Under the pieces are notes generated by a model, which saw only the letters and a list, made by a program, of their open reading frames with translations, ran no database searches and was not told the DNA's origin. A stretch of DNA of 52,249 bases from the NCBI RefSeq assembly GCF_003932785.1, contig NZ_RQYT01000017.1, positions 1 through 52,249 of the forward strand, given 5' to 3'. The translations under genes were made by a program, and so were the position numbers. This DNA is from Arachnia propionica (GTDB lineage Bacteria > Actinomycetota > Actinomycetes > Propionibacteriales > Propionibacteriaceae). Shown here piece by piece: positions 1 through 52,249 of the stretch (positions are counted from its first letter, which is position 1; each line of letters begins with the position of its first letter).

Positions 1-40
1 ACGGGCCCTCCGCAGGCTCCGGGCCCGGCTCGACCAACGG
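1..40. repeat. Partial copy of the GGGCCC / CTCGACCA-CGG dispersed repeat
   Basis: The first 40 bases (ACGGGCCCTCC, then GGGCCCGGCTCGACCAACGG) match a full unit at 19913-19964 (ACGGGCCCCTCC, then GGGCCCCGGCTCGACCAGCGG). The two GGGCCC blocks can pair, so the unit is a hairpin. The copy is cut by the window edge. No gene is recognisable between here and 246; bases 88-157 only contain two near-identical GTGAAYAACGCCT stretches. Confidence 0.5.
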
Positions 41-246
41 TGAAGAAGGCGGCTCTGCCACGGAAACAAGCAGCCGCCCAGGCCCCGTGAACAACGCCTC
101 TACACCCACCATCAGCCCCGTGAATAACGCCTTGATCCCGGGAGTTCTGGGCGGCGGCGCCGGAGGAACCGCGTCCGCACCAGAGGGGAGGAGCCACCAT
201 GTGGATCGCCTGGTGAAGTCGTCCCTCACTCTTCCGGCGATGCGAT

Positions 247-1596
247 TCAGGATCCCTGTTCTGCAACGAGTATGGTCTCGGCCACGGTGAGGGTCTCCGC
301 CCACGTGACGGCATCGTCGCGGGAACGTTCCAGAAGCTTCAGGGTGGCCGCCCGCTCCGCGGCTCGTCCGGCCGATTCCCAGAGCATCGCCGCATGTTCC
401 AGCGCGCCCTCAGCGCTGCCGAGCAACTCCTCGGCGGCGAGGATGTTGCGCAGCCGAAGGGCGCTCACTGCCCGTGCGCACCATCGCTCGGCTTCCGCCA
501 CTCGTGCGTTCCCCTGCGGCTCCGGGTTGGCCCCCCGCACCCTCACCTCAAGGCAGGGCGCCTCCTCGGTCAGCCTGCGCAGCAGGGCAGCCTGTGCTGC
601 GGAGAGCTCCACTGCGCCACTCCAGTCATGGCCGTCCGGCTCGGGGCTGAGCCTTCCCGATGCGATGGGCAGCGGCCACTCAGCGCTGAGGACGTCGAAG
701 AACATCCCGCCCGTGAGGGTGGGCACCTCCCCCAGGAGCCGGAAGACGTCGCCCGCCCCTTCCGCGGTCGCCGTGACCCGTCCCCCGCCCTCACTCTGCT
801 CCACCCGCCAACGCACGTTTCCCTCGCGACGCGACAGCAGCCCCAACGGAACGTCCCGCCAGTCCACCGTCGACGTGCCTGACGTGGGCGAGGCTCCGGC
901 CGCGAGGGCCAGGTCAGGACGCAGCTGCTTCAACAGCTCAGGGACCGTGACCGGGCCTGCGGCCGGAGGGACGGGTTCCTCGAAGGTGTGGGCCCAGGCG
1001 ACGGCCTTGCCATGGTCGGTGCTGAGAGGCGACAGCTCCGCCACGAGAATGTCCAGGGCCTCGATGAGCAGGGCCTTGACGGCGGGCTGTGCCACCGCCG
1101 CGTGCACCGCCGTGGGACGGGCCATGAGAGCCTCCAGGAGCTGGAAGAGTTCGGCAGCCCAACTCTCGTCGACGTCGAGAATGCCCCGGAGCATCGCGAC
1201 AAGGGTCAGCTCCTCCAGCAGCAGCAGCCCCGGGTCGAGGGACAGAGCAGCGTGGCGTTGGCACCACCGCACCTCCGCCAGTCGCGTCAGGAGCACCAAC
1301 GCCGGCTGCCCGACGACTGGGCGCGACACCACGTCGTCGTTGCGTTGGAGCGCGCGATCCAGCACCCCGGCGGCAAGGGTGTTCCCGAAGATCTGCTCCA
1401 GGACGGGGACGGCGATGTCGGGCTCGGCCACCAGGCAGGAGGGCAGCCGGTCCGGGCGGGAAGGATCGAAGTCAAGGGTTGCGCCGAGGATGTCCAAGGT
1501 CACTGCCCCCGCCGGCGCCACCGGTTCCTCGCCTATCATGACGGCGCCGAATCCAATGTGTTGGATCAACACCTCACGGGGCTGGTCGAACGTCAT
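247..1596 (-). CDS. Unknown protein A (449 aa), coupled to the gene at 1593-2951
   Basis: I do not recognise this protein. It has no signal peptide, no membrane segment and no catalytic motif I can name. The N-terminal 200 residues are Leu/Ala-rich and probably helical; the middle (about 230-330) is predicted to contain strands, with repeated VRWRVEQ/GDVFRLL-type segments; the C-terminal 100 residues are again helical. The ATG overlaps the TGA of the upstream gene (ATGA) and is preceded by AAAGGA, so the two proteins are made together and may form a complex. Coding strand and length are well supported by strong third-position GC bias; function is open. Confidence 0.8.
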   Translation of the reverse strand: MTFDQPREVLIQHIGFGAVMIGEEPVAPAGAVTLDILGATLDFDPSRPDRLPSCLVAEPDIAVPVLEQIFGNTLAAGVLDRALQRNDDVVSRPVVGQPALVLLTRLAEVRWCQRHAALSLDPGLLLLEELTLVAMLRGILDVDESWAAELFQLLEALMARPTAVHAAVAQPAVKALLIEALDILVAELSPLSTDHGKAVAWAHTFEEPVPPAAGPVTVPELLKQLRPDLALAAGASPTSGTSTVDWRDVPLGLLSRREGNVRWRVEQSEGGGRVTATAEGAGDVFRLLGEVPTLTGGMFFDVLSAEWPLPIASGRLSPEPDGHDWSGAVELSAAQAALLRRLTEEAPCLEVRVRGANPEPQGNARVAEAERWCARAVSALRLRNILAAEELLGSAEGALEHAAMLWESAGRAAERAATLKLLERSRDDAVTWAETLTVAETILVAEQGS

Positions 1597-2951
1597 GAAC
1601 TTTCCTTTGCAACAAGCTTCATCATGAAATCAAGGTCAGGGAACCCGAACTCCTCGGCCGCACGACGGTACTCCTCCATCCGTTCCGGGTCCCGGGTACG
1701 AAGCCCCAGGGCCACCTCGGGGTGTTCAGCGAACCACGCGCAGGCTCGATTGACGATGTCATCGGCCAGTGACGACTGTTCAGCTTCTTCGGCGGGGCGA
1801 GTGAGTTCCACGATCCCCAAGGTACGCGCCCTCTTCAGGTGGGCCTCCCCCGAGGGAACCCCCTTGAAGACTGCACGGGTGACAATTCTCCGCGCCTCCG
1901 CCGCGTCTATGGCCTGTTGACGACGGTCCCGTTTGAAACAGTCCATCCAGGCGCGGCGCATCGCATGTTGATGGGCGCGATCCATCTGCTCCGTCCGAAG
2001 CAGATATCTGCCCTGCTCCTGCTTGCTGCAGAAGGTACGGATCACCGCCTCCGCCAAGGCCATCAGTTGCCCGTTGAGCAGCACCTCGGATGCCCCATCG
2101 GCAACGACATCAGCTGTGATCGGCCCGGGCTCCTGCACCCAGGAACGATCCTCGTCCGGGTCTGCACAGGGACCATCCGAGACGGAGGCCCGACCCTGCA
2201 GCAGACCTCGAAGGAGGCTGTAGAGCAGGACGAGCGCGGATTCGTGACTCAACCCGAGCCGACTGCACGCCCGGATCACCTCGGCCTGGGCGATGTCATC
2301 AGCCACGCCGGGGACGGAGAGGTCCTGCGCAGCCATGTGGAATCTCGAGTACACGGAACGCCCCAGGGCATCCCATGTGTTCTCCCGTCGAGTACGGATG
2401 AGCGGCGGACGCTCGTCGTCCCCCAGCATGACGCGGCTGTAGGGGTGCTCGGCAAGATGGGCTGCGCCCTCACTGTCCCACAGCTGCTCGTACATCTCCT
2501 CGAAACGCCGGAACTCTTCCCGGCTCAGCAACCGCTCCAACGACGGGGCATTGGCCAGATGGGTACTCGCCACGGCCTCGAGCTCCATCTCCCCGAGCGG
2601 CTCATCAGTGAGCCATCCCTTGGCCACGGCACGCACCAGACACTCCGCGGTCTGTCCCGCGGTCACGGCGGCCCGCCGCCGCCTGGCCTCGTCCATGGAG
2701 CAGTCCGTGAGGCGTCGCACCACCGCCAGATCAGACAGGATCTGGGTCTCGTACTCCGCCAGCCACAGTTCCAGACGACGGTCCTCGTCCTCCCGACTCA
2801 GCGACTCGGGGAAGGCCCGTCGGTAGACACGAAGCAGCCAATGCCTCGTAGCGAGGGAGGCGCTGAGCCCTCCGCCCCGGGGCGCGAGCATGCGCCAGTC
2901 CTGCTGCTGCTCCAACCACTGACAGCACACCCGGAAGAGTCTCGGAGCCAT
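1593..2951 (-). CDS. Unknown protein B (452 aa), first gene of a two-gene operon
   Basis: Not recognised. The protein is soluble, charged and mostly helical (many Arg/Glu/Leu heptad-like stretches), with no transmembrane segment or secretion signal. I chose ATG 2951 because AGGAGG lies 8 bases upstream; an in-frame GTG three codons earlier overlaps that ribosome site. Its stop overlaps the start of the 449-aa gene (ATGA). The divergent gene at 3091 encodes an HTH protein, so this operon and that gene probably share a control region at 2952-3090. It has no recognisable nuclease, NTPase or helicase motif, so a defence role cannot be claimed from sequence alone. Confidence 0.8.
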   Translation of the reverse strand: MAPRLFRVCCQWLEQQQDWRMLAPRGGGLSASLATRHWLLRVYRRAFPESLSREDEDRRLELWLAEYETQILSDLAVVRRLTDCSMDEARRRRAAVTAGQTAECLVRAVAKGWLTDEPLGEMELEAVASTHLANAPSLERLLSREEFRRFEEMYEQLWDSEGAAHLAEHPYSRVMLGDDERPPLIRTRRENTWDALGRSVYSRFHMAAQDLSVPGVADDIAQAEVIRACSRLGLSHESALVLLYSLLRGLLQGRASVSDGPCADPDEDRSWVQEPGPITADVVADGASEVLLNGQLMALAEAVIRTFCSKQEQGRYLLRTEQMDRAHQHAMRRAWMDCFKRDRRQQAIDAAEARRIVTRAVFKGVPSGEAHLKRARTLGIVELTRPAEEAEQSSLADDIVNRACAWFAEHPEVALGLRTRDPERMEEYRRAAEEFGFPDLDFMMKLVAKESS

Positions 2952-3090
2952 GGACTTCACCTCCTGCGTCGTACATACGCATCTGACGGACAGCGCGTCC
3001 GCTCATTTTGGCCCCACAGCCACCTTGGCTGCGTCGACGAGGGCGACAAGAGTTAAGATCCAAAAGGATGACGGATGGGGAGGAATCTGG

Positions 3091-4029
3091 ATGGGGATCG
3101 ACGTAGTGGTGCCGGACCAAGACACCCTGGTAGCCGAGATCGTGGGTGTGTGTCGCAGGGGCCTGATGCATCCAGAACTTCCCCCGTGCCCGGCACTTCG
3201 CCGCATACTGCGAATCGAGGAGAACGTTTCTGACCTGATCGCCGCCCCGATGATCCGGGCCGGCGTCCTTGAGGCTGCCAACGATCTTCCCCCTGATCAT
3301 CGACTTGTCTTCTATGAGTCATCCGGCGCATGGCCGGGGGCTCCACTGGGACGGGAGAAACGTCTGGTAGCCGCGGCCTTGGCGGCCAACATATCAACCA
3401 GAACTGCCCGACGGTGGAGCGAGGAGATCGCACCTCGCCAGATCGCCGCGAAGCTGCTCACCGATACCGACACCGTGGTCCAACGCGCCAGTTTCGCGAT
3501 AACCCGTTTGCATGCACGCCTCGACCTCTCCCTGCCGAGCCCAGTCATCATCTTGGAACGTACCATCCGAGTACTTGCCCCTGCCATGCCCACATTCTTC
3601 GAGGAGGTGACGATCCCGTACCTCCGGGTCGGACAACCAGCCTGGAGGGAGGTACTCGGCTGCACTGTCGACAAGGTCGTGTCGTTAGGTCATGGCATGT
3701 GGGGCGTGACCCACCGTTTTCCGGAACAGCTCCACTCGGGAAGCACACACACGTTCTCCACTTCCCTGAAGCTCCCCAACCACGCTTCCCTCCACCCCGA
3801 GATCGGATTCCGCCCCCACAACACCACCTTGAACGCCCAGATCAGCATCCAGTTTGGCAAACGGCTTCCCTCCCGAATCGAAAGTTTCGAGACGACCGGC
3901 CCTCCCGGAGGTGTCCCTGGCGCCCATGTGACCAACCGCATGAGACCGGATCACGGACTACAACGGTTCATGTTCCCCGACATCAAACTCGGGTACGCCG
4001 TCGGCGTCCGCTGGTTCATGGATGACTGA
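3091..4029 (+). CDS. Putative HTH regulator with an unknown beta-rich C-terminal domain (312 aa)
   Basis: Residues about 80-105 (GREKRLVAAALAANISTRTA, then RRWSEE) have the layout of a helix-turn-helix: a variable spacer helix, then a recognition helix of the type seen in many actinobacterial proteins with a G-S/T-x-RTARRW core. The C-terminal half is beta-rich, with a conserved-looking FRPHNTTL/GFRP patch, and has no family I can name. The start is ATG 3091 with GGGAGG 8 bases upstream; the frame is open back to 2950 but without a better ribosome site. A -10-like TAAGAT lies at 3054-3059. By eye, base composition is lower in GC than the rest of the window, suggesting acquisition. It likely controls the divergent operon or the next gene. 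Confidence 0.65.
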   Translation: MGIDVVVPDQDTLVAEIVGVCRRGLMHPELPPCPALRRILRIEENVSDLIAAPMIRAGVLEAANDLPPDHRLVFYESSGAWPGAPLGREKRLVAAALAANISTRTARRWSEEIAPRQIAAKLLTDTDTVVQRASFAITRLHARLDLSLPSPVIILERTIRVLAPAMPTFFEEVTIPYLRVGQPAWREVLGCTVDKVVSLGHGMWGVTHRFPEQLHSGSTHTFSTSLKLPNHASLHPEIGFRPHNTTLNAQISIQFGKRLPSRIESFETTGPPGGVPGAHVTNRMRPDHGLQRFMFPDIKLGYAVGVRWFMDD

Positions 4030-4155
4030 CCGCGGGGCCAGTTGCTGACAGATCCCTGACAATCCGAGCCGAACCCTTCACTTTCGGGGGTGTCGACCTT
4101 CAGGCTAGGAGATACATCGACCACGGCGGCCGGTGATTGTCAGAAGGGACTGCGG

Positions 4156-5022
4156 ATGACGACGATCAGCCTCCCCGAGATCGCAGAGATCGTGTGGCAC
4201 ACCACGGCTGCGTGGCGTGCCACCACCTGCCATGACGGCACGTACTGCCCCACCAAACGAGCCCCTTACGGCCACGGCGACCCGGGTGCCGTCATGATGG
4301 CCGAGGAATGCAGGCGCAAGGGATGCCTGGATCTCGTGCACGAGCTGCTGATGCACGTCGAGACCTCCCTGACGAAGGAGTCCGTGCAGAGAAACCTCGA
4401 GGGTGTCGCCAAGGTCGGCGGCTACATCCGGACCATGGTGACCACGCACATGTCCGACATGCGTCGCAAGGAGCGCGTCAAGCGCGGCTTCCCCGCGAAG
4501 ACGAACCGGGATGACGGGGCTCCCGGCCGGGTGAATGCCGTGCTGCGTACCACCGAGGGGGAGCGCGGCGAGTGGCTCGTCCAGATCTTCCGCATCCTGC
4601 GGTCCTGGCCCTTCGGGGCGAACCACGTCGCCGGACACTGGCCGGTCAGCGGCCTGACGCAGGAGTACCTGAAAAACCACAAGGACCCCATCGACGAGGC
4701 GCAGGTGCTCGCCGACATCCGGAAGGTGCTCCAGGTGGCCAAGGAGGTCCTGGGCGCGACCTGGGTCCACGACCACCTGACCCTCCCCAGCCACAGCAAC
4801 GGCCCTGCGGAGGCGCTCTCGGACACCAGCGCCCTCGCCGAGCCGCCCACCACTGACCACGCGTTGGCCACGATGCTGGTGTCGGCCTACGACCGGTTGC
4901 AGAGGAAGGGCGCCTCGGATGACGAAGCCCTGATGCGGGCGATCAAGGAGATCTACGGCGTCGAGGTGCGCATCACCCGGGAGATCCGAGAGGCCGTGCA
5001 GGAGTTCCGTCAGGCCGGGTGA
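4156..5022 (+). CDS. Unknown protein, possible sigma-like or DNA-binding protein (288 aa)
   Basis: The start at ATG 4156 has AGAAGGGA upstream. The central part (about 75-120) runs ...VGGYIRTMVTTHMSDMRRKER followed by RVKRGFPAK, which recalls the region-2 helices of sigma-70-like proteins (a hydrophobic Y-I-R helix followed by a basic D-x-x-R-R-x-x-R helix). The C-terminal 50 residues (ALATMLVSAYDRLQRKGA onward) are a second helical module. No cysteine-rich or catalytic motif is present except an N-terminal cluster of Cys (THCHDGTYC-like, and ECRRKGC) that might bind metal. The sigma idea is weak inference; a DNA-binding role is plausible because it lies beside the HTH protein at 3091. Confidence 0.6.
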   Translation: MTTISLPEIAEIVWHTTAAWRATTCHDGTYCPTKRAPYGHGDPGAVMMAEECRRKGCLDLVHELLMHVETSLTKESVQRNLEGVAKVGGYIRTMVTTHMSDMRRKERVKRGFPAKTNRDDGAPGRVNAVLRTTEGERGEWLVQIFRILRSWPFGANHVAGHWPVSGLTQEYLKNHKDPIDEAQVLADIRKVLQVAKEVLGATWVHDHLTLPSHSNGPAEALSDTSALAEPPTTDHALATMLVSAYDRLQRKGASDDEALMRAIKEIYGVEVRITREIREAVQEFRQAG

Positions 5023-5202
5023 GGTCACCCGTCAGGGCACCAAACCCCTGCAGATGCGCGGCGCGCAGGCTTTGGGAACGCGGACGGCCATCGAGCTCCG
5101 CGCATGGGCAGGTCCGGGAACCGCCCGTCGGACGCGCAAGGATGAAGCACGATTCTCCCGTCGGCTGGTCCTGTGGAACCGGGATCTGAGAAGCTGTGAC
5201 GC

Positions 5203-6258
5203 ATGGCGCAGCAGGGAGGACACCTTCGAAGCCCTCGCCTCTCCGGCCCGTCCCCTCGGCCACAGTGGGCTCCCTCCGCGGTGCGGCCACCCGTGGTTGC
5301 GCGGTCGGGACAGAACGCGTGGAGATCGCTCCCCTCACCCAACCGAGCACTTTCCCCTGGCGAGCCCGACCCACGTGACCGTGCCCTTGCGAGGACAATC
5401 ACTGGACTGGCGTACTTGGTGTTACTGGCCTCCTTCATACTCAACATGCCCACATTGGCCACCGACCGGGAACGCCAGGAACCCAAGCCACCCCCGCTGC
5501 CGAAGGCCACCGAGTCGCCGGGCGGCTTCACCACCTACCCTCAGCCCAGACGTCCCGCCTGGCTGCCGGAACAGACCGTCGAGGACCTCCTCCCCGAGAC
5601 CTCCTTCCCGGACTCGTTGACGCGGCATCCCCTCTTCCTCGCCGAGTACCCGGTGGCGGACTGCCCCGACCCCCATCCTTTCAAGGACCAGGAGGAGTAC
5701 CGCCGCTACTCGGCGGACCTCGCGGAGTGCATCCTCACGGCCTGGACACCCCACTTCACAACACTCGGGCGCCCCCTCAACCCGGTCCAGGTGGTCTCAT
5801 TCGAGACCCACATCAGCACCCCGTGCGGGGATCACGATGCTCGCTTCTCCGCGATGTACTGCCCAGCGAACGAGACCATCTACCTGGGACGGGAGAGCTT
5901 CGAGGAAGACCTCCATGACCCGACCTATGCGGCGATGACCACCATCCACGAGGTGTTCCACCACATCCAGTACAACAGCGGAATCCTTGAGCTCGCTTAC
6001 ACGCTCCCCATCGACGAGCTGGAGATCAGCCGTCGCGTGGAGTTGCAGACCATCTGTTCCGAGTCACGACAGTCACTCACCCTCGACATCGGTTTCAGCG
6101 GGAGGGACTACCGCCGGCTGATGAGCGCGCTGAAGCAGGTCGGGGAGGAGGTCCACGGCTCCAACGAATCCCTCACCTACTGGGGAGGACGCGGTTTCCA
6201 CGTCACCACCCTGCAGGGCTGCAACACCTGGCTGGTGCCGTCGGACATGGTCGACTGA
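5203..6258 (+). CDS. Membrane-anchored putative zinc metallopeptidase (HEVFH motif)
   Basis: The protein has a 60-residue Pro/Arg/Ser-rich cytoplasmic N-terminus, one hydrophobic segment (about 61-82, TITGLAYLVLLASFIL), a Pro-rich extracellular linker and a catalytic-looking domain. H249-E250-V-F-H253 is an HExxH zinc-site motif; four Cys in the outer domain (C154, C176, C208, C220) could form disulfides. A downstream Glu ligand is probably in the ELEISRRVELQ segment. It would act outside the membrane; its substrate is unknown. No strong ribosome site precedes ATG 5203, so the start is uncertain, although the membrane segment argues against a much later start. Confidence 0.65.
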   Translation: MAQQGGHLRSPRLSGPSPRPQWAPSAVRPPVVARSGQNAWRSLPSPNRALSPGEPDPRDRALARTITGLAYLVLLASFILNMPTLATDRERQEPKPPPLPKATESPGGFTTYPQPRRPAWLPEQTVEDLLPETSFPDSLTRHPLFLAEYPVADCPDPHPFKDQEEYRRYSADLAECILTAWTPHFTTLGRPLNPVQVVSFETHISTPCGDHDARFSAMYCPANETIYLGRESFEEDLHDPTYAAMTTIHEVFHHIQYNSGILELAYTLPIDELEISRRVELQTICSESRQSLTLDIGFSGRDYRRLMSALKQVGEEVHGSNESLTYWGGRGFHVTTLQGCNTWLVPSDMVD

Positions 6259-6283
6259 CAGGGCGAGCGCCGGGCATGAAGAA

Positions 6284-6310
6284 GGGCCCGATGTCCGCGA
6301 CACCGGGCCC
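6284..6310. terminator. Bidirectional hairpin terminator between convergent genes
   Basis: GGGCCCGATGTC (6284-6295) pairs with GACACCGGGCCC (6299-6310) around a CGC loop: a 12-bp stem with one wobble, between the stops of the metallopeptidase gene (+) and the small acidic protein gene (-). Confidence 0.75.
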
Positions 6311-6324
6311 GATCCTCATCACTC

Positions 6325-6786
6325 TCACTCGCCTGAGGGCTGCTCCTCCTCGACGACCTCCGCGACCTTCTCGGCCGCGTCGGAGGCCTCCTCCGCCTTC
6401 TTCTTCACGACCTCGCGTCCCTTCTCGCTGAGTTCGCGGAAGCCGCGGTTGATCTCGTCGACGAACTTGTTGAGGTGCGCCCCGAGCTGCTCGAAGAACT
6501 GGCGCGCACCGGGGGCATCGGTGTCCGGATGGGTCTTGGCGTACTCCGACTTCTGCTCGTCGTAGAAGGCCTTGGCCTTCTCGCCGACGAGGCCCGCCAG
6601 GCCCGCGATCGCGTACCCGGCGTCGACGACGAACTTCGTCGCGTCCTCGCCGAACTGCTTCCTCGACTCCTCCGTCGTGGTGCCCGAGACGACCTCACCC
6701 TCGAGGGTTTCCGTCGCCTCCTGGGCCGCCTCACCGAAGACCTGCTCGGCGTGGTGGTCGACGTGGGCGTCTTCGTGATGGTTCAT
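6325..6786 (-). CDS. Small acidic helical protein of unknown function (153 aa)
   Basis: ATG 6786 has a perfect AGGAGG 6 bases upstream; an open frame continues to 6966 but without a start of that quality. The protein begins with a His-rich stretch (NHHEDAHVDHHAEQ), then has one mildly hydrophobic segment (VDAGYAIAGLAGLVGEKAKAF) and a long charged, Glu/Lys/Ala-rich helix ending in EEEQPSGE. The composition resembles stress-linked amphipathic helical proteins, but no family assignment is possible. The N-terminal histidines may bind metal, and the gene lies next to a zinc-response pair; a link is only a guess. Confidence 0.75.
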   Translation of the reverse strand: MNHHEDAHVDHHAEQVFGEAAQEATETLEGEVVSGTTTEESRKQFGEDATKFVVDAGYAIAGLAGLVGEKAKAFYDEQKSEYAKTHPDTDAPGARQFFEQLGAHLNKFVDEINRGFRELSEKGREVVKKKAEEASDAAEKVAEVVEEEQPSGE

Positions 6787-6905
6787 CGGTTCCTCCTGGG
6801 GTGTTGTCCGCTCTCTCAAGTGTCCCCCGGAACCGGGTCGTTCCCAACGGGAAAGCCCCTGATCCAACCCTGATCCGCCCCCGGAGCCACATCGACGGCG
6901 AACGC

Positions 6906-7910
6906 CTACCTCCGACGGTGGCTGGGGTGGGGCCAGGCGGGCAGGGGGTCGGGCAGCCCGGCCCACAGGGTCGGCCCAGCGAGGAACTCGTCGTCGGTCA
7001 GGGCGGCCGCATCGAGGGCCTCGACGAGGGCGGGCACGTCAAGATCGAGCCCGATGATCCCGAGATCCTGCCCGATCGACAGCGGTTCCTCCCCCGGCCG
7101 GTCCTTCCCGACGGGGTCCAGCGAGATGACCGTGCCGACGTGATCCCACTGCGCGATCAGTCCCTGCCGGGTCGCCAGCCGGGCGAAACCGCTGGACCGC
7201 AGCACGAGGCCGAACCGGTTGCCCGACATCGCGTCGAGGGTGGTCAGCAGCCGTCCCGGATGCAGCGGCCGGTGCTGTTCATAGCGGAAGGCCTGGACGC
7301 GTGGGTGCGTGTGGGCCGGGGCGAGGTCGTCGTTGAGGAGCGCGACCCAGCCGGGCCGGTCCTGGTCGAGACCGTAGGGGCGATCCGGGTCGAGGGGCAC
7401 GACGATCCCGGCGTCGAGTTCGATCCTCGCCCGCGGCGCGAGGTGGCCGATGAGGGCGACACCCGCCCCGATGTCCTCACAGGCCTCCCAGTTCACCACG
7501 ACGACGGTGGATGCGAACTCCAGCTGCGCACACACAGCCCGGGCCCTGGTGGTGAAGCGGACCTCGACGGGTCCGTCCCCGACGGGTTCGGCGACGGTCT
7601 CCATGCCCTGGAGGTCGGCGACGAGGTGGGCGGCGTCGACGACGCAGACGATCTCGATCAGCCGGGTGCGACCGTCGGGATCGGCGAGGACACCGATGAC
7701 CTGCTGGAGCGGCGTGCCGTCGGGGAACTCGATGACGACGGGTCCGAACTCGGCCTCGCGGTTGGCGGTGGCGAGCGGGTCGCGGCGCTGGAGGAGGTCC
7801 GTCGAGGTGAGCAGCGGCACGTCCACGAGCTCGGCGAGGTGCCGCGCGTAGCGTCGCCGCTCCGACAGGCAGGCCCCGACGACCGCCACCACATCAACCT
7901 GATCCACCAC
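6906..7910 (-). CDS. CobW/COG0523-like protein with a degenerate GTPase domain (334 aa)
   Basis: The order of elements matches COG0523 metallochaperone GTPases: an N-terminal beta strand followed by the P-loop position, a VVDA strand (90-93, CVVDAAHLVADL), an LEFASTVVVVN strand, and a C-terminal domain with RPLHPGRLL and RSSGFARLA. However, the P-loop reads G-A-C-L-S-E-R-R at 12-19 instead of GxxxxGKT, NKxD is N140-W-E-A143, and no CxCC metal motif is seen. It is therefore unlikely to hydrolyse GTP. The start is GTG 7910 after GGAGGGAGAC. It is divergent from the zinc-free L36 gene, and a Zur-like palindrome lies between them, so it is probably made under zinc starvation. Confidence 0.8.
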   Translation of the reverse strand: MVDQVDVVAVVGACLSERRRYARHLAELVDVPLLTSTDLLQRRDPLATANREAEFGPVVIEFPDGTPLQQVIGVLADPDGRTRLIEIVCVVDAAHLVADLQGMETVAEPVGDGPVEVRFTTRARAVCAQLEFASTVVVVNWEACEDIGAGVALIGHLAPRARIELDAGIVVPLDPDRPYGLDQDRPGWVALLNDDLAPAHTHPRVQAFRYEQHRPLHPGRLLTTLDAMSGNRFGLVLRSSGFARLATRQGLIAQWDHVGTVISLDPVGKDRPGEEPLSIGQDLGIIGLDLDVPALVEALDAAALTDDEFLAGPTLWAGLPDPLPAWPHPSHRRR

Positions 7911-7955
7911 GTCTCCCTCCCGGTTCGACCCCGCGTGGAATCTCCCCTATCCTTG

Positions 7956-7978
7956 TTGCAAATGATAACGCTTCTCAA
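7956..7978. promoter_or_regulatory. Putative Zur operator in a divergent promoter region
   Basis: A 23-bp imperfect palindrome (TTG at 7956, AAATGATAACG in the centre, TCAA at the end) resembles actinobacterial Zur boxes (AATGATAA-type core). It lies between the CobW-like gene and the gene for L36, both of which belong to zinc-starvation regulons in related bacteria. Assignment rests on motif and context, not on a score. Confidence 0.55.
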
Positions 7979-7991
7979 AAGGAGGTGAGTG

Positions 7992-8114
7992 ATGAAGGTT
8001 CGTGCCTCGATCCGCGCGCTCAAGATGCAGCCAGGCTCCCAGATCGTCCGACGACGCGGTCATCTGTACGTCATCAACAAGAAGAACCCCCGCTTCAAGG
8101 CCCGCCAGGGCTGA
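7992..8114 (+). CDS. rpmJ: 50S ribosomal protein L36, zinc-independent (C-minus) paralog
   Basis: This 40-residue protein begins [20 protein letters not shown] and ends [22 protein letters not shown], the typical L36 fold. The normal zinc-binding C-C-C-H set is absent (S6, then no Cys), so this is the YkgO-type paralog that replaces the zinc-binding L36 when zinc is scarce and frees ribosomal zinc. A strong ribosome site (AAAAGGAGGTGAGTG) precedes ATG 7992. It would be expressed with the divergent CobW-like gene from the Zur-box region, and is followed by a strong hairpin. Confidence 0.95.
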
Positions 8115-8141
8115 CCCATCCCACCCCAACCCCACGGACCC

Positions 8142-8172
8142 GGGGCGGCGCGCTGGCAGGTCGCGCCGCCCC
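8142..8172. terminator. Bidirectional hairpin terminator after rpmJ
   Basis: GGGGCGGCGCG (8142-8152) and CGCGCCGCCCC (8162-8172) form a perfect 11-bp stem with a 9-base loop between the converging ends of rpmJ and the NUDIX gene. Confidence 0.75.
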
Positions 8173-8177
8173 GCATC

Positions 8178-8657
8178 TCATCGACTCACCGCCACCGCCT
8201 CGCTGACGACCTCCCCATCCCGGTACGGGATGACCGCGTGGAACAGTCGCGGATCATCATCGACGACCAACGGCAGGAAGTGGCGGTCCCCCTCCCAGAT
8301 CGGGACCTCCAACAGCTCCTCGACGGGGATCCACGCCAGCGGGCCGTCGTCGTTGCGCTCCGGCGGCTCCCCGTCGAACCCCTCGACCAGGAACACCAGC
8401 CCGAACCAGTCCGACCCGTCGGAGCCGAACCCCGGCCAGGCGACGGTGCCGCGCAGCCGCGCGCCGGTCACCTCGATCCCGGCCTCCTCCCTGAGCTCCC
8501 GACGCAGGCAGGCGAGAGCGTCCTCCCCGGGCTCGAGCTTCCCCCCGAGGCCGATCCACTTGCCCTGGTGGTCGTCGCCGTCGCGGGTCCGCTGCACCAT
8601 GAGCACCGAGTCGCCGCGCCGGACGTAGCCGAGCGCGCCGATGATCGCGCGCATCAT
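8178..8657 (-). CDS. NUDIX hydrolase, 8-oxo-dGTPase-like (159 aa)
   Basis: A complete NUDIX box is present: G-K-L-E-P-G-E, seven residues, then REL-REEAGI (about residues 38-60), which binds the metal and the diphosphate. The remainder (WFGLVFLVEGF..., W-I-P-V-E-E-L) resembles MutT/MTH1-type nucleotide pyrophosphohydrolases that hydrolyse oxidised or non-canonical NTPs, but the substrate cannot be read from sequence. Two adjacent ATGs (8657 and 8654) follow directly after the ilvE stop (TGAG-ATG); GGAAGG inside the end of ilvE serves as ribosome site, so the gene is translationally coupled to ilvE. Normal length for the family. Confidence 0.9.
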   Translation of the reverse strand: MMRAIIGALGYVRRGDSVLMVQRTRDGDDHQGKWIGLGGKLEPGEDALACLRRELREEAGIEVTGARLRGTVAWPGFGSDGSDWFGLVFLVEGFDGEPPERNDDGPLAWIPVEELLEVPIWEGDRHFLPLVVDDDPRLFHAVIPYRDGEVVSEAVAVSR

Positions 8658-8658
8658 C

Positions 8659-9735
8659 TCAGCAGACCTTCCGCATCCAGCCGTGACGATCCTCGGCCCG
8701 GCCATACTGGATGTCGAGCAGATGGGCCCGCAGTTCCTTCGTCCTGGCGCCGGGCTCACCGTCGCCGACGACCTGCTCCCCGTGCTCCGGCGAGTTGAAG
8801 CCGACGATGGGCGTGATGACGGCGGCCGTCCCGCAGGCGAAGGTCTCGGTGATCTGCCCGGAGGTCACGCCCTCGCGCAACTCGTCGATGGAGATCTGCC
8901 GCTCGACGGGGGTGAGACCGTGCTCGGCGGCGAGCCGCAGCAGCGAGTCCCGGGTCACCCCCGGGAGGATCGACCCGAGCGCCGGGGTGACCATCTCACC
9001 GTCGGCGGTGAGCATCATGAAGTTCATGGTGCCGCACTCCTCCAGCCAGCGGTGCTCCGCCCCGTCGAGGTAGAGCACCTGGCCGCAGCCGTGCGCGGCG
9101 GCCTCGTTCGCCGCCGCCAACGACGCCGCATAGTTGCCACCACACTTCGCAGCGCCGGTGCCGCCGGGAGCGGCGCGGGTGTAGTTCGGCGTCACCCACA
9201 ACTTCACCGGCGCCGGGTAGTACGCCCCGACGGGGGTCGCGAGCAGACCGTAGATGTAGTTCTTCGCCTCCCGAACCCCGAGGTAGGGCTCGTTGGCGAT
9301 CTGGAAGGGCCTGAGATACAGCGACTTCTCGCCGTCGGGCTGCGGCACCCACGCCTGTTCCAGGGTGACCAGTTCCTGCAGCGACGCGAGGAAGGCCTCC
9401 TCGGGGAACGGGGCCATCTCCAGCCGCTGCGCCGAGGACACGAAGCGAGCCGCGTTGCGTTCGGGCCGGAACAGCCACACGGAGTCGTCGGCGTGCCGGT
9501 ACGCCTTGAGCCCTTCGAAGATCTCCTGACCGTAGTGGAGGACGGCGGCTGCCGGGTGGAGCCGGAAGTCCTCGGTGGCGACGATCCTGTGATCGTGCCA
9601 GCCGCGCCCCTCCGTGTAGTCGGCCACGGCCATGTGGTCGGTGAAGAACTTGCCGAACACCGGGTCGGCGACGACGGCGTCGCGGTCCGCGTCGGAGGTC
9701 GGGTGATCGGTCAGGCGCAGGTCAAAGGTGGACAT
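8659..9735 (-). CDS. ilvE: Branched-chain amino acid aminotransferase (358 aa)
   Basis: A PLP-dependent fold-type IV transaminase that interconverts Val, Leu and Ile with their 2-oxo acids. Diagnostic segments are HYGQEIFEGLKAYR, the PLP lysine in GTGAAKCGGNYAAS, LEECGTMNFM and the late ITETFACGTAAVITP region. The length matches actinobacterial IlvE (about 360-370). I chose ATG 9735 (MSTFDLRL) because a -10-like TAGTCT lies 7 bases upstream with no ribosome site, suggesting a leaderless mRNA; the frame stays open upstream to 9843 without family similarity. The NUDIX gene is directly downstream in the same operon; a ROK regulator is divergent. Confidence 0.95.
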   Translation of the reverse strand: MSTFDLRLTDHPTSDADRDAVVADPVFGKFFTDHMAVADYTEGRGWHDHRIVATEDFRLHPAAAVLHYGQEIFEGLKAYRHADDSVWLFRPERNAARFVSSAQRLEMAPFPEEAFLASLQELVTLEQAWVPQPDGEKSLYLRPFQIANEPYLGVREAKNYIYGLLATPVGAYYPAPVKLWVTPNYTRAAPGGTGAAKCGGNYAASLAAANEAAAHGCGQVLYLDGAEHRWLEECGTMNFMMLTADGEMVTPALGSILPGVTRDSLLRLAAEHGLTPVERQISIDELREGVTSGQITETFACGTAAVITPIVGFNSPEHGEQVVGDGEPGARTKELRAHLLDIQYGRAEDRHGWMRKVC

Positions 9736-9742
9736 GGTCGGC

Positions 9743-9748
9743 AGACTA
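9743..9748 (-). promoter_or_regulatory. -10 box for leaderless ilvE
   Basis: TAGTCT on the minus strand, 7 bases before ATG 9735. No Shine-Dalgarno is present in the gap. Confidence 0.45.
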
Positions 9749-9826
9749 GTCCACCCCGCAGCGGATCGGGCCCCGGTCCCGCCGACCGGGCGTCTCTGCT
9801 GGAGGACCGCATGGGAGAATGAGGTC

Positions 9827-11062
9827 ATGCACCACGGGGTCAACCTGCCGCGACTCGGGGGCTACAACCTGCGTGTCGTCCTCGACTGCATCCGGCGCTG
9901 CCCGGAAGGACTGAGCCGCGTCGAGATCAGCGAGTCGACGGGGTTGTCGGCGCAGACGATCTCCAACGTGACCCGTCGCCTCATCAACGACGGGCTGGTG
10001 CGCGAGGCCGGGACCCGCAACCTCGGGATGGGCAAACCCCGCACCATCCTGAGGACGGAGCCGCTGGCGATGCTGGCGGTGGGCGTCCACGTCGACCCGG
10101 TCATGGTGCACACCGTCGTGGTGGATCTGGCCTGCCAACCGATCGCACACCGGGAGATCCCCACGCCCCCGGACTTCGGCCCGGAGGTGGCCGTCGCGGA
10201 GATCGAGCGGTCGGTCCGGGAACTCCTCGACGACGCCGGCATGGTCCACCCCCGGGTGGCCGGGATGGGGTTCGCGGTGCCGGGACCACTGGTGGAGAGC
10301 GTCGTCGTCGCGCCCCCGAACCTGCCGGAGTGGCACAGCTTCGACCTCCGGGCGGCACTGAGGGAGCGGTTCGACTGGCCGGTGTTCGTGGAGAAGGACG
10401 TCATCTCGTCGGCGACGGGCGAGAAGTGGCTCCGCGGCTCGGAGGGCGACTTCGGCTACCTCTACTTCGGCACTGGTGTCGGTTTCGGGCTCGTCGCGAA
10501 GGGCGAGGTGCAGCTCGGGGCGACGGGGAACATCGGCGAGATCGGTCACCTGCGGGTGGCCTCGTCCGGCTCCCCCTGTCCGTGTTGCGGCACCCCGGGC
10601 ACGCTGGGGCAGCTGACCCTGCCGGCGGGGATCATGCGGGAGGCCAGACAGCTCGGACTGAGCACCGACCCCGAGCCGAGCCACCCGGGCGCGGTCAACG
10701 AACAGTTCCGCAGGCTGTGCTCCCGCGCCGAGGAGCCGCAGGTGAGGGGGGTGTTCCAGCGGCTGGGCGAGCACCTGGGCTCGGCCTGTGCCGTGTTCAG
10801 CGACCTGCTGGACCTCCGCGAGATCGTGCTGGGCGGCCCCTACTGGCCGCTGCTGCCCGAGGTGACGTTCACAGCCCTGCGGGAGACCGCCAACTCGCGG
10901 GCGATCCTGCGCACGGTGCGCCACGTGGACCTCACCCCCGCCCACTCCCCGCACGCCTCGGAGAGCGTCGGCGCGGCGTCCCTCGTCTTCGATCGGCTGC
11001 TGTCGGCCAATCCGGGCCAACTCGTCGACGACCAGTCGGCCGCCGACGTCATCCTGCAGTAA
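9827..11062 (+). CDS. ROK-family transcriptional regulator (411 aa)
   Basis: An N-terminal winged HTH (about 14-62, SRVEISESTGLSAQTISNVT) is followed by a ROK sugar-kinase-like domain with Y-FGTGVGFG (phosphate loop) and GNIGEIGHL. The zinc motif is degenerate: C-P-C-C-G-T-P-G-T-L-G instead of CxCGxxGCxE, so one Cys ligand is lost. The catalytic-site segment is E-K-D-V instead of E-N-D-A. It is therefore likely a regulator (sugar repressor type) rather than a kinase. GAGGTC precedes ATG 9827. The TAA stop is completed by the first A of the repeat element at 11062, so the native C-terminus may have been altered by insertion. Confidence 0.88.
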   Translation: MHHGVNLPRLGGYNLRVVLDCIRRCPEGLSRVEISESTGLSAQTISNVTRRLINDGLVREAGTRNLGMGKPRTILRTEPLAMLAVGVHVDPVMVHTVVVDLACQPIAHREIPTPPDFGPEVAVAEIERSVRELLDDAGMVHPRVAGMGFAVPGPLVESVVVAPPNLPEWHSFDLRAALRERFDWPVFVEKDVISSATGEKWLRGSEGDFGYLYFGTGVGFGLVAKGEVQLGATGNIGEIGHLRVASSGSPCPCCGTPGTLGQLTLPAGIMREARQLGLSTDPEPSHPGAVNEQFRRLCSRAEEPQVRGVFQRLGEHLGSACAVFSDLLDLREIVLGGPYWPLLPEVTFTALRETANSRAILRTVRHVDLTPAHSPHASESVGAASLVFDRLLSANPGQLVDDQSAADVILQ

Positions 11063-11221
11063 GAGGGTGCGCGGATAGGTGCATCTACTGCGGTCGCCCC
11101 GGTGACCCCCTGGCAGCGTTGTCCTCCTCGAACGCACGATCCAGTGCGCCCTTCGTCGTCCGCCTTGCCAGAAGGCCACCGTGACGATCCTCGTCACGAT
11201 CCCCCTATCCGCGCACCCTCT
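11062..11221. mobile_element. 160-bp MITE-like element, copy A
   Basis: The element is bounded by AGAGGGTGCGCGGATAGG (11062-11079) and its exact inverted complement CCTATCCGCGCACCCTCT (11204-11221). It is about 93% identical, in inverted orientation, to copy B at 19531-19691. It contains an internal GTGACGA-TCC-TCGTCAC hairpin and no open frame of its own. The outer bases differ by end (TAAGAGGG left, TTAGAGGG at the other end), the same in both copies. Non-autonomous; no related transposase is in the window. Confidence 0.85.
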
Positions 11222-11333
11222 AAGAAGGTCAACGATCGATGAGGTCCTTTCGGTCAGCCCGCATGGAATCCGGCTTGACAATCCTGAGAATCCTGAGAGA
11301 GTCTGGGGCGTCGGGTTGACGAAAGGGAGGGTG

Positions 11334-12170
11334 ATGCGCAGACTCGCGCTCGGACTCGCAGCGGTTGTCGCAGCGGTGTCCGCGGTCGTCGCCTCACAGG
11401 CGACCGCCGACGAGGCCCCCCTCCCCACCGGCCCTTCCATCGTCGGCATCCACGCCCCCTGCCCCGTCGGCACCCCGTGGCCCGGCAAGGACGTGCCCAT
11501 CTCCGAGCTGAAGGACCGCTTCACCGAGACCTTCGGCCTCAAGCTCACCGGCCCCTACCTGACCGAGGAGTACCGGGAGCAGTTCCGGATCCTGTGGGAG
11601 TCGCTCGACGCCCTCAACTGCACCACCTTCCTCCCCACCATCGCCGAGAAGAACGGCCAGATCGGCGTCAACGCGGGCCCGATCCGCGGCTACGCCTGGG
11701 GCGACTGGTCGCTGACCAAGGATGGCCACGTCACCTTCGACTTCCGGAAGTGGCAGGAGGTCATCGACGGTGACGACCCCGGCCGCCTCTCCCGCCTCAT
11801 CATCCACGAGTTCACCCACGCCTGGAACTCCGATCGCTTCGGCAACCCCCGCTACTGGCAAGACTTCACCTCACTGACGAAGAAGGAAGGCCACTTCTCC
11901 GACTACGCCGGCTCGAGGGACACCGAGATCATCGCCGAGGTCGTCGGCTACTACGTCGCCCGCTGCGCCTCGGACAATCCCTACGACTCCGGCAAACACT
12001 TCGCCTACTACCAGTGGGTGAAGAAGAACGTCTTCGACGGGCGCGAGTTCGGTCCCGAGCCCGGGACGAAGGCGCGGTGCGACGTCACCGCCGAGGACAT
12101 CGCCGCCGCCACCCCCGCCTCCGAACCCCCCACGCAACCCGCCTGGATCGAGGCCCTGAGCGGGGAGTGA
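11334..12170 (+). CDS. Secreted protein with HEFTH metallopeptidase motif (278 aa)
   Basis: A Sec signal peptide (MRRLALGLAAVVAAVSAVVA, likely cut after SQATA near residue 25) precedes a soluble domain. H158-E159-F-T-H162 is an HExxH motif typical of zinc peptidases, with a later E (DTEIIAEVVGYYVAR) as a possible third ligand. Three Cys (C43, C96, and C in ARCASD) may form disulfides. The start is ATG 11334, with GAAAGGG 6 bases upstream; GTG 11331 is an alternative. It lies immediately downstream of repeat copy A, which could supply or block promoter activity. Substrate unknown; the protein is not similar to the HEVFH protein at 5203 beyond the motif. Confidence 0.75.
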   Translation: MRRLALGLAAVVAAVSAVVASQATADEAPLPTGPSIVGIHAPCPVGTPWPGKDVPISELKDRFTETFGLKLTGPYLTEEYREQFRILWESLDALNCTTFLPTIAEKNGQIGVNAGPIRGYAWGDWSLTKDGHVTFDFRKWQEVIDGDDPGRLSRLIIHEFTHAWNSDRFGNPRYWQDFTSLTKKEGHFSDYAGSRDTEIIAEVVGYYVARCASDNPYDSGKHFAYYQWVKKNVFDGREFGPEPGTKARCDVTAEDIAAATPASEPPTQPAWIEALSGE

Positions 12171-12202
12171 CCCGCGACTGCGTGATCCTCACCCGCAGCA
12201 TC

Positions 12203-12208
12203 TACACT
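12203..12208 (+). promoter_or_regulatory. -10 box upstream of the MFS gene
   Basis: TACACT lies 8 bases before ATG 12217. A transcript starting there would be leaderless. An alternative GTG start at 12235 has GGAGGG 8 bases upstream. Confidence 0.4.
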
Positions 12209-12216
12209 CTTCCCGA

Positions 12217-13536
12217 ATGACCGGAGGGAGTGGGGTGCGAAACGAACGCATGGCATGGGTCGTGTGGACCCTCAGCATCCTGGCCTACGCCACCGCCATC
12301 ATGCACCGCACCAGCCTGGGCGCCCTCGGCCTGCAGACCGCCACCCACTTCGGCACCAGCGTCGGCATCGTCTCCACCTTCGTCATGGTGCAGCTCGCCG
12401 TCTACTCCCTCAGCCAGGCCCCCATCGGTGTCCTCATCGACCGATACGGCGCCCGCAGGGTGCTCGTCGCCGGTTCCCTCATCATGACCCTGGCGCAGAC
12501 GGGCATGGCCTTCACCTCCACCTTCTCCCTTGCCCTGGGTGCCCGCGTGTTGCTGGGCCTGGGGGACGCCTGCATGTTCGGTGCCGTGCTGCGGCTCATC
12601 CCGGCCTGGTTCCCCGCGTCCAGGGTGCCGGTGCTGAGCCAGTTGTCCGGTCTGCTCGGGCAGCTGGGACAGATCGCGGCCGTCGCGCTGCTGCTCCCCC
12701 TCCACGCCCTCCACGGCTGGGCGACGACGTTCCTCGTCGCTGCCGCCTGCTCGCTTGCCTGTGCGGCAGGCTGCGCGTTCCTGGTGCGCGACTTCCCGGC
12801 GGGCGTCGAGCGCCCCGTCCCGGCGGAGCGACGCATCCGCGACCTCCCCCGCGGCATCGTCGACGCCTGGCGTCACCCCGCGACGAGGCTGGGCTTCTTC
12901 GTCCACCTCACCAGCGGGTTCAGCGTCAACGTGTTCGCGATGATCTGGGGCATTCCCTGGCTGGTCAACTCGCAGGGTCGAACCGAGGCGGAGGCAGGGG
13001 TGCTGTTCAGCCTCACCGTGTTCGGATCGATGGTGTTCGCCCCGATCATCGGGTGGCTGACGGCCCGGCACCCCCTGCGTCGCAGCAACCTGGCACTCAC
13101 CGTCATCCTGGCGAACCTCGGCGCCTGGGCGGTGGCACTGCTGTGGCCGGGGCAGGCCCCCTGGTGGGTGCTCACCGGGCTGGTGCTCGCAATGGCGGCG
13201 GGCGGCCCCGGCACCGGTATCGGCTTCGACTACCCCCGCACCCTGCTGCCGGAGCACCGGCTGGGGGCAGCGAACGGACTGGTCATCGCCGGTTCCTTCA
13301 CCGGGGCGACGCTGTGTCTGCTGCTGATCGGGCTGGTGCTCGGCTGGCTCGCCCCCGATGGTGACTACGCTGCGGCCCAACTGGACCTCGCCATGGCGTT
13401 GCAGTTCCCGTTCTTCATCGTCGGCGTGGTTGGCATCTACCTCACCCGCCATCAGCTCCGCACGAAGATGCGGGCGCACGGCGTCGTGGTGCCGACGTGG
13501 CGCGAGGTCGTCGAGCGGCTCCGGCACTCCCGCTGA
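12217..13536 (+). CDS. MFS transporter (439 aa)
   Basis: Twelve hydrophobic segments in the 6+6 arrangement of the major facilitator superfamily are visible. The loop between TM2 and TM3 carries the MFS signature as D-R-Y-G-A-R-R (residues about 76-82). The central loop (RDFPAGVERPVPAERRIRD) separates the halves. The substrate is unknown; overall pattern resembles actinobacterial nitrate/small-acid or drug MFS proteins without clear assignment. Start is ATG 12217 (leaderless) or GTG 12235 (GGAGGG upstream), a six-residue difference. The gene ends just before a nested palindromic repeat that separates it from the convergent PRPP-synthetase gene. Confidence 0.85.
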   Translation: MTGGSGVRNERMAWVVWTLSILAYATAIMHRTSLGALGLQTATHFGTSVGIVSTFVMVQLAVYSLSQAPIGVLIDRYGARRVLVAGSLIMTLAQTGMAFTSTFSLALGARVLLGLGDACMFGAVLRLIPAWFPASRVPVLSQLSGLLGQLGQIAAVALLLPLHALHGWATTFLVAAACSLACAAGCAFLVRDFPAGVERPVPAERRIRDLPRGIVDAWRHPATRLGFFVHLTSGFSVNVFAMIWGIPWLVNSQGRTEAEAGVLFSLTVFGSMVFAPIIGWLTARHPLRRSNLALTVILANLGAWAVALLWPGQAPWWVLTGLVLAMAAGGPGTGIGFDYPRTLLPEHRLGAANGLVIAGSFTGATLCLLLIGLVLGWLAPDGDYAAAQLDLAMALQFPFFIVGVVGIYLTRHQLRTKMRAHGVVVPTWREVVERLRHSR

Positions 13537-13564
13537 GGCCGCACCGACGTCGCGACGGACCGGT

Positions 13565-13669
13565 TTCGCCTGCCTTGGATCGGAAAAGCCTGCCTTCTTT
13601 CAATCCGCCTGCCCAACAAGACAGGCGAGCCGCGAGAATGGCAGGCGATTCACGGTCAAGGCAGGCGAA
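13565..13669. repeat. 105-bp nested triple palindrome, copy 1
   Basis: Three left arms, TTCGCCTGCCTT (13565-13576), AGCCTGCCTT (13587-13596) and CGCCTGCC (13606-13613), pair in order with three right arms, GACAGGCG (13620-13627), TGGCAGGCGA (13639-13648) and AAGGCAGGCGAA (13658-13669). The outer pair is a perfect 12 bp. The element sits between convergent genes and may act as a terminator. A second full copy of the same length is at 23946-24050. Confidence 0.85.
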
Positions 13670-13708
13670 TCAGGGGGTGGGTGGGCGATCCGAGGGGACC
13701 GGGCCGGG

Positions 13709-14692
13709 TCAGAAGAGCCCCTCCGGCTCCGGCGGGGGCGCGTAGGCCGGGTCCACACCGTTGAACAGCGTCGACACCGATCGGCCCCCGTGGATGCGGG
13801 CGATGGCCTCGGCGAACAGTGAGGCGACACTGAGCACCTGCAGTCCCGGGAAGTCCGCCGGGGCGGGCACGGTGTTGGTCGTCACGACCTCCGCGATGTG
13901 CTGGGCGGTCGTGAGTCGCTCCACCGCACTGCCGGTGAACAGACCGTGGGTGCAGGCCACCGACGCCTCGACGCACCCCTCCTCCACCAACTTCGCGACG
14001 ATCTCCACGATCGAACCCCCCGTGGCGATCTCGTCATCGAGGACGATGGCCTTCTTGCCGACCACATCACCGACGATGGAGGAGATGACGACCCGGTCGT
14101 CGGCGAGACGCTGCTTGTTCCCCGCCGCCACGGGCAGGCCGAGCAGCCGGGCCAGGAGCGTCGCCTGCTTGGCGTTGCCGAGGTCGGGGGAGACGACGAC
14201 GTGGTTGCTGAGGTCACGCTGGCGGTAGTGCTCGGCGATGACCCCGAGCGCGGTGAGGTGGTCGACGGGGACGGAGAAGAACCCGTGGACCTGGGGGGCG
14301 TGGAGGGCCATCGTGAGGACCCGATCCACCCCCGCCGTGACGAGCAGGTCCGCGACGAGCCGCCCGCCGATGGAGATCCGGGAGGCATCCTTCTTGTCGG
14401 ATCGGGCGTAGGCGTAGTGCGGCATCACCGCCGTGATCTGCCCCGCCGATGCACCGCGCGCCGCGTTGACCATGAGCAGCAGCTCCATGAGGTGCTCCTG
14501 GGTTGGCGGCACCAAGGGCTGCACGATGTAGACGTCGCGCTGACGGCAGTTCGCCAGCAGCTGCGCCTGGAGGCAGTCGTTGCTGAAACGGGAGATGCGG
14601 ACGTGGGACCTGGGGAGGTCGAGATGAGCGCAGATCTCGTCAGCCAGGCTGGGGTGAGCGGATCCGGAGAAAACGACGATGCCCTTCAACAA
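13709..14692 (-). CDS. prs: Ribose-phosphate pyrophosphokinase, divergent variant (327 aa)
   Basis: PRPP synthetase makes 5-phosphoribosyl diphosphate from ribose 5-phosphate and ATP for nucleotides, His and Trp. The PRPP loop D219-D220-E-I-A-T-G-G-S, the catalytic K193 and R195 (N-K-Q-R), H131 (LHAPQVHGFF) and P-D-L-G at 169-172 are kept. The ATP-side motifs are altered: RFSNDCL at 35-41 replaces RFSDGEI, and A-L-H-A replaces D-L-H-A. It is a paralog-like form and may differ in regulation. Start is TTG 14692 or the next TTG (14689); GAGGAG is 3 or 6 bases upstream. A -10-like TAGGCT (14723-14728, minus strand) gives a short leader. Confidence 0.85.
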   Translation of the reverse strand: MLKGIVVFSGSAHPSLADEICAHLDLPRSHVRISRFSNDCLQAQLLANCRQRDVYIVQPLVPPTQEHLMELLLMVNAARGASAGQITAVMPHYAYARSDKKDASRISIGGRLVADLLVTAGVDRVLTMALHAPQVHGFFSVPVDHLTALGVIAEHYRQRDLSNHVVVSPDLGNAKQATLLARLLGLPVAAGNKQRLADDRVVISSIVGDVVGKKAIVLDDEIATGGSIVEIVAKLVEEGCVEASVACTHGLFTGSAVERLTTAQHIAEVVTTNTVPAPADFPGLQVLSVASLFAEAIARIHGGRSVSTLFNGVDPAYAPPPEPEGLF

Positions 14693-14782
14693 GTGCTCCT
14701 CGTACGGTGGACTGGCGGCTCCAGCCTAGTCCCGACTGGGCGTCGCGAAACATTGCCTTTCCGGCAGGTCGCGAGTTTTTCG

Positions 14783-15667
14783 TCAGCTCTGCTGTGGGTC
14801 GTCACGCTGGGCGAGGAAGTTCTCGACCGCGGCCGCCAGTTCGTCCGCGGTCGGGAGGGCCTCGCTGGCCGCCTCCGCGTAGCGGTCGTACTGCTCCTCG
14901 AGCTGGGCCAGCAGCTCAGCAGCCGTCTCGTCGCCACTGGTGTCGGCCTCGATGGACATGAGGTTGGCCTCGGCGGCGAGGTCCAGCTCGTCGGTGGGCA
15001 GCTTCAGCCCGGTGACATCGGCGAGATGGTGCATGACGGCGGCCGCCGCCTGGGCGAAGGACCCGCCCGCGAGGTAGTGCGGCACGTGCGCGCCGACGCC
15101 GAGGGTCCGGTAGCCGTTGCGACCGAGATGGAGGTCGAGGTAGCCGGAGAAGGACGCGGGGATGGTGAGCCGGTCCAGCCAGCGCGGATTCGGCACCCGC
15201 AGGTTGACGTCGCTGGAGTAGATCGCCAGCGGGGTGGGGCGGGTGTGTGGCAGGGTCATGGGGAATCCATGGGCGCTGATGACCAGGCCGACGTCGAGCC
15301 GGTGGAACAGCCGCTCCAGCTCGGCGACGACGAGCTTCCACCGCTGGTCCGGCTCGGGGGCACGCAGGATGAGGAAGGACTCCCCATTGGCGTCCCGCGC
15401 GACGTGGAGCCGGGCAGCGGGATCCTCGACGGAGACCCAGTGATCGGTGTCGAAGACCATCGACGGGCGGCGCGCCCGATAGTCGTGGACGAGGTCCCAG
15501 TCGAAGCTGCCGAGCAGGATCGGCGAGCAGTGTTCGAGCAGGGCCTCGATGACGGTGGCCCCGACGCGCCCGGCGTCGAGGTAGCCGTCGAAGAAGGTGA
15601 AGACGGGGAGCAGCGGCGCACCGTTCTCCCGCCACAGCTCCTCGTCGATGGCAAACCACTCGGACAT
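14783..15667 (-). CDS. PAC2 family protein (294 aa)
   Basis: The pattern F-D-G-Y-L-D-A-G, an F-D-x-D-L-V-H-D-Y-R-A-R-R-P segment, L-G-x-G-A-H-V-P-H-Y at about 200 and a helical C-terminal tail match the PAC2 (proteasome assembly chaperone 2-like) family, widespread in Actinobacteria as an ATP-grasp/proteasome-neighbour protein of unknown biochemical role. Length is typical (about 290-310). ATG 15667 is preceded by TAGGCT-GGAGAC, so the GGAGA can act as ribosome site or the mRNA may be leaderless. The same 15-bp block precedes the PBP gene at 43364. Confidence 0.85.
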   Translation of the reverse strand: MSEWFAIDEELWRENGAPLLPVFTFFDGYLDAGRVGATVIEALLEHCSPILLGSFDWDLVHDYRARRPSMVFDTDHWVSVEDPAARLHVARDANGESFLILRAPEPDQRWKLVVAELERLFHRLDVGLVISAHGFPMTLPHTRPTPLAIYSSDVNLRVPNPRWLDRLTIPASFSGYLDLHLGRNGYRTLGVGAHVPHYLAGGSFAQAAAAVMHHLADVTGLKLPTDELDLAAEANLMSIEADTSGDETAAELLAQLEEQYDRYAEAASEALPTADELAAAVENFLAQRDDPQQS

Positions 15668-15673
15668 GTCTCC

Positions 15674-15679
15674 AGCCTA
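15674..15679 (-). promoter_or_regulatory. -10 box for the PAC2 gene
   Basis: TAGGCT on the minus strand, 6 bases (GGAGAC) before ATG 15667. Confidence 0.45.
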
Positions 15680-15734
15680 TCCGTTGGGGGCAAGGTACGG
15701 CCTCGTCGGCACCGTCACATCCCCTCTCGGAAAG

Positions 15735-15786
15735 AGGGTGGCCCACCTCAGCGGACGTGATGACATCCTCCGAGATGGGCCACCCT
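15735..15786. terminator. Long-loop hairpin downstream of the YceI gene
   Basis: AGGGTGGCCCA (15735-15745) and TGGGCCACCCT (15776-15786) form a perfect 11-bp stem with a 30-base loop, just after the YceI stop and before the PAC2 promoter. Confidence 0.65.
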
Positions 15787-15809
15787 TCACCAGGGGCACC
15801 GATCAGGGG

Positions 15810-16352
15810 TCAGGCCTTGATGAGCGAGACGTCGAAGACGAGGTTGACCTTGTCGGAGACGAGAACGCCACCGGCCTCCAGGGCCGCGTTCCAGGTGAGA
15901 CCGAAGTCGGAGCGCTTGATGGTCAGGCCACCCTCGAAGCCGACCCGCTCGTTGCCGAACGGATCCACGGCCACGCCGGTGAGCTCCATCGGGATGGTGA
16001 CCTGACGGGTGGTGCCGTGGATGGTGAGGTCACCCGTGACCTCCACCTCGGTGGGGTTGCTGAGGGAGACGCCGGTGGAACGGAAGTCGATGGTGGGGAA
16101 CTGGGCCGCGTCGAAGAAGTCGGGGCTGGTCAGGTGGGCGTCGCGGTCCTTGTTGCCGGTGTCGACGGAGGCGACGTCGAGGCTGATGGTGACGTTGCTG
16201 GCGGCCGGGTCGGACCCGACGAGGTGGGCGGAACCGGAGGCCTCGAAGTGGCCGCGGACCTTGGTGATCATGGCGTGGCGCACCTCGAAACCGATGTTGG
16301 TGTGGGTCGGGTCGAGGTTGTAGTCGGCGTTGAGGTCGGTGAGGACGGTCAT
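15810..16352 (-). CDS. YceI family protein (180 aa)
   Basis: The lipocalin-like YceI fold is clear: Y-N-L-D-P-T-H-T-N-I-G-F-E-V-R-H at the start, N-K-D-R-D-A-H-L-T-S-P-D-F-F-D-A in the middle, then D-L-T-I-H-G-T-T-R-Q-V-T and a final F-D-V-S-L. YceI proteins bind isoprenoid-type lipids; physiological roles include stress response, but the ligand here is not known. There is no signal peptide, as usual for actinobacterial members. AAGGAG lies upstream of the ATG, and a consensus-quality sigma-70 promoter with a small palindrome (TTGATCCTTCAA) is just upstream, suggesting regulation by a MarR- or TetR-type protein. Confidence 0.92.
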   Translation of the reverse strand: MTVLTDLNADYNLDPTHTNIGFEVRHAMITKVRGHFEASGSAHLVGSDPAASNVTISLDVASVDTGNKDRDAHLTSPDFFDAAQFPTIDFRSTGVSLSNPTEVEVTGDLTIHGTTRQVTIPMELTGVAVDPFGNERVGFEGGLTIKRSDFGLTWNAALEAGGVLVSDKVNLVFDVSLIKA

Positions 16353-16382
16353 GTGAATCTCCTTGGCTCAGTGGATGACACC

Positions 16383-16411
16383 ATGATAATTGATCCTTCA
16401 ACCATTTTCAA
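16383..16411 (-). promoter_or_regulatory. Sigma-70-type promoter of the YceI gene
   Basis: On the minus strand: -35 TTGAAA (16406-16411), a 17-base spacer and -10 TATCAT (16383-16388). The spacer contains TTGAAGGATCAA (16390-16401), an inverted repeat that could be an operator. The -35 overlaps the stop of the upstream MFS gene. Confidence 0.7.
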
Positions 16412-17739
16412 GCCCTGCGTGTTCCGGCACAGTCCTCCCGCACCGGAAGCAGGGCCACCAGGCCCGCCGCAAGCACCGCGACCACCCCGAGCACCCCGAA
16501 ATGCACCGCCGACTCACCCTCCGGCAGCAGCAACGACCCGACCCACAACATGAACACCCACATCGAGGAGGACAGGAACGACACCGCACGTCCCGTCGTG
16601 GCGTAGAGGCCGAACACCTCCCCCGCATGACCCTCCGGCATGATCCGGGCCAGGAAGGACCGCGACGCCGACTGGGCTGGACCGACGAACACCGTCATCA
16701 GCAGCGCGAACAGCCAGAACACCCACTTGCCCCGATCGTGCAGCACGAACACCATCACCCCGAAGACGACCAGGCAGGCCAACGAGATGAGGATCACCCG
16801 CTTCGGCCCGATACGGTCGTCGAGATGACCGAACGCGATCGTCGCCACCCCCGCGACCACGTTCGCGATGACCCCGAAAACGATCACCCCCGACGGCGAG
16901 AAGCCGAACACCCTGACCGCCAGCACCGCCCCGAAGGTGAACACCCCCGCCAATCCGTCGCGGAACAGCGCCGACGACAGCAGGAACCAGATGGTGTTGG
17001 GCGAACTCCGATGGATGCGACGGATCGACGCGAACAGCTCCCGGTAGGCGGCGACGATCCCCTGTCTCGGGGGCGGGGACTCGACGGGCCGATCCTTGAT
17101 GGCGAGGAAGGTCGGGATGGTGAACACCAGCGTCCACACACCACACAGCAGCATGCCGTTGCGGACATCCGTCGCGTCGACCTCCCCACCGGAGAGCGCG
17201 ACGATGAGCAGGAGGATGACGATGCCGCCGAGATAGCCCATCCCCCAACCGAGCCCGGAGACCCTCCCCACCGTCGCGGGGGTGGCCACCTGTTCGATGG
17301 CGGCGTAGTAGTTGACATTGGCGATCTCCGCGATGACATTGCCGACGCCGAGCAGCACCAGCCCCAACCACAGGAACCGCTGCTCCGGGGCGACGAACCA
17401 CAGGGCCGCCGAAATGCCCGCGAGCAGCCAGGTCTGCCACTTCAGGTGCAGCATCCGCTTGCCGGAGCGGTCAGACCCCTGCCCCAGCACGGGCGCCAGC
17501 AGGGCGATGACCACCCCCGCCACCGCCATCGCCACACCGAGCAGGGCTGCGGGAGTGTCGTCGTGCTCCCCCGCACCGAAGTTCGAGCCGGAGGCGATGT
17601 AGGCCCCGAAGACGAAGGTGGTGATGACCGTCGCAAAGGGCTGGGTACCCCAGTCCCACATGCACCAGCTGAGGACCTGCCGTCGTCGGACCTTCCTCTC
17701 CGTCAGGGCCATGCCTTGGGTGGGGTCTGCTGTGCTCAC
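16408..17739 (-). CDS. MFS transporter, Atg22/UMF1-like (443 aa)
   Basis: The N-terminus (RRRQVLSWCMWDWGTQPFATV) matches the W-x-x-Y/D-W-x-x-x-x-F signature of the UMF1 (Atg22-like vacuole effluxer) branch of the major facilitator superfamily, and about 12 membrane segments follow, with loop S-D-R-S-G-K-R and D-D-R-I-G-P-K-R typical of MFS cytoplasmic loops. These proteins are thought to export amino acids; the substrate here is unknown. I chose GTG 17739, which has TACGGT 6 bases upstream and no Shine-Dalgarno (leaderless); ATG 17712 is an alternative and would fit the membrane topology equally well. Confidence 0.82.
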   Translation of the reverse strand: MSTADPTQGMALTERKVRRRQVLSWCMWDWGTQPFATVITTFVFGAYIASGSNFGAGEHDDTPAALLGVAMAVAGVVIALLAPVLGQGSDRSGKRMLHLKWQTWLLAGISAALWFVAPEQRFLWLGLVLLGVGNVIAEIANVNYYAAIEQVATPATVGRVSGLGWGMGYLGGIVILLLIVALSGGEVDATDVRNGMLLCGVWTLVFTIPTFLAIKDRPVESPPPRQGIVAAYRELFASIRRIHRSSPNTIWFLLSSALFRDGLAGVFTFGAVLAVRVFGFSPSGVIVFGVIANVVAGVATIAFGHLDDRIGPKRVILISLACLVVFGVMVFVLHDRGKWVFWLFALLMTVFVGPAQSASRSFLARIMPEGHAGEVFGLYATTGRAVSFLSSSMWVFMLWVGSLLLPEGESAVHFGVLGVVAVLAAGLVALLPVREDCAGTRRA

Positions 17740-17745
17740 GCGGAC

Positions 17746-17751
17746 ACCGTA
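17746..17751 (-). promoter_or_regulatory. -10 box for the Atg22-like gene
   Basis: TACGGT on the minus strand, 6 bases before GTG 17739; supports the GTG start. Confidence 0.4.
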
Positions 17752-17923
17752 CCCACCCCGAAGCCCGGCGGGGAGAAGGACCACGAAGTTGGGGACGCCT
17801 CATGCGCAGGAATCGCGGATCGCCGACGGGGCTGTATGGTAGGGCGCACGCGCCAGGACGGCGTGTGCAGGACCGGCGACAACGATGTGGTCGCCACTGA
17901 GGCAGGAAGGCTCACCGGAAGAC

Positions 17924-19210
17924 ATGACTGAGAACGCCACCTTCACGCACGGCGACGCCGAGCTGCAATTCGGGGTTGTCAAGGCCACGGAGGGCAACAA
18001 CGGGTACGACATCGGCAAACTTCTCGCGAGCACCGGGAACTCCACCCTGGACGTCGGTTTCGTCAACACGGCGTCGTGCACGTCGGAGATCACCTTCATC
18101 GACGGCGACAAGGGCATCCTCCGCTACCGCGGCTACCCCATCGAGCAGCTGGCCGAGCAGTCGTCCTTCCTGGAGGTCGCATACCTGCTCATCTACGGTG
18201 AGCTCCCGACCCAGGCCGAGCTGGACCAGTTCCGCGACAACGTCATGCGTCGCATGATGCTCGACGAACGGATGCGCGAGCTCTTCCGCTCCTTCCCACG
18301 CGGCGCCCACCCGATGATGGTGCTCAGTGCCGCCATCATGGGTGCCGGGGCGTTCAACCGTCACCACCTGGACCCCCACGACCCCGAACACGTCGAGGTC
18401 TCGACCCTGAAGCTGCTGGGCATGATGCCCACCCTCATCGGGTACGCCTACAAGTCGTCGGTGGGTGAGCCGTTCCTCTACCCGCTGACGAAGCTCAACT
18501 ACGTGGAGAACTACCTGCGGCTGTCGTTCGGCACCCCGCAGGAGGAGTACGAGCTCGACCCGGCCGTCGTCCGCGCCTTCGAGACCCTGTTCATCCTCCA
18601 CGCCGACCACGAGCAGAACTGCTCGACGTCGACGGTGCGCATGGTGGGCTCGTCGGATGCGAACATCTACGCCTCGGTGGCATCGGGCGTCAACGCACTG
18701 TCGGGTCCGCTGCACGGTGGCGCGAACCAGGCGGTGCTGGAGATGCTGTCCTACCTGAAGGAGGAGGGGCTCGACGTCAAGACCTTCGTCTCGCAGGTCA
18801 AGGACAAGACCTCCGGGGTGCGGCTCATGGGCTTCGGTCACCGCGTCTACAAGAACTACGATCCGCGCGCGAGGATCATCAAGAGCCACGCCGACGAGAT
18901 CCTCCGCGCCTCGGGTCGCAGCAATCAGATGCTCGACATGGCGATGGAACTGGAGGAGACGGCCCTCAATGACGACTACTTCATCGAGCGCAAGCTGTAC
19001 CCGAACGTCGACTTCTACACGGGGCTGATCTACGAGGCGATGGGCTTCCCGGCCTCCTACTTCACGGCCCTGTTCGCGCTGGGTCGCCTGCCCGGGTGGC
19101 TCGCCCAGTGGCGTGAGGAGAAGAAGGATCCGAAGCGGAAGATCGGACGTCCGCGCCAGATCTACGTCGGCCCGGCCAAGCGCGACTACGTGCCGATCGA
19201 GAAGCGCTGA
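17924..19210 (+). CDS. gltA: Citrate synthase (428 aa)
   Basis: Condenses acetyl-CoA and oxaloacetate to citrate, the entry step of the TCA cycle. Clear type II citrate synthase features: G-I-L-R-Y-R-G-Y-P-I-E-Q-L-A, HADHEQNCSTSTVR, G-P-L-H-G-G-A-N-Q-A-V and the active-site segment GFGHRVYKNYDPRA (His/Arg), with F-Y-T-G-L-I-Y near the C-terminus. Length is normal. ATG 17924 is preceded by GGAAG. A -10-like TATGGT at 17835-17840 would give a leader of about 75 bases. The gene is followed by a strong hairpin. Divergent from the Atg22-like gene. Confidence 0.97.
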   Translation: MTENATFTHGDAELQFGVVKATEGNNGYDIGKLLASTGNSTLDVGFVNTASCTSEITFIDGDKGILRYRGYPIEQLAEQSSFLEVAYLLIYGELPTQAELDQFRDNVMRRMMLDERMRELFRSFPRGAHPMMVLSAAIMGAGAFNRHHLDPHDPEHVEVSTLKLLGMMPTLIGYAYKSSVGEPFLYPLTKLNYVENYLRLSFGTPQEEYELDPAVVRAFETLFILHADHEQNCSTSTVRMVGSSDANIYASVASGVNALSGPLHGGANQAVLEMLSYLKEEGLDVKTFVSQVKDKTSGVRLMGFGHRVYKNYDPRARIIKSHADEILRASGRSNQMLDMAMELEETALNDDYFIERKLYPNVDFYTGLIYEAMGFPASYFTALFALGRLPGWLAQWREEKKDPKRKIGRPRQIYVGPAKRDYVPIEKR

Positions 19211-19225
19211 CGCAGGACACACAGA

Positions 19226-19262
19226 ACGGGGTGCCCTTCCCACCAGTGGAGGGGCACCCCGT
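19226..19262 (+). terminator. Intrinsic terminator after gltA
   Basis: ACGGGGTGCCCTTCC (19226-19240) pairs with GGAGGGGCACCCCGT (19248-19262) over 15 bp with one wobble and a 7-base loop, followed by TTTC. Confidence 0.85.
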
Positions 19263-19530
19263 TTCGGTGCAGGCGGTTCAGGACTCGCGGAGGTTCGACG
19301 CTGTCACGTCACCACGGCATACGTCAGCCTCTGAGCCCCACATTTCCTACTCGGCTGCGGCCCCAAGGACGCGGGGTTCGCCTGACTCACCACGCGGAGC
19401 CACAACCAACCAACAGACGCAGCTGCCGCACCCTGGACAGCAGCTCCCGGGATGGTTGACCGCGGCCCCGAACCCGCCCGGTTGTCGGTCTCCCGAGAAC
19501 AGGACACTGAAGGCCTCGTTCACAGGGCTT

Positions 19531-19691
19531 AGAGGGTGCGCGGATAGGGGGATCGTGACGAGGATCGTCACGGTGGCCTCATGGCAAGGCGGACGACGAG
19601 GAGCGCACCGGATCGTGCGTTCGAGGAGGACAACACAGCCAGGGGGCCACCGGGGCGGCCGCAGTAGATGCGCCTATCCGCGCACCCTCTT
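19531..19691. mobile_element. 160-bp MITE-like element, copy B (inverted relative to copy A)
   Basis: Termini AGAGGGTGCGCGGATAGG (19531-19548) and CCTATCCGCGCACCCTCT (19674-19691). When reverse-complemented it aligns with copy A (11062-11221) over its full length with about 11 differences and a 1-base gap. Outer bases are TTAGAGGG on the left and CCCTCTTA on the right, matching the corresponding ends of copy A. Confidence 0.85.
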
Positions 19692-19722
19692 AGGCGGTTG
19701 CTCGTTTCGACTCACACCGGGC

Positions 19723-19775
19723 CGGTGCGCTCTTCGTCGTCCGCCAGAAGGCCAGCGTGATGGTCCTCGTGACCG
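19723..19775. mobile_element. 3' fragment of the 160-bp element
   Basis: CCGGTGCGCTCTTCGTCGTC and the following AGAAGGCCAGCGTGATGGTC match the internal right half of copy A (about 11139-11195), but the terminal inverted repeat is missing. Confidence 0.6.
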
Positions 19776-20073
19776 GTCTGGACCATCGAGTGCACAGCAC
19801 CCTCAACTCGCCCAGCGAGGAGACGCAGTCCTCGACGTTTCTCCGTTGGTCGAGCCGAGGCCATGAGCCTCGTGTCGAGACCTACGCAACAGGTCCTGCG
19901 GACTTCTCACGGGGTCTCGACACGGGCCCCTCCACTACGTTCTGGGCCCCGGCTCGACCAGCGGGCGGGAATGCTCGCCACTCATCCGCTGGTCGAGACC
20001 TCCGCAAGATTCCCTGCATACCCTCACCAGGTCTCGACCATCGGGCGCACAGCGCCCTGAACTCGACCAGCGG
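19776..20073. repeat. Cluster of GGTCTCGAC...CTCGACCAGCGG hairpin units
   Basis: At least four related units are seen: 19776-19817 and 20030-20073 (direct repeats of GGTCTSGACCATCG, then GCACAGC, then CCAGCG), 19844-19882 (GTTGGTCGAGCC ... GTGTCGAGACC) and 19913-19964 (GGTCTCGACACGGGCCCC ... CTCGACCAGCGG). A fifth half-unit CGCTGGTCGAGACC starts at 19988 and is inverted to the last unit. Similar intergenic hairpins are common in Propionibacteriaceae and relatives. Confidence 0.75.
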
Positions 20074-20245
20074 AAAGGAAGGCGAGGTTCAGCACAGGGA
20101 GTATCGGACCCATTCCCAGGCCTCGGATTCCACCGGTCTGGCCTCCAGGGGCTCCAGCAGATTCAGTCAGGGAGGGGGTGGCATCCGGCGGTGACCTGTG
20201 ATGCGTGGAGGCGCACGGATTCGACGACACCCAACCGGACCGCCA

Positions 20246-20698
20246 TCAGTGGTCGATGGGGCCGTCCTCCCGAGCCTGGGCCAGACCCAGGGTCGGCCAG
20301 GTCAGCGGCTTCTCCTCGGTCTTCGGGAAGAGGCCGAGGAACCGCTTGCTCACCTCACGCCACGACGAGTAGCTGTACCCGTCGAGCCCGATCCACCCGA
20401 ACACCCCGCGCAGGGCGTGCGTGGTCTCCGCGACGACGGTGCTCGCGGCCTCGCTGTTCGCGGGCTGCGGGAAGCTACGCCGCCACAGCCCCGACCAGGA
20501 GTCGACGAGGGTCCAGCCACGCTGACTCAGCCGCGGCTGGTCGTCACTGGACTCATTGCCGACCTCCACCGTCAGCTCCTCGCCGCTGCGGGCGAACTGG
20601 ACGATCCCGCCGTCGCCGCTGATGACCAGACGGGCCCCGTCGGGGAGTTTGGTCAGCACCTCGGTCAGGGCCGGGTCGAACTCGCGCCAACTGGTCAT
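20246..20698 (-). CDS. Small protein, TY-Chap N-terminal-domain-like (150 aa)
   Basis: The arrangement T-E-V-L-T-K-L-P-D-G-A-R-L-V-I-S, I-V-Q-F-A-R-S-G-E-E-L-T-V-E-V-G-N, then a Q-R-G-W-T-L-V-D segment and a C-terminal helix ending in ALRGVFG resembles the TY-Chap N-terminal domain (a YbjN/type III chaperone-like fold) found in actinobacterial proteins of unknown role. This is from memory of the pattern and is tentative. The start at ATG 20698 follows TGAGGAGC, a good ribosome site. Isolated gene; its 3' end faces the repeat interval. Confidence 0.65.
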   Translation of the reverse strand: MTSWREFDPALTEVLTKLPDGARLVISGDGGIVQFARSGEELTVEVGNESSDDQPRLSQRGWTLVDSWSGLWRRSFPQPANSEAASTVVAETTHALRGVFGWIGLDGYSYSSWREVSKRFLGLFPKTEEKPLTWPTLGLAQAREDGPIDH

Positions 20699-20745
20699 CG
20701 CAGCTCCTCAAGGTCGCAGGTGGGTCCATCGTAGCGAGCAGCCCC

Positions 20746-21639
20746 TCAGTCCACGGACAGCACGACCCGGCCCCGAAGACCACTGACCCGCGCCATCCGC
20801 ATCGCCGCCACGATGTCATCGAATGGAAACCGTGCAGCGATTCGGAGGGGGAGTTCTCCGGCGGCCGCCCGATCGAGCAACCGCTGCAGCACGATCTGAT
20901 CCGGCTGCACGAAGACCGCCGTCGGGGTGATGCCGCGTCGAGGCTCCGGAACCGCCGGTGGAATGACACCGACGTAACGACCCCCGTCACGCACGACCTC
21001 CAGAACGCGCTCCGGCAGCACCGCCGCATCGAGGGCGGCATCCACCGGCCCGTCACCCAACTGCGGGGCGAAGTCGACCCCGAGGGAACGGACGAACTCC
21101 TCATCACCGGGGCGGGCCAGGCCCACCACCTCCCAGCCCCGCTCCTTGGCGAACACGCAAGCCAGCGCCCCGACCGCCCCTGCGGCCCCCGTGACCAGAA
21201 CCCTCCCGTCCGGCTCCCCCAGCCGGTCGACGGCCTGCCACGCCGTGAGCCCGTTCAACGGCACCGTGGCCGCCATGTCGAAGGGGAGCCCTTCCGGCAG
21301 GATCGCCACGGCCCCGACCGGGACCACGACCTGCTGCGCCAGGGCCCCGAGCGCCTTGTCCACCCCATGGCTGAGCAGCGCGACCCGGTCCCCCGGTGTG
21401 ACCTCCGACACCCCTGCCCCCACCTCCAGCACCACACCGGCCGCATCCCAGCCAAGGCCCACACCGTCGGGCTGGGTGATCATCCCGAGGTCGTGGTACA
21501 GACCGTCGAGAGTCTGCGCATCAACGGGGTTGAGTGCGGCGGCATGAACATGCACCACCACCTCACCAGTGTCGGGACGCGGCGCCTGAACCTCCTCCAG
21601 ACCGAGTTCTCCGGGGGTTCTGCTGATGACTGCCTTCAT
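20746..21639 (-). CDS. Zinc-free medium-chain dehydrogenase/quinone oxidoreductase (297 aa)
   Basis: A GroES-like N-terminal domain (A-A-L-N-P-V-D-A, G-W-D-A-A-G-V-V-L-E-V-G, G-D-R-V-A) and a Rossmann domain with V-L-V-T-G-A-A-G-A-V-G-A (about 135-150) identify the MDR quinone-reductase branch, which uses NAD(P)H. No structural-zinc Cys cluster or catalytic-zinc Cys is present. The protein is short (usual length 310-330). ATG 21639 is preceded by AAAGGA. The divergent HxlR-type regulator and its palindrome lie just upstream, so expression is probably induced by an electrophile or quinone, as in other HxlR/MDR pairs (inference). Confidence 0.88.
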   Translation of the reverse strand: MKAVISRTPGELGLEEVQAPRPDTGEVVVHVHAAALNPVDAQTLDGLYHDLGMITQPDGVGLGWDAAGVVLEVGAGVSEVTPGDRVALLSHGVDKALGALAQQVVVPVGAVAILPEGLPFDMAATVPLNGLTAWQAVDRLGEPDGRVLVTGAAGAVGALACVFAKERGWEVVGLARPGDEEFVRSLGVDFAPQLGDGPVDAALDAAVLPERVLEVVRDGGRYVGVIPPAVPEPRRGITPTAVFVQPDQIVLQRLLDRAAAGELPLRIAARFPFDDIVAAMRMARVSGLRGRVVLSVD

Positions 21640-21698
21640 GATCGGTGTTCCTTTCGTGATCCCCACCTACCATGGCCCCAGCTCTTGTCCCACAGAAG

Positions 21699-21718
21699 AG
21701 GGCACTTCAAAGTGCCCT
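21699..21718. promoter_or_regulatory. Palindromic operator between HxlR regulator and oxidoreductase
   Basis: AGGGCACTTCAAAGTGCCCT is a 20-bp sequence with two perfect 9-bp arms and a CA centre, in the divergent region 21640-21736 and 18 bases before the regulator start. It is the best candidate for HxlR binding. Confidence 0.65.
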
Positions 21719-21736
21719 ACCCACCCCGGAGGTCCG

Positions 21737-22138
21737 ATGCCGACCAGAACCGCTGCCCAACGTCGTGAATCGGAGCGACGAGCATTCGACGTCTACCTCG
21801 CCAACTGCCCGAGTCAGAAATTGTTCGCCCGAATCAGCACCAAGTGGACGATGCTGATCCTGTGTCGTCTCGGGGACAGCGGAACCGGACTTCGTTCCGC
21901 CGAACTCCACCGGCAGCTGGCCGGGGCGTCACAGAAGATGCTCACCGAGACGCTCAGGAACCTGGAGGCCGACGGCCTGGTACACCGCACCGTCATCGCG
22001 ACGGTACCGGTCACGGTGACCTACGAGCTGACCGAGCTGGGGCGTTCCCTGCTCGAGGTGATCCAGCCCTTGAAACGGTGGGCGGAGACCAATTACGAAC
22101 AGATCGAGACCGCCCGGCTGCGACACACGACGAGGTGA
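21737..22138 (+). CDS. HxlR-family transcriptional regulator (133 aa)
   Basis: A winged helix-turn-helix protein of HxlR type: C-P-S-Q-K-L-F at the N-terminus (a redox-sensing Cys position, C21), K-W-T-M-L-I-L-C-R-L, R-S-A-E-L-H-R-Q-L, G-A-S-Q-K-M-L-T-E-T-L-R-N-L-E-A-D-G-L-V and Y-E-L-T-E-L-G-R-S-L. The Cys makes a thiol-based sensor likely (family knowledge). GGAGG lies 4 bases before ATG 21737, the start chosen. It should bind the palindrome at 21699-21718 and control the divergent oxidoreductase and itself. Confidence 0.9.
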   Translation: MPTRTAAQRRESERRAFDVYLANCPSQKLFARISTKWTMLILCRLGDSGTGLRSAELHRQLAGASQKMLTETLRNLEADGLVHRTVIATVPVTVTYELTELGRSLLEVIQPLKRWAETNYEQIETARLRHTTR

Positions 22139-22153
22139 GCGCGGGCTCATTGC

Positions 22154-23854
22154 TCACCCCAGCCTCAGGCCCCGATACCGGTTGACCGCCGCGTGGATCT
22201 CGTGTGGGCGGGGGCGGGTGAGATGCCCGGGATGTCCCCGGAACGGCGAGAGCCAGTCGAGGCCCTCCTCATCGATGCGACGGCAGACCTCCGCGACGGC
22301 CTCCGGCAACGGAAGGTCCCGGTCGGCGACGAGCTCCGCGATGCGTTCCAGCGCATGGGCCACCGCCACCGTCTGCGCAGCGTCGACGAGCTGAGCCACC
22401 GCCTGGAGGTCGATGGTCCCGTCGCCGACCTGGATGGCCGCCCTGCCCCTGGCCCGCGCCGGTTTACCCCCACCCGATGAGGTGAGTGACCCGCGCGTCA
22501 GCACCCGCGGCGCCGACCTCGCCGCGAACACCGGCCCCGGGGCTGCGGGGGTCGAAGTCCTGGCGATCCCCCGCGCCTCCGCGGTCACGTCCCGCGGCTG
22601 ATAGGCGTGGAAGGCGACGACGTGGTCGGCCACGTCGAAGAAGGCCCCCGACCCGCCTGCGACGAGGATCGTCGACACCCCCTTCTCCGTGAACAGCGGC
22701 CGCACCCGATCCACGAACGGCGTGATCGGCTCCTCGGCTGCCGGGATCAGCCGCCGCATCCTCTCGTCGCGGATCATGAAATTGGTCGCCGAGGTGTCCT
22801 CGTCGATGAGCAGCACACTCGCGCCCGCGTCGACGGCCTCGACGAGGTTCGCGGCCTGCGACGTCGACCCCGATGCGCTGGTCGTCGAGAAGGATCGGGT
22901 GTCGGCTCCGGTCGGCAGGTTGGTGATGAACGGGGAGATGTCCACCCCGGTCACCGCCCGCTCGTCCTCCGCGCGGATCGTCACCGCGTCGCGCCTGGTG
23001 ATGACCCACTCGCGGCCGTCCCCGGCGATGTGGGGATGGATGCCCCGTTCAATGGCCCGAAGCAGGGTTGACTTCCCGTGATACCCGCCGCCGACGATCA
23101 CGGTCACCCCCTCCGGGATGCCCATGCCCGTCACGGAGCGGCCGCTCGGCAGCTCGACGAGCACCCGTAGGGAGTCCGGGGTTCGGAACGGCACCGCCCC
23201 GTCCCCGAGCGGCAGGTCGGAGTCGCCGGAGCGGCGGGGCAGGATGGCGCCGTCGCCGACGAAGGCGACGAGACCCCGCTCGGTGAGGAGGTGACGCAGG
23301 TGCTCCTGGTCCCGGCAGAGGGTGACGTGGTCGCGCAGGGCCGCCCCATCAAGGTTCCGGAATCGGAGGGCCTCCTCGGCGATCCGCGGGAGCACGTCGA
23401 TGAGCAGCCGGGCGGCGCCACGGCCGTCGATCCGACGCCCGTGCGCGGGCAGGCCGACGACGATGCGGGCCTCGACCCGGTCGTCGGCGATGAGCACGCC
23501 GGTGCGCTCCAGCACCTCCTGGCCCGGGGTTCCGATGCTCACCAGCCCGCTGTTGCCGGTCCCGGTGGGACTCGGCACGAGCCTGTGGGCGGCCCGGACG
23601 AACGCGCGGGTGAGGAAGTCACCCACCGCCATCCGACCGACGGCATCGCGCGTCAGATCCTCGGGGATCCCGGCGACCTCACGGTCGAGGATGAGCCGCA
23701 CCCGGGACGGGGGCGCGTAGGGATCGGCGGCGACGTGATCCACGGCGAGGTCAACGGGGCCGAGCCGATACCGTCCCCGCAACTGCCGATAGGCGGGGTA
23801 CCCGCGCCCGTCGATCTGGTCGAGGACCCGGGCCAGGGCGTTCCGGTCACGCAT
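22154..23854 (-). CDS. Predicted ATPase of the ABC class (566 aa)
   Basis: The protein matches the single-chain ABC-class ATPase family (COG3044-type): a roughly 230-residue N-terminal domain, then a P-loop G-G-G-Y-H-G-K-S-T-L-L (about 257-267), an ABC-signature-like A-S-G-S-T-S-Q-A segment, Walker B as V-L-L-I-D-E-D-T-S-A-T-N and a C-terminal helical extension. There are no membrane segments, so it is not a transporter. The function of the family is unknown. AGGAGG lies 5 bases before ATG 23854. The upstream gap contains a terminal tip of the 160-bp element and a nested palindrome. Confidence 0.85.
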   Translation of the reverse strand: MRDRNALARVLDQIDGRGYPAYRQLRGRYRLGPVDLAVDHVAADPYAPPSRVRLILDREVAGIPEDLTRDAVGRMAVGDFLTRAFVRAAHRLVPSPTGTGNSGLVSIGTPGQEVLERTGVLIADDRVEARIVVGLPAHGRRIDGRGAARLLIDVLPRIAEEALRFRNLDGAALRDHVTLCRDQEHLRHLLTERGLVAFVGDGAILPRRSGDSDLPLGDGAVPFRTPDSLRVLVELPSGRSVTGMGIPEGVTVIVGGGYHGKSTLLRAIERGIHPHIAGDGREWVITRRDAVTIRAEDERAVTGVDISPFITNLPTGADTRSFSTTSASGSTSQAANLVEAVDAGASVLLIDEDTSATNFMIRDERMRRLIPAAEEPITPFVDRVRPLFTEKGVSTILVAGGSGAFFDVADHVVAFHAYQPRDVTAEARGIARTSTPAAPGPVFAARSAPRVLTRGSLTSSGGGKPARARGRAAIQVGDGTIDLQAVAQLVDAAQTVAVAHALERIAELVADRDLPLPEAVAEVCRRIDEEGLDWLSPFRGHPGHLTRPRPHEIHAAVNRYRGLRLG

Positions 23855-23903
23855 GGGCGACCTCCTGAACAGGGGCAGGGTTGGTCGAGAACATCGCAAC
23901 AGG

Positions 23904-23918
23904 TTAGAGGGTGCGCGG
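23904..23918. mobile_element. Terminal tip of the 160-bp element
   Basis: TTAGAGGGTGCGCGG (15 bases) is identical to the outer end of copies A and B, then the match stops. It sits between the ABC-ATPase start and the nested palindrome copy 2. Confidence 0.5.
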
Positions 23919-23945
23919 CGCCCTCCCGCCCTCTCGAACCACTGA

Positions 23946-24050
23946 TTCGCCTGCCTTGAGTCGGAAACGCCTGCCTCGTTTCACTTCGCCTGTCCAACGA
24001 GACAGGCGAGCCGCCGAAAAGGCAGGCGAGCCGGACTCAGGGCAGGCGAG
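23946..24050. repeat. 105-bp nested triple palindrome, copy 2
   Basis: Left arms TTCGCCTGCC, ACGCCTGCCT and TTCGCCTGTC alternate in the same order as copy 1 (13565-13669) with right arms GACAGGCGA, AAGGCAGGCGA and GGGCAGGCGA. Same length as copy 1. It separates the divergently oriented ABC-ATPase gene and the ECF41 operon, so in this position it cannot be a simple terminator for both. Confidence 0.85.
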
Positions 24051-24089
24051 ACTGAGGGGTAGGGGCGAGCGTGGGCGCTGGAGTGGGCA

Positions 24090-24116
24090 TGTCACGAAAC
24101 GACCGCCCGGATCGTC
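24090..24116 (+). promoter_or_regulatory. Putative ECF41-type autoregulated promoter
   Basis: TGTCACG (24090-24096), a 16-base spacer and CGTC (24113-24116) match the described ECF41 consensus (TGTCACA ... CGTC). The expected transcription start falls at or next to ATG 24125, which would make the mRNA leaderless. The sigma factor encoded in this operon is an ECF41 member. Confidence 0.7.
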
Positions 24117-24124
24117 GCATGGGT

Positions 24125-25153
24125 ATGGATGTCATCGTGATCGGAGCCGGTTACGCCGGTCTCCTGGCCGCCAACCGGATGGCCCGCCGCGCACGGGTGC
24201 TGCTCATCGACCGTCGGGACCGCGCCGTCGACCGGATTCGGCTGCACCAGCTCGTCGCGGGAACCCGAGATGTCGACAAAGTGGCATGTCCCTTGAGGGA
24301 TCGACTCCACCGTCGCGCCGACCTGCTCCGAGCCGAGGTCGTCGACGTGGTCCCGGGTCAGGTGAGCCTGGCCGACGGGCGCACCCTCACGGCCTCGCAC
24401 ATCGTGGTGGCCTGCGGCAGGGGTGTGGCGCGACCGGGCTCCCTCGACTCCCTCGAGACCGCCCTCTCCCTCCGCGACGAGCTGGCCAGGCTACGCTCGG
24501 GAACCGTGGAGGTGATCGGGGCCGGACTGACGGGAATCGAGACGGTCGCCGAGATCGCTGCCGCGCGGCCGGATCTCACCCTCCGGCTGATCCACGACGC
24601 CCCCGTCGGCACCGCCCTGGCCCGCACCGCCCGCCGCCAGCTCCTCACCCGGTTCGAACAGCTCGGCATCGACCTCGCCCCCGAACCGCAGGGCGGCGAC
24701 CTCACCATCGACACCACCGGCCCGGCCCCGGAACCCCTCACCGGCGGCTCCCTCACCGTCGACCGCCACCTGCGTATCCTCCACGACGGCGTCCCGCAGC
24801 CCGGGCTGTGGGGCGCAGGCGACGCGGTCCGGGTGGCGGGCCGCGACTGGATGCGCACCGGCTGCGCCTCCGCGATGCCGATGGGGGCCACCGTCGCCGA
24901 CGCGGTGCTCGCCAGCCTCGCCGGGCGCGAACCGAAGCCCCTCGATTTCGGCTACGACAAGCGTCTTCTCTCCTTGGGGCGGGGCGTCGGCAGCTGCGAG
25001 TTCCTGCACCCGGACGGCACGCCGACCGGTCGGGTTCTCATCGGAAGGCTGGGCGCACTGGCGAAGGAGATCATCTCCCGGGCGGCCTGGCTGGTCCCCT
25101 CCCGCTTCGCGACCGGCTATGGCCCCGCCCTGTGGTCCAGGGGGCCGGCATGA
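24125..25153 (+). CDS. FAD-dependent pyridine nucleotide-disulfide oxidoreductase (342 aa)
   Basis: An FAD Rossmann motif G-A-G-Y-A-G at the very start (M-D-V-I-V-I-G-A-G-Y-A-G), an internal NAD-binding G-A-G-L-T-G-I-E and a late G-L-W-G-A-G-D-A-V-R FAD motif define the NDH-2/NirB-like family. No C-terminal membrane helix is obvious. The electron donor and acceptor are unknown. ATG 24125 (or 24119) directly follows the CGTC of the predicted promoter; no Shine-Dalgarno is present. It overlaps the sigma-factor gene by ATGA. ECF41 sigma genes usually neighbour an oxidoreductase or a carboxymuconolactone-decarboxylase-like gene, and this is that partner. Confidence 0.85.
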   Translation: MDVIVIGAGYAGLLAANRMARRARVLLIDRRDRAVDRIRLHQLVAGTRDVDKVACPLRDRLHRRADLLRAEVVDVVPGQVSLADGRTLTASHIVVACGRGVARPGSLDSLETALSLRDELARLRSGTVEVIGAGLTGIETVAEIAAARPDLTLRLIHDAPVGTALARTARRQLLTRFEQLGIDLAPEPQGGDLTIDTTGPAPEPLTGGSLTVDRHLRILHDGVPQPGLWGAGDAVRVAGRDWMRTGCASAMPMGATVADAVLASLAGREPKPLDFGYDKRLLSLGRGVGSCEFLHPDGTPTGRVLIGRLGALAKEIISRAAWLVPSRFATGYGPALWSRGPA

Positions 25154-26031
25154 TCCCGGCAGCGGAGCACCGCGATCTCGCCGTGCGGCTCGCCTACGAC
25201 ATCACCGGCTGCTGGGCGGATGCGGAGGAGATCGCACAGGAGGCGGTGACGCGGGTGTGGGCAACCCGGGACGTCCGCGACCCACGCGCCCTCCTCGCCC
25301 GCGTCGCCACCAACCTCGCCATCGACCGGCTCCGCACCCGTCGCGTCGACTACGTCGGCCCCTACCTACCCGAACCGGTCCTGACCAGCGACGGAGCCGA
25401 CGCGGCGGTCGAGCACGCCCAGGAGGTCGAGGTTGCCCTCCTCGTCGCCCTGGAGTCCCTCTCCCCCATCGAGCGCGCCTGCCTGCTGCTGCACGACGTC
25501 TTCGCCTTCAGCTTCGACGAGGTCGCCCGCATGCTCGATCGTTCCCCGGCCGCGGTGCGGCAGGCCGCCTCCCGGGCCCGCAGCCACGCGGCGCGGCGTC
25601 GCCCCCGATTCACCCACGACGACTCCGCCACCCGCGACCTGGTCTCCCGGTTCTTCGCCGCGATCCACCACGGCCAGGTCGCGGATCTGGTGGACCTGTT
25701 GACCGCCGATGTCGCCCTCGTCGCCGACGGTGGCGGCAAGGTGACGGCGGCGCGGCGACCCGTGGTCGGGGCCGAGCCGGTGGCCCGGTTCCTCGCCGGG
25801 TTGGCCGGGCAGTTCGCCGGACGGTTCACCTTCATCCCGACTCGGCTGAACCGGGCCGATGCCCAGCTGGTGCTGCTGGACGGGGTTGTCGACCAGGTGG
25901 TCTGGGTGGGGGTCGAGGAGGGTCGCATCGCCCGGCTGTACCTGATGCGCAACCCGTCGAAACTCACCCGCTGCCGGGACGTCCCGCCCCCAGGGATGCC
26001 AACGCCAGTCGTGCCTCCAGCATCCGGGTGA
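25150..26031 (+). CDS. ECF41-family RNA polymerase sigma factor with SnoaL-like domain (293 aa)
   Basis: Sigma-2 region (about 5-65), linker with Y68-V-G-P-Y-L-P-E-P76 (the conserved W/Y-L-P-E-P motif of ECF41), sigma-4 region (about 95-150) and a SnoaL_2 C-terminal domain with D193-G-G-G-K197 and R267-N-P-S-K-L272 (family motif NPDKL). In ECF41 the C-terminal domain controls activity in place of an anti-sigma factor. The start is ATG 25150, overlapping the oxidoreductase stop. The likely target is the promoter at 24090-24116. Its 3' end overlaps the convergent hydrolase gene by 68 bases. Confidence 0.93.
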   Translation: MIPAAEHRDLAVRLAYDITGCWADAEEIAQEAVTRVWATRDVRDPRALLARVATNLAIDRLRTRRVDYVGPYLPEPVLTSDGADAAVEHAQEVEVALLVALESLSPIERACLLLHDVFAFSFDEVARMLDRSPAAVRQAASRARSHAARRRPRFTHDDSATRDLVSRFFAAIHHGQVADLVDLLTADVALVADGGGKVTAARRPVVGAEPVARFLAGLAGQFAGRFTFIPTRLNRADAQLVLLDGVVDQVVWVGVEEGRIARLYLMRNPSKLTRCRDVPPPGMPTPVVPPASG

Positions 26032-27136
26032 GGGCCCCGGGACGGCCGCACCACGACCGCTGCGCGAGCGTCGCCGGGGTGAGGCCGTCGACCATGGCCT
26101 GCATCACCGCCAGGGCCAGGCCGGGTTGGGTGTCGAGGGCGCTGTGCCCGTGCCGGGCCACCGGCACCAGGGCCGCCCCCGGTGTCAGGTCGACGATCCG
26201 CTCGGCGACCGGACGCGGAGCGCGCAGGTCGCGGTCACCGCTCAGCACCACCGTCGGCCAGTCGAAGCGCCCCAGTTCCCTCTCGAACCGGAACGGCTCC
26301 CAGGCGAAGGGGGAGAACTGGTCGGCGATGGCGCGGAACGGGGCACGCACGTCGAGCACCCATTCCCCGACGGGTCCGTCGTAGGCCAGTTCCCGGAACG
26401 CGATCTCCCCGGCCAGGTCGAACTCCATGACGTTGGGGTGTGGTGTCAACACCTCGAGATCGCCCAGGTGACGCAGCCACCGCCAGGTCCGCCGCCCTCG
26501 GCCCTGCCTGAGCAGGGTGAGGGCCCGGTCGACGAGCTCGGTCCCGCCGAACTCGTGGAGGAGTTGGAGAGGGAATCCGAGCTCGGCCCCCGTGACGACG
26601 CCCTCAGCGACGAGGCCGCGCACGATCCCCGCCTGCCGGTGGGTGGCCTCGGTGCCGTGCCAGTAGAGCCGGTTCAGCTCGTCGAGGACGACCGTCATGT
26701 CCCCCGCGGAGAGCATCGCGGAGTCGAGGATCATCCCGGCGACCCGCTCCGGATGGAGCACCCCCAGGCCCTGCGCCAGGTAGCTCCCATAGGAGGTGCC
26801 ATGGATGAGGACCCGGTCGATGCCCTCCGCGTCGAGGACGGCGGCGATGTCGTCGAGGACCGCCTCGACGCCCATGTCACCCCGGCCGAATCCCGCCCGG
26901 GACAGCCCCACGCCCCGGTGCTCGACCATCACCAGGTCCAGCCCCAGCCGCGCCGCACGGTGCCGCAGCCCCCGGTACGGCCACACGGAGGCGACGCCCG
27001 GGCCGCCGGGAAGCACCAGGACCACCTGCCCTCCCGGCGGCCCGGTGCGGGTGTAGGCGATCTCGGCGCGACCGTCCGCGAGGGGGCGCTCGATGAACCG
27101 CACCCCGCACCGACGGATGATGCGGTTGCTCCTCAC
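25964..27136 (-). CDS. Alpha/beta hydrolase, proline iminopeptidase-like (390 aa)
   Basis: An alpha/beta hydrolase with L-P-G-G-P-G-V-A (oxyanion loop of the HGGPG type, H replaced by P), nucleophile G-T-S-Y-G (G-x-S-x-G), acid in G-D-R-D-L-R-A-P and His in R-H-G-H-S. The layout resembles S33 prolyl aminopeptidases/TAP-like esterases. GTG 27136 overlaps the TGA of the tetR gene (GTGA), so it is coupled to the repressor. The C-terminal 35 residues are unusual and overlap the 3' end of the ECF41 gene. Substrate unknown; regulation by the coupled TetR protein is likely. Confidence 0.85.
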   Translation of the reverse strand: MRSNRIIRRCGVRFIERPLADGRAEIAYTRTGPPGGQVVLVLPGGPGVASVWPYRGLRHRAARLGLDLVMVEHRGVGLSRAGFGRGDMGVEAVLDDIAAVLDAEGIDRVLIHGTSYGSYLAQGLGVLHPERVAGMILDSAMLSAGDMTVVLDELNRLYWHGTEATHRQAGIVRGLVAEGVVTGAELGFPLQLLHEFGGTELVDRALTLLRQGRGRRTWRWLRHLGDLEVLTPHPNVMEFDLAGEIAFRELAYDGPVGEWVLDVRAPFRAIADQFSPFAWEPFRFERELGRFDWPTVVLSGDRDLRAPRPVAERIVDLTPGAALVPVARHGHSALDTQPGLALAVMQAMVDGLTPATLAQRSWCGRPGALTRMLEARLALASLGAGRPGSG

Positions 27137-27744
27137 GAGACGAGGTCGTCGACGACGTGGGCGAGCAGGTCGCGGGCCTCGGCCACCGTCGTGCCGGAGT
27201 CGGGGGTGAGGATCTCCAGCCGCAGGCCGGAGATGAGGGCGGTGAGCATCAGCGCGGCCTCCTCGATGCTGAGTGGCTCCCGCGCAGTGCGGAACCTGCT
27301 GATCCGCTCCCGCGGTCGCAGCCGGGCCCCGTCGGCGACGAGCTGCTCCAGCCAGGCGGTGACCTGCTCCCGGGTGCGGCGGGTGGTGGCGGCGAGGTGT
27401 TGCCGGCTGGTCTCGGTGGCCTCGGCGCCGATCCCGGCGTGGTGCCTGGCGAACCACATCTCGTGGTCCCGGCGTTCGTCGGGGAGGAGCTGTCGCAGGC
27501 AGGTCGACAGGCGCTCGGCGGGGGCGAGGTCGTGATCCCGGAGCGAGGAGTCGTCGACGGTGTCACACACCAGGCGGTCGAGGACCGCGACGTGGAGGGC
27601 ATCCTGGCTGGGGAAGTAGTGCCGAAGCGTCCCCATCCCGATCCCGACGGCCCCGGCGACAGCCCTGACGGTCACCGCGTTCAGCCCGGAGCTTCGCGCG
27701 AGCCGGCAGGCCGCCGCCACGATCTGTTCCTGCCTCGTTGCCAT
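27133..27744 (-). CDS. TetR-family transcriptional regulator (203 aa)
   Basis: An N-terminal HTH of TetR type (R-Q-E-Q-I-V-A-A-A-C-R-L, G-L-N-A-V-T-V-R-A-V-A, G-I-G-M-G-T-L-R-H-Y-F-P-S) followed by a helical ligand-binding domain. H-Y-F-P (rather than Y-Y-H/YHF) is a common TetR variant. The start ATG 27744 has TAGGTT 6 bases upstream and no Shine-Dalgarno, so it is likely leaderless. A 15-bp palindrome overlaps the -10. The coupled alpha/beta hydrolase gene is its probable target through autoregulation. Confidence 0.93.
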   Translation of the reverse strand: MATRQEQIVAAACRLARSSGLNAVTVRAVAGAVGIGMGTLRHYFPSQDALHVAVLDRLVCDTVDDSSLRDHDLAPAERLSTCLRQLLPDERRDHEMWFARHHAGIGAEATETSRQHLAATTRRTREQVTAWLEQLVADGARLRPRERISRFRTAREPLSIEEAALMLTALISGLRLEILTPDSGTTVAEARDLLAHVVDDLVS

Positions 27745-27750
27745 GCAGCC

Positions 27751-27769
27751 AACCTAGCACGGCGTGCTA
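27751..27769. promoter_or_regulatory. TetR -10 box overlapped by a palindromic operator
   Basis: The minus-strand -10 TAGGTT (27751-27756) lies 6 bases before the tetR start and overlaps TAGCACGGCGTGCTA (27755-27769), a 15-bp palindrome with perfect 7-bp arms. Binding there would block tetR/hydrolase transcription. The divergent gene's -10 (27825-27830) lies 56 bases away and may be unaffected. Confidence 0.65.
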
Positions 27770-27824
27770 TTGGCGGTCGCGGGTCACCGTTCCGGCGCGT
27801 CGAGGCCAGCCCGCCTACCACTTC

Positions 27825-27830
27825 TACACT
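27825..27830 (+). promoter_or_regulatory. -10 box for the leucine-rich protein gene
   Basis: TACACT, 6 bases before GTG 27837; no ribosome site, so probably leaderless. Confidence 0.45.
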
Positions 27831-27836
27831 GTCCAC

Positions 27837-29180
27837 GTGAGCTCTCCCCGGATCGGCACGGTCTACGGCATCTTCGACCACCGGCACCAGCGCTGGGGCC
27901 TGGCGCAGCTCGTCGGGGTGGGGCCGCGGACCCGGTCCTGGCTGAGCCTCGACCACTTCGAGCCCGACCTCCCCACCACCCTCGACGGCCTCGGCCCGCT
28001 GCACGCCCATCGGTACGGCTACGAGGGGGAGATCACCGTCATCACCTCCGACGCCCACATCCCCCGCTACTTCCGGGAGCTGGGGTGGTTGCCGCCGTTG
28101 GTGACGCAGTGGCAGGAGTGTTACGGCTTCTTCCGGGCGAGCGAGGCCGGGTACGAGTGGTGGTGGCAGCAGCGGGGCGGACCGGCGATCAAGGCCGAGC
28201 TCGGCGACCGCCCGGCGTGGCTCACCCTGGGCGGCGTCAGGCAACGGGTGCCGAGGAGCTGGATCAACGACGAGGTGCTCGACGCCCCACTCGAGGAGCT
28301 GAAACAGCTCCGCCTGGCCACCGGGATCACCCTGGAACGCCCCTACCCGCACCTCGTCGAACTCATCACGGCCCTGCCCCTGCTCCACGAGGTCCACGTC
28401 GAGGCGGCCCTGCCGGAACTGCGCCTCCCGCCGCAGATCGACGAGCTGACCCTACGGTTCCCCGTCCCCGTCGAATGGGACGGCCCCTGGCTGGAGCTGA
28501 CCACTCCCGCCGTCGTCCCCCTCCCGGGCGCGACGGAACTGCACCTGACGGGCGACCACTTCGATCTGGCCGAACTCGCCAGCAGCTACCCGAGGCTGCA
28601 CGCCCTTCATCTCGACGGCGCCCCGGCGATGGTCGCGAACATCGAGGCGCTCACGTCGTGGCCCGAGCTGCGTCGCCTCACCATGTCCGACTGCTTCGGC
28701 TTCGACGCGCTCCCCCACCTGCCCCAGCTGGAGCACTGCCACCTCCGCAGCATCCCCGACGCGGCGGGGCGGGCCGCGCGTCGCAGCTACAAGGGCGTCG
28801 ACACCGAGATCCGGCAGCTGCGCACCCCGGAGTGGGTGGCGGAGAACTGGCACAACCCGTTCCGGGAGTGGGAGGAATCCCCGCATCGCTCCTCCCGGTT
28901 CGCCAAGCGCGCCTTCACGGCCTGGAAGGAGCACCGTCGCCGCCTCCTCGACGCGGCCGAGGAGGCACCGGCGGCGGCCTGGCAGGAGCGGATCGCGACG
29001 GAGATGCGCGGCATCGCGGCCCAGTTCAACGCCTGGAACCGCTCCGCATGGATCGAGACGGAGGAACGCGACACCATCTTCGAGGCCTACCGCCACCTGC
29101 TGGAGGAGGTCGCAGGGACACGGGCCCTGGACGTCGAGGCGGCGCTGGACGCCCTGGGCGACGGCCTCCGCGACGTCTGA
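27837..29180 (+). CDS. Leucine-rich-repeat-like protein (447 aa)
   Basis: The N-terminal 100 residues (VSSPRIGTVYGIFDHRHQR..., R-Y-G-Y-E-G-E-I-T-V) form a small beta-rich domain that vaguely recalls the Imm26 fold. The middle (about 150-320) has irregular leucine-rich repeats such as L-H-L-D-G-A-P, L-R-R-L-T-M-S-D-C and L-E-H-C-H-L-R. The C-terminal 120 residues are helical, with the N-P-F-R-E-W-E pattern seen in actinobacterial proteins often labelled 'gliding motility protein'. That label is not evidence of motility. GTG 27837 was chosen because TACACT is 6 bases upstream. No signal peptide or membrane segment. Confidence 0.75.
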   Translation: MSSPRIGTVYGIFDHRHQRWGLAQLVGVGPRTRSWLSLDHFEPDLPTTLDGLGPLHAHRYGYEGEITVITSDAHIPRYFRELGWLPPLVTQWQECYGFFRASEAGYEWWWQQRGGPAIKAELGDRPAWLTLGGVRQRVPRSWINDEVLDAPLEELKQLRLATGITLERPYPHLVELITALPLLHEVHVEAALPELRLPPQIDELTLRFPVPVEWDGPWLELTTPAVVPLPGATELHLTGDHFDLAELASSYPRLHALHLDGAPAMVANIEALTSWPELRRLTMSDCFGFDALPHLPQLEHCHLRSIPDAAGRAARRSYKGVDTEIRQLRTPEWVAENWHNPFREWEESPHRSSRFAKRAFTAWKEHRRRLLDAAEEAPAAAWQERIATEMRGIAAQFNAWNRSAWIETEERDTIFEAYRHLLEEVAGTRALDVEAALDALGDGLRDV

Positions 29181-29199
29181 GCCCCCGCCCCGTCAGCCG

Positions 29200-30900
<1,701 letters not shown>

Positions 30901-30982
30901 TGAACTCTCCTTTTGGGTCACAGGGTGTTCTCATCCTTGCACAGGCCATCGGGGGCACCGACGGGGACCCCTCCACCCTGAG

Positions 30983-30988
30983 TAGGCT
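30983..30988 (+). promoter_or_regulatory. -10 box for the 138-aa protein gene
   Basis: TAGGCT, 7 bases before ATG 30996, with no Shine-Dalgarno in the gap. Confidence 0.45.
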
Positions 30989-30995
30989 GACCGCC

Positions 30996-31412
30996 ATGGA
31001 TGAAAGGGAGCAACGCAAGGCCGACGCGCTGCGGCGCCTGGAACTGGCGGAACAGGCGGCCGATCTGGAGGCCTCCCGCGCCCAGGTCCTCATCGACCAG
31101 TTCATCCGCGACGCCCGGGCCGCCGGGATCGCCCCGGTGCCGCTGCGCGCCACCACCCTCGACGGGCACGTCGTCCGCACCGACAAACAGGGCTGGTACC
31201 TCAGGCAGAACCGTTCCATCGCCATCGACACCGACGGCGGCTACCAGGTCCTCATCGTGCCGGGCGGGTTCATGGCCCGGTTCCGCGGTGTGAAACTCCA
31301 GGCGACCCGCCCATCCCTGCAGGTGGGACGGGGCGGCCGCGACGGCGAGACCGGCGATCTCAAGGAGTTCCTCACCTGGGTCCTCGAGGGACGCACGCCG
31401 CAGGAGAACTGA
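30996..31412 (+). CDS. Conserved-looking protein of unknown function (138 aa)
   Basis: A charged N-terminal helix (MDEREQRKADALRRLELAEQ..., about 1-45) is followed by a small beta-rich domain (T-L-D-G-H-V-V-R-T-D-K-Q-G-W-Y-L-R, Y-Q-V-L-I-V-P-G-G-F) and a C-terminal helix (DLKEFLTWVLEG). There is no signal peptide or membrane segment. Not recognised beyond a general actinobacterial hypothetical-protein pattern. The gene is divergent from fumarase and ends 12 bases before the half-palindrome repeat. Confidence 0.75.
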   Translation: MDEREQRKADALRRLELAEQAADLEASRAQVLIDQFIRDARAAGIAPVPLRATTLDGHVVRTDKQGWYLRQNRSIAIDTDGGYQVLIVPGGFMARFRGVKLQATRPSLQVGRGGRDGETGDLKEFLTWVLEGRTPQEN

Positions 31413-31424
31413 GCAGGTCTCGGG

Positions 31425-31490
31425 TTCGCCTGTCTTGCCCCGGGTTCACCTGCCTTCAGGTGGTTTCGCCTGTCTTGAGTCCGGCGAATC
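31425..31490. repeat. Half copy of the CGCCTGYCTT palindrome family
   Basis: Three tandem left arms, TTCGCCTGTCTT (31425-31436), TTCACCTGCCTT (31445-31456) and TTCGCCTGTCTT (31465-31476), occur without the matching right arms. A small hairpin CACCTG-CCTT-CAGGTG lies in the middle (31447-31462). This may be a deletion derivative of the 105-bp element. Confidence 0.7.
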
Positions 31491-31550
31491 AGCGTGCTGA
31501 GGAGGCCGACGGGAGGGAGCGGGAAGGGGGTGACCGACGGATGGGGTGGT

Positions 31551-31621
31551 CACGAACCGCCGGGCCGCTTCGGCTGAAACGTTTCAACCGCGGTCTCGAC
31601 GAACCAGGACGGCGGTTCGTG
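31551..31621. repeat. 71-bp element with TTGAAACGTTTCAA-type core, copy 1
   Basis: CACGAACCGCCG (31551-31562) and CGGCGGTTCGTG (31610-31621) are perfect 12-bp inverted ends. The core TGAAACGTTTCA (31575-31586) is off centre. Copies 2 and 3 have the same 71-bp length and the opposite orientation. The 344-bp gap 31413-31756 otherwise holds only the half palindrome and the promoter of the next gene (TAGGCT at about 31700). Confidence 0.85.
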
Positions 31622-31756
31622 CTCGGACTGCGGTGCGACGTGAACCGTGGCCGCTCGCCCTCTAACGTTCTACCACTGTTGGCCTGACGGGGAGACCGAC
31701 TAGGCTGGGTGAACCGGACGCCAAGGTCGACGTCCGGAGTGGACGAAAGGTACATC

Positions 31757-32149
31757 ATGGAGACCACGGAGGCAGTCAGCGAAACCAAAGTCGTCGTGAG
31801 CCGGGTGACCCGGACCCCGCTCAAGGAGGTGTGGGACTTCATCATGAAACCCGAGGGTGTCGCCGCCCTGCTGGGTGAGGGTGGGGTTCTCGGGAACAAG
31901 GGTGAGGACTGGCGGGCCACGGACGGCACGTACGGCATCACCCGCAGCTTCCATCCCCTGGAGCAGATCCGCTTCTCCTGGCACGCGCACGAGGGCGCAC
32001 CCGCCACCCTCGTCGACCTCCAGCTTCACACCGTCGACGACGGCACCGAGGTGAGGCTCAGCCACGACCACCTGCCCGCCGACGCGGACGTCGCGGCCCT
32101 CGAATCCAAGTGGGGCGACGTCCTGGATCGGATCGTCTCGGGTTCCTGA
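31757..32149 (+). CDS. SRPBCC/AHSA1-like protein (130 aa)
   Basis: The pattern S-R-V-T-R-T-P-L-K-E-V-W-D-F-I-M, a central W-R-A-T-D-G-T-Y-G and I-R-F-S-W-H-A..., T-L-V-D-L-Q-L-H-T-V-D-D-G-T-E-V-R-L-S-H-D, and a C-terminal helix match the START/Bet v1-like fold of the AHSA1 family. These bind hydrophobic ligands or modulate Hsp90-like partners; the ligand here is unknown. ATG 31757 follows GAAAGG. A -10-like TAGGCT near 31700 would give a leader of about 45 bases. Confidence 0.82.
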   Translation: METTEAVSETKVVVSRVTRTPLKEVWDFIMKPEGVAALLGEGGVLGNKGEDWRATDGTYGITRSFHPLEQIRFSWHAHEGAPATLVDLQLHTVDDGTEVRLSHDHLPADADVAALESKWGDVLDRIVSGS

Positions 32150-32166
32150 CCCGGACCGGAGCACGA

Positions 32167-32202
32167 GGATGCGCGGGCAGGCGTCCCCCTGCCCGCGCAT
32201 CC
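32167..32202. terminator. Bidirectional hairpin terminator
   Basis: GGATGCGCGGGCAG (32167-32180) and CTGCCCGCGCATCC (32189-32202) form a perfect 14-bp stem with an 8-base loop between two converging genes. Confidence 0.85.
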
Positions 32203-32212
32203 GCTCAACGGG

Positions 32213-32557
32213 TCACTGCTGCGAAGCCGCCGCCAGCTGGTCGGCGAGATTGAAGACCTCCCGAAGCGGCGTCGCCGCCTGGTCGGCCCTGCCGTCCAAC
32301 CCGACGAAGAACCGCGACATCGCGGCCTCCCAGCGCGCAGCGACGGGCGAGGCGGCCAGGTAGGCCTGCGCGGCCTCGTCGTCATCGGTCTCGTAGTAAC
32401 CGATCAGACGGCCCCCCTCGGCGAGGAACAGCGAGTAGTTGCGACGGCCCGCCGCCTCGATCTCCGCGAGCATCTCCGGCCACACCGGGGAGTGCCGGGC
32501 GACGTACTCATCCAGCAGTTCGGGTTTGACCCGCAACTCGAAACACACCCTTGTCAT
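32213..32557 (-). CDS. L-rhamnose mutarotase-like protein (114 aa)
   Basis: Matches the RhaM/YiiL family: F-E-L-R-V-K-P-E-L-L-D-E-Y, H-S-P-V-W-P-E-M-L-A-E-I, G-R-R-N-Y-S-L-F-L-A and I-G-Y-Y-E-T. RhaM interconverts the alpha and beta anomers of L-rhamnose with a His and Tyr; both are present (H22 and Y41). Size is typical (104-115 aa). ATG 32557 follows AGGAGGTG closely. No other rhamnose genes are in the window, so the sugar may differ (a DUF-type member acting on another 6-deoxy sugar is possible). Confidence 0.85.
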   Translation of the reverse strand: MTRVCFELRVKPELLDEYVARHSPVWPEMLAEIEAAGRRNYSLFLAEGGRLIGYYETDDDEAAQAYLAASPVAARWEAAMSRFFVGLDGRADQAATPLREVFNLADQLAAASQQ

Positions 32558-32730
32558 CGAACACCTCCTGTGTCCCCGCATGATGCCAAACCCGGCCCCC
32601 TCCTGTCCTGCCGCGCAATGGATCTGCCCAACCCCACCCCGCCGACACACGTGTCACACCAGCGGCGTAAAGTCCTGACCACGGTGTCCGGCGACGGGGC
32701 CTGGCACCAGACCACTGCAAGGGAGCAACG

Positions 32731-35205
32731 ATGACCGAGGAGCCCAGGAGGGCGGACACTCACGGCAATCCACGACGGCGCTGGGCGCTTCCCGGGGCCG
32801 CGATCGGCGCAATCGGGCTCGCAGGATGCTCGTCCGGCGCTGGCACGGGGGGTGGCCACGTCGGCGGCGAGGCGAACCTCCAGCTTCCCGACCTCAACGC
32901 GGTGACGATGCTGGGGCTGCCGGGTGGCACCCTGCTCGGCCTGGGTCTCATCATCTGCGCGCTGGGGTTGGCCTTCGGCATCCTCACCTACGCGCAGCTG
33001 AAGCGGATGCCCGCCCACGAGGCGATGCGCGAGGTCTCGGAACTCATCTATGACACCTGCCGAACCTACCTGAAGCAGCAGGGCCGTTTCCTCATGCTGC
33101 TGTGGGCGTTCATCGCCGCGATCATCGTCGTCTACTACCTCTTCCTCGCGAACTTCGGGGTGGGCAAGACGGCCGTGGTGATCCTCTTCTCCCTCATCGG
33201 CATGGGTGGTTCCTACGCGGTCGCCTGGTACGGCATCCGCGTCAACACCTTGGCCAATTCCCGCACCGCGCACGCCGCGATGGCGGGCAAGCCGTACCCG
33301 TGCCACGACATCCCCCTGCGTTCCGGGATGAGCATCGGCATGGTGCTGATCTCCGTCGAGCTGGCGATGATGCTCGTCATCATGGTGTTCCTGCCCGGCG
33401 AGATCGCCGGTGCGTGCTTCCTCGGATTCGCCATCGGTGAGTCCCTCGGCGCCTCCGCCCTGCGCATCGCGGGCGGCATCTTCACCAAGATCGCGGACAT
33501 CGGCGCCGACCTCATGAAGATCGTCTTCCACATCAAGGAGGACGACGCCCGCAACCCGGGCGTGATCGCCGACTGCACCGGGGACAACGCAGGCGACTCC
33601 GTCGGCCCCTCCGCGGACGGCTTCGAGACCTACGGCGTCACGGGCGTCGCCCTCATCACCTTCATCCTGCTCGGCATCTCCGACCCGCTGATCCAGGTGC
33701 AGCTGCTGGTGTGGATCTTCGTCATCCGCGCGGTCATGGTGGTGGCCTCGGGCATCTCCTACTACGTCAACGCGGCGATGACCCGCGCCAGGTACGCGCA
33801 GGCCGACGAGATGGACTTCGAGGCGCCGCTGACGAACCTCGTGTGGATCACCTCCATCCTGTGCATCGCCCTCACCTTCGCCACCTCCGCCGCCCTCATC
33901 GGCGGGCTCGGCGACGGGCTGTGGTGGAAGCTGTCCCTCATCGTCAGCTGCGGCACCCTCGCCGGGGCCCTCATCCCCGAGCTGGTCAAGGTGTTCACCT
34001 CCACCAACGCCCGCCACACCCGCGAGGTCGTCGTCTCCTCCAACCAGGGGGGCGCGTCGCTCAACATCCTGTCGGGTCTGGTGGCCGGCAACTTCTCCGC
34101 CTACTGGATCGGCCTGGCCATCACGGGCCTCATGGGGCTGGCCTACCTCATCTCCACCCTCGGGCTGGGTCAGATCATGCTCGCCCCGGCGGTGTTCGCC
34201 TTCGGCCTGGTGGCCTTCGGTTTCCTCGGGATGGGGCCGGTGACGATCGCCGTCGACTCCTACGGCCCGGTCACCGACAACGCCCAGTCCGTCTTCGAGC
34301 TGTCCACCATCGAGGAACTGCCGGGCATCCACGACGACCTGCAGCGCGACTACGGGATCACTGCCGACTTCGAGCGGGCCAAGCACTTCCTGGAGGCCAA
34401 CGACGGGGCGGGCAACACCTTCAAGGCCACCGCGAAGCCGGTCCTCATCGGCACCGCCGTCGTCGGCGCCACCACGATGATCTTCTCCATCATGATGGGG
34501 CTGACGAACAAGCTCACCACGGGGCTGGAGAACCTGTCCCTGCTCCACGCCCCCTTCCTGCTGGGCCTGCTGCTCGGCGGCGCCGTCATCTACTGGTTCA
34601 CGGGGGCCTCGATGCAGGCCGTCACCACCGGCGCATACCGGGCGGTGGAGTTCATCCGCAACAACATGCACCTCGACGGCGAGACGAAGGCCTCCGCGGA
34701 GGACTCCAACAAGGTGGTGGCCATCTGCACCCAGTACGCGCAGAAGGGCATGTTCAACATCTTCCTCGGTGTGTTCTTCGCCACCCTCGCCTTCGCCTTC
34801 GCCGAGCCGTTCCTGTTCATCGGATTCCTCGTCGCCATGGCACTGTTCGGGCTGTACCAGGCCATCTTCATGGCGAACGCGGGCGGCGCCTGGGACAACG
34901 CAAAGAAGCTCGTCGAGGTGGATCTGGCCGCGAAGGGGACGGGCCTGCACGACGCCACCGTCGTCGGTGACACCGTCGGTGACCCCTACAAGGACACCTC
35001 CTCGGTGGCCCTCAACCCGGTCATCAAGTTCTCGACGCTGTTCGGGCTGCTCGCCGTCGAGCTGGCGGTCGCGATCGGCGCGCAGGGCGCATCGACCGTC
35101 GCGCATGTGCTGGCGGTGGTCTTCCTGCTGATCTCCGGCTACTTCGTGTACCGGTCCTTCTACGGGATGCGGATCGGCGAGGACCTGAGAGACATCCAGG
35201 TCTGA
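32731..35205 (+). CDS. hppA: Membrane-bound proton-translocating pyrophosphatase (824 aa)
   Basis: Pumps protons while hydrolysing pyrophosphate. About 16 membrane segments and the family motifs are present: I-K-E-D-D-A-R-N-P-G (substrate-site Asp), D-N-A-G-D-S-V-G-P-S-A-D, and D-N-A-K-K near the end with G-D-T-V-G-D-P-Y-K-D-T-S. G-N-T-F-K-A in place of G-N-T-x-A-A points to a potassium-independent enzyme. The V-S-E-L-I-Y-D-T-C-R-T-Y-L segment near 100 marks a subgroup with an N-terminal signal-like extension. Unusually, L30-A-G-C33 follows a hydrophobic stretch and forms a lipobox. ATG 32731 has GGGAGC upstream. Confidence 0.96.
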   Translation: MTEEPRRADTHGNPRRRWALPGAAIGAIGLAGCSSGAGTGGGHVGGEANLQLPDLNAVTMLGLPGGTLLGLGLIICALGLAFGILTYAQLKRMPAHEAMREVSELIYDTCRTYLKQQGRFLMLLWAFIAAIIVVYYLFLANFGVGKTAVVILFSLIGMGGSYAVAWYGIRVNTLANSRTAHAAMAGKPYPCHDIPLRSGMSIGMVLISVELAMMLVIMVFLPGEIAGACFLGFAIGESLGASALRIAGGIFTKIADIGADLMKIVFHIKEDDARNPGVIADCTGDNAGDSVGPSADGFETYGVTGVALITFILLGISDPLIQVQLLVWIFVIRAVMVVASGISYYVNAAMTRARYAQADEMDFEAPLTNLVWITSILCIALTFATSAALIGGLGDGLWWKLSLIVSCGTLAGALIPELVKVFTSTNARHTREVVVSSNQGGASLNILSGLVAGNFSAYWIGLAITGLMGLAYLISTLGLGQIMLAPAVFAFGLVAFGFLGMGPVTIAVDSYGPVTDNAQSVFELSTIEELPGIHDDLQRDYGITADFERAKHFLEANDGAGNTFKATAKPVLIGTAVVGATTMIFSIMMGLTNKLTTGLENLSLLHAPFLLGLLLGGAVIYWFTGASMQAVTTGAYRAVEFIRNNMHLDGETKASAEDSNKVVAICTQYAQKGMFNIFLGVFFATLAFAFAEPFLFIGFLVAMALFGLYQAIFMANAGGAWDNAKKLVEVDLAAKGTGLHDATVVGDTVGDPYKDTSSVALNPVIKFSTLFGLLAVELAVAIGAQGASTVAHVLAVVFLLISGYFVYRSFYGMRIGEDLRDIQV

Positions 35206-35232
35206 CATCCCATTGGTCAGTGGTGACTGGTT

Positions 35233-35256
35233 CCGGCGGCGAGGCATCGCCGCCGG
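35233..35256 (+). terminator. Hairpin after hppA, 36 bases before the DUF4282 gene
   Basis: CCGGCGGCGA (35233-35242), GGCA loop, TCGCCGCCGG (35247-35256): a perfect 10-bp stem. It may terminate hppA or attenuate read-through into the next gene. Confidence 0.6.
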
Positions 35257-35291
35257 TTCCCGTTCCACCCGTTTCTTGGAAGGATTGCCCC

Positions 35292-35750
35292 ATGAGCACG
35301 CCACAGCAGCCGTACGACCCCAACGTCCAGGGCAACGCCTGGGAGCAGTCGCAGCCCACCGGCCAGGTCTGGGATCAGCAGTCGATGGAGGCCTGGGGAA
35401 CCCAGCCGCCGCAGGCCCCCGAGCCCCCTGCGGCCCCAGCCCCGGCTCCCGCCCCGCCGCGGCCGTCATCGGGGTTCATCAGCTCGCTGCTCGACCTCAA
35501 CTTCTCCTCCTTCCTCACCCTCAGGGCCATCAAGGCCACCTATCTGGTGCTGACGGCTGCGTTCGGCCTGCTGGTCCTCATCGACGTCATCACCGCCTTC
35601 ACCCGGGATGCGGGGCACGGCCTGGTGCAGCTCCTCATCGGTGCCGTCACCTTCGTCGCCGGGGCCATCGCGATCCGGGTGGTGCTGGAGGTCGCGTTCG
35701 CGGTGGTGCGCGGCTCCGAGGACATCCGCAGCCAGCTGACTCCACGATGA
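35292..35750 (+). CDS. DUF4282-type membrane protein (152 aa)
   Basis: A 60-residue Gln/Pro/Ala-rich cytoplasmic N-terminus (MSTPQQPYDPNVQG..., poly-PAP at 45-58) precedes a DUF4282-like domain: S-L-L-D-L-N-F-S-S-F-L-T-L, an I-K-A-T-Y-L-V-L-T-A-A-F-G membrane segment, a second one (L-L-I-G-A-V-T-F-V-A-G-A-I-A-I) and an R-V-V-L-E-V-A-F-A-V-V-R tail. The family is of unknown function. ATG 35292 follows GGAAGG with 7 bases between. It is probably co-transcribed with or attenuated from hppA. Confidence 0.85.
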   Translation: MSTPQQPYDPNVQGNAWEQSQPTGQVWDQQSMEAWGTQPPQAPEPPAAPAPAPAPPRPSSGFISSLLDLNFSSFLTLRAIKATYLVLTAAFGLLVLIDVITAFTRDAGHGLVQLLIGAVTFVAGAIAIRVVLEVAFAVVRGSEDIRSQLTPR

Positions 35751-35784
35751 CCTGATCCCCCGCTCGTCGCCCCCGGTGAACCGG

Positions 35785-35790
35785 TAGGTT
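35785..35790 (+). promoter_or_regulatory. -10 box for the femAB-like gene
   Basis: TAGGTT, 7 bases before GTG 35798; no Shine-Dalgarno. Confidence 0.45.
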
Positions 35791-35797
35791 TGGGGCT

Positions 35798-36925
35798 GTG
35801 AGCATCCGCGTCGACACCATCCCCCCCGCCCAGCATCTCGAGTTCATCGAGGCGCTGGGCGAGGCCAGTTTTCTGCAGCTCCCCTCCTGGGGTCAGGCCA
35901 AGCCCGAATGGCGCAGCGAGTCCATCGGTTTCTTCGACGGTGACACCCTCACCGGGGTGGGGCTGGTGCTGTACCGCCAGCTGCCGAAGCTCAAGCGGTA
36001 CCTCGCCTACCTGCCGGAGGGGCCGGTCCTCGACTGGGAACGCACCGACGTCGAGGCCCATCTCGACGCGCTCGTCGCCCATGCCCGTCGCCGGAAGGCG
36101 TTCGCCGTGCGGATCGGCCCGACGGTGGTGCACCGACGCTGGCTCGCCCCCACCGTGAAGGCCGCCATCGCCGACGAGCAGATCTCGGTGCTCTCCGAGG
36201 CCGCCCCGGATGAGACCACCCTCGTCGGGACCCGGGTGATGCGGATGCTGGAGCATCTCGGCTGGCAACCCCAGGGCGAGGGACACGGCTTCGCCGCCGG
36301 GCAGCCGAAGTTCAACTACCAGGTGCGGCTCACGGATGTCGACGGCGCGGCCCTCAGCGACGACGCCCTGCTCAAGGGCATGAACCAGCTGTGGCGTCGC
36401 AACATCAAGAAGGCCGAGAAGCTCGGCGTCACCGTGACCCGCGGCGAGCGCGCCGACCTGGCCCGGTTCCACGAGATCTACCTGGAGACCGCAGCCCGCG
36501 ACGGGTTCGTCGGGCGCGGGCTGGACTACTTCGAGACGATGTGGGACGCCCTCAACCAGGAGACCCCGGATCGGATGCGCGTCTATCTCGCCGAGCACGA
36601 GGGCGACCTCGTCGCCGCGACCACCTGGATCCGGGTGGGGCGGCACGCCTGGTACTCCTACGGTGCCTCCACCACCGCGAAGCGGGAGGTCCGCGGGTCG
36701 AACGCGATCCAGTGGCAGATGATGCGCGACGCCCGGGACGCGGGCGCGACGGTCTACGACCTCAGGGGCATCACCGAGGGGCTGGCCGCGGATGACCCGG
36801 AGATCGGCCTCATCCAGTTCAAGGTGGGCACGGGCGGCGAGGCCGTCGCCCACGTCGGGGAATGGGATCGACCCATCAACCCGCTGCTCCACTTCGCCTT
36901 CCAGCAGTACCTGAAGCGACGGTGA
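35798..36925 (+). CDS. FemAB/FemX-family aminoacyltransferase (375 aa)
   Basis: Transfers amino acids from aminoacyl-tRNA to the peptidoglycan stem peptide (family knowledge). Evidence: F-L-Q-L-P-S-W-G-Q-A-K-P-E-W at the start, paired GNAT-like domains, W-R-R-N-I-K-K-A-E-K and L-E-T-A-A-R-D-G-F in the second domain, and the conserved-type I-Q-F-K-V-G-T-G near the C-terminus. The coiled arm typical of FemA is short, as in FemX. GTG 35798 starts directly after TAGGTT and 7 bases. One base separates it from the Alr-like gene, so they are translationally coupled; together they may shape the interpeptide bridge. Confidence 0.9.
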   Translation: MSIRVDTIPPAQHLEFIEALGEASFLQLPSWGQAKPEWRSESIGFFDGDTLTGVGLVLYRQLPKLKRYLAYLPEGPVLDWERTDVEAHLDALVAHARRRKAFAVRIGPTVVHRRWLAPTVKAAIADEQISVLSEAAPDETTLVGTRVMRMLEHLGWQPQGEGHGFAAGQPKFNYQVRLTDVDGAALSDDALLKGMNQLWRRNIKKAEKLGVTVTRGERADLARFHEIYLETAARDGFVGRGLDYFETMWDALNQETPDRMRVYLAEHEGDLVAATTWIRVGRHAWYSYGASTTAKREVRGSNAIQWQMMRDARDAGATVYDLRGITEGLAADDPEIGLIQFKVGTGGEAVAHVGEWDRPINPLLHFAFQQYLKRR

Positions 36926-36926
36926 C

Positions 36927-37952
36927 ATGACTCTCAGCCTCAACATCGACACCCGCGCCTGGCGGGCCAACGTCAGGTCCCTCCACGACGAGTTCCCCGG
37001 GCTGGTGCCCGTCGCGAAGGGCAACGGCTACGGCTTCGGCCTGGACGTGCTGGCCCGCGAGGCGGCCCGGATGAACGATGACTGCATCGCCGTCGGCATC
37101 GCTCGGGAGGTGGAGGTCGTGCGGGCGGCGGGCTGGAGCCGCGACATCGTCGTGCTCAACCCGTGGCGCCCCTTCGACCCCGTCGCGACTGCGCTGCTGG
37201 ACGACCCCGGGGTCATCACCACCGTCTCCAGGCTGGAGGATCTCGACCAGGTGTCGCGGTCGCATCCGAGGACCCGGGTGCTGGTGGAGATCAGGACATC
37301 GATGAACCGGCACGGCATCACGGCGGAGGAGATCGCCTCGGTGGACGTCTCGTCGGTGACCTTCGAGGGATGGTCGTTGCACTTCCCGCCGACGGGGGTG
37401 CTGGCGGAGGCGCAGCGGCTGGCCTCGGCGGCCGTGGCTCATCAGCGTGGGGCGGTGTGGGTGTCGCACCTGGGGGTCCTCGACTACCGGAAGCTGCGGA
37501 CCCATCTCGGGGTGCGGACCCGGATGCGGATGGGCACGCAGCTGTGGCTGGGGGCGGAGGAGTCGTTGACGACGACCGCGACGGTGCTCGACGTGCACCG
37601 GGTCACGCGGGGGAAGCGGCACGGCTACCACCAGGCGCGGGCGCCGCGCGACGGCTGGATCGTCGTCGTCTCGGGTGGTACGTCGCACGGGATCGCACTG
37701 TCGGCCCCGCCGTCGCAGAAGAGCCTCCGGTCACGGACGGTGACGGTGGCGAAGGGGATGCTGGATGCAGTGGGCATGTCGCTGTCGCCGTTCACGATCG
37801 CCGGGCGGAAGCGCCCGTTCGCGGAACCACCCCACATGCACGGCTCGATGCTGTTCGTCGGCGGGGCCGAGCCGGGGGTCGAGGTCGGCGACGAGATCCC
37901 GGTGACCTGCCGCCTCACGACGACGACCGTCGACGAGCTGCGCTGGAACTGA
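36927..37952 (+). CDS. Alanine-racemase-like PLP protein (341 aa)
   Basis: The N-terminal fold-type III barrel carries V-A-K-G-N-G-Y-G with K31 as the PLP lysine, as in alanine racemase. The C-terminal beta domain lacks the usual I-G-Y-x-D-G-x motif with the second catalytic Tyr; the corresponding segment reads V-V-S-G-G-T-S-H-G-I-A. R-M-R-M-G-T-Q-L-W resembles the R-x-G-x-x-x-Y motif with Leu-Trp in place of Tyr. It may be a racemase for another amino acid or a non-racemase PLP protein. Coupled to the FemAB gene (1-base gap). Confidence 0.8.
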   Translation: MTLSLNIDTRAWRANVRSLHDEFPGLVPVAKGNGYGFGLDVLAREAARMNDDCIAVGIAREVEVVRAAGWSRDIVVLNPWRPFDPVATALLDDPGVITTVSRLEDLDQVSRSHPRTRVLVEIRTSMNRHGITAEEIASVDVSSVTFEGWSLHFPPTGVLAEAQRLASAAVAHQRGAVWVSHLGVLDYRKLRTHLGVRTRMRMGTQLWLGAEESLTTTATVLDVHRVTRGKRHGYHQARAPRDGWIVVVSGGTSHGIALSAPPSQKSLRSRTVTVAKGMLDAVGMSLSPFTIAGRKRPFAEPPHMHGSMLFVGGAEPGVEVGDEIPVTCRLTTTTVDELRWN

Positions 37953-37955
37953 TCC

Positions 37956-38354
37956 TCAGCCCAGCACCGGATCAATGGTGGGGAGCCCCAAGTACTCCGC
38001 CGCTGCGGCCATCCTGGCGTCATGTGTGGCGATCGTGATGGGTTGACCCACCAGGACAGCCGTTGCGAGATGCAGCGCATCAAGGGTCTTGACGTGGCGG
38101 CCGATGGCTTCAGCCAGCACATGGGTCTCGCGGCTGATGTCCCACAACCCGACACGCGCGAGAAGAGGCTGGGCTTCCACCAGAGGGCGACCGTCCCGTC
38201 GTAGTGTTCGAATGATCTCTGTCCGTAGCAGTCGTGAGGAGACGAGGAAGCGGTCCGGGCTCTCAAGCCACCTCAGAAGCCGAGGTCGCTGCGGAACATT
38301 CAGGATCGCGCGGAGCGCCACAGAGGAGTCGAGGTAGACGAGGGCTCCCTGCAT
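37956..38354 (-). CDS. vapC: VapC-type PIN-domain toxin (132 aa)
   Basis: A PIN-domain endoribonuclease: D9 in Y-L-D-S-S, E46 in T-E-I-I-R-T, D92 in K-T-L-D-A-L-H-L-A-T-A and D112 in T-H-D-A-R-M form the acidic metal site. VapC toxins cleave tRNA or rRNA when the antitoxin is degraded. It is downstream of, and 3 bases from, the antitoxin gene. Length is normal. Target RNA unknown. Confidence 0.9.
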   Translation of the reverse strand: MQGALVYLDSSVALRAILNVPQRPRLLRWLESPDRFLVSSRLLRTEIIRTLRRDGRPLVEAQPLLARVGLWDISRETHVLAEAIGRHVKTLDALHLATAVLVGQPITIATHDARMAAAAEYLGLPTIDPVLG

Positions 38355-38357
38355 GAC

Positions 38358-38636
38358 TCAATGATCCCCGCGCATCTCACGGAGCAGTTCCTCGACCTCG
38401 GCGTCCGTGTAGGCAGGACCGCCCGGATGATCCGGCCATGGTGGAGGGTTGGGCGAGGGCGGCGTGTAACGGCCCTCACGCTCCAACCTCAACAGCGTCG
38501 CCTCGAAGTCGTTGACCGTGCTGATCCGCCAGCGTGGCCTGCCTCGTTCGGTCACGATGACGTCGTTGTCGTCGTCAACCTGCTGAAGGGTGGCGGCCGT
38601 GTTCTGGTTCAGCTCGCGTTTGGTGACCGTACGCAT
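38358..38636 (-). CDS. vapB: VapB/Phd-type antitoxin (92 aa)
   Basis: The N-terminus (MRTVTKRELNQNTAATLQQV, then VIVTERGRPRWRIS) has the Phd/YefM-type DNA-binding fold (R-E-L-x-x-N-x-x-x-x-L, then V-x-V-T-x-x-G-x-P). The C-terminal half is Pro-rich and presumably toxin-binding. ATG 38636 was chosen because TACATT is 7 bases upstream with no Shine-Dalgarno and because the family starts there. The palindrome overlapping the -10 supports autoregulation by the toxin-antitoxin complex. Confidence 0.88.
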   Translation of the reverse strand: MRTVTKRELNQNTAATLQQVDDDNDVIVTERGRPRWRISTVNDFEATLLRLEREGRYTPPSPNPPPWPDHPGGPAYTDAEVEELLREMRGDH

Positions 38637-38643
38637 GAGACCA

Positions 38644-38656
38644 AATGTACTACATT
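38644..38656. promoter_or_regulatory. Toxin-antitoxin operator overlapping the -10 box
   Basis: AATGTACTACATT is a 13-bp perfect palindrome. On the minus strand it contains the -10 TACATT (38644-38649), 7 bases before the vapB start, so the VapBC complex could repress by blocking polymerase. Confidence 0.65.
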
Positions 38657-38676
38657 CGTCAGACATTCACGGTCAG

Positions 38677-39066
38677 TCAGTGGATCGCCCATCCCACCGA
38701 CAGCAGTACCACGACCATGAGGAACAAGGCCCACTGGGCTTGTCGACCGTAGTCCTTCCGCTTTGCCCCGGATGCCACCAGAGTGACCAGCCAGGCGATG
38801 AGGTAGCCCACCTGGAGGGCCAGCAGGAGTGCGACTAGCGCCCAGGAGATGGGGATCACCTGGAAACCGAGCAGCAGGATGACCACCCCCTGCACCAACA
38901 GGTCGATGCTGGCCATGTGGAAGACACAACGTCCGGTGAGCCAATAGCCGACGTGATCGTCGCCGGTGGCGGGACGGAGCTGGCGCTGCTCCCTGTCCCC
39001 GGCGACGGCGTGGACGGCGCAGGCCGCGAGCAGCAGGAAACCGGCGACGAGGAACCAGACGTTCAC
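38677..39066 (-). CDS. Four-TM membrane protein of unknown function (129 aa)
   Basis: Four hydrophobic segments are visible (about 4-22, 52-74, 76-98 and 110-128) with a G-R-C-V-F-H-M-A patch after the first. GTG 39066 overlaps the TGA of the upstream gene (GTGA), so it is translationally coupled to the SRPBCC-like gene. No family recognised. The positive-inside pattern is weak. A lipid- or ligand-handling pair with the SRPBCC-like protein is a guess from coupling alone. Confidence 0.75.
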   Translation of the reverse strand: MNVWFLVAGFLLLAACAVHAVAGDREQRQLRPATGDDHVGYWLTGRCVFHMASIDLLVQGVVILLLGFQVIPISWALVALLLALQVGYLIAWLVTLVASGAKRKDYGRQAQWALFLMVVVLLSVGWAIH

Positions 39067-39617
39067 GACCCGTTCTGCTCGGCACGGCTGCGGATCCCGG
39101 CGATCATCTCCCTCCGGATGAGCGCACTCCCGGCCCGGATGAAGGTCCAGTAGGCGCGGAAGAGGACCGCAGCGGAACGGTTCGTCGGCTGGCACAGCGT
39201 GCGGGTCTCGACGAGGGTGCGGGAGTCGTCGGTGGGGGTGAGGCGCCACTCCATGCCGTACTTGAGCCACCCCGGCTCGTTGAAGGCGACGAAGTCGTCG
39301 AAGGAACCGACGGGGCGGGTACGCGGGACGGGCGACCACGGCTTCCCGATCATCGCGACGACGCAGGTGCGGGGCGGTTCCTGCAGCATAGCCGCGTACG
39401 GGGCGAACAGTTCCAGGCAGGTGACATCGTCGGCGACCCGGCCGAGCCCTCGAAGCCGCATGAGGACGCTGCCGACCGGCAGGTCGGTCCAGCGCAACGT
39501 GACGAGGGCCTCCCAGACGCTCTCGACGGGGGCAGCCACGACCCCGAGATGCGCGCTACGGACCGATCCGGCCCCGAGGGCCCGACCGAGTGGCCCCAAC
39601 ACAGTTGTTGATCCCAT
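39063..39617 (-). CDS. SRPBCC-like protein (184 aa)
   Basis: The segment H-L-G-V-V-A-A-P-V-E-S-V-W-E-A-L-V is the first helix of a START/SRPBCC fold; M-E-W-R-L-T-P-T-D-D-S-R-T-L-V-E-T-R-T is the typical strand near the end, and a long C-terminal helix follows (A-Y-W-T-F-I-R-A-G-S-A-L-I-R-R). Ligand unknown. ATG 39617 was chosen: a -10-like TAGGGT lies 8 bases upstream, with no Shine-Dalgarno. The stop overlaps the start of the four-TM gene. Confidence 0.78.
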   Translation of the reverse strand: MGSTTVLGPLGRALGAGSVRSAHLGVVAAPVESVWEALVTLRWTDLPVGSVLMRLRGLGRVADDVTCLELFAPYAAMLQEPPRTCVVAMIGKPWSPVPRTRPVGSFDDFVAFNEPGWLKYGMEWRLTPTDDSRTLVETRTLCQPTNRSAAVLFRAYWTFIRAGSALIRREMIAGIRSRAEQNGS

Positions 39618-39625
39618 ACCCGGCA

Positions 39626-39631
39626 ACCCTA
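39626..39631 (-). promoter_or_regulatory. -10 box for the SRPBCC-like gene
   Basis: TAGGGT on the minus strand, 8 bases before ATG 39617. Confidence 0.4.
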
Positions 39632-39649
39632 CCCACCCTCGGCCAGGGA

Positions 39650-41074
39650 TCAAGGCCGGTGGCGGCCCGGGATTCCGGCGGCCTCGGCCTCCGTCGCCAG
39701 CGTCGGCTCGTCGATACCGGCGAGCCGCTCACCGTCGTTGAGGATGCCGCCGATCGGGTCCGGGACGTCCGGGGTGCGGAGGATGTCGCGTCCCGGCTTG
39801 GCCGCGTCGCGGAGGCAGTCGACGAGGATCCACAGCTCCACCCCGACCCGCAGCAGCAGGGCCAGCAGGTAGAGGTTCGGGTTGCCGCTGCGCTGCAGCG
39901 TGAGATGCTTCGACAGATACCCCCACACCGCCAGCCAGTACAGCACCTGGGTGACGGTGAACGCGATGAGCTGCGGACGCCTGGGGGCCGCCAGGACCAG
40001 CGCGAACAGCAGCCACAGCCCGGCCTGGGGGCCGAAGGACGCGCCGAGGAGCAGCGTCGGGAACAGGAACAGGGCGACGACCGTCCCGAGGCGGGGACGC
40101 AGCCGACGCAGGTACAGCCACGTCACGATGAGGACCAACGCCAAGCAGGTCAGCATGAAACCGAGGGACCCGGCGGCGCGCACCTCCCAGCCGAGGAACC
40201 GCATCGCGAACAGCAACGACCCGTACCCGGCCTCCCGGCTGAGCTCCCCGCGGTAGAAGGCGAGCACCAGTTGGGGTTTGCTCAGCAGCAACGGCAGGTG
40301 AACGACGGCGAGGGCCGCGGCGGCGGGACCGAGGAACCGGAACACCTCCCGGACCTGCGTCCGCAACGCCATCGTCAGGGCGACGGCGAGGATCACCGCC
40401 ACGGCGGTCAGTGACACCCCCGCCGCCAGTCCCAGCACGAGACCGGCGACGGCCGGGCGCGACCTCGCGAACTGGAGCAGTCCGAGCGCGCACAGGGCGA
40501 TGCCCAGCAGGTCGTAGGAGATCAGCCCCGACGCCAACACCACGGGGGAAGCCGCGATGAGCAGCCCGTCCCACGTCGGGCGTCGGGCCTCCAGGGCGTC
40601 GCGGCCGAGGAAGCTCACGCACACCACGAGCACGAGGAAACTCACGAACAGGATCACCACGACGAGCCCGAAGTAGACCTGGGCCTGATCCAGCTGCACG
40701 TCGAGGGCGCTGCCCGCGGACCCGGGTGTCGGGACACCGCCCGGTCGCAGCCACTTCGTGAGCAGGACCACGACGAGCAGGACCAGGCCCAGCAGCGGCG
40801 GGTGCAGCATCGGGTCGGAGCCGAGCGGCAGGGCGCCCTCGCCGAAGTGCTGGCTCGTCCAGGCGACGGAGATGTCGGAGTAGCACAGCCGGATGAACGC
40901 GTCGACGTTGTCGCGGGACGAGGTCTGGATGCACGGCAGCTGCCGCACCGTCAGCACGAGGAACAGCAGCGTCGCGACGAGGATGCTCCACAGGAGCGGG
41001 TTGAACCAACGCCCGGCGGGGCGGGCGAACCTGCCCATGGGACCGCCGAGTCCGGCGAGCAGCGCATTCCTCAT
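39650..41074 (-). CDS. Polytopic membrane protein, glycosyltransferase-87-like (474 aa)
   Basis: About ten to twelve membrane segments, with a D-N-V-D-A-F-I-R-L-C-Y-S-D-I periplasmic loop after the first and a G-R-x-A-L/E-A-R-R-P loop inside. The layout (large first loop with acidic residues, multi-pass core, soluble C-terminus) fits GT-C-fold polyprenol-linked glycosyltransferases such as GT87 (alpha-mannosyltransferase-like) that decorate lipoarabinomannan-type glycans in Actinobacteria. Family membership is tentative. ATG 41074 is preceded by TAGGTT-CTGACGC and lies 10 bases after the PBP stop, so the gene is probably transcribed from its own leaderless promoter inside the PBP end. Confidence 0.75.
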   Translation of the reverse strand: MRNALLAGLGGPMGRFARPAGRWFNPLLWSILVATLLFLVLTVRQLPCIQTSSRDNVDAFIRLCYSDISVAWTSQHFGEGALPLGSDPMLHPPLLGLVLLVVVLLTKWLRPGGVPTPGSAGSALDVQLDQAQVYFGLVVVILFVSFLVLVVCVSFLGRDALEARRPTWDGLLIAASPVVLASGLISYDLLGIALCALGLLQFARSRPAVAGLVLGLAAGVSLTAVAVILAVALTMALRTQVREVFRFLGPAAAALAVVHLPLLLSKPQLVLAFYRGELSREAGYGSLLFAMRFLGWEVRAAGSLGFMLTCLALVLIVTWLYLRRLRPRLGTVVALFLFPTLLLGASFGPQAGLWLLFALVLAAPRRPQLIAFTVTQVLYWLAVWGYLSKHLTLQRSGNPNLYLLALLLRVGVELWILVDCLRDAAKPGRDILRTPDVPDPIGGILNDGERLAGIDEPTLATEAEAAGIPGRHRP

Positions 41075-41081
41075 GCGTCAG

Positions 41082-41087
41082 AACCTA
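41082..41087 (-). promoter_or_regulatory. -10 box for the GT87-like gene
   Basis: TAGGTT on the minus strand, overlapping the PBP stop region and 7 bases before ATG 41074. Confidence 0.4.
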
Positions 41088-43364
41088 CCGGTTCCCGGGC
41101 GCGGGATCGTCACCTCCGTCCTGCTCCTCATCGGGGGGTTCGGGCTGTTCCTGGCTGGGCGTCGGGGTCGGCCTCGGTTCCACGGGTGAACTGGGCTCCG
41201 CCGTCGGGGCCGCCGACCTCGTGGGTTTGGACGTGGGTGAGGGGCGGGGTTCATCCGGCGGGGGCGCCGACGCCGTGGCCTGGGCGGTGGTGGGTGGCGC
41301 GGGTTGCGGCTCCGTCTGCTCGGCGGAGGCGACTGGTGCCTCGGTCTCCGTCTCGGACGGCTCCTCGGTGGTCTCGACGATGCTGGGCTCGGCGGTCGCC
41401 GTCGGGGAGGCGGACTGTCCCTTCAGCCGTTCGGGGGTGTCGAAGTCGAGCTTCTCCATCCCCTCGGATGCGGTCGTCATGTAGTCCACCCACGTCATGA
41501 GGGGGTAGGAGGAGCCGAAGAAGGTCTGGTCCTGCGGCCGCTTGTACGGTTCGAGGTCCTCGTTGCCGGAGTCGCCCGCCACGTACATGACGGCCGTGGA
41601 GATCTGCTTGGTGTAGCCGACGAACCACGCCGAGGTGATGGTGTCGTCGACGCCGTTGGTCCCGGTCTTGCCCGCCACCGGCCGGTCGAGCGCGGAGGCC
41701 TTCTTGCCCGTGCCCTCGGAGACGACGGAGGTCAGGGCGTCGGTGACGTGCGCCGCGACGTTGGCGTCGATGTTCTGGGCGGGTTCGTGTTTCGCCTCGT
41801 AGAGGACGTTGCCGTGCCGGTCGGTGACCTTGGTCACGAAGTGGGTGGGCTTGTACCGGCCGGAGTCGGCGAGGGTGGCGTACGCGTTGGCCATGTTCAG
41901 CGGGCTGACCTCGGCGGCACCGAGGGCGATCCGGTTGTTGAGGTCCCAGCCGGGGCCCTCCGGGGCGCCCGCGTCGTTGGCGGCCTTGACGACCTCCTGG
42001 GGGCCGTTGTCCATCTCCTGGGTCATGTCGACGAAGGCGGTGTTGATGGACTCCGCGATGGAGCGACGGAGGGTGACGTCGCCGTACTGGTGGCTGAACT
42101 CGTTGCGGATGGGCACCGGGTCGCCGCGCGGGGTGAAGGTGTCGCCCTTGAGGATGCTGTCGAGGGTGTAGCCGTTGCGCAGCCCGGCGATGGCGGCGAA
42201 GGTCTTGAAGGTCGACGCGGCGGGGCGGGGGGTCGTCGCCCAGTTGCGGGAGTTCTCGACGTAGTCGGGGCCGCCGTACATCGCGAGCACCCCGCCCGTC
42301 GCGGTGTCGACGGAGGCGAGGGCGACGTGCAGTTGCGCGGGGTCCTGCGGGGTCTTGGCGTCGGCGGCCGCCTGCTCGGTGTACTGCTGGGCGGTGGCGA
42401 CGGCGTGGTCCTGCATCGTCTTGTCGAGGGTGGTGACGATCTTCAGGCCGCCGCCCTGGACCTGCTCCTCGGCGAAGCCGAGCGATTCGAGTTCCGCCTC
42501 GATCTGGGAGACGAGGAAGCCCTTGGGTCCGCCGTAGCGGTCGGACTTGGGGACCTCGGGGAACTCGGGGAGGGCCCCGTGGACGGCGTCGTGGTCGGCC
42601 TGGGTGATGTAGCCCTCGGCGAGCATCTGCCCGAGCACGTACTGGTAGCGGCCGAGGAGGCGTTCGCGGTGCTTCTCACCGCCGGAGGGGTTGAACCCGG
42701 CCGGGTTGTTGAGGATGGCGGCGAGGGCGGCGGCCTCGGAGAGGCTGAGTTCGGCGGCGGACTTGAGGAAGAAGGAGCGTGCGGCGGCCTCGATGCCGTA
42801 GGCGCCGCGTCCGAAATAGATGGTGTTGAGGTAGCCCTCGAGAATCTTCTCCTTCGGCACCTCGCGGCCCATCTTGATGGCGAGGATGAGTTCCCGGACC
42901 TTGCGTTGGGCGCTGCGTTCGGAGGTGAGGTAGAGGATCTTGATGTACTGCTGGGTGATCGTCGAGCCGCCCTGGACCTCGCCGCCGCGCAGGATGTTCC
43001 ACATGCCCCGGGCCATGCCGGAGATGGAGAAGCCGGGGTCGGTGAAGAAGGAGGAGTTCTCCGCCGCGACCACCGCGTCCTTCATGACCTGCGGCATCTC
43101 GGCGTAGTCGAGGGTGACGCGGTTCTGCACGGCCAGCGACCCGAGCTGCGACTCACCGTCGCGGTAGTAGATGAAGGTGGTGTTGGTGGTGAAATCGCTG
43201 TTCGGGTCGGGCAGCTTCGTGGTGGCGTAGAGGTAGAAGAAGGTGCCCACTCCCGTGAGCCCGATGAGGACGAACAGCGCCAGGAACCCCAGGGCGATCC
43301 GCCCGAGGATCCTGCGGGCGCGGGGCTTGCCGCGCCGGGCCTTCGGCTTCTTCTGCTCAGACAT
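41085..43364 (-). CDS. Bifunctional class A penicillin-binding protein (759 aa)
   Basis: Polymerises and cross-links peptidoglycan outside the membrane. Residues 1-18 are basic, 20-48 form the membrane anchor, then a GT51 transglycosylase domain (E-N-S-S-F-F, G-G-S-T-I-T-Q-Q, K-E-K-I-L-E-G-Y-L-N, R-G-A-Y-G-I-E-A-A) and a transpeptidase domain with S-T-F-K (S-x-x-K), S-I-N (S-x-N) and K-T-G-T. The last 110 residues are a Pro/Ser/Thr/Glu-rich extracellular tail (PTATAEPSIVETTEEPSETE...). TAGGCT-GGAGAC before ATG 43364 is identical to the site before the PAC2 gene. Confidence 0.96.
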   Translation of the reverse strand: MSEQKKPKARRGKPRARRILGRIALGFLALFVLIGLTGVGTFFYLYATTKLPDPNSDFTTNTTFIYYRDGESQLGSLAVQNRVTLDYAEMPQVMKDAVVAAENSSFFTDPGFSISGMARGMWNILRGGEVQGGSTITQQYIKILYLTSERSAQRKVRELILAIKMGREVPKEKILEGYLNTIYFGRGAYGIEAAARSFFLKSAAELSLSEAAALAAILNNPAGFNPSGGEKHRERLLGRYQYVLGQMLAEGYITQADHDAVHGALPEFPEVPKSDRYGGPKGFLVSQIEAELESLGFAEEQVQGGGLKIVTTLDKTMQDHAVATAQQYTEQAAADAKTPQDPAQLHVALASVDTATGGVLAMYGGPDYVENSRNWATTPRPAASTFKTFAAIAGLRNGYTLDSILKGDTFTPRGDPVPIRNEFSHQYGDVTLRRSIAESINTAFVDMTQEMDNGPQEVVKAANDAGAPEGPGWDLNNRIALGAAEVSPLNMANAYATLADSGRYKPTHFVTKVTDRHGNVLYEAKHEPAQNIDANVAAHVTDALTSVVSEGTGKKASALDRPVAGKTGTNGVDDTITSAWFVGYTKQISTAVMYVAGDSGNEDLEPYKRPQDQTFFGSSYPLMTWVDYMTTASEGMEKLDFDTPERLKGQSASPTATAEPSIVETTEEPSETETEAPVASAEQTEPQPAPPTTAQATASAPPPDEPRPSPTSKPTRSAAPTAEPSSPVEPRPTPTPSQEQPEPPDEEQDGGDDPAPGNR

Positions 43365-43370
43365 GTCTCC

Positions 43371-43376
43371 AGCCTA
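43371..43376 (-). promoter_or_regulatory. -10 box for the PBP gene
   Basis: TAGGCT on the minus strand, 6 bases (GGAGAC) before ATG 43364. Confidence 0.45.
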
Positions 43377-43452
43377 AAGGTTCATTTCAAGATGGCTCAC
43401 CCCGCGGTACACCAAGGTTGGCCTGCCATCCGTTCAGCCAGAGCAAAGTTCA

Positions 43453-43520
43453 GAGGGTGCGCGGAGAGGGGATCGTCACGAGGATCGGCACGGCAGCCTC
43501 CCGACAAGGCGGTCGACGGG
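43453..43520. mobile_element. Truncated 160-bp element, left part
   Basis: AGAGGGTGCGCGGAGAGGGG and the following GATCGTCACGAGGATC match the left end of copy B for about 68 bases (roughly 80% identity), then stop 39 bases before a copy of the 71-bp element. Confidence 0.65.
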
Positions 43521-43558
43521 CACCGACGCGCCACCCGTCGACCCACCCCGACCACCGG

Positions 43559-43629
43559 CACGAACCGCCGCCCTGCGTCCACGAGGCCCCGTTTGAAACG
43601 TTTCAAGCGAAGCAGAACGGCGATTCGTG
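43559..43629. repeat. 71-bp element, copy 2
   Basis: CACGAACCGCCG (43559-43570) and CGGCGATTCGTG (43618-43629) are inverted ends with one mismatch; TTGAAACGTTTCAA is at 43593-43606. It is in reverse orientation relative to copy 1. Its right end directly joins the duplicated gene fragment at 43630. Confidence 0.85.
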
Positions 43630-43662
43630 ACCCCCTTCCCCAACCAGCTGATCCAGGAGCTC
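43630..43662. repeat. 33-bp duplicate of an internal segment of the downstream gene
   Basis: Thirty-three bases are identical to 45220-45252 inside the 696-aa protein gene (encoding a TPFPNQLIQEL peptide). After that, similarity decays (GGCAGGCGG-like residue). The fragment abuts copy 2 of the 71-bp element. Confidence 0.75.
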
Positions 43663-43764
43663 CACGCAGGACAGGCGGCCAGGTGGGGGACCGGCCTGGA
43701 CGACCTCCAGCGACGGGACCGCTGTAGATTCAGCACTGCCGACGTGATTCCCCGAGGAGACGAC

Positions 43765-45855
43765 ATGGGCTTCATCGACCACGTGGTCGGGATGGCCGAG
43801 AAGGCGCGCCGCGCCGAGAACGACCCCGACGCCGACACCCGGCGCTGCGCCGTGGAACGCGGCTCGAGGTGGCGTGAGGTGCTCGCGGGGATGCTGTCCG
43901 GCAGGCTCCGGATCGGCAGCCGCACCCCCGTCGAGGACCTCCCCGTGTGGGTGACCCCCGAGGTGGTGCGCGGCGGCTTCGTCACCGGGCGTGCCCTCGC
44001 AGCCAACCCCCTCGACCCCGACGAGGCGGAACTCGCCGACGAGCTCGGCCTGCCCCGGACCCGCCGCGCCCTGTTCGACTGGTGGATCAGCCCCGAGGGC
44101 CGGGCCGTCCTCCTCTCCCTCCTCGACGACGACGCCTTCTCCGCCCACCTCTCCGAGCACACCGCCCTCATGGCCGTGGCGCTGCTCCACGACCGCGGCG
44201 ACGAGGAGCGGGCGGCCCGCCTCATCGCGGAACTCGCACCGTTCCGCGACCGACTGCGGTTCGTGCCGCACGCCACCACCCCATCGACCGCCACACCCGG
44301 CACCGTCCACCGCCACACCGTGGCCCGCGCCCGCGCCGACCTGGCAGGCTTCCGAACACCCTGGAAGGTGCTGGCGCAGCAGGAGGCTCTCACCGTCTGG
44401 ATCCCGCTGCGCGACGAGGTGGTCACCTTCCTCGCCGAACTCCTCACCCGGGACGAGCCCCGCCCCGCCGACCTCGAACGCGCGGCCCGCCTCGTCGCCA
44501 TGTACCGCGACGCGCTCCGCACCCACCCCCATTGCCGCAAGTACCGGCGGCGGGGCGAGAACCTGCCCCTGCTCATCGAGGAGCTGGAGCAGCTGGGCTC
44601 CGCGCCGTGGCCCTCGCGGCGGGCACGCCGCGTCCTCGACGACATCGAACGCAAACGGGGCCTCCCCCACAGCGACCGCGCCCGTCGACTCCGCGCCGAG
44701 CAGGACGCCCAGGCATCCCGGCCGTTGCACGCGGAGATCGGGGCGATCCTCGCCGACCGTCTCTCCGAGCTCCGCGACGACGAGGGCATCCCCGACGACC
44801 TCCTCGACGACCTCACCGCGCCCATCACCGTCGACGAGGCCACCGCCCGCGTCCCAGCGGGCACCGAGGTGCCCGAACGTCTCGGACTCAGTCTCGAACG
44901 GGCCGTCGCGCGCCCCCTCCGCCTGCTCGCCCACTCCCGGGGCATCATCCCGTCGTGCGAGGTGCTGGCCGAGGTCGCGCCCCAGGTGACGGCCTGGCGG
45001 CTGCGGGAGGGACGTGACGTCCGGGTGGGTCGGCTCCTCGGGGCCACCCACCTGGCCTTCAGTCGTCGACGCAGCCTGCTGCTCACCGACCTGCGCCACC
45101 AGGTGGGACTCGACGAGCTACCGTGGATCCGCGACCTCCCCGGCGCCGACCACGACCCCGACGCGCTCCGCCGGGCCGCTTGCGACCTCGCGGCCCGCGC
45201 CCTCGCCTCCTACCCCTTCACCCCCTTCCCCAACCAGCTGATCCAGGAGCTCGACCACCTCACCCGGCAGGCGGGCGACGACCTCCCGTGGACCCGCGAA
45301 CTGGCGGCCGACATCTTCGAGTGCGCCTTCAGCCCCACCTTCGCCCGCGCCGCCCGCGAGGCCGCCCCGCTGCTGCGCGGCACCCTGTACGAGCGCTACT
45401 ACGGCCTCGACACCGACCTCCTGAGCCGCGTCGACGCCGCCGCGTTCACCCGCTGGTGCCTCACGGCGGCCCCTCCGACCTGGCGGCCCGGCGAATGGTC
45501 GGTCGCGGTGCACGGGGCGATCATCGAGCGGCAGCAGATCGCCACCACCCACAACCTCGCGACGGCGGTCGCCCTCGGGGTCGAACCCGTCGACGGCTGG
45601 GAGCAGGCCGGGAACAGGGCGATCGAGTACGCCCTGTGGCACCTGCGACACGACCCGGAGCCGCGTCGGGCGGCGCGGGCGTGGCGGCAGGGGGTGTTCC
45701 ACCTGTCGATGGCGGGTCTCGACGCGGTCCTCGAGGGCCCCTGGTGGAAGGACCTGTTCGCCGACGACTGCGCCCACCTCCGCGACGACCTGCAGCGCGC
45801 CATGGCGGGCGAGCCGGTCACCCCGCTGCTCGGCTGGCGGGTCAGCTGCCCGTAG
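43765..45855 (+). CDS. Large unknown Arg-rich protein (696 aa)
   Basis: ATG 43765 (MGFIDHVVGMAEKARRAEN) follows GAGGAG with 5 bases between; a -10-like TAGATT (43725-43730) lies in the leader. The frame is open upstream through the duplicated fragment but that is not native. The protein is soluble, mostly helical and Arg/Glu-rich, with no signal peptide, transmembrane segment, P-loop or nuclease motif I can see. Not recognised. Its end overlaps the convergent SGNH-hydrolase gene by 14 bases. The strong GC3 bias supports a real gene. Confidence 0.72.
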   Translation: MGFIDHVVGMAEKARRAENDPDADTRRCAVERGSRWREVLAGMLSGRLRIGSRTPVEDLPVWVTPEVVRGGFVTGRALAANPLDPDEAELADELGLPRTRRALFDWWISPEGRAVLLSLLDDDAFSAHLSEHTALMAVALLHDRGDEERAARLIAELAPFRDRLRFVPHATTPSTATPGTVHRHTVARARADLAGFRTPWKVLAQQEALTVWIPLRDEVVTFLAELLTRDEPRPADLERAARLVAMYRDALRTHPHCRKYRRRGENLPLLIEELEQLGSAPWPSRRARRVLDDIERKRGLPHSDRARRLRAEQDAQASRPLHAEIGAILADRLSELRDDEGIPDDLLDDLTAPITVDEATARVPAGTEVPERLGLSLERAVARPLRLLAHSRGIIPSCEVLAEVAPQVTAWRLREGRDVRVGRLLGATHLAFSRRRSLLLTDLRHQVGLDELPWIRDLPGADHDPDALRRAACDLAARALASYPFTPFPNQLIQELDHLTRQAGDDLPWTRELAADIFECAFSPTFARAAREAAPLLRGTLYERYYGLDTDLLSRVDAAAFTRWCLTAAPPTWRPGEWSVAVHGAIIERQQIATTHNLATAVALGVEPVDGWEQAGNRAIEYALWHLRHDPEPRRAARAWRQGVFHLSMAGLDAVLEGPWWKDLFADDCAHLRDDLQRAMAGEPVTPLLGWRVSCP

Positions 45856-47440
45856 CGGGCAGCCCCGGGCGCGACCTGCGCGTCGGCTCGGACGGCTGCC
45901 GCTCCGGGGCCTTCCCCGGCGCGGTGGCCGACGGGGCCGGTGCTGGGGTTCCCGGGGTCGGGGTCGGGCTGGGTGCCGGGCTCGGGACGTCCTCCACGGC
46001 CTCGGTGATCCCCTCCTTGTCGGTGGTGGGGATACCGGGGTCCGCGTCGCACACGTCCCCGACGCCATCGCCGTCGTGGTCCTCCTGCCCGTGGTTCGCG
46101 GCATCCGGGCAGTTGTCCTGGGCGGCGGGGATGCCGTCGCCGTCGCTGCTGACATCGACCTCAGCGGTACCGACGGCGGTGCGGCCCTGCGAGTCGGTCA
46201 CCCGCAGCGCGACCTCCCCGACGAACTCGTCCGGCCAGCTGTGGTCGAGGGTGGGGCCGCCCTCCACCTCGAAGACGCCGTCGCCGTCGAGATCCCACTC
46301 GAAGCGGTCGAGGGTCCCGGACGGGGTGAAGGAGGCCCGGCCGTCCAACGTCACCGACTCCCCCGTGGCAAGGACATACGGCCCCTGGATCCAGGCGAAG
46401 GGCTGCTCGGCCGCGGCCGGACGGGCGTCGTCGTCGAGGGTGGCGACGTGGCCGAGGGTCACCGGACGGGTGCTGTCCGGCACCCCGACCCGGTTGCGCA
46501 GCTGGGCGGCCAGCTGGTCGTGACCGATGAGGTTCGGGTGGTACCACTCCTGGTACTCCCACGAGAACCGCGACTCGGTGCGCCCGGACTCCCCAAGCCG
46601 CCCCTCGGTCTCCAGGAACTCGTTGAGCCAGCGATAGTCGTTGCGGGAGCCGGAGCTGGGGTCGGGTTCGTGACCCGCGAACGCCGACTGCACCGAGTCG
46701 ATGTAGCTCACCCGCTGCCGGGACCCGGCGTTCCACTCGGCGACGGTGGCGGCCTGGGCCTGCGCGGCCTCGGCGCCGACGGAGCGCACCTCCGTCGCGG
46801 CCGGGTAGTTCAGCCGCTCCTTGCACCGACCCCAGCTGCGTCGGAGGCATTCGCTGAGGACGTAGCCGGGACGGTCGAGGCTGAGGTGGGGGTAGCCGAT
46901 GAGCACGATCCGCGCGTGGTCGCCGGTCAGCCGTTCGTCGAGGGCGCGGAGCAGCCGGAGCATCCGGTCCTTCAGGTCCCCCCGCACGAAGGTGCGCGCC
47001 CGGTCGACGGCGTCGCGGCAGTCGGTGGCGTCGCGCATCCCGACGACGAAGCACTCGGAGAGGATGCTGGCGAAGCCCGCGTCGTTGCCGCCGATGGTGA
47101 GCATGACGAGGTCGGCCTGACGCGGCACCTGAGGGATCTGGTTGCGGATGACGTCGTCGATGGTGTTCCCGGACCAGGCGAGCACCGTCAGGTTCGCGTG
47201 GACGCCCTGCCCGTTGAGCCAGTCGACGTAGCGGTGGCCCCAGTTGGCGCGGCTGCGGAAGGAGCCCTGCGGCCCGTAGTACGACCCGGCCCCGTTCCCT
47301 GCGGAGTAGGAGTCACCGAGGACGACGACGCTGAGCTGCTGCCCCGCGCGGGGGTCGGCGTGGGACGGCACGGTGCCGAGCATCAGCACCGCCGCGATGA
47401 GACAGGCGAGGAACGTGGTCAGGCGGCGGGCTGCGGTCAT
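45842..47440 (-). CDS. Secreted SGNH-fold hydrolase with PKD-like and calcium-binding repeats (532 aa)
   Basis: A signal peptide (about 1-28, cut after SHA) is followed by an SGNH/GDSL esterase domain: block I V-V-L-G-D-S-Y-S-A-G-N-G-A (nucleophile S44), block III T-I-G-G-N-D-A-G and block V W-Y-H-P-N-L-I-G-H. A PKD-like domain (about 360-440, G-P-Y-V-L-A-T-G-E-S-V-T-L-D-G) and a thrombospondin-type calcium repeat (D-G-D-G-I-P-A-A-Q-D-N-C-P-D, D-H-D-G-D-G-V-G-D-V-C-D) follow, then a Pro/Thr linker. It ends L-P-A-T-G-S directly before the stop. It likely hydrolyses an ester outside the cell. GAGGAG precedes ATG 47440; transcribed with the lipoprotein gene. Confidence 0.92.
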   Translation of the reverse strand: MTAARRLTTFLACLIAAVLMLGTVPSHADPRAGQQLSVVVLGDSYSAGNGAGSYYGPQGSFRSRANWGHRYVDWLNGQGVHANLTVLAWSGNTIDDVIRNQIPQVPRQADLVMLTIGGNDAGFASILSECFVVGMRDATDCRDAVDRARTFVRGDLKDRMLRLLRALDERLTGDHARIVLIGYPHLSLDRPGYVLSECLRRSWGRCKERLNYPAATEVRSVGAEAAQAQAATVAEWNAGSRQRVSYIDSVQSAFAGHEPDPSSGSRNDYRWLNEFLETEGRLGESGRTESRFSWEYQEWYHPNLIGHDQLAAQLRNRVGVPDSTRPVTLGHVATLDDDARPAAAEQPFAWIQGPYVLATGESVTLDGRASFTPSGTLDRFEWDLDGDGVFEVEGGPTLDHSWPDEFVGEVALRVTDSQGRTAVGTAEVDVSSDGDGIPAAQDNCPDAANHGQEDHDGDGVGDVCDADPGIPTTDKEGITEAVEDVPSPAPSPTPTPGTPAPAPSATAPGKAPERQPSEPTRRSRPGLPATGS

Positions 47441-47453
47441 GGTTCTCCTCGGT

Positions 47454-47858
47454 TCACTGGTAGGTCAGGGTCACCCTCAGCCCCGGCCCGGGGCACTCGT
47501 CGGCGTGGGCGTCGACGAGGAGCACGAGCGTGTCGGAGCCGTGCGACTTGTGGGCGACGACGGTGTTCGGGGTGCTGAGGTCGGCCTGCTCCGTCCATCC
47601 CTCGGAACGGGCGGTCGCCAGCACCTGGGAGACGGCGGTGTCCCCGTCGACCTCCAGGGAGAAGCACCTCGTGACATGGGGCTGGCCGGGTTTGTCCTTG
47701 TCGGGCCGGGATTCCTCGGTGGAGACGACTGCGAGTCCCTCCCAGTCGGTCTTGGAGATGGACTCGCGACGCAGCACGTCGAGCAGGGCGGCGGCGTCGC
47801 TCTGACAGGCGCTCAGGGCGAGCACGGCCCCTAGGGCGACCAGTGCGTGGATTCTCAC
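47454..47858 (-). CDS. Small lipoprotein (134 aa)
   Basis: A lipoprotein signal peptide (VRIHALVALGAVLALSAC, lipobox L-S-A-C) makes it membrane-anchored on the outer face. The mature domain has a D-W-E-G-L-A-V-V-S segment, one Cys pair (C in T-R-C-F-S-L, C in D-E-C-P-G) that could form a disulfide, and no known family. I chose GTG 47858 because GGGAGG is 8 bases upstream; GTG 47867 is an alternative. It lies 13 bases upstream of the SGNH hydrolase gene, so the two proteins probably work together at the cell surface. Confidence 0.8.
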   Translation of the reverse strand: MRIHALVALGAVLALSACQSDAAALLDVLRRESISKTDWEGLAVVSTEESRPDKDKPGQPHVTRCFSLEVDGDTAVSQVLATARSEGWTEQADLSTPNTVVAHKSHGSDTLVLLVDAHADECPGPGLRVTLTYQ

Positions 47859-47980
47859 GACCCCCACCTCCCATCGGGTATCGACGTTGATCCCTTGTCG
47901 TTGACAGCAGCCTAAGCGTTGCCCCGCGGGGCCGCAAGGGTGCGGGGACGACTCCGAGATCCCCTGACGGGGGCGGGCCC

Positions 47981-47986
47981 TAGGAT
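47981..47986 (+). promoter_or_regulatory. -10 box for the 792-aa protein gene
   Basis: TAGGAT, 6 bases before ATG 47993; no Shine-Dalgarno, so probably leaderless. Confidence 0.4.
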
Positions 47987-47992
47987 TCGGCC

Positions 47993-50371
47993 ATGGACAC
48001 AGCGTGGGACCGAATCGAGGACCTCGTCCTGACCGAACGTTCGATGCAGGAGATCGTCCCGCTGCTCCGGGACCTCCCGGCGCCGTCCGGTTCGGCCGCG
48101 AAGCGGCTCAGCGACCTGGGCAAGCGGATCTGGCAGGAGACCGAGCCCGGCCAGCGGGCGCCGTCGCATGGCGCCAGGGACCGGTCCCAGTCGCGCCTCC
48201 ACGTCGTCGCGGCCGCCCTGCCGTTGACCCCGCTGCAGTTCCTCAAGCACTCGGACAAGCGGGATCTGCTGCCGCTCCTCGACGATCCCGCCACCCGCGA
48301 CGCGGTGCTGGAACTCTTCGCGCGACGCGGCGAGCAGTGGCTGACGGAGTACTGCGAACGCTCGTACTCCTCCGCTGACAACGCCGTTCGTTCCAGCACA
48401 CTGGCGCACCGGTTCCCGGTCCTGTTCGACCTGCCGCTGCCCGCCGATCCCCGCTACTGGCGGGGCTGGGTGGCGGGTGACCCGTTCCCCCGCCCGGGCG
48501 TGCGCTGGCAGGAGTACTTCCTCGCCGCCTGCGCCGCCCCGGAGGCGTTCCAGGGCTCCTTCCTCACCCGCGACGAGCACCGGCGGCGGGTGAGGATCGA
48601 CGAGCTGCGCACCGTCGAACCCATCGACGACGACGCCCTCCTCGACGCCCTGGTGCGCGCCGTCGCCCGCCTGGAGCGGCCCGCGAACCAGCGTCACCTC
48701 ATGATGTGGCTGGAGGACCTGGGGCTGCTGCCCCGCCTCCACGAGAAGGCCGACTTGCTGGTCACCCTCATCTCCCTCCTCGACTCCACCGTCGTGAAGG
48801 AGCTGCTGGCGCAGCTGCTGCCCGACGCCACACCCGAGCGGCTGGCGGCCCTCGCCCCGGAGGTGCTGAGCCGCAAGGAGAAGCTGATGCGGCGGCAGGT
48901 CCTGCGGGCGCTGAAGCGGATCGACGCGCCGTCGCCGGAGCTGGTGGAGCTCGTCGCGACGGCGACCGCGGACCCGGACGCGGAGATCGTGAGGCTGGCG
49001 GCGGGACTCACCGAGGCCTGGGGCGGCACCGCGACGGTGGGGCTCGGGCTGTGGCAGGAGCCGTCGCTGCCGGAGGTGGTGGAGCTCGACGAGGTGAGGG
49101 CCTCGGATCTGTCCGGGCTGTTGGGCCGAGCCGTGGAGCAGGATGACCTCGCGGTGGGTGGAGAGGAGCTCCTCTGGATGGAGCAGGTGTTGGCCGCACT
49201 CGTGGCTCATGGGCATGAGCACGGCCGGGCGGCCACCACTGTCCTGGTGGAGGACGCTCTGACGGCCAACGTGAATCAGTCGCTACCGAGGACCCTGCTG
49301 AACATCTGGGTCGAGGCGGAGCACGGCAACGGCAGGTTCCCTCTGCCCGGATGGCGGGACGGCCTGGACCGTTGGGCCGCGGCCAGGTTCCGTGACGCTC
49401 TGCGCGCGGTCGGCGACATCCCGTGCCTGCTGTCCACTCCGACACACACGGATGGCCATCTCGCCTGGCCGGTGCTGGTGGCGCGGCTCGAACGGTACCG
49501 GGAGGCCGGGGTGGAGCCAGTCGCCTCGGACCTCCACGTCGCGTTGGGCCGGGTCTTCGACGACGACGGCTCGCCCGTCCCCGTCGCCGAGGAGACGATC
49601 TCAGCGTGGCGGGCCTCCCCACCCGGAGAGCCGAGCCTGATGGTGGCGGAACAGTCATTGCTCAAGCGCATGCTGAAGGGGCAGCGTCACGGATTCAAGG
49701 TGGTGGGCGATGAGTCGCCTCTGCTGGATGTTCTGGATCTGGGAGTGCCGTGGAATCGTTCGCCGTGGTGGAGACCAGGGCTGACCGACTTCGGGTGGGG
49801 TGTCCGGCTGCTGCCCCGCCATCCCGGCCAGGCGTGGGGACATCTGTTGCGGTCCCGAAGGCAGTGGTCCGCCGCGTCCTGGTTGATGGCGATCGGCGGA
49901 TCGGTGCCCCGGCTCGGAGCACTGGGCTCCTTCGCAGCGATGGTCCTGACGGCGACCGGACAGCGGGAGCAGGAAGAGGAGATGGCGACGGCCCTGGTCA
50001 CCCTCTGGGACGAGGGCCGGGTCACGGCCGACGATCTCGTCCAGGCATGGCACTCACCCTGGTGGCAGGAGTGGTGGTGGCGCGGTCAACGGAACCCGTT
50101 GCCAACAGCACGGGTGCTCGTCAAGGCGGCCGAGCTGGGCGGGCTGCAGCTGGCCTGGCCGCTGCTGACCGAGGTGGCGGAGGAGATCGCCGCGATGGAT
50201 CCACTGCCGAAGGAGGCCCACACGACGCTGGAGGCCGTGCTCCGTTACCTCCCGGAGGTTCCCCGGATGCCGCCCCTGCCGGCGATCACGGCCCTGGCCG
50301 AGCGCAGCTCGTCGTCGAAGGCGATCCGCGCGGCCAAGCAGATCGCGAAACTGCTGACCCACCCGTCCTGA
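47993..50371 (+). CDS. Large helical protein, possible DUF6493-like (792 aa)
   Basis: Mostly helical, HEAT-like segments (for example L-L-A-Q-L-L-P-D-A-T-P-E-R-L-A-A-L) fill the first 390 residues and recall DUF6493-type proteins near MoxR/VWA clusters; this is tentative. The second half changes character: W-W-R-P-G-L-T-D-F-G-W-G and W-W-Q-E-W-W-W-R-G segments are Trp-rich, and codon third positions have visibly less GC from about 49100 on. The gene may be a fusion or a recombinant. No signal peptide, membrane segment or catalytic motif. ATG 47993 has TAGGAT 6 bases upstream. Confidence 0.75.
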   Translation: MDTAWDRIEDLVLTERSMQEIVPLLRDLPAPSGSAAKRLSDLGKRIWQETEPGQRAPSHGARDRSQSRLHVVAAALPLTPLQFLKHSDKRDLLPLLDDPATRDAVLELFARRGEQWLTEYCERSYSSADNAVRSSTLAHRFPVLFDLPLPADPRYWRGWVAGDPFPRPGVRWQEYFLAACAAPEAFQGSFLTRDEHRRRVRIDELRTVEPIDDDALLDALVRAVARLERPANQRHLMMWLEDLGLLPRLHEKADLLVTLISLLDSTVVKELLAQLLPDATPERLAALAPEVLSRKEKLMRRQVLRALKRIDAPSPELVELVATATADPDAEIVRLAAGLTEAWGGTATVGLGLWQEPSLPEVVELDEVRASDLSGLLGRAVEQDDLAVGGEELLWMEQVLAALVAHGHEHGRAATTVLVEDALTANVNQSLPRTLLNIWVEAEHGNGRFPLPGWRDGLDRWAAARFRDALRAVGDIPCLLSTPTHTDGHLAWPVLVARLERYREAGVEPVASDLHVALGRVFDDDGSPVPVAEETISAWRASPPGEPSLMVAEQSLLKRMLKGQRHGFKVVGDESPLLDVLDLGVPWNRSPWWRPGLTDFGWGVRLLPRHPGQAWGHLLRSRRQWSAASWLMAIGGSVPRLGALGSFAAMVLTATGQREQEEEMATALVTLWDEGRVTADDLVQAWHSPWWQEWWWRGQRNPLPTARVLVKAAELGGLQLAWPLLTEVAEEIAAMDPLPKEAHTTLEAVLRYLPEVPRMPPLPAITALAERSSSSKAIRAAKQIAKLLTHPS

Positions 50372-50438
50372 ACCACCCGTCCTGAGACCCCGCCCTCCCG
50401 TCGACCTCGCTCCCCCGTCGTCCTCGCCCCCCGGCAGG

Positions 50439-50509
50439 CACGAACCGCCGTTCTGCTTCCGCGAGACCAAGATTGAAACGTTTCAAGCAAAGTGAACCGG
50501 CGATTCGTG
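50439..50509. repeat. 71-bp element, copy 3
   Basis: CACGAACCGCCG (50439-50450) and CGGCGATTCGTG (50498-50509) flank TTGAAACGTTTCAA (50473-50486). Same length and orientation as copy 2; it lies between the 792-aa gene and the tRNA. Confidence 0.85.
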
Positions 50510-50590
50510 ACCGGACCAGGGCGCGGGCGCAGCGGGACGGGGTGGGCCCGGACGGATGTCCCCAACTTCGCGCTCCCGCTCGACAGCGGC

Positions 50591-50596
50591 TATGCT
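50591..50596 (+). promoter_or_regulatory. -10-like TATGCT inside a hairpin before tRNA-Ala
   Basis: TATGCT lies 12 bases before the tRNA. It overlaps a stem CTCGACAG (50579-50586) / CTGTCGAG (50595-50602). No consensus -35 is evident. Confidence 0.4.
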
Positions 50597-50608
50597 GTCG
50601 AGGTACTC

Positions 50609-50681
50609 GGGGCATTAACTCAATTGGTAGAGTGCCACCTTTGCAAGGTGGAAGTTAGGGGTTCGAGTCCCCTATGCTCCA
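50609..50681 (+). tRNA. tRNA-Ala (anticodon TGC)
   Basis: The cloverleaf folds: acceptor GGGGCAT (50609-50615) pairs with ATGCTCC (50674-50680), including one G-T pair; D arm CTCAATTGGTAGAG; anticodon stem CCACC-TTTGCAA-GGTGG with TGC at the anticodon; T arm GGGGTTCGAGTCCCC. The discriminator base is A (50681). The 3' CCA is not encoded (CAA follows), so it is added after transcription. Confidence 0.97.
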
Positions 50682-51062
50682 CAACCAAACCCTTGCCATC
50701 GTCGATGGTTTCGGTGTCGAGGTAGGCGTATCACGGTCGACCAGGACCGTGGTGGGCCCGCGGTCGGCAGCGATGCAGCGATGAGTGCCAGCCCACCCTC
50801 TGCTGTGAAGGTGCCAGCAGGGAAGAGGGATGTGCCCCGGATCAGTCCCGGTCGGGCCTGCCCGCCGATCTCGGGAACATTCACCGAGAGGTGCAGGTCC
50901 CACCCGCAGAAGACGCCCTTGCGTTTCGGTTCTTCCTGCCCGGTAGCCGTCACGGCGTCGGGGTCGACGGTGTGTGCTGATGCCGCCCGTCTGCACCGGT
51001 CTTGGACAGAGCGAAGACGGCGTATGGACGACGGTCGAGCGCAAGTGGAGTTGTGGAGGGGG
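50682..51062. other. Gap with a decayed transposase-like fragment
   Basis: This 381-bp gap has no intact gene. On the minus strand one frame (50695-50925) reads ...FCGWDLHLSVNVPEIGGQAR then IRGTSLFPAGTFTAEGGLALI, and a shifted frame continues VLVDRDTPTST. See the pseudogene entry. Confidence 0.6.
50695..50940 (-). pseudogene. Frameshifted transposase remnant (tentative)
   Basis: The pattern W-D-L-H-L-S-V-x-V-P-x-x-G, P-x-L-I-x-G-x-x-L-F-P-A-G-x-x-x-A and L-A-L-I, followed in another frame by V-L-V-D-R-D-x, is like the DDE catalytic core of transposases common in Actinobacteria. The reading frame shifts after LALIAASLP and both ends are missing. I recognise only the general pattern, so family and even identity are uncertain. 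Confidence 0.35.
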
Positions 51063-52034
51063 TCAGTGGATGCTCCACAACTCCTCGGTCAACCAACCCT
51101 CTACGAAGCCCATGGTGCTCTCAGGTGTCCATCCGAGCACCGAGGGGAACTTGCCCATGGTCGTCCGCAGATCACTGGCGAAGCGCGAGTCGGGATGGAC
51201 ATGCCGCAGCAAGTAGGCCAAGACTGCCGTCAGGAAGTAGACCTTGTTGGTGTCGGCAGACACGAGGTGGTGCAGTTCCTGTCCCACCATGCGCCTGTTG
51301 ATCTTGTCCGGTGGGTAAACGGTGCTCCTGTTCCAGATGCGCGCGTTGTGAGCGCAGTGGTTGCGGAGTACGTTCAGGGCCTTCAGCCAGCCGAACAACA
51401 CCTGCTGATTCTTGACCCCAACCTCCTCCGCGATGCGCCGCGCATCCTTGGGTTGCATCATCCGGTAGAGCCCTATCAGGCAGCCCATCGTCATGAACTC
51501 GGTTGCGGCCCACACCGGCACATCACCGTCGTACTTGGTGACGAAGTGGACCACGTAATCCTCGCGGTCTGCTTTACGCTGCAAGGAGTCGTACTCGCTG
51601 CGCCAGGTGTCGTACTTCGACCGTGCGTGGTCGAGTCCGTGCCACACTGCATTGCATCGCTGGGGGTCAAGGCCGCTGCAGTCCAGGTGGGCAAGGGGTC
51701 CGTGCTTCCCCAAGTGGTAGCCCACCTTTGTGCGAAGGGCGACCTCCAGTGACTGAATGGCAGGCAACAAGGTGCGTCGAAGCCGGTGGTCGAAATCGTG
51801 GAGCGCCACGGCATCCGACAGGCACGCGCCCGCCACGAAGTCGTCCGAGCGGTGCACGTTGCCAGCATCGTCGGTGGTGAAGGCCCTCATCGGGTAGGTG
51901 TAGGCCGAGAGGCGGTAGTAGCCGATCCGCTTCAGCGCCCGTACCGCATCGCCTTCACGACCAACGTCCAGCCCCCGAGAGGCCAGGAGACGAACCTGCT
52001 GGTCGTAAGGCCGGTGGGGCTTGGTGTAGCGCAT
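51063..52034 (-). CDS. Abi-family (AbiD/AbiF-like) HEPN protein (323 aa)
   Basis: An Abi_2-type protein: Y-T-K-P-H-R-P-Y-D-Q-Q-V-R-L-L at the start, I-G-Y-Y-R-L-S-A-Y (conserved in the family), F-D-H-R-L-R-R-T-L-L and I-Q-S-L-E-V-A-L-R-T, then L-N-V-L-R-N-H-C-A-H-N-A-R-I-W with an R-x4-H HEPN ribonuclease motif. Abi proteins abort phage infection or act as toxins, often cutting RNA. The start ATG 52034 fits the family; no ribosome site is clear. It lies next to the transposase remnant and the direct repeats at the window edge, consistent with horizontal gain. Confidence 0.9.
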   Translation of the reverse strand: MRYTKPHRPYDQQVRLLASRGLDVGREGDAVRALKRIGYYRLSAYTYPMRAFTTDDAGNVHRSDDFVAGACLSDAVALHDFDHRLRRTLLPAIQSLEVALRTKVGYHLGKHGPLAHLDCSGLDPQRCNAVWHGLDHARSKYDTWRSEYDSLQRKADREDYVVHFVTKYDGDVPVWAATEFMTMGCLIGLYRMMQPKDARRIAEEVGVKNQQVLFGWLKALNVLRNHCAHNARIWNRSTVYPPDKINRRMVGQELHHLVSADTNKVYFLTAVLAYLLRHVHPDSRFASDLRTTMGKFPSVLGWTPESTMGFVEGWLTEELWSIH

Positions 52035-52162
52035 CACACTATGGTGCCAAAGGAAAACCGACCCATGCACGACAGGTGGCGCAAGGCCGGTTGCCGAGAG
52101 AGGGGCCGGTGTTTATGCCCCCATGGTAGCCGCCAGGGCCGACCTCGCGTCAAGACCCCGAC

Positions 52163-52220
52163 GTGCCTCAGCTAGTTTGAGCGCGTGGGTGGGGTCGGTG
52201 CCTCAGCTAGTTTGAGCGCG
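52163..52220. repeat. Two 23-bp direct repeats at the right edge
   Basis: GCCTCAGCTAGTTTGAG with flanks GT and CGCG occurs at 52163-52185 and again at 52198-52220, 35 bp apart with a 12-base spacer. The window ends soon after, so more copies may lie outside. The spacer is too short for a CRISPR array. Could be iteron-like or a site for a mobile element. Confidence 0.65.
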
Positions 52221-52249
52221 AAGCTTGCCCGTGTGGAAGGCAAGATCCC

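Follow-up and report, generated by a model that had tools for sequence, protein, structure and literature searches.

The genome of Arachnia propionica harbors, in 65 distinct places over 3.49 Mb, a short repeat of ∼71 bp (77 bp with the outer bases) that is probably a non-autonomous, non-coding dispersed palindromic element, similar in behavior to REPINs or MITEs. Three copies are found in the window, that is, the complete 52,249-nucleotide stretch of contig NZ_RQYT01000017.1 analyzed here. An earlier note on these copies had taken the repeat for a real unit, possibly a miniature element, and this is corroborated by the number of places, the intergenic location, the uneven representation among genomes and the two window sites that are empty in the related genome OH887.

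As described in that note, each window copy is 71 bp long, is bounded by the ends CACGAACCGCCG and CGGCG[AG]TTCGTG, and contains the palindrome TGAAACGTTTCA, located by sequence match, in a class I core. Copy 1 (31551..31621, minus strand; 31548..31624 in the ∼77-bp version set by flank conservation in 60 copies; core palindrome at 31575..31586) lies between a plus-strand gene that ends at 31412 and a plus-strand AHSA1-like gene that starts at 31739, and is directly abutted by a second dispersed repeat that contains TTCGCCTGYCTTG-type units (31421..31550). Copy 2 (43559..43629, plus strand; core at 43594..43605) occupies the gap between the start of a minus-strand penicillin-binding protein gene at 43364 and a plus-strand gene whose likely ATG, judged by eye, is at 43765; another dispersed repeat (43447..43518) is ∼40 bp away. 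Copy 3 (50439..50509, plus strand; core at 50474..50485) follows a plus-strand DUF7824 gene that ends at 50371 and precedes a tRNA-Ala at 50609. Of the neighbors of the three copies, two are genes without a Pfam match, and the others are the genes for the AHSA1-like, penicillin-binding and DUF7824 proteins and the tRNA-Ala, so that no sugar gene is recognized beside them; gene calls and Pfam agree with the earlier observation on both this point and the intergenic position. The 12-mer CACGAAYCGCCG, with at most one mismatch, occurs seven times in the window, compared with 1.86 expected occurrences; six of these are element ends, and none of 100 shuffles of the window reached seven matches.

The 65 places were delineated with a covariance model (129 matches; 64 places matched on both strands and one on a single strand) that was applied to 150 of the 2127 first-look candidates, so that weak copies may be missing from this count; the possibility that the window holds the only three copies is excluded. 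The elements are concentrated between genes (65 of the 67 profile matches, against an intergenic fraction of 0.122). With the first gene caller, 45 of the 67 elements were intergenic, and the value of 65 was obtained after retraining with a GC-by-codon-position filter because the training set was judged to hold false antisense ORFs (for example, 41304-43727). Tandem, divergent and convergent gaps hold 35, 12 and 10 elements, respectively, compared with 25, 15 and 17 expected by gap length, which is a weak bias towards tandem gaps (p 0.02). Another multi-copy repeat lies within 30 bp of 26 of the 67 elements but of only 33 of the 1817 control positions, the latter not being restricted to intergenic DNA. 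Among the 60 copies scored for length, a set that leaves out seven matches shorter than 69 bp, 44 measure 71 bp and another 12 measure 72 bp; matches of 56 to 75 bp that retain both ends are also present. The copies are never identical (n = 62; 96% identity in the best pairs and 75% on average), so any activity may be old.

The element is made up of inverted ends, (GGT)CACGAAYCGCCG, of inner arms that are specific to the lineage and of the core, an inner palindrome that lies off center. The ends are strongly conserved over 12-15 bp and form terminal inverted repeats, and in the 60 copies, conservation extends ∼3 bases beyond each edge of the 71 bp, so that the unit is ∼77 bp long. When cores were assigned to classes by a motif rule, 29 of the 60 copies were found to carry a GAAACG-type core and 31 a TGTCAACGCTGCCA-type core. 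The earlier picture of a unit with a TGAAACGTTTCA core accordingly holds for the window copies but not genome-wide, where about half of the copies carry the other core. The left and right arms are asymmetric: in the source genome, the two arms of one copy match less well (0.525) than re-paired arms (0.609) because left and right arms differ systematically, and the same is seen in G006 (0.631 within copies versus 0.705 after re-pairing), with no clear difference in OH887 and G010.

The element is plentiful in some of the genomes searched and scarce or missing in the rest. OH887 has 69 matches, or 47 places by count, and among the other same-genus genomes, G006 has 57 matches, G010 has 31 and the other 22 have 0 to 5; the matches in two of 40 Streptomyces stretches, which are 59-bp perfect hairpins, are taken as chance hairpins. 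Across four genomes, the ends are kept and the interior differs. The main length is 71-72 bp in the source genome, OH887 and G010. In G006, where copies were chosen through their exact ends, it is 81-82 bp, about one helical turn more, and the interior is a different one. Empty sites in a relative, of the kind that the earlier note had proposed to look for in sister strains, were found: at the sites of copies 1 and 3, the orthologous gaps in OH887 lack the element. Conservation at orthologous positions in all relatives is thereby excluded for these two sites with respect to OH887. Overall, seven of the nine comparable sites are occupied in OH887, in a sample that is biased towards regions of OH887 with elements, and several of these sites sit in tracts of 94-100% identity; the core class differs between the two genomes at two of the seven common sites. 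The intergenic DNA is too diverged for the empty OH887 sites to be read as clean insertion footprints. At two elements of another family in G004, G005 retains what reads as remnants, so the absence of an element can also result from loss.

The resemblance of the core to a LacI-type operator, pointed out in the earlier note, is genuine inasmuch as class I cores contain a pseudo-palindrome with a central CG, and the core matches Escherichia coli Cra operators, including the proximal operator of fruB, as given in PMC11157272. However, all 18 exact TGAAACGTTTCA 12-mers reported for the genome lie within elements, which speaks against an operator at regulated promoters elsewhere, the full 14-mer is carried by only seven of the 67 matches, class II copies lack TGAAACGTTTCA, and no sugar gene was recognized next to the window copies. 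The change of core class at two of the seven shared sites and the different core in about half of the copies also count against a mobilized regulatory site, and it is highly improbable that a LacI/Cra-type operator rides on the unit and regulates neighboring genes. A role at the RNA level, for example, as a bidirectional terminator or an RNase III site, would be compatible with the stable predicted hairpins: the whole unit as RNA folds better than shuffled sequences (z from -2.9 to -5.7 for six sequences, with both strands of copy 2 included), and so do both strands of copy 2 as DNA (z -3.4 and -4.0). Such a role is nevertheless very unlikely given that the arms show no covariation among 29 copies of one genome, which speaks against an RNA element with a covarying stem, that convergent gaps are not over-represented (10 versus 17 expected), and that the sole Rfam match in the window at gathering scores is the tRNA, with none for the element. 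A fixed DNA site kept by selection, with both ends bound at a set spacing by a host architectural or regulatory protein, could account for the strong conservation of the 12-15-bp ends, the two length modes about one helical turn apart, the asymmetry of the arms and the seven of nine testable sites shared with OH887, but appears unlikely considering the 0 to 5 matches in 22 of the 24 other same-genus genomes, the two window sites empty in OH887, the matches that keep both ends at lengths from 56 to 75 bp and a placement that shows only the weak tandem-gap bias.

MITEs are short, non-coding, multi-copy elements bounded by terminal inverted repeats. The present element shares such repeats, and its intergenic, diverged copies might be expected if it were a classical MITE, now decayed, that derives from a DDE transposon and no longer has an autonomous parent. 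It differs, however, in that no parent transposon was found and that the search for target duplications, suggested in the earlier note, yielded nothing convincing in 60 copies: eight of the 294 combinations of offset and length passed z 2.8 (120 re-pairings each), with flank identity of 26-55% compared with 22-45% expected and nothing resembling a duplication. Exact ends number at least 112. The ten single or partly degraded ends inspected belong to elements that are truncated or mutated, or to coding sequence; no transposon end was recognized among these ten, and no autonomous copy was seen. Descent from a DDE transposon is quite improbable. Other potential mobilizers and vehicles fared no better. 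RAYT (Y1_Tnp, PF01797) was rejected because it was not found in 31 genomes of the genus, including G000, G006 and G010; the same search found it in five of 14 control genomes. A gene for a DUF559/AbiEi-REase protein is flanked by inverted elements in C14 of the source genome and in OH887, but its match counts in eight genomes do not track the number of elements (six matches in G001, where neither element type gave a match, and one in G004, which has 57 GTCGAARSS elements), and homologs were found at that locus alone in the 1.53 Mb searched, along with a fragment in G010. Copy 2 had no match in phage or plasmid collections (E 0.01), and neither did the end pattern in viral contigs.

The reading as a dispersed palindromic element, which remains the preferred one, would involve mobility, a hairpin intermediate and an enzyme acting in trans. 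As a single strand, the element is predicted to fold into a long hairpin that encloses a second one. Most likely, the element reached its intergenic sites by being copied by this enzyme, which would recognize the conserved ends and leave no visible target duplication, and the core would be an internal part exchanged between copies rather than a host operator. This reading is further supported by the folding of the whole unit, the narrow range of lengths, the ends that are kept while the interior differs, the core classes that disagree at shared sites and the closeness to other multi-copy repeats. Against it count the lack of a convincing target duplication, of a Y1 transposase and of an autonomous copy in the searches made, the divergence of the copies, the sites occupied in OH887 as well, the possibility of loss at empty sites and the arms that do not covary within a genome.

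Several known repeats are similar to the element in part. REPINs, known from Pseudomonas fluorescens SBW25 and elsewhere, are likewise described as short, non-coding and extragenic, with inverted conserved ends, a variable spacer and a hairpin (PMC3116915). Two inverted conserved ends, a variable spacer, extragenic location and a hairpin are all present here. In REPINs of the GI type, the two 16-mers start 71 bp apart, counted from their first residues (PMC3116915), which is taken as a coincidence of numbers. Unlike the element, REPINs have ends that overlap REP sequences and are tied to a RAYT (Y1) transposase (PMC3116915), whereas the four arms tested, those of copies 2 and 3, fold singly no better than shuffles (z from -0.5 to 1.6) and so are not REP-like hairpins, and no PF01797 protein was found. 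Given that neither a convincing target duplication nor a RAYT was found and that these four arms are not REP-like, we do not classify the element as either a REPIN or a MITE. The CGTC-tagged REPs, for which no dedicated transposase is reported (PMC3733652), are also dispersed palindromic repeats, but in the element, neither the CGTC tag nor a REP palindrome was recognized by eye; the string 'actinobacteri' does not appear in the main text of that paper. By description, it also resembles the repeated, foldable stem-loop families listed, among others, for Corynebacterium and Mycobacterium (PMC2267715), in a survey whose main text does not contain the word 'propionibacterium'. No published account of these repeats was recognized in the open-licence literature, which is weak evidence of absence.

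Other members of the genus possess inverted-repeat elements with GTCGAARSS ends. These are similar to the window element in the inverted ends, in the CGAA that occupies positions 3-6 when the unit is delimited as here, and in the length. They differ in the end sequences, and in G004 the units continue outward into inverted repeats of greater length. Judging by this anatomy, the two possibly belong to a wider class. It is conceivable, although doubtful, that REPIN-like hairpins without RAYT form a genus-wide class, with one plan, ends specific to each lineage (CACGAAYCGCCG, GTCGAAACC and GTCGAAGGG) and an unrecognized enzyme of Actinomycetota. According to PMC6006769, the Actinobacteridae sampled there have Y1 genes of subclass 1.1 (IS200-type) only. 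REPIN-like populations in Actinobacteridae would therefore mean that short palindromes have another mobilizing enzyme or another route of multiplication, and the genus, with 0 to 84 GTCGAARSS matches depending on the genome and high numbers of the CACGAAYCGCCG type in only a few, offers a natural comparison.

The three copies of the element in the window (copy 1, 31551-31621; copy 2, 43559-43629; copy 3, 50439-50509) are each 71 bp long with the ends CACGAACCGCCG and CGGCG[AG]TTCGTG, as the earlier note described them, and belong to a real dispersed family of palindromic sequences. In the 3.49-Mb host genome, the exact end pattern has 22 forward and 25 reverse matches, many of these being a single place read on both strands, compared with none for the reversed pattern used as a control. 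A covariance model built on 29 copies (24 from the host and 5 from Arachnia propionica OH887) yields 129 host matches that represent at least 65 distinct places (150 of the 2127 first-look candidates scored), far beyond the three window copies, and a profile search of the host DNA spanning all 65 places finds 67 non-overlapping matches, the two extra ones being partial. Nearly all of these (65 of 67) are intergenic according to a hexamer-based gene caller whose training ORFs had been filtered by codon-position GC (45 of 67 with an earlier caller that had a poorer training set); the intergenic fraction of the DNA is 0.122. With these numbers, the claim that this is a real unit, possibly a miniature element, holds, and the family is most likely non-autonomous and, in the past, mobile.

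The element works like REPINs or MITEs but lacks some tested defining features of each, and is therefore a variant of REPIN/MITE-like elements rather than a member of either group. A search for PF01797 (Y1) gave no hits in 31 genomes of the genus, with 5 of 14 controls positive. A protein-coding gene lies between inverted elements in both the host (contig C14, stretch L001:1546-2427) and OH887 (stretch L168:10749-11603), and the two flanking OH887 copies are almost identical, with a common unusual left end. In a protein scan, its product weakly matches REase_MTES_1575 and, in OH887, also AbiEi_4 and DUF559, all below the curated cut-offs; in a whole-genome search, the OH887 gene is slightly above the DUF559 cut-off. 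As a mobiliser, this DUF559-like gene was rejected because DUF559 counts in eight genomes do not track the numbers of elements, so that it is left as a curiosity.

From the ends inward, the element consists of inner arms and an off-centre core. Lengths of 71 bp (44 copies) and 72 bp (12 copies) predominate in the 60 copies scored for length, for which seven matches shorter than 69 bp had been set aside, and a motif rule divides the 60 into 29 with a GAAACG-type core (class I) and 31 with a TGTCAACGCTGCCA-type core (class II). Conserved bases run ∼3 positions past each end and then fade, reading ACC on the right and G-rich with a final G or T on the left. Three copies (L118:2514-2573, L118:3835-3881 and L117:7596-7666), judged by eye, combine one normal end with an alternative one, CACCAACTTGCGGG or similar. 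The whole unit folds better as RNA than shuffled sequences in all six units tested (z from -2.9 to -5.7), as does copy 2 as DNA on both strands (z -3.4 and -4.0); the four single arms tested fold no better than shuffles. There is no arm covariation among the 29 copies (paired cells 89.5% versus 89.3% in shuffles), and, the left and right arms of host copies being asymmetric, arms match less well within a copy than when re-paired (0.525 versus 0.609).

The earlier note read the core as a LacI-type operator, and the core indeed matches E. coli Cra operators as these appear in PMC11157272. A host operator, however, would be expected at promoters without the element as well, and all 18 TGAAACGTTTCA sites found in the host genome lie inside elements (18 of the 67 matches contain it), which counts against this reading. 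The full 14-mer core is present in only 7 of the 67 matches, and class II copies as well as those of G006, one of two related metagenome-assembled genomes (MAGs), lack it, so that a regulatory operator is not supported. Nor are the elements placed as terminators would be: the gaps around the 57 elements with genes on both sides are tandem in 35 cases, divergent in 12 and convergent in 10, compared with 25, 15 and 17 expected by gap length (p 0.02; expected counts approximate, their background being the window plus 196 kb of OH887 DNA), without concentration in convergent gaps. Another multi-copy repeat lies within 30 bp of 26 of the 67 elements, compared with 33 of 1817 control positions (which include non-intergenic DNA); among the cases read, the neighbor is often a second dispersed repeat of ∼200 bp with iterated direct and inverted TTCGCCTGYCTTG units, which abuts the 71-bp elements at window 31421-31550, in L100 and L093 and at further host loci. 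Also near elements are an Abi_2 family gene (window 51063-52034) downstream of the tRNA-Ala that adjoins copy 3, an ATPase-like gene (by eye) apparently split into two ORFs (L093:2721-4113), and an intact DUF4143/AAA_14 gene between two elements (L052:1622-2857).

The earlier note proposed looking for empty sites and target duplications. The OH887 gaps orthologous to sites 1 and 3 (78 and 31 bp) contain no element, site 2 being left out because its right flank has no match there. Of the nine host sites that have both flanks within 35 OH887 loci, a set biased in favor of OH887 elements, OH887 has an element at seven and none at two. Target duplications are not apparent, with nothing convincing in 294 flank comparisons (eight passed z 2.8, identity at most 55%). 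At two of the seven shared sites, C132:8530 and C14:39925 on host contigs, the core class differs from that in OH887, and at C132:8530 the orientation is also reversed although flank identity is 93-98%, which needs copy-for-copy replacement or independent insertion. Recombination may have brought in several of the shared sites, which are embedded in stretches of 94-100% identity. The host and OH887 are ∼95-100% identical over some tracts (L097 versus L161, L102 versus L166), compared with 75-85% over the long matches in the window region, which suggests that the two species recombined recently. The 62 copies compared have a mean identity of 75% (96% in the best pairs), and with such divergence the spread of the element may be old. 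Absence of an element can also mean loss, given that two elements of a GTCGAARSS-type family in the congener G004 are absent from G005, where apparent remnants are left.

An end-pattern scan of species-level genomes, from which host records were possibly excluded, placed 38 of 40 stretches in three Propionibacteriaceae genomes (OH887 and the MAGs S30M_Sa_58 and SRR15732359_bin.1, these two being the congeners G010 and G006); the two Streptomyces stretches, 59-bp perfect hairpins, were taken as chance. The covariance model has matches in 9 of 41 genomes (host 119, G006 57, G010 31, six others 1 to 5), and the 69 matches in OH887 represent 47 places, as counted from the matches. In G006, 82 bp is the length of 13 of the 14 exact-ended copies, whose interior differs from that of host copies; in G010, 12 of 13 are 71 bp long, and two kinds of interior can be told apart by eye. 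G010 also has a palindrome with 18-bp arms (by eye; L153 near 6740-6860) at the position orthologous to copy 3. Phage, plasmid and viral collections gave no match to the element.

Inverted-repeat scans of ∼215 kb each of G003 and G004, genus members without the window element, turned up elements close to it in size that have different ends: GTCGAAACCA in G004 (71 bp) and GTCGAAGGGT in G003 (80-81 bp). A further G003 family (L160:9794, L184:1399, L187:1818 and L187:2887) is 62 bp long, carries TGAGATGGGT at its ends inside outer flanks of the TTGAGCA type, and lacks CGAA, which speaks against a single plan for all elements. The pattern GTCGAARSS-N-SSYTTCGAC, with a total length of 62 to 88 bp, is present in 21 of the 39 genomes of the genus, with 28 to 84 forward matches in seven of them (G003 84, G004 57, G021 55, G002 41, G044 30, G054 30 and G050 28), compared with 0 to 2 for the reversed pattern; there are none in the host, G010 and G006. 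The length classes are loose, given a span of 62 to 86 in G044. Counts of at least 23 among 117 genomes of the order are confined to this genus and one other (g8) of the same family. The inner arms pooled over four genomes match better (0.537) than when re-paired across genomes (0.476), which points to an inverted inner sequence that tends to be particular to each lineage. The CGAA at positions 3-6 of the window, G003 and G004 families, as delimited here, does not prove but suggests their common descent.
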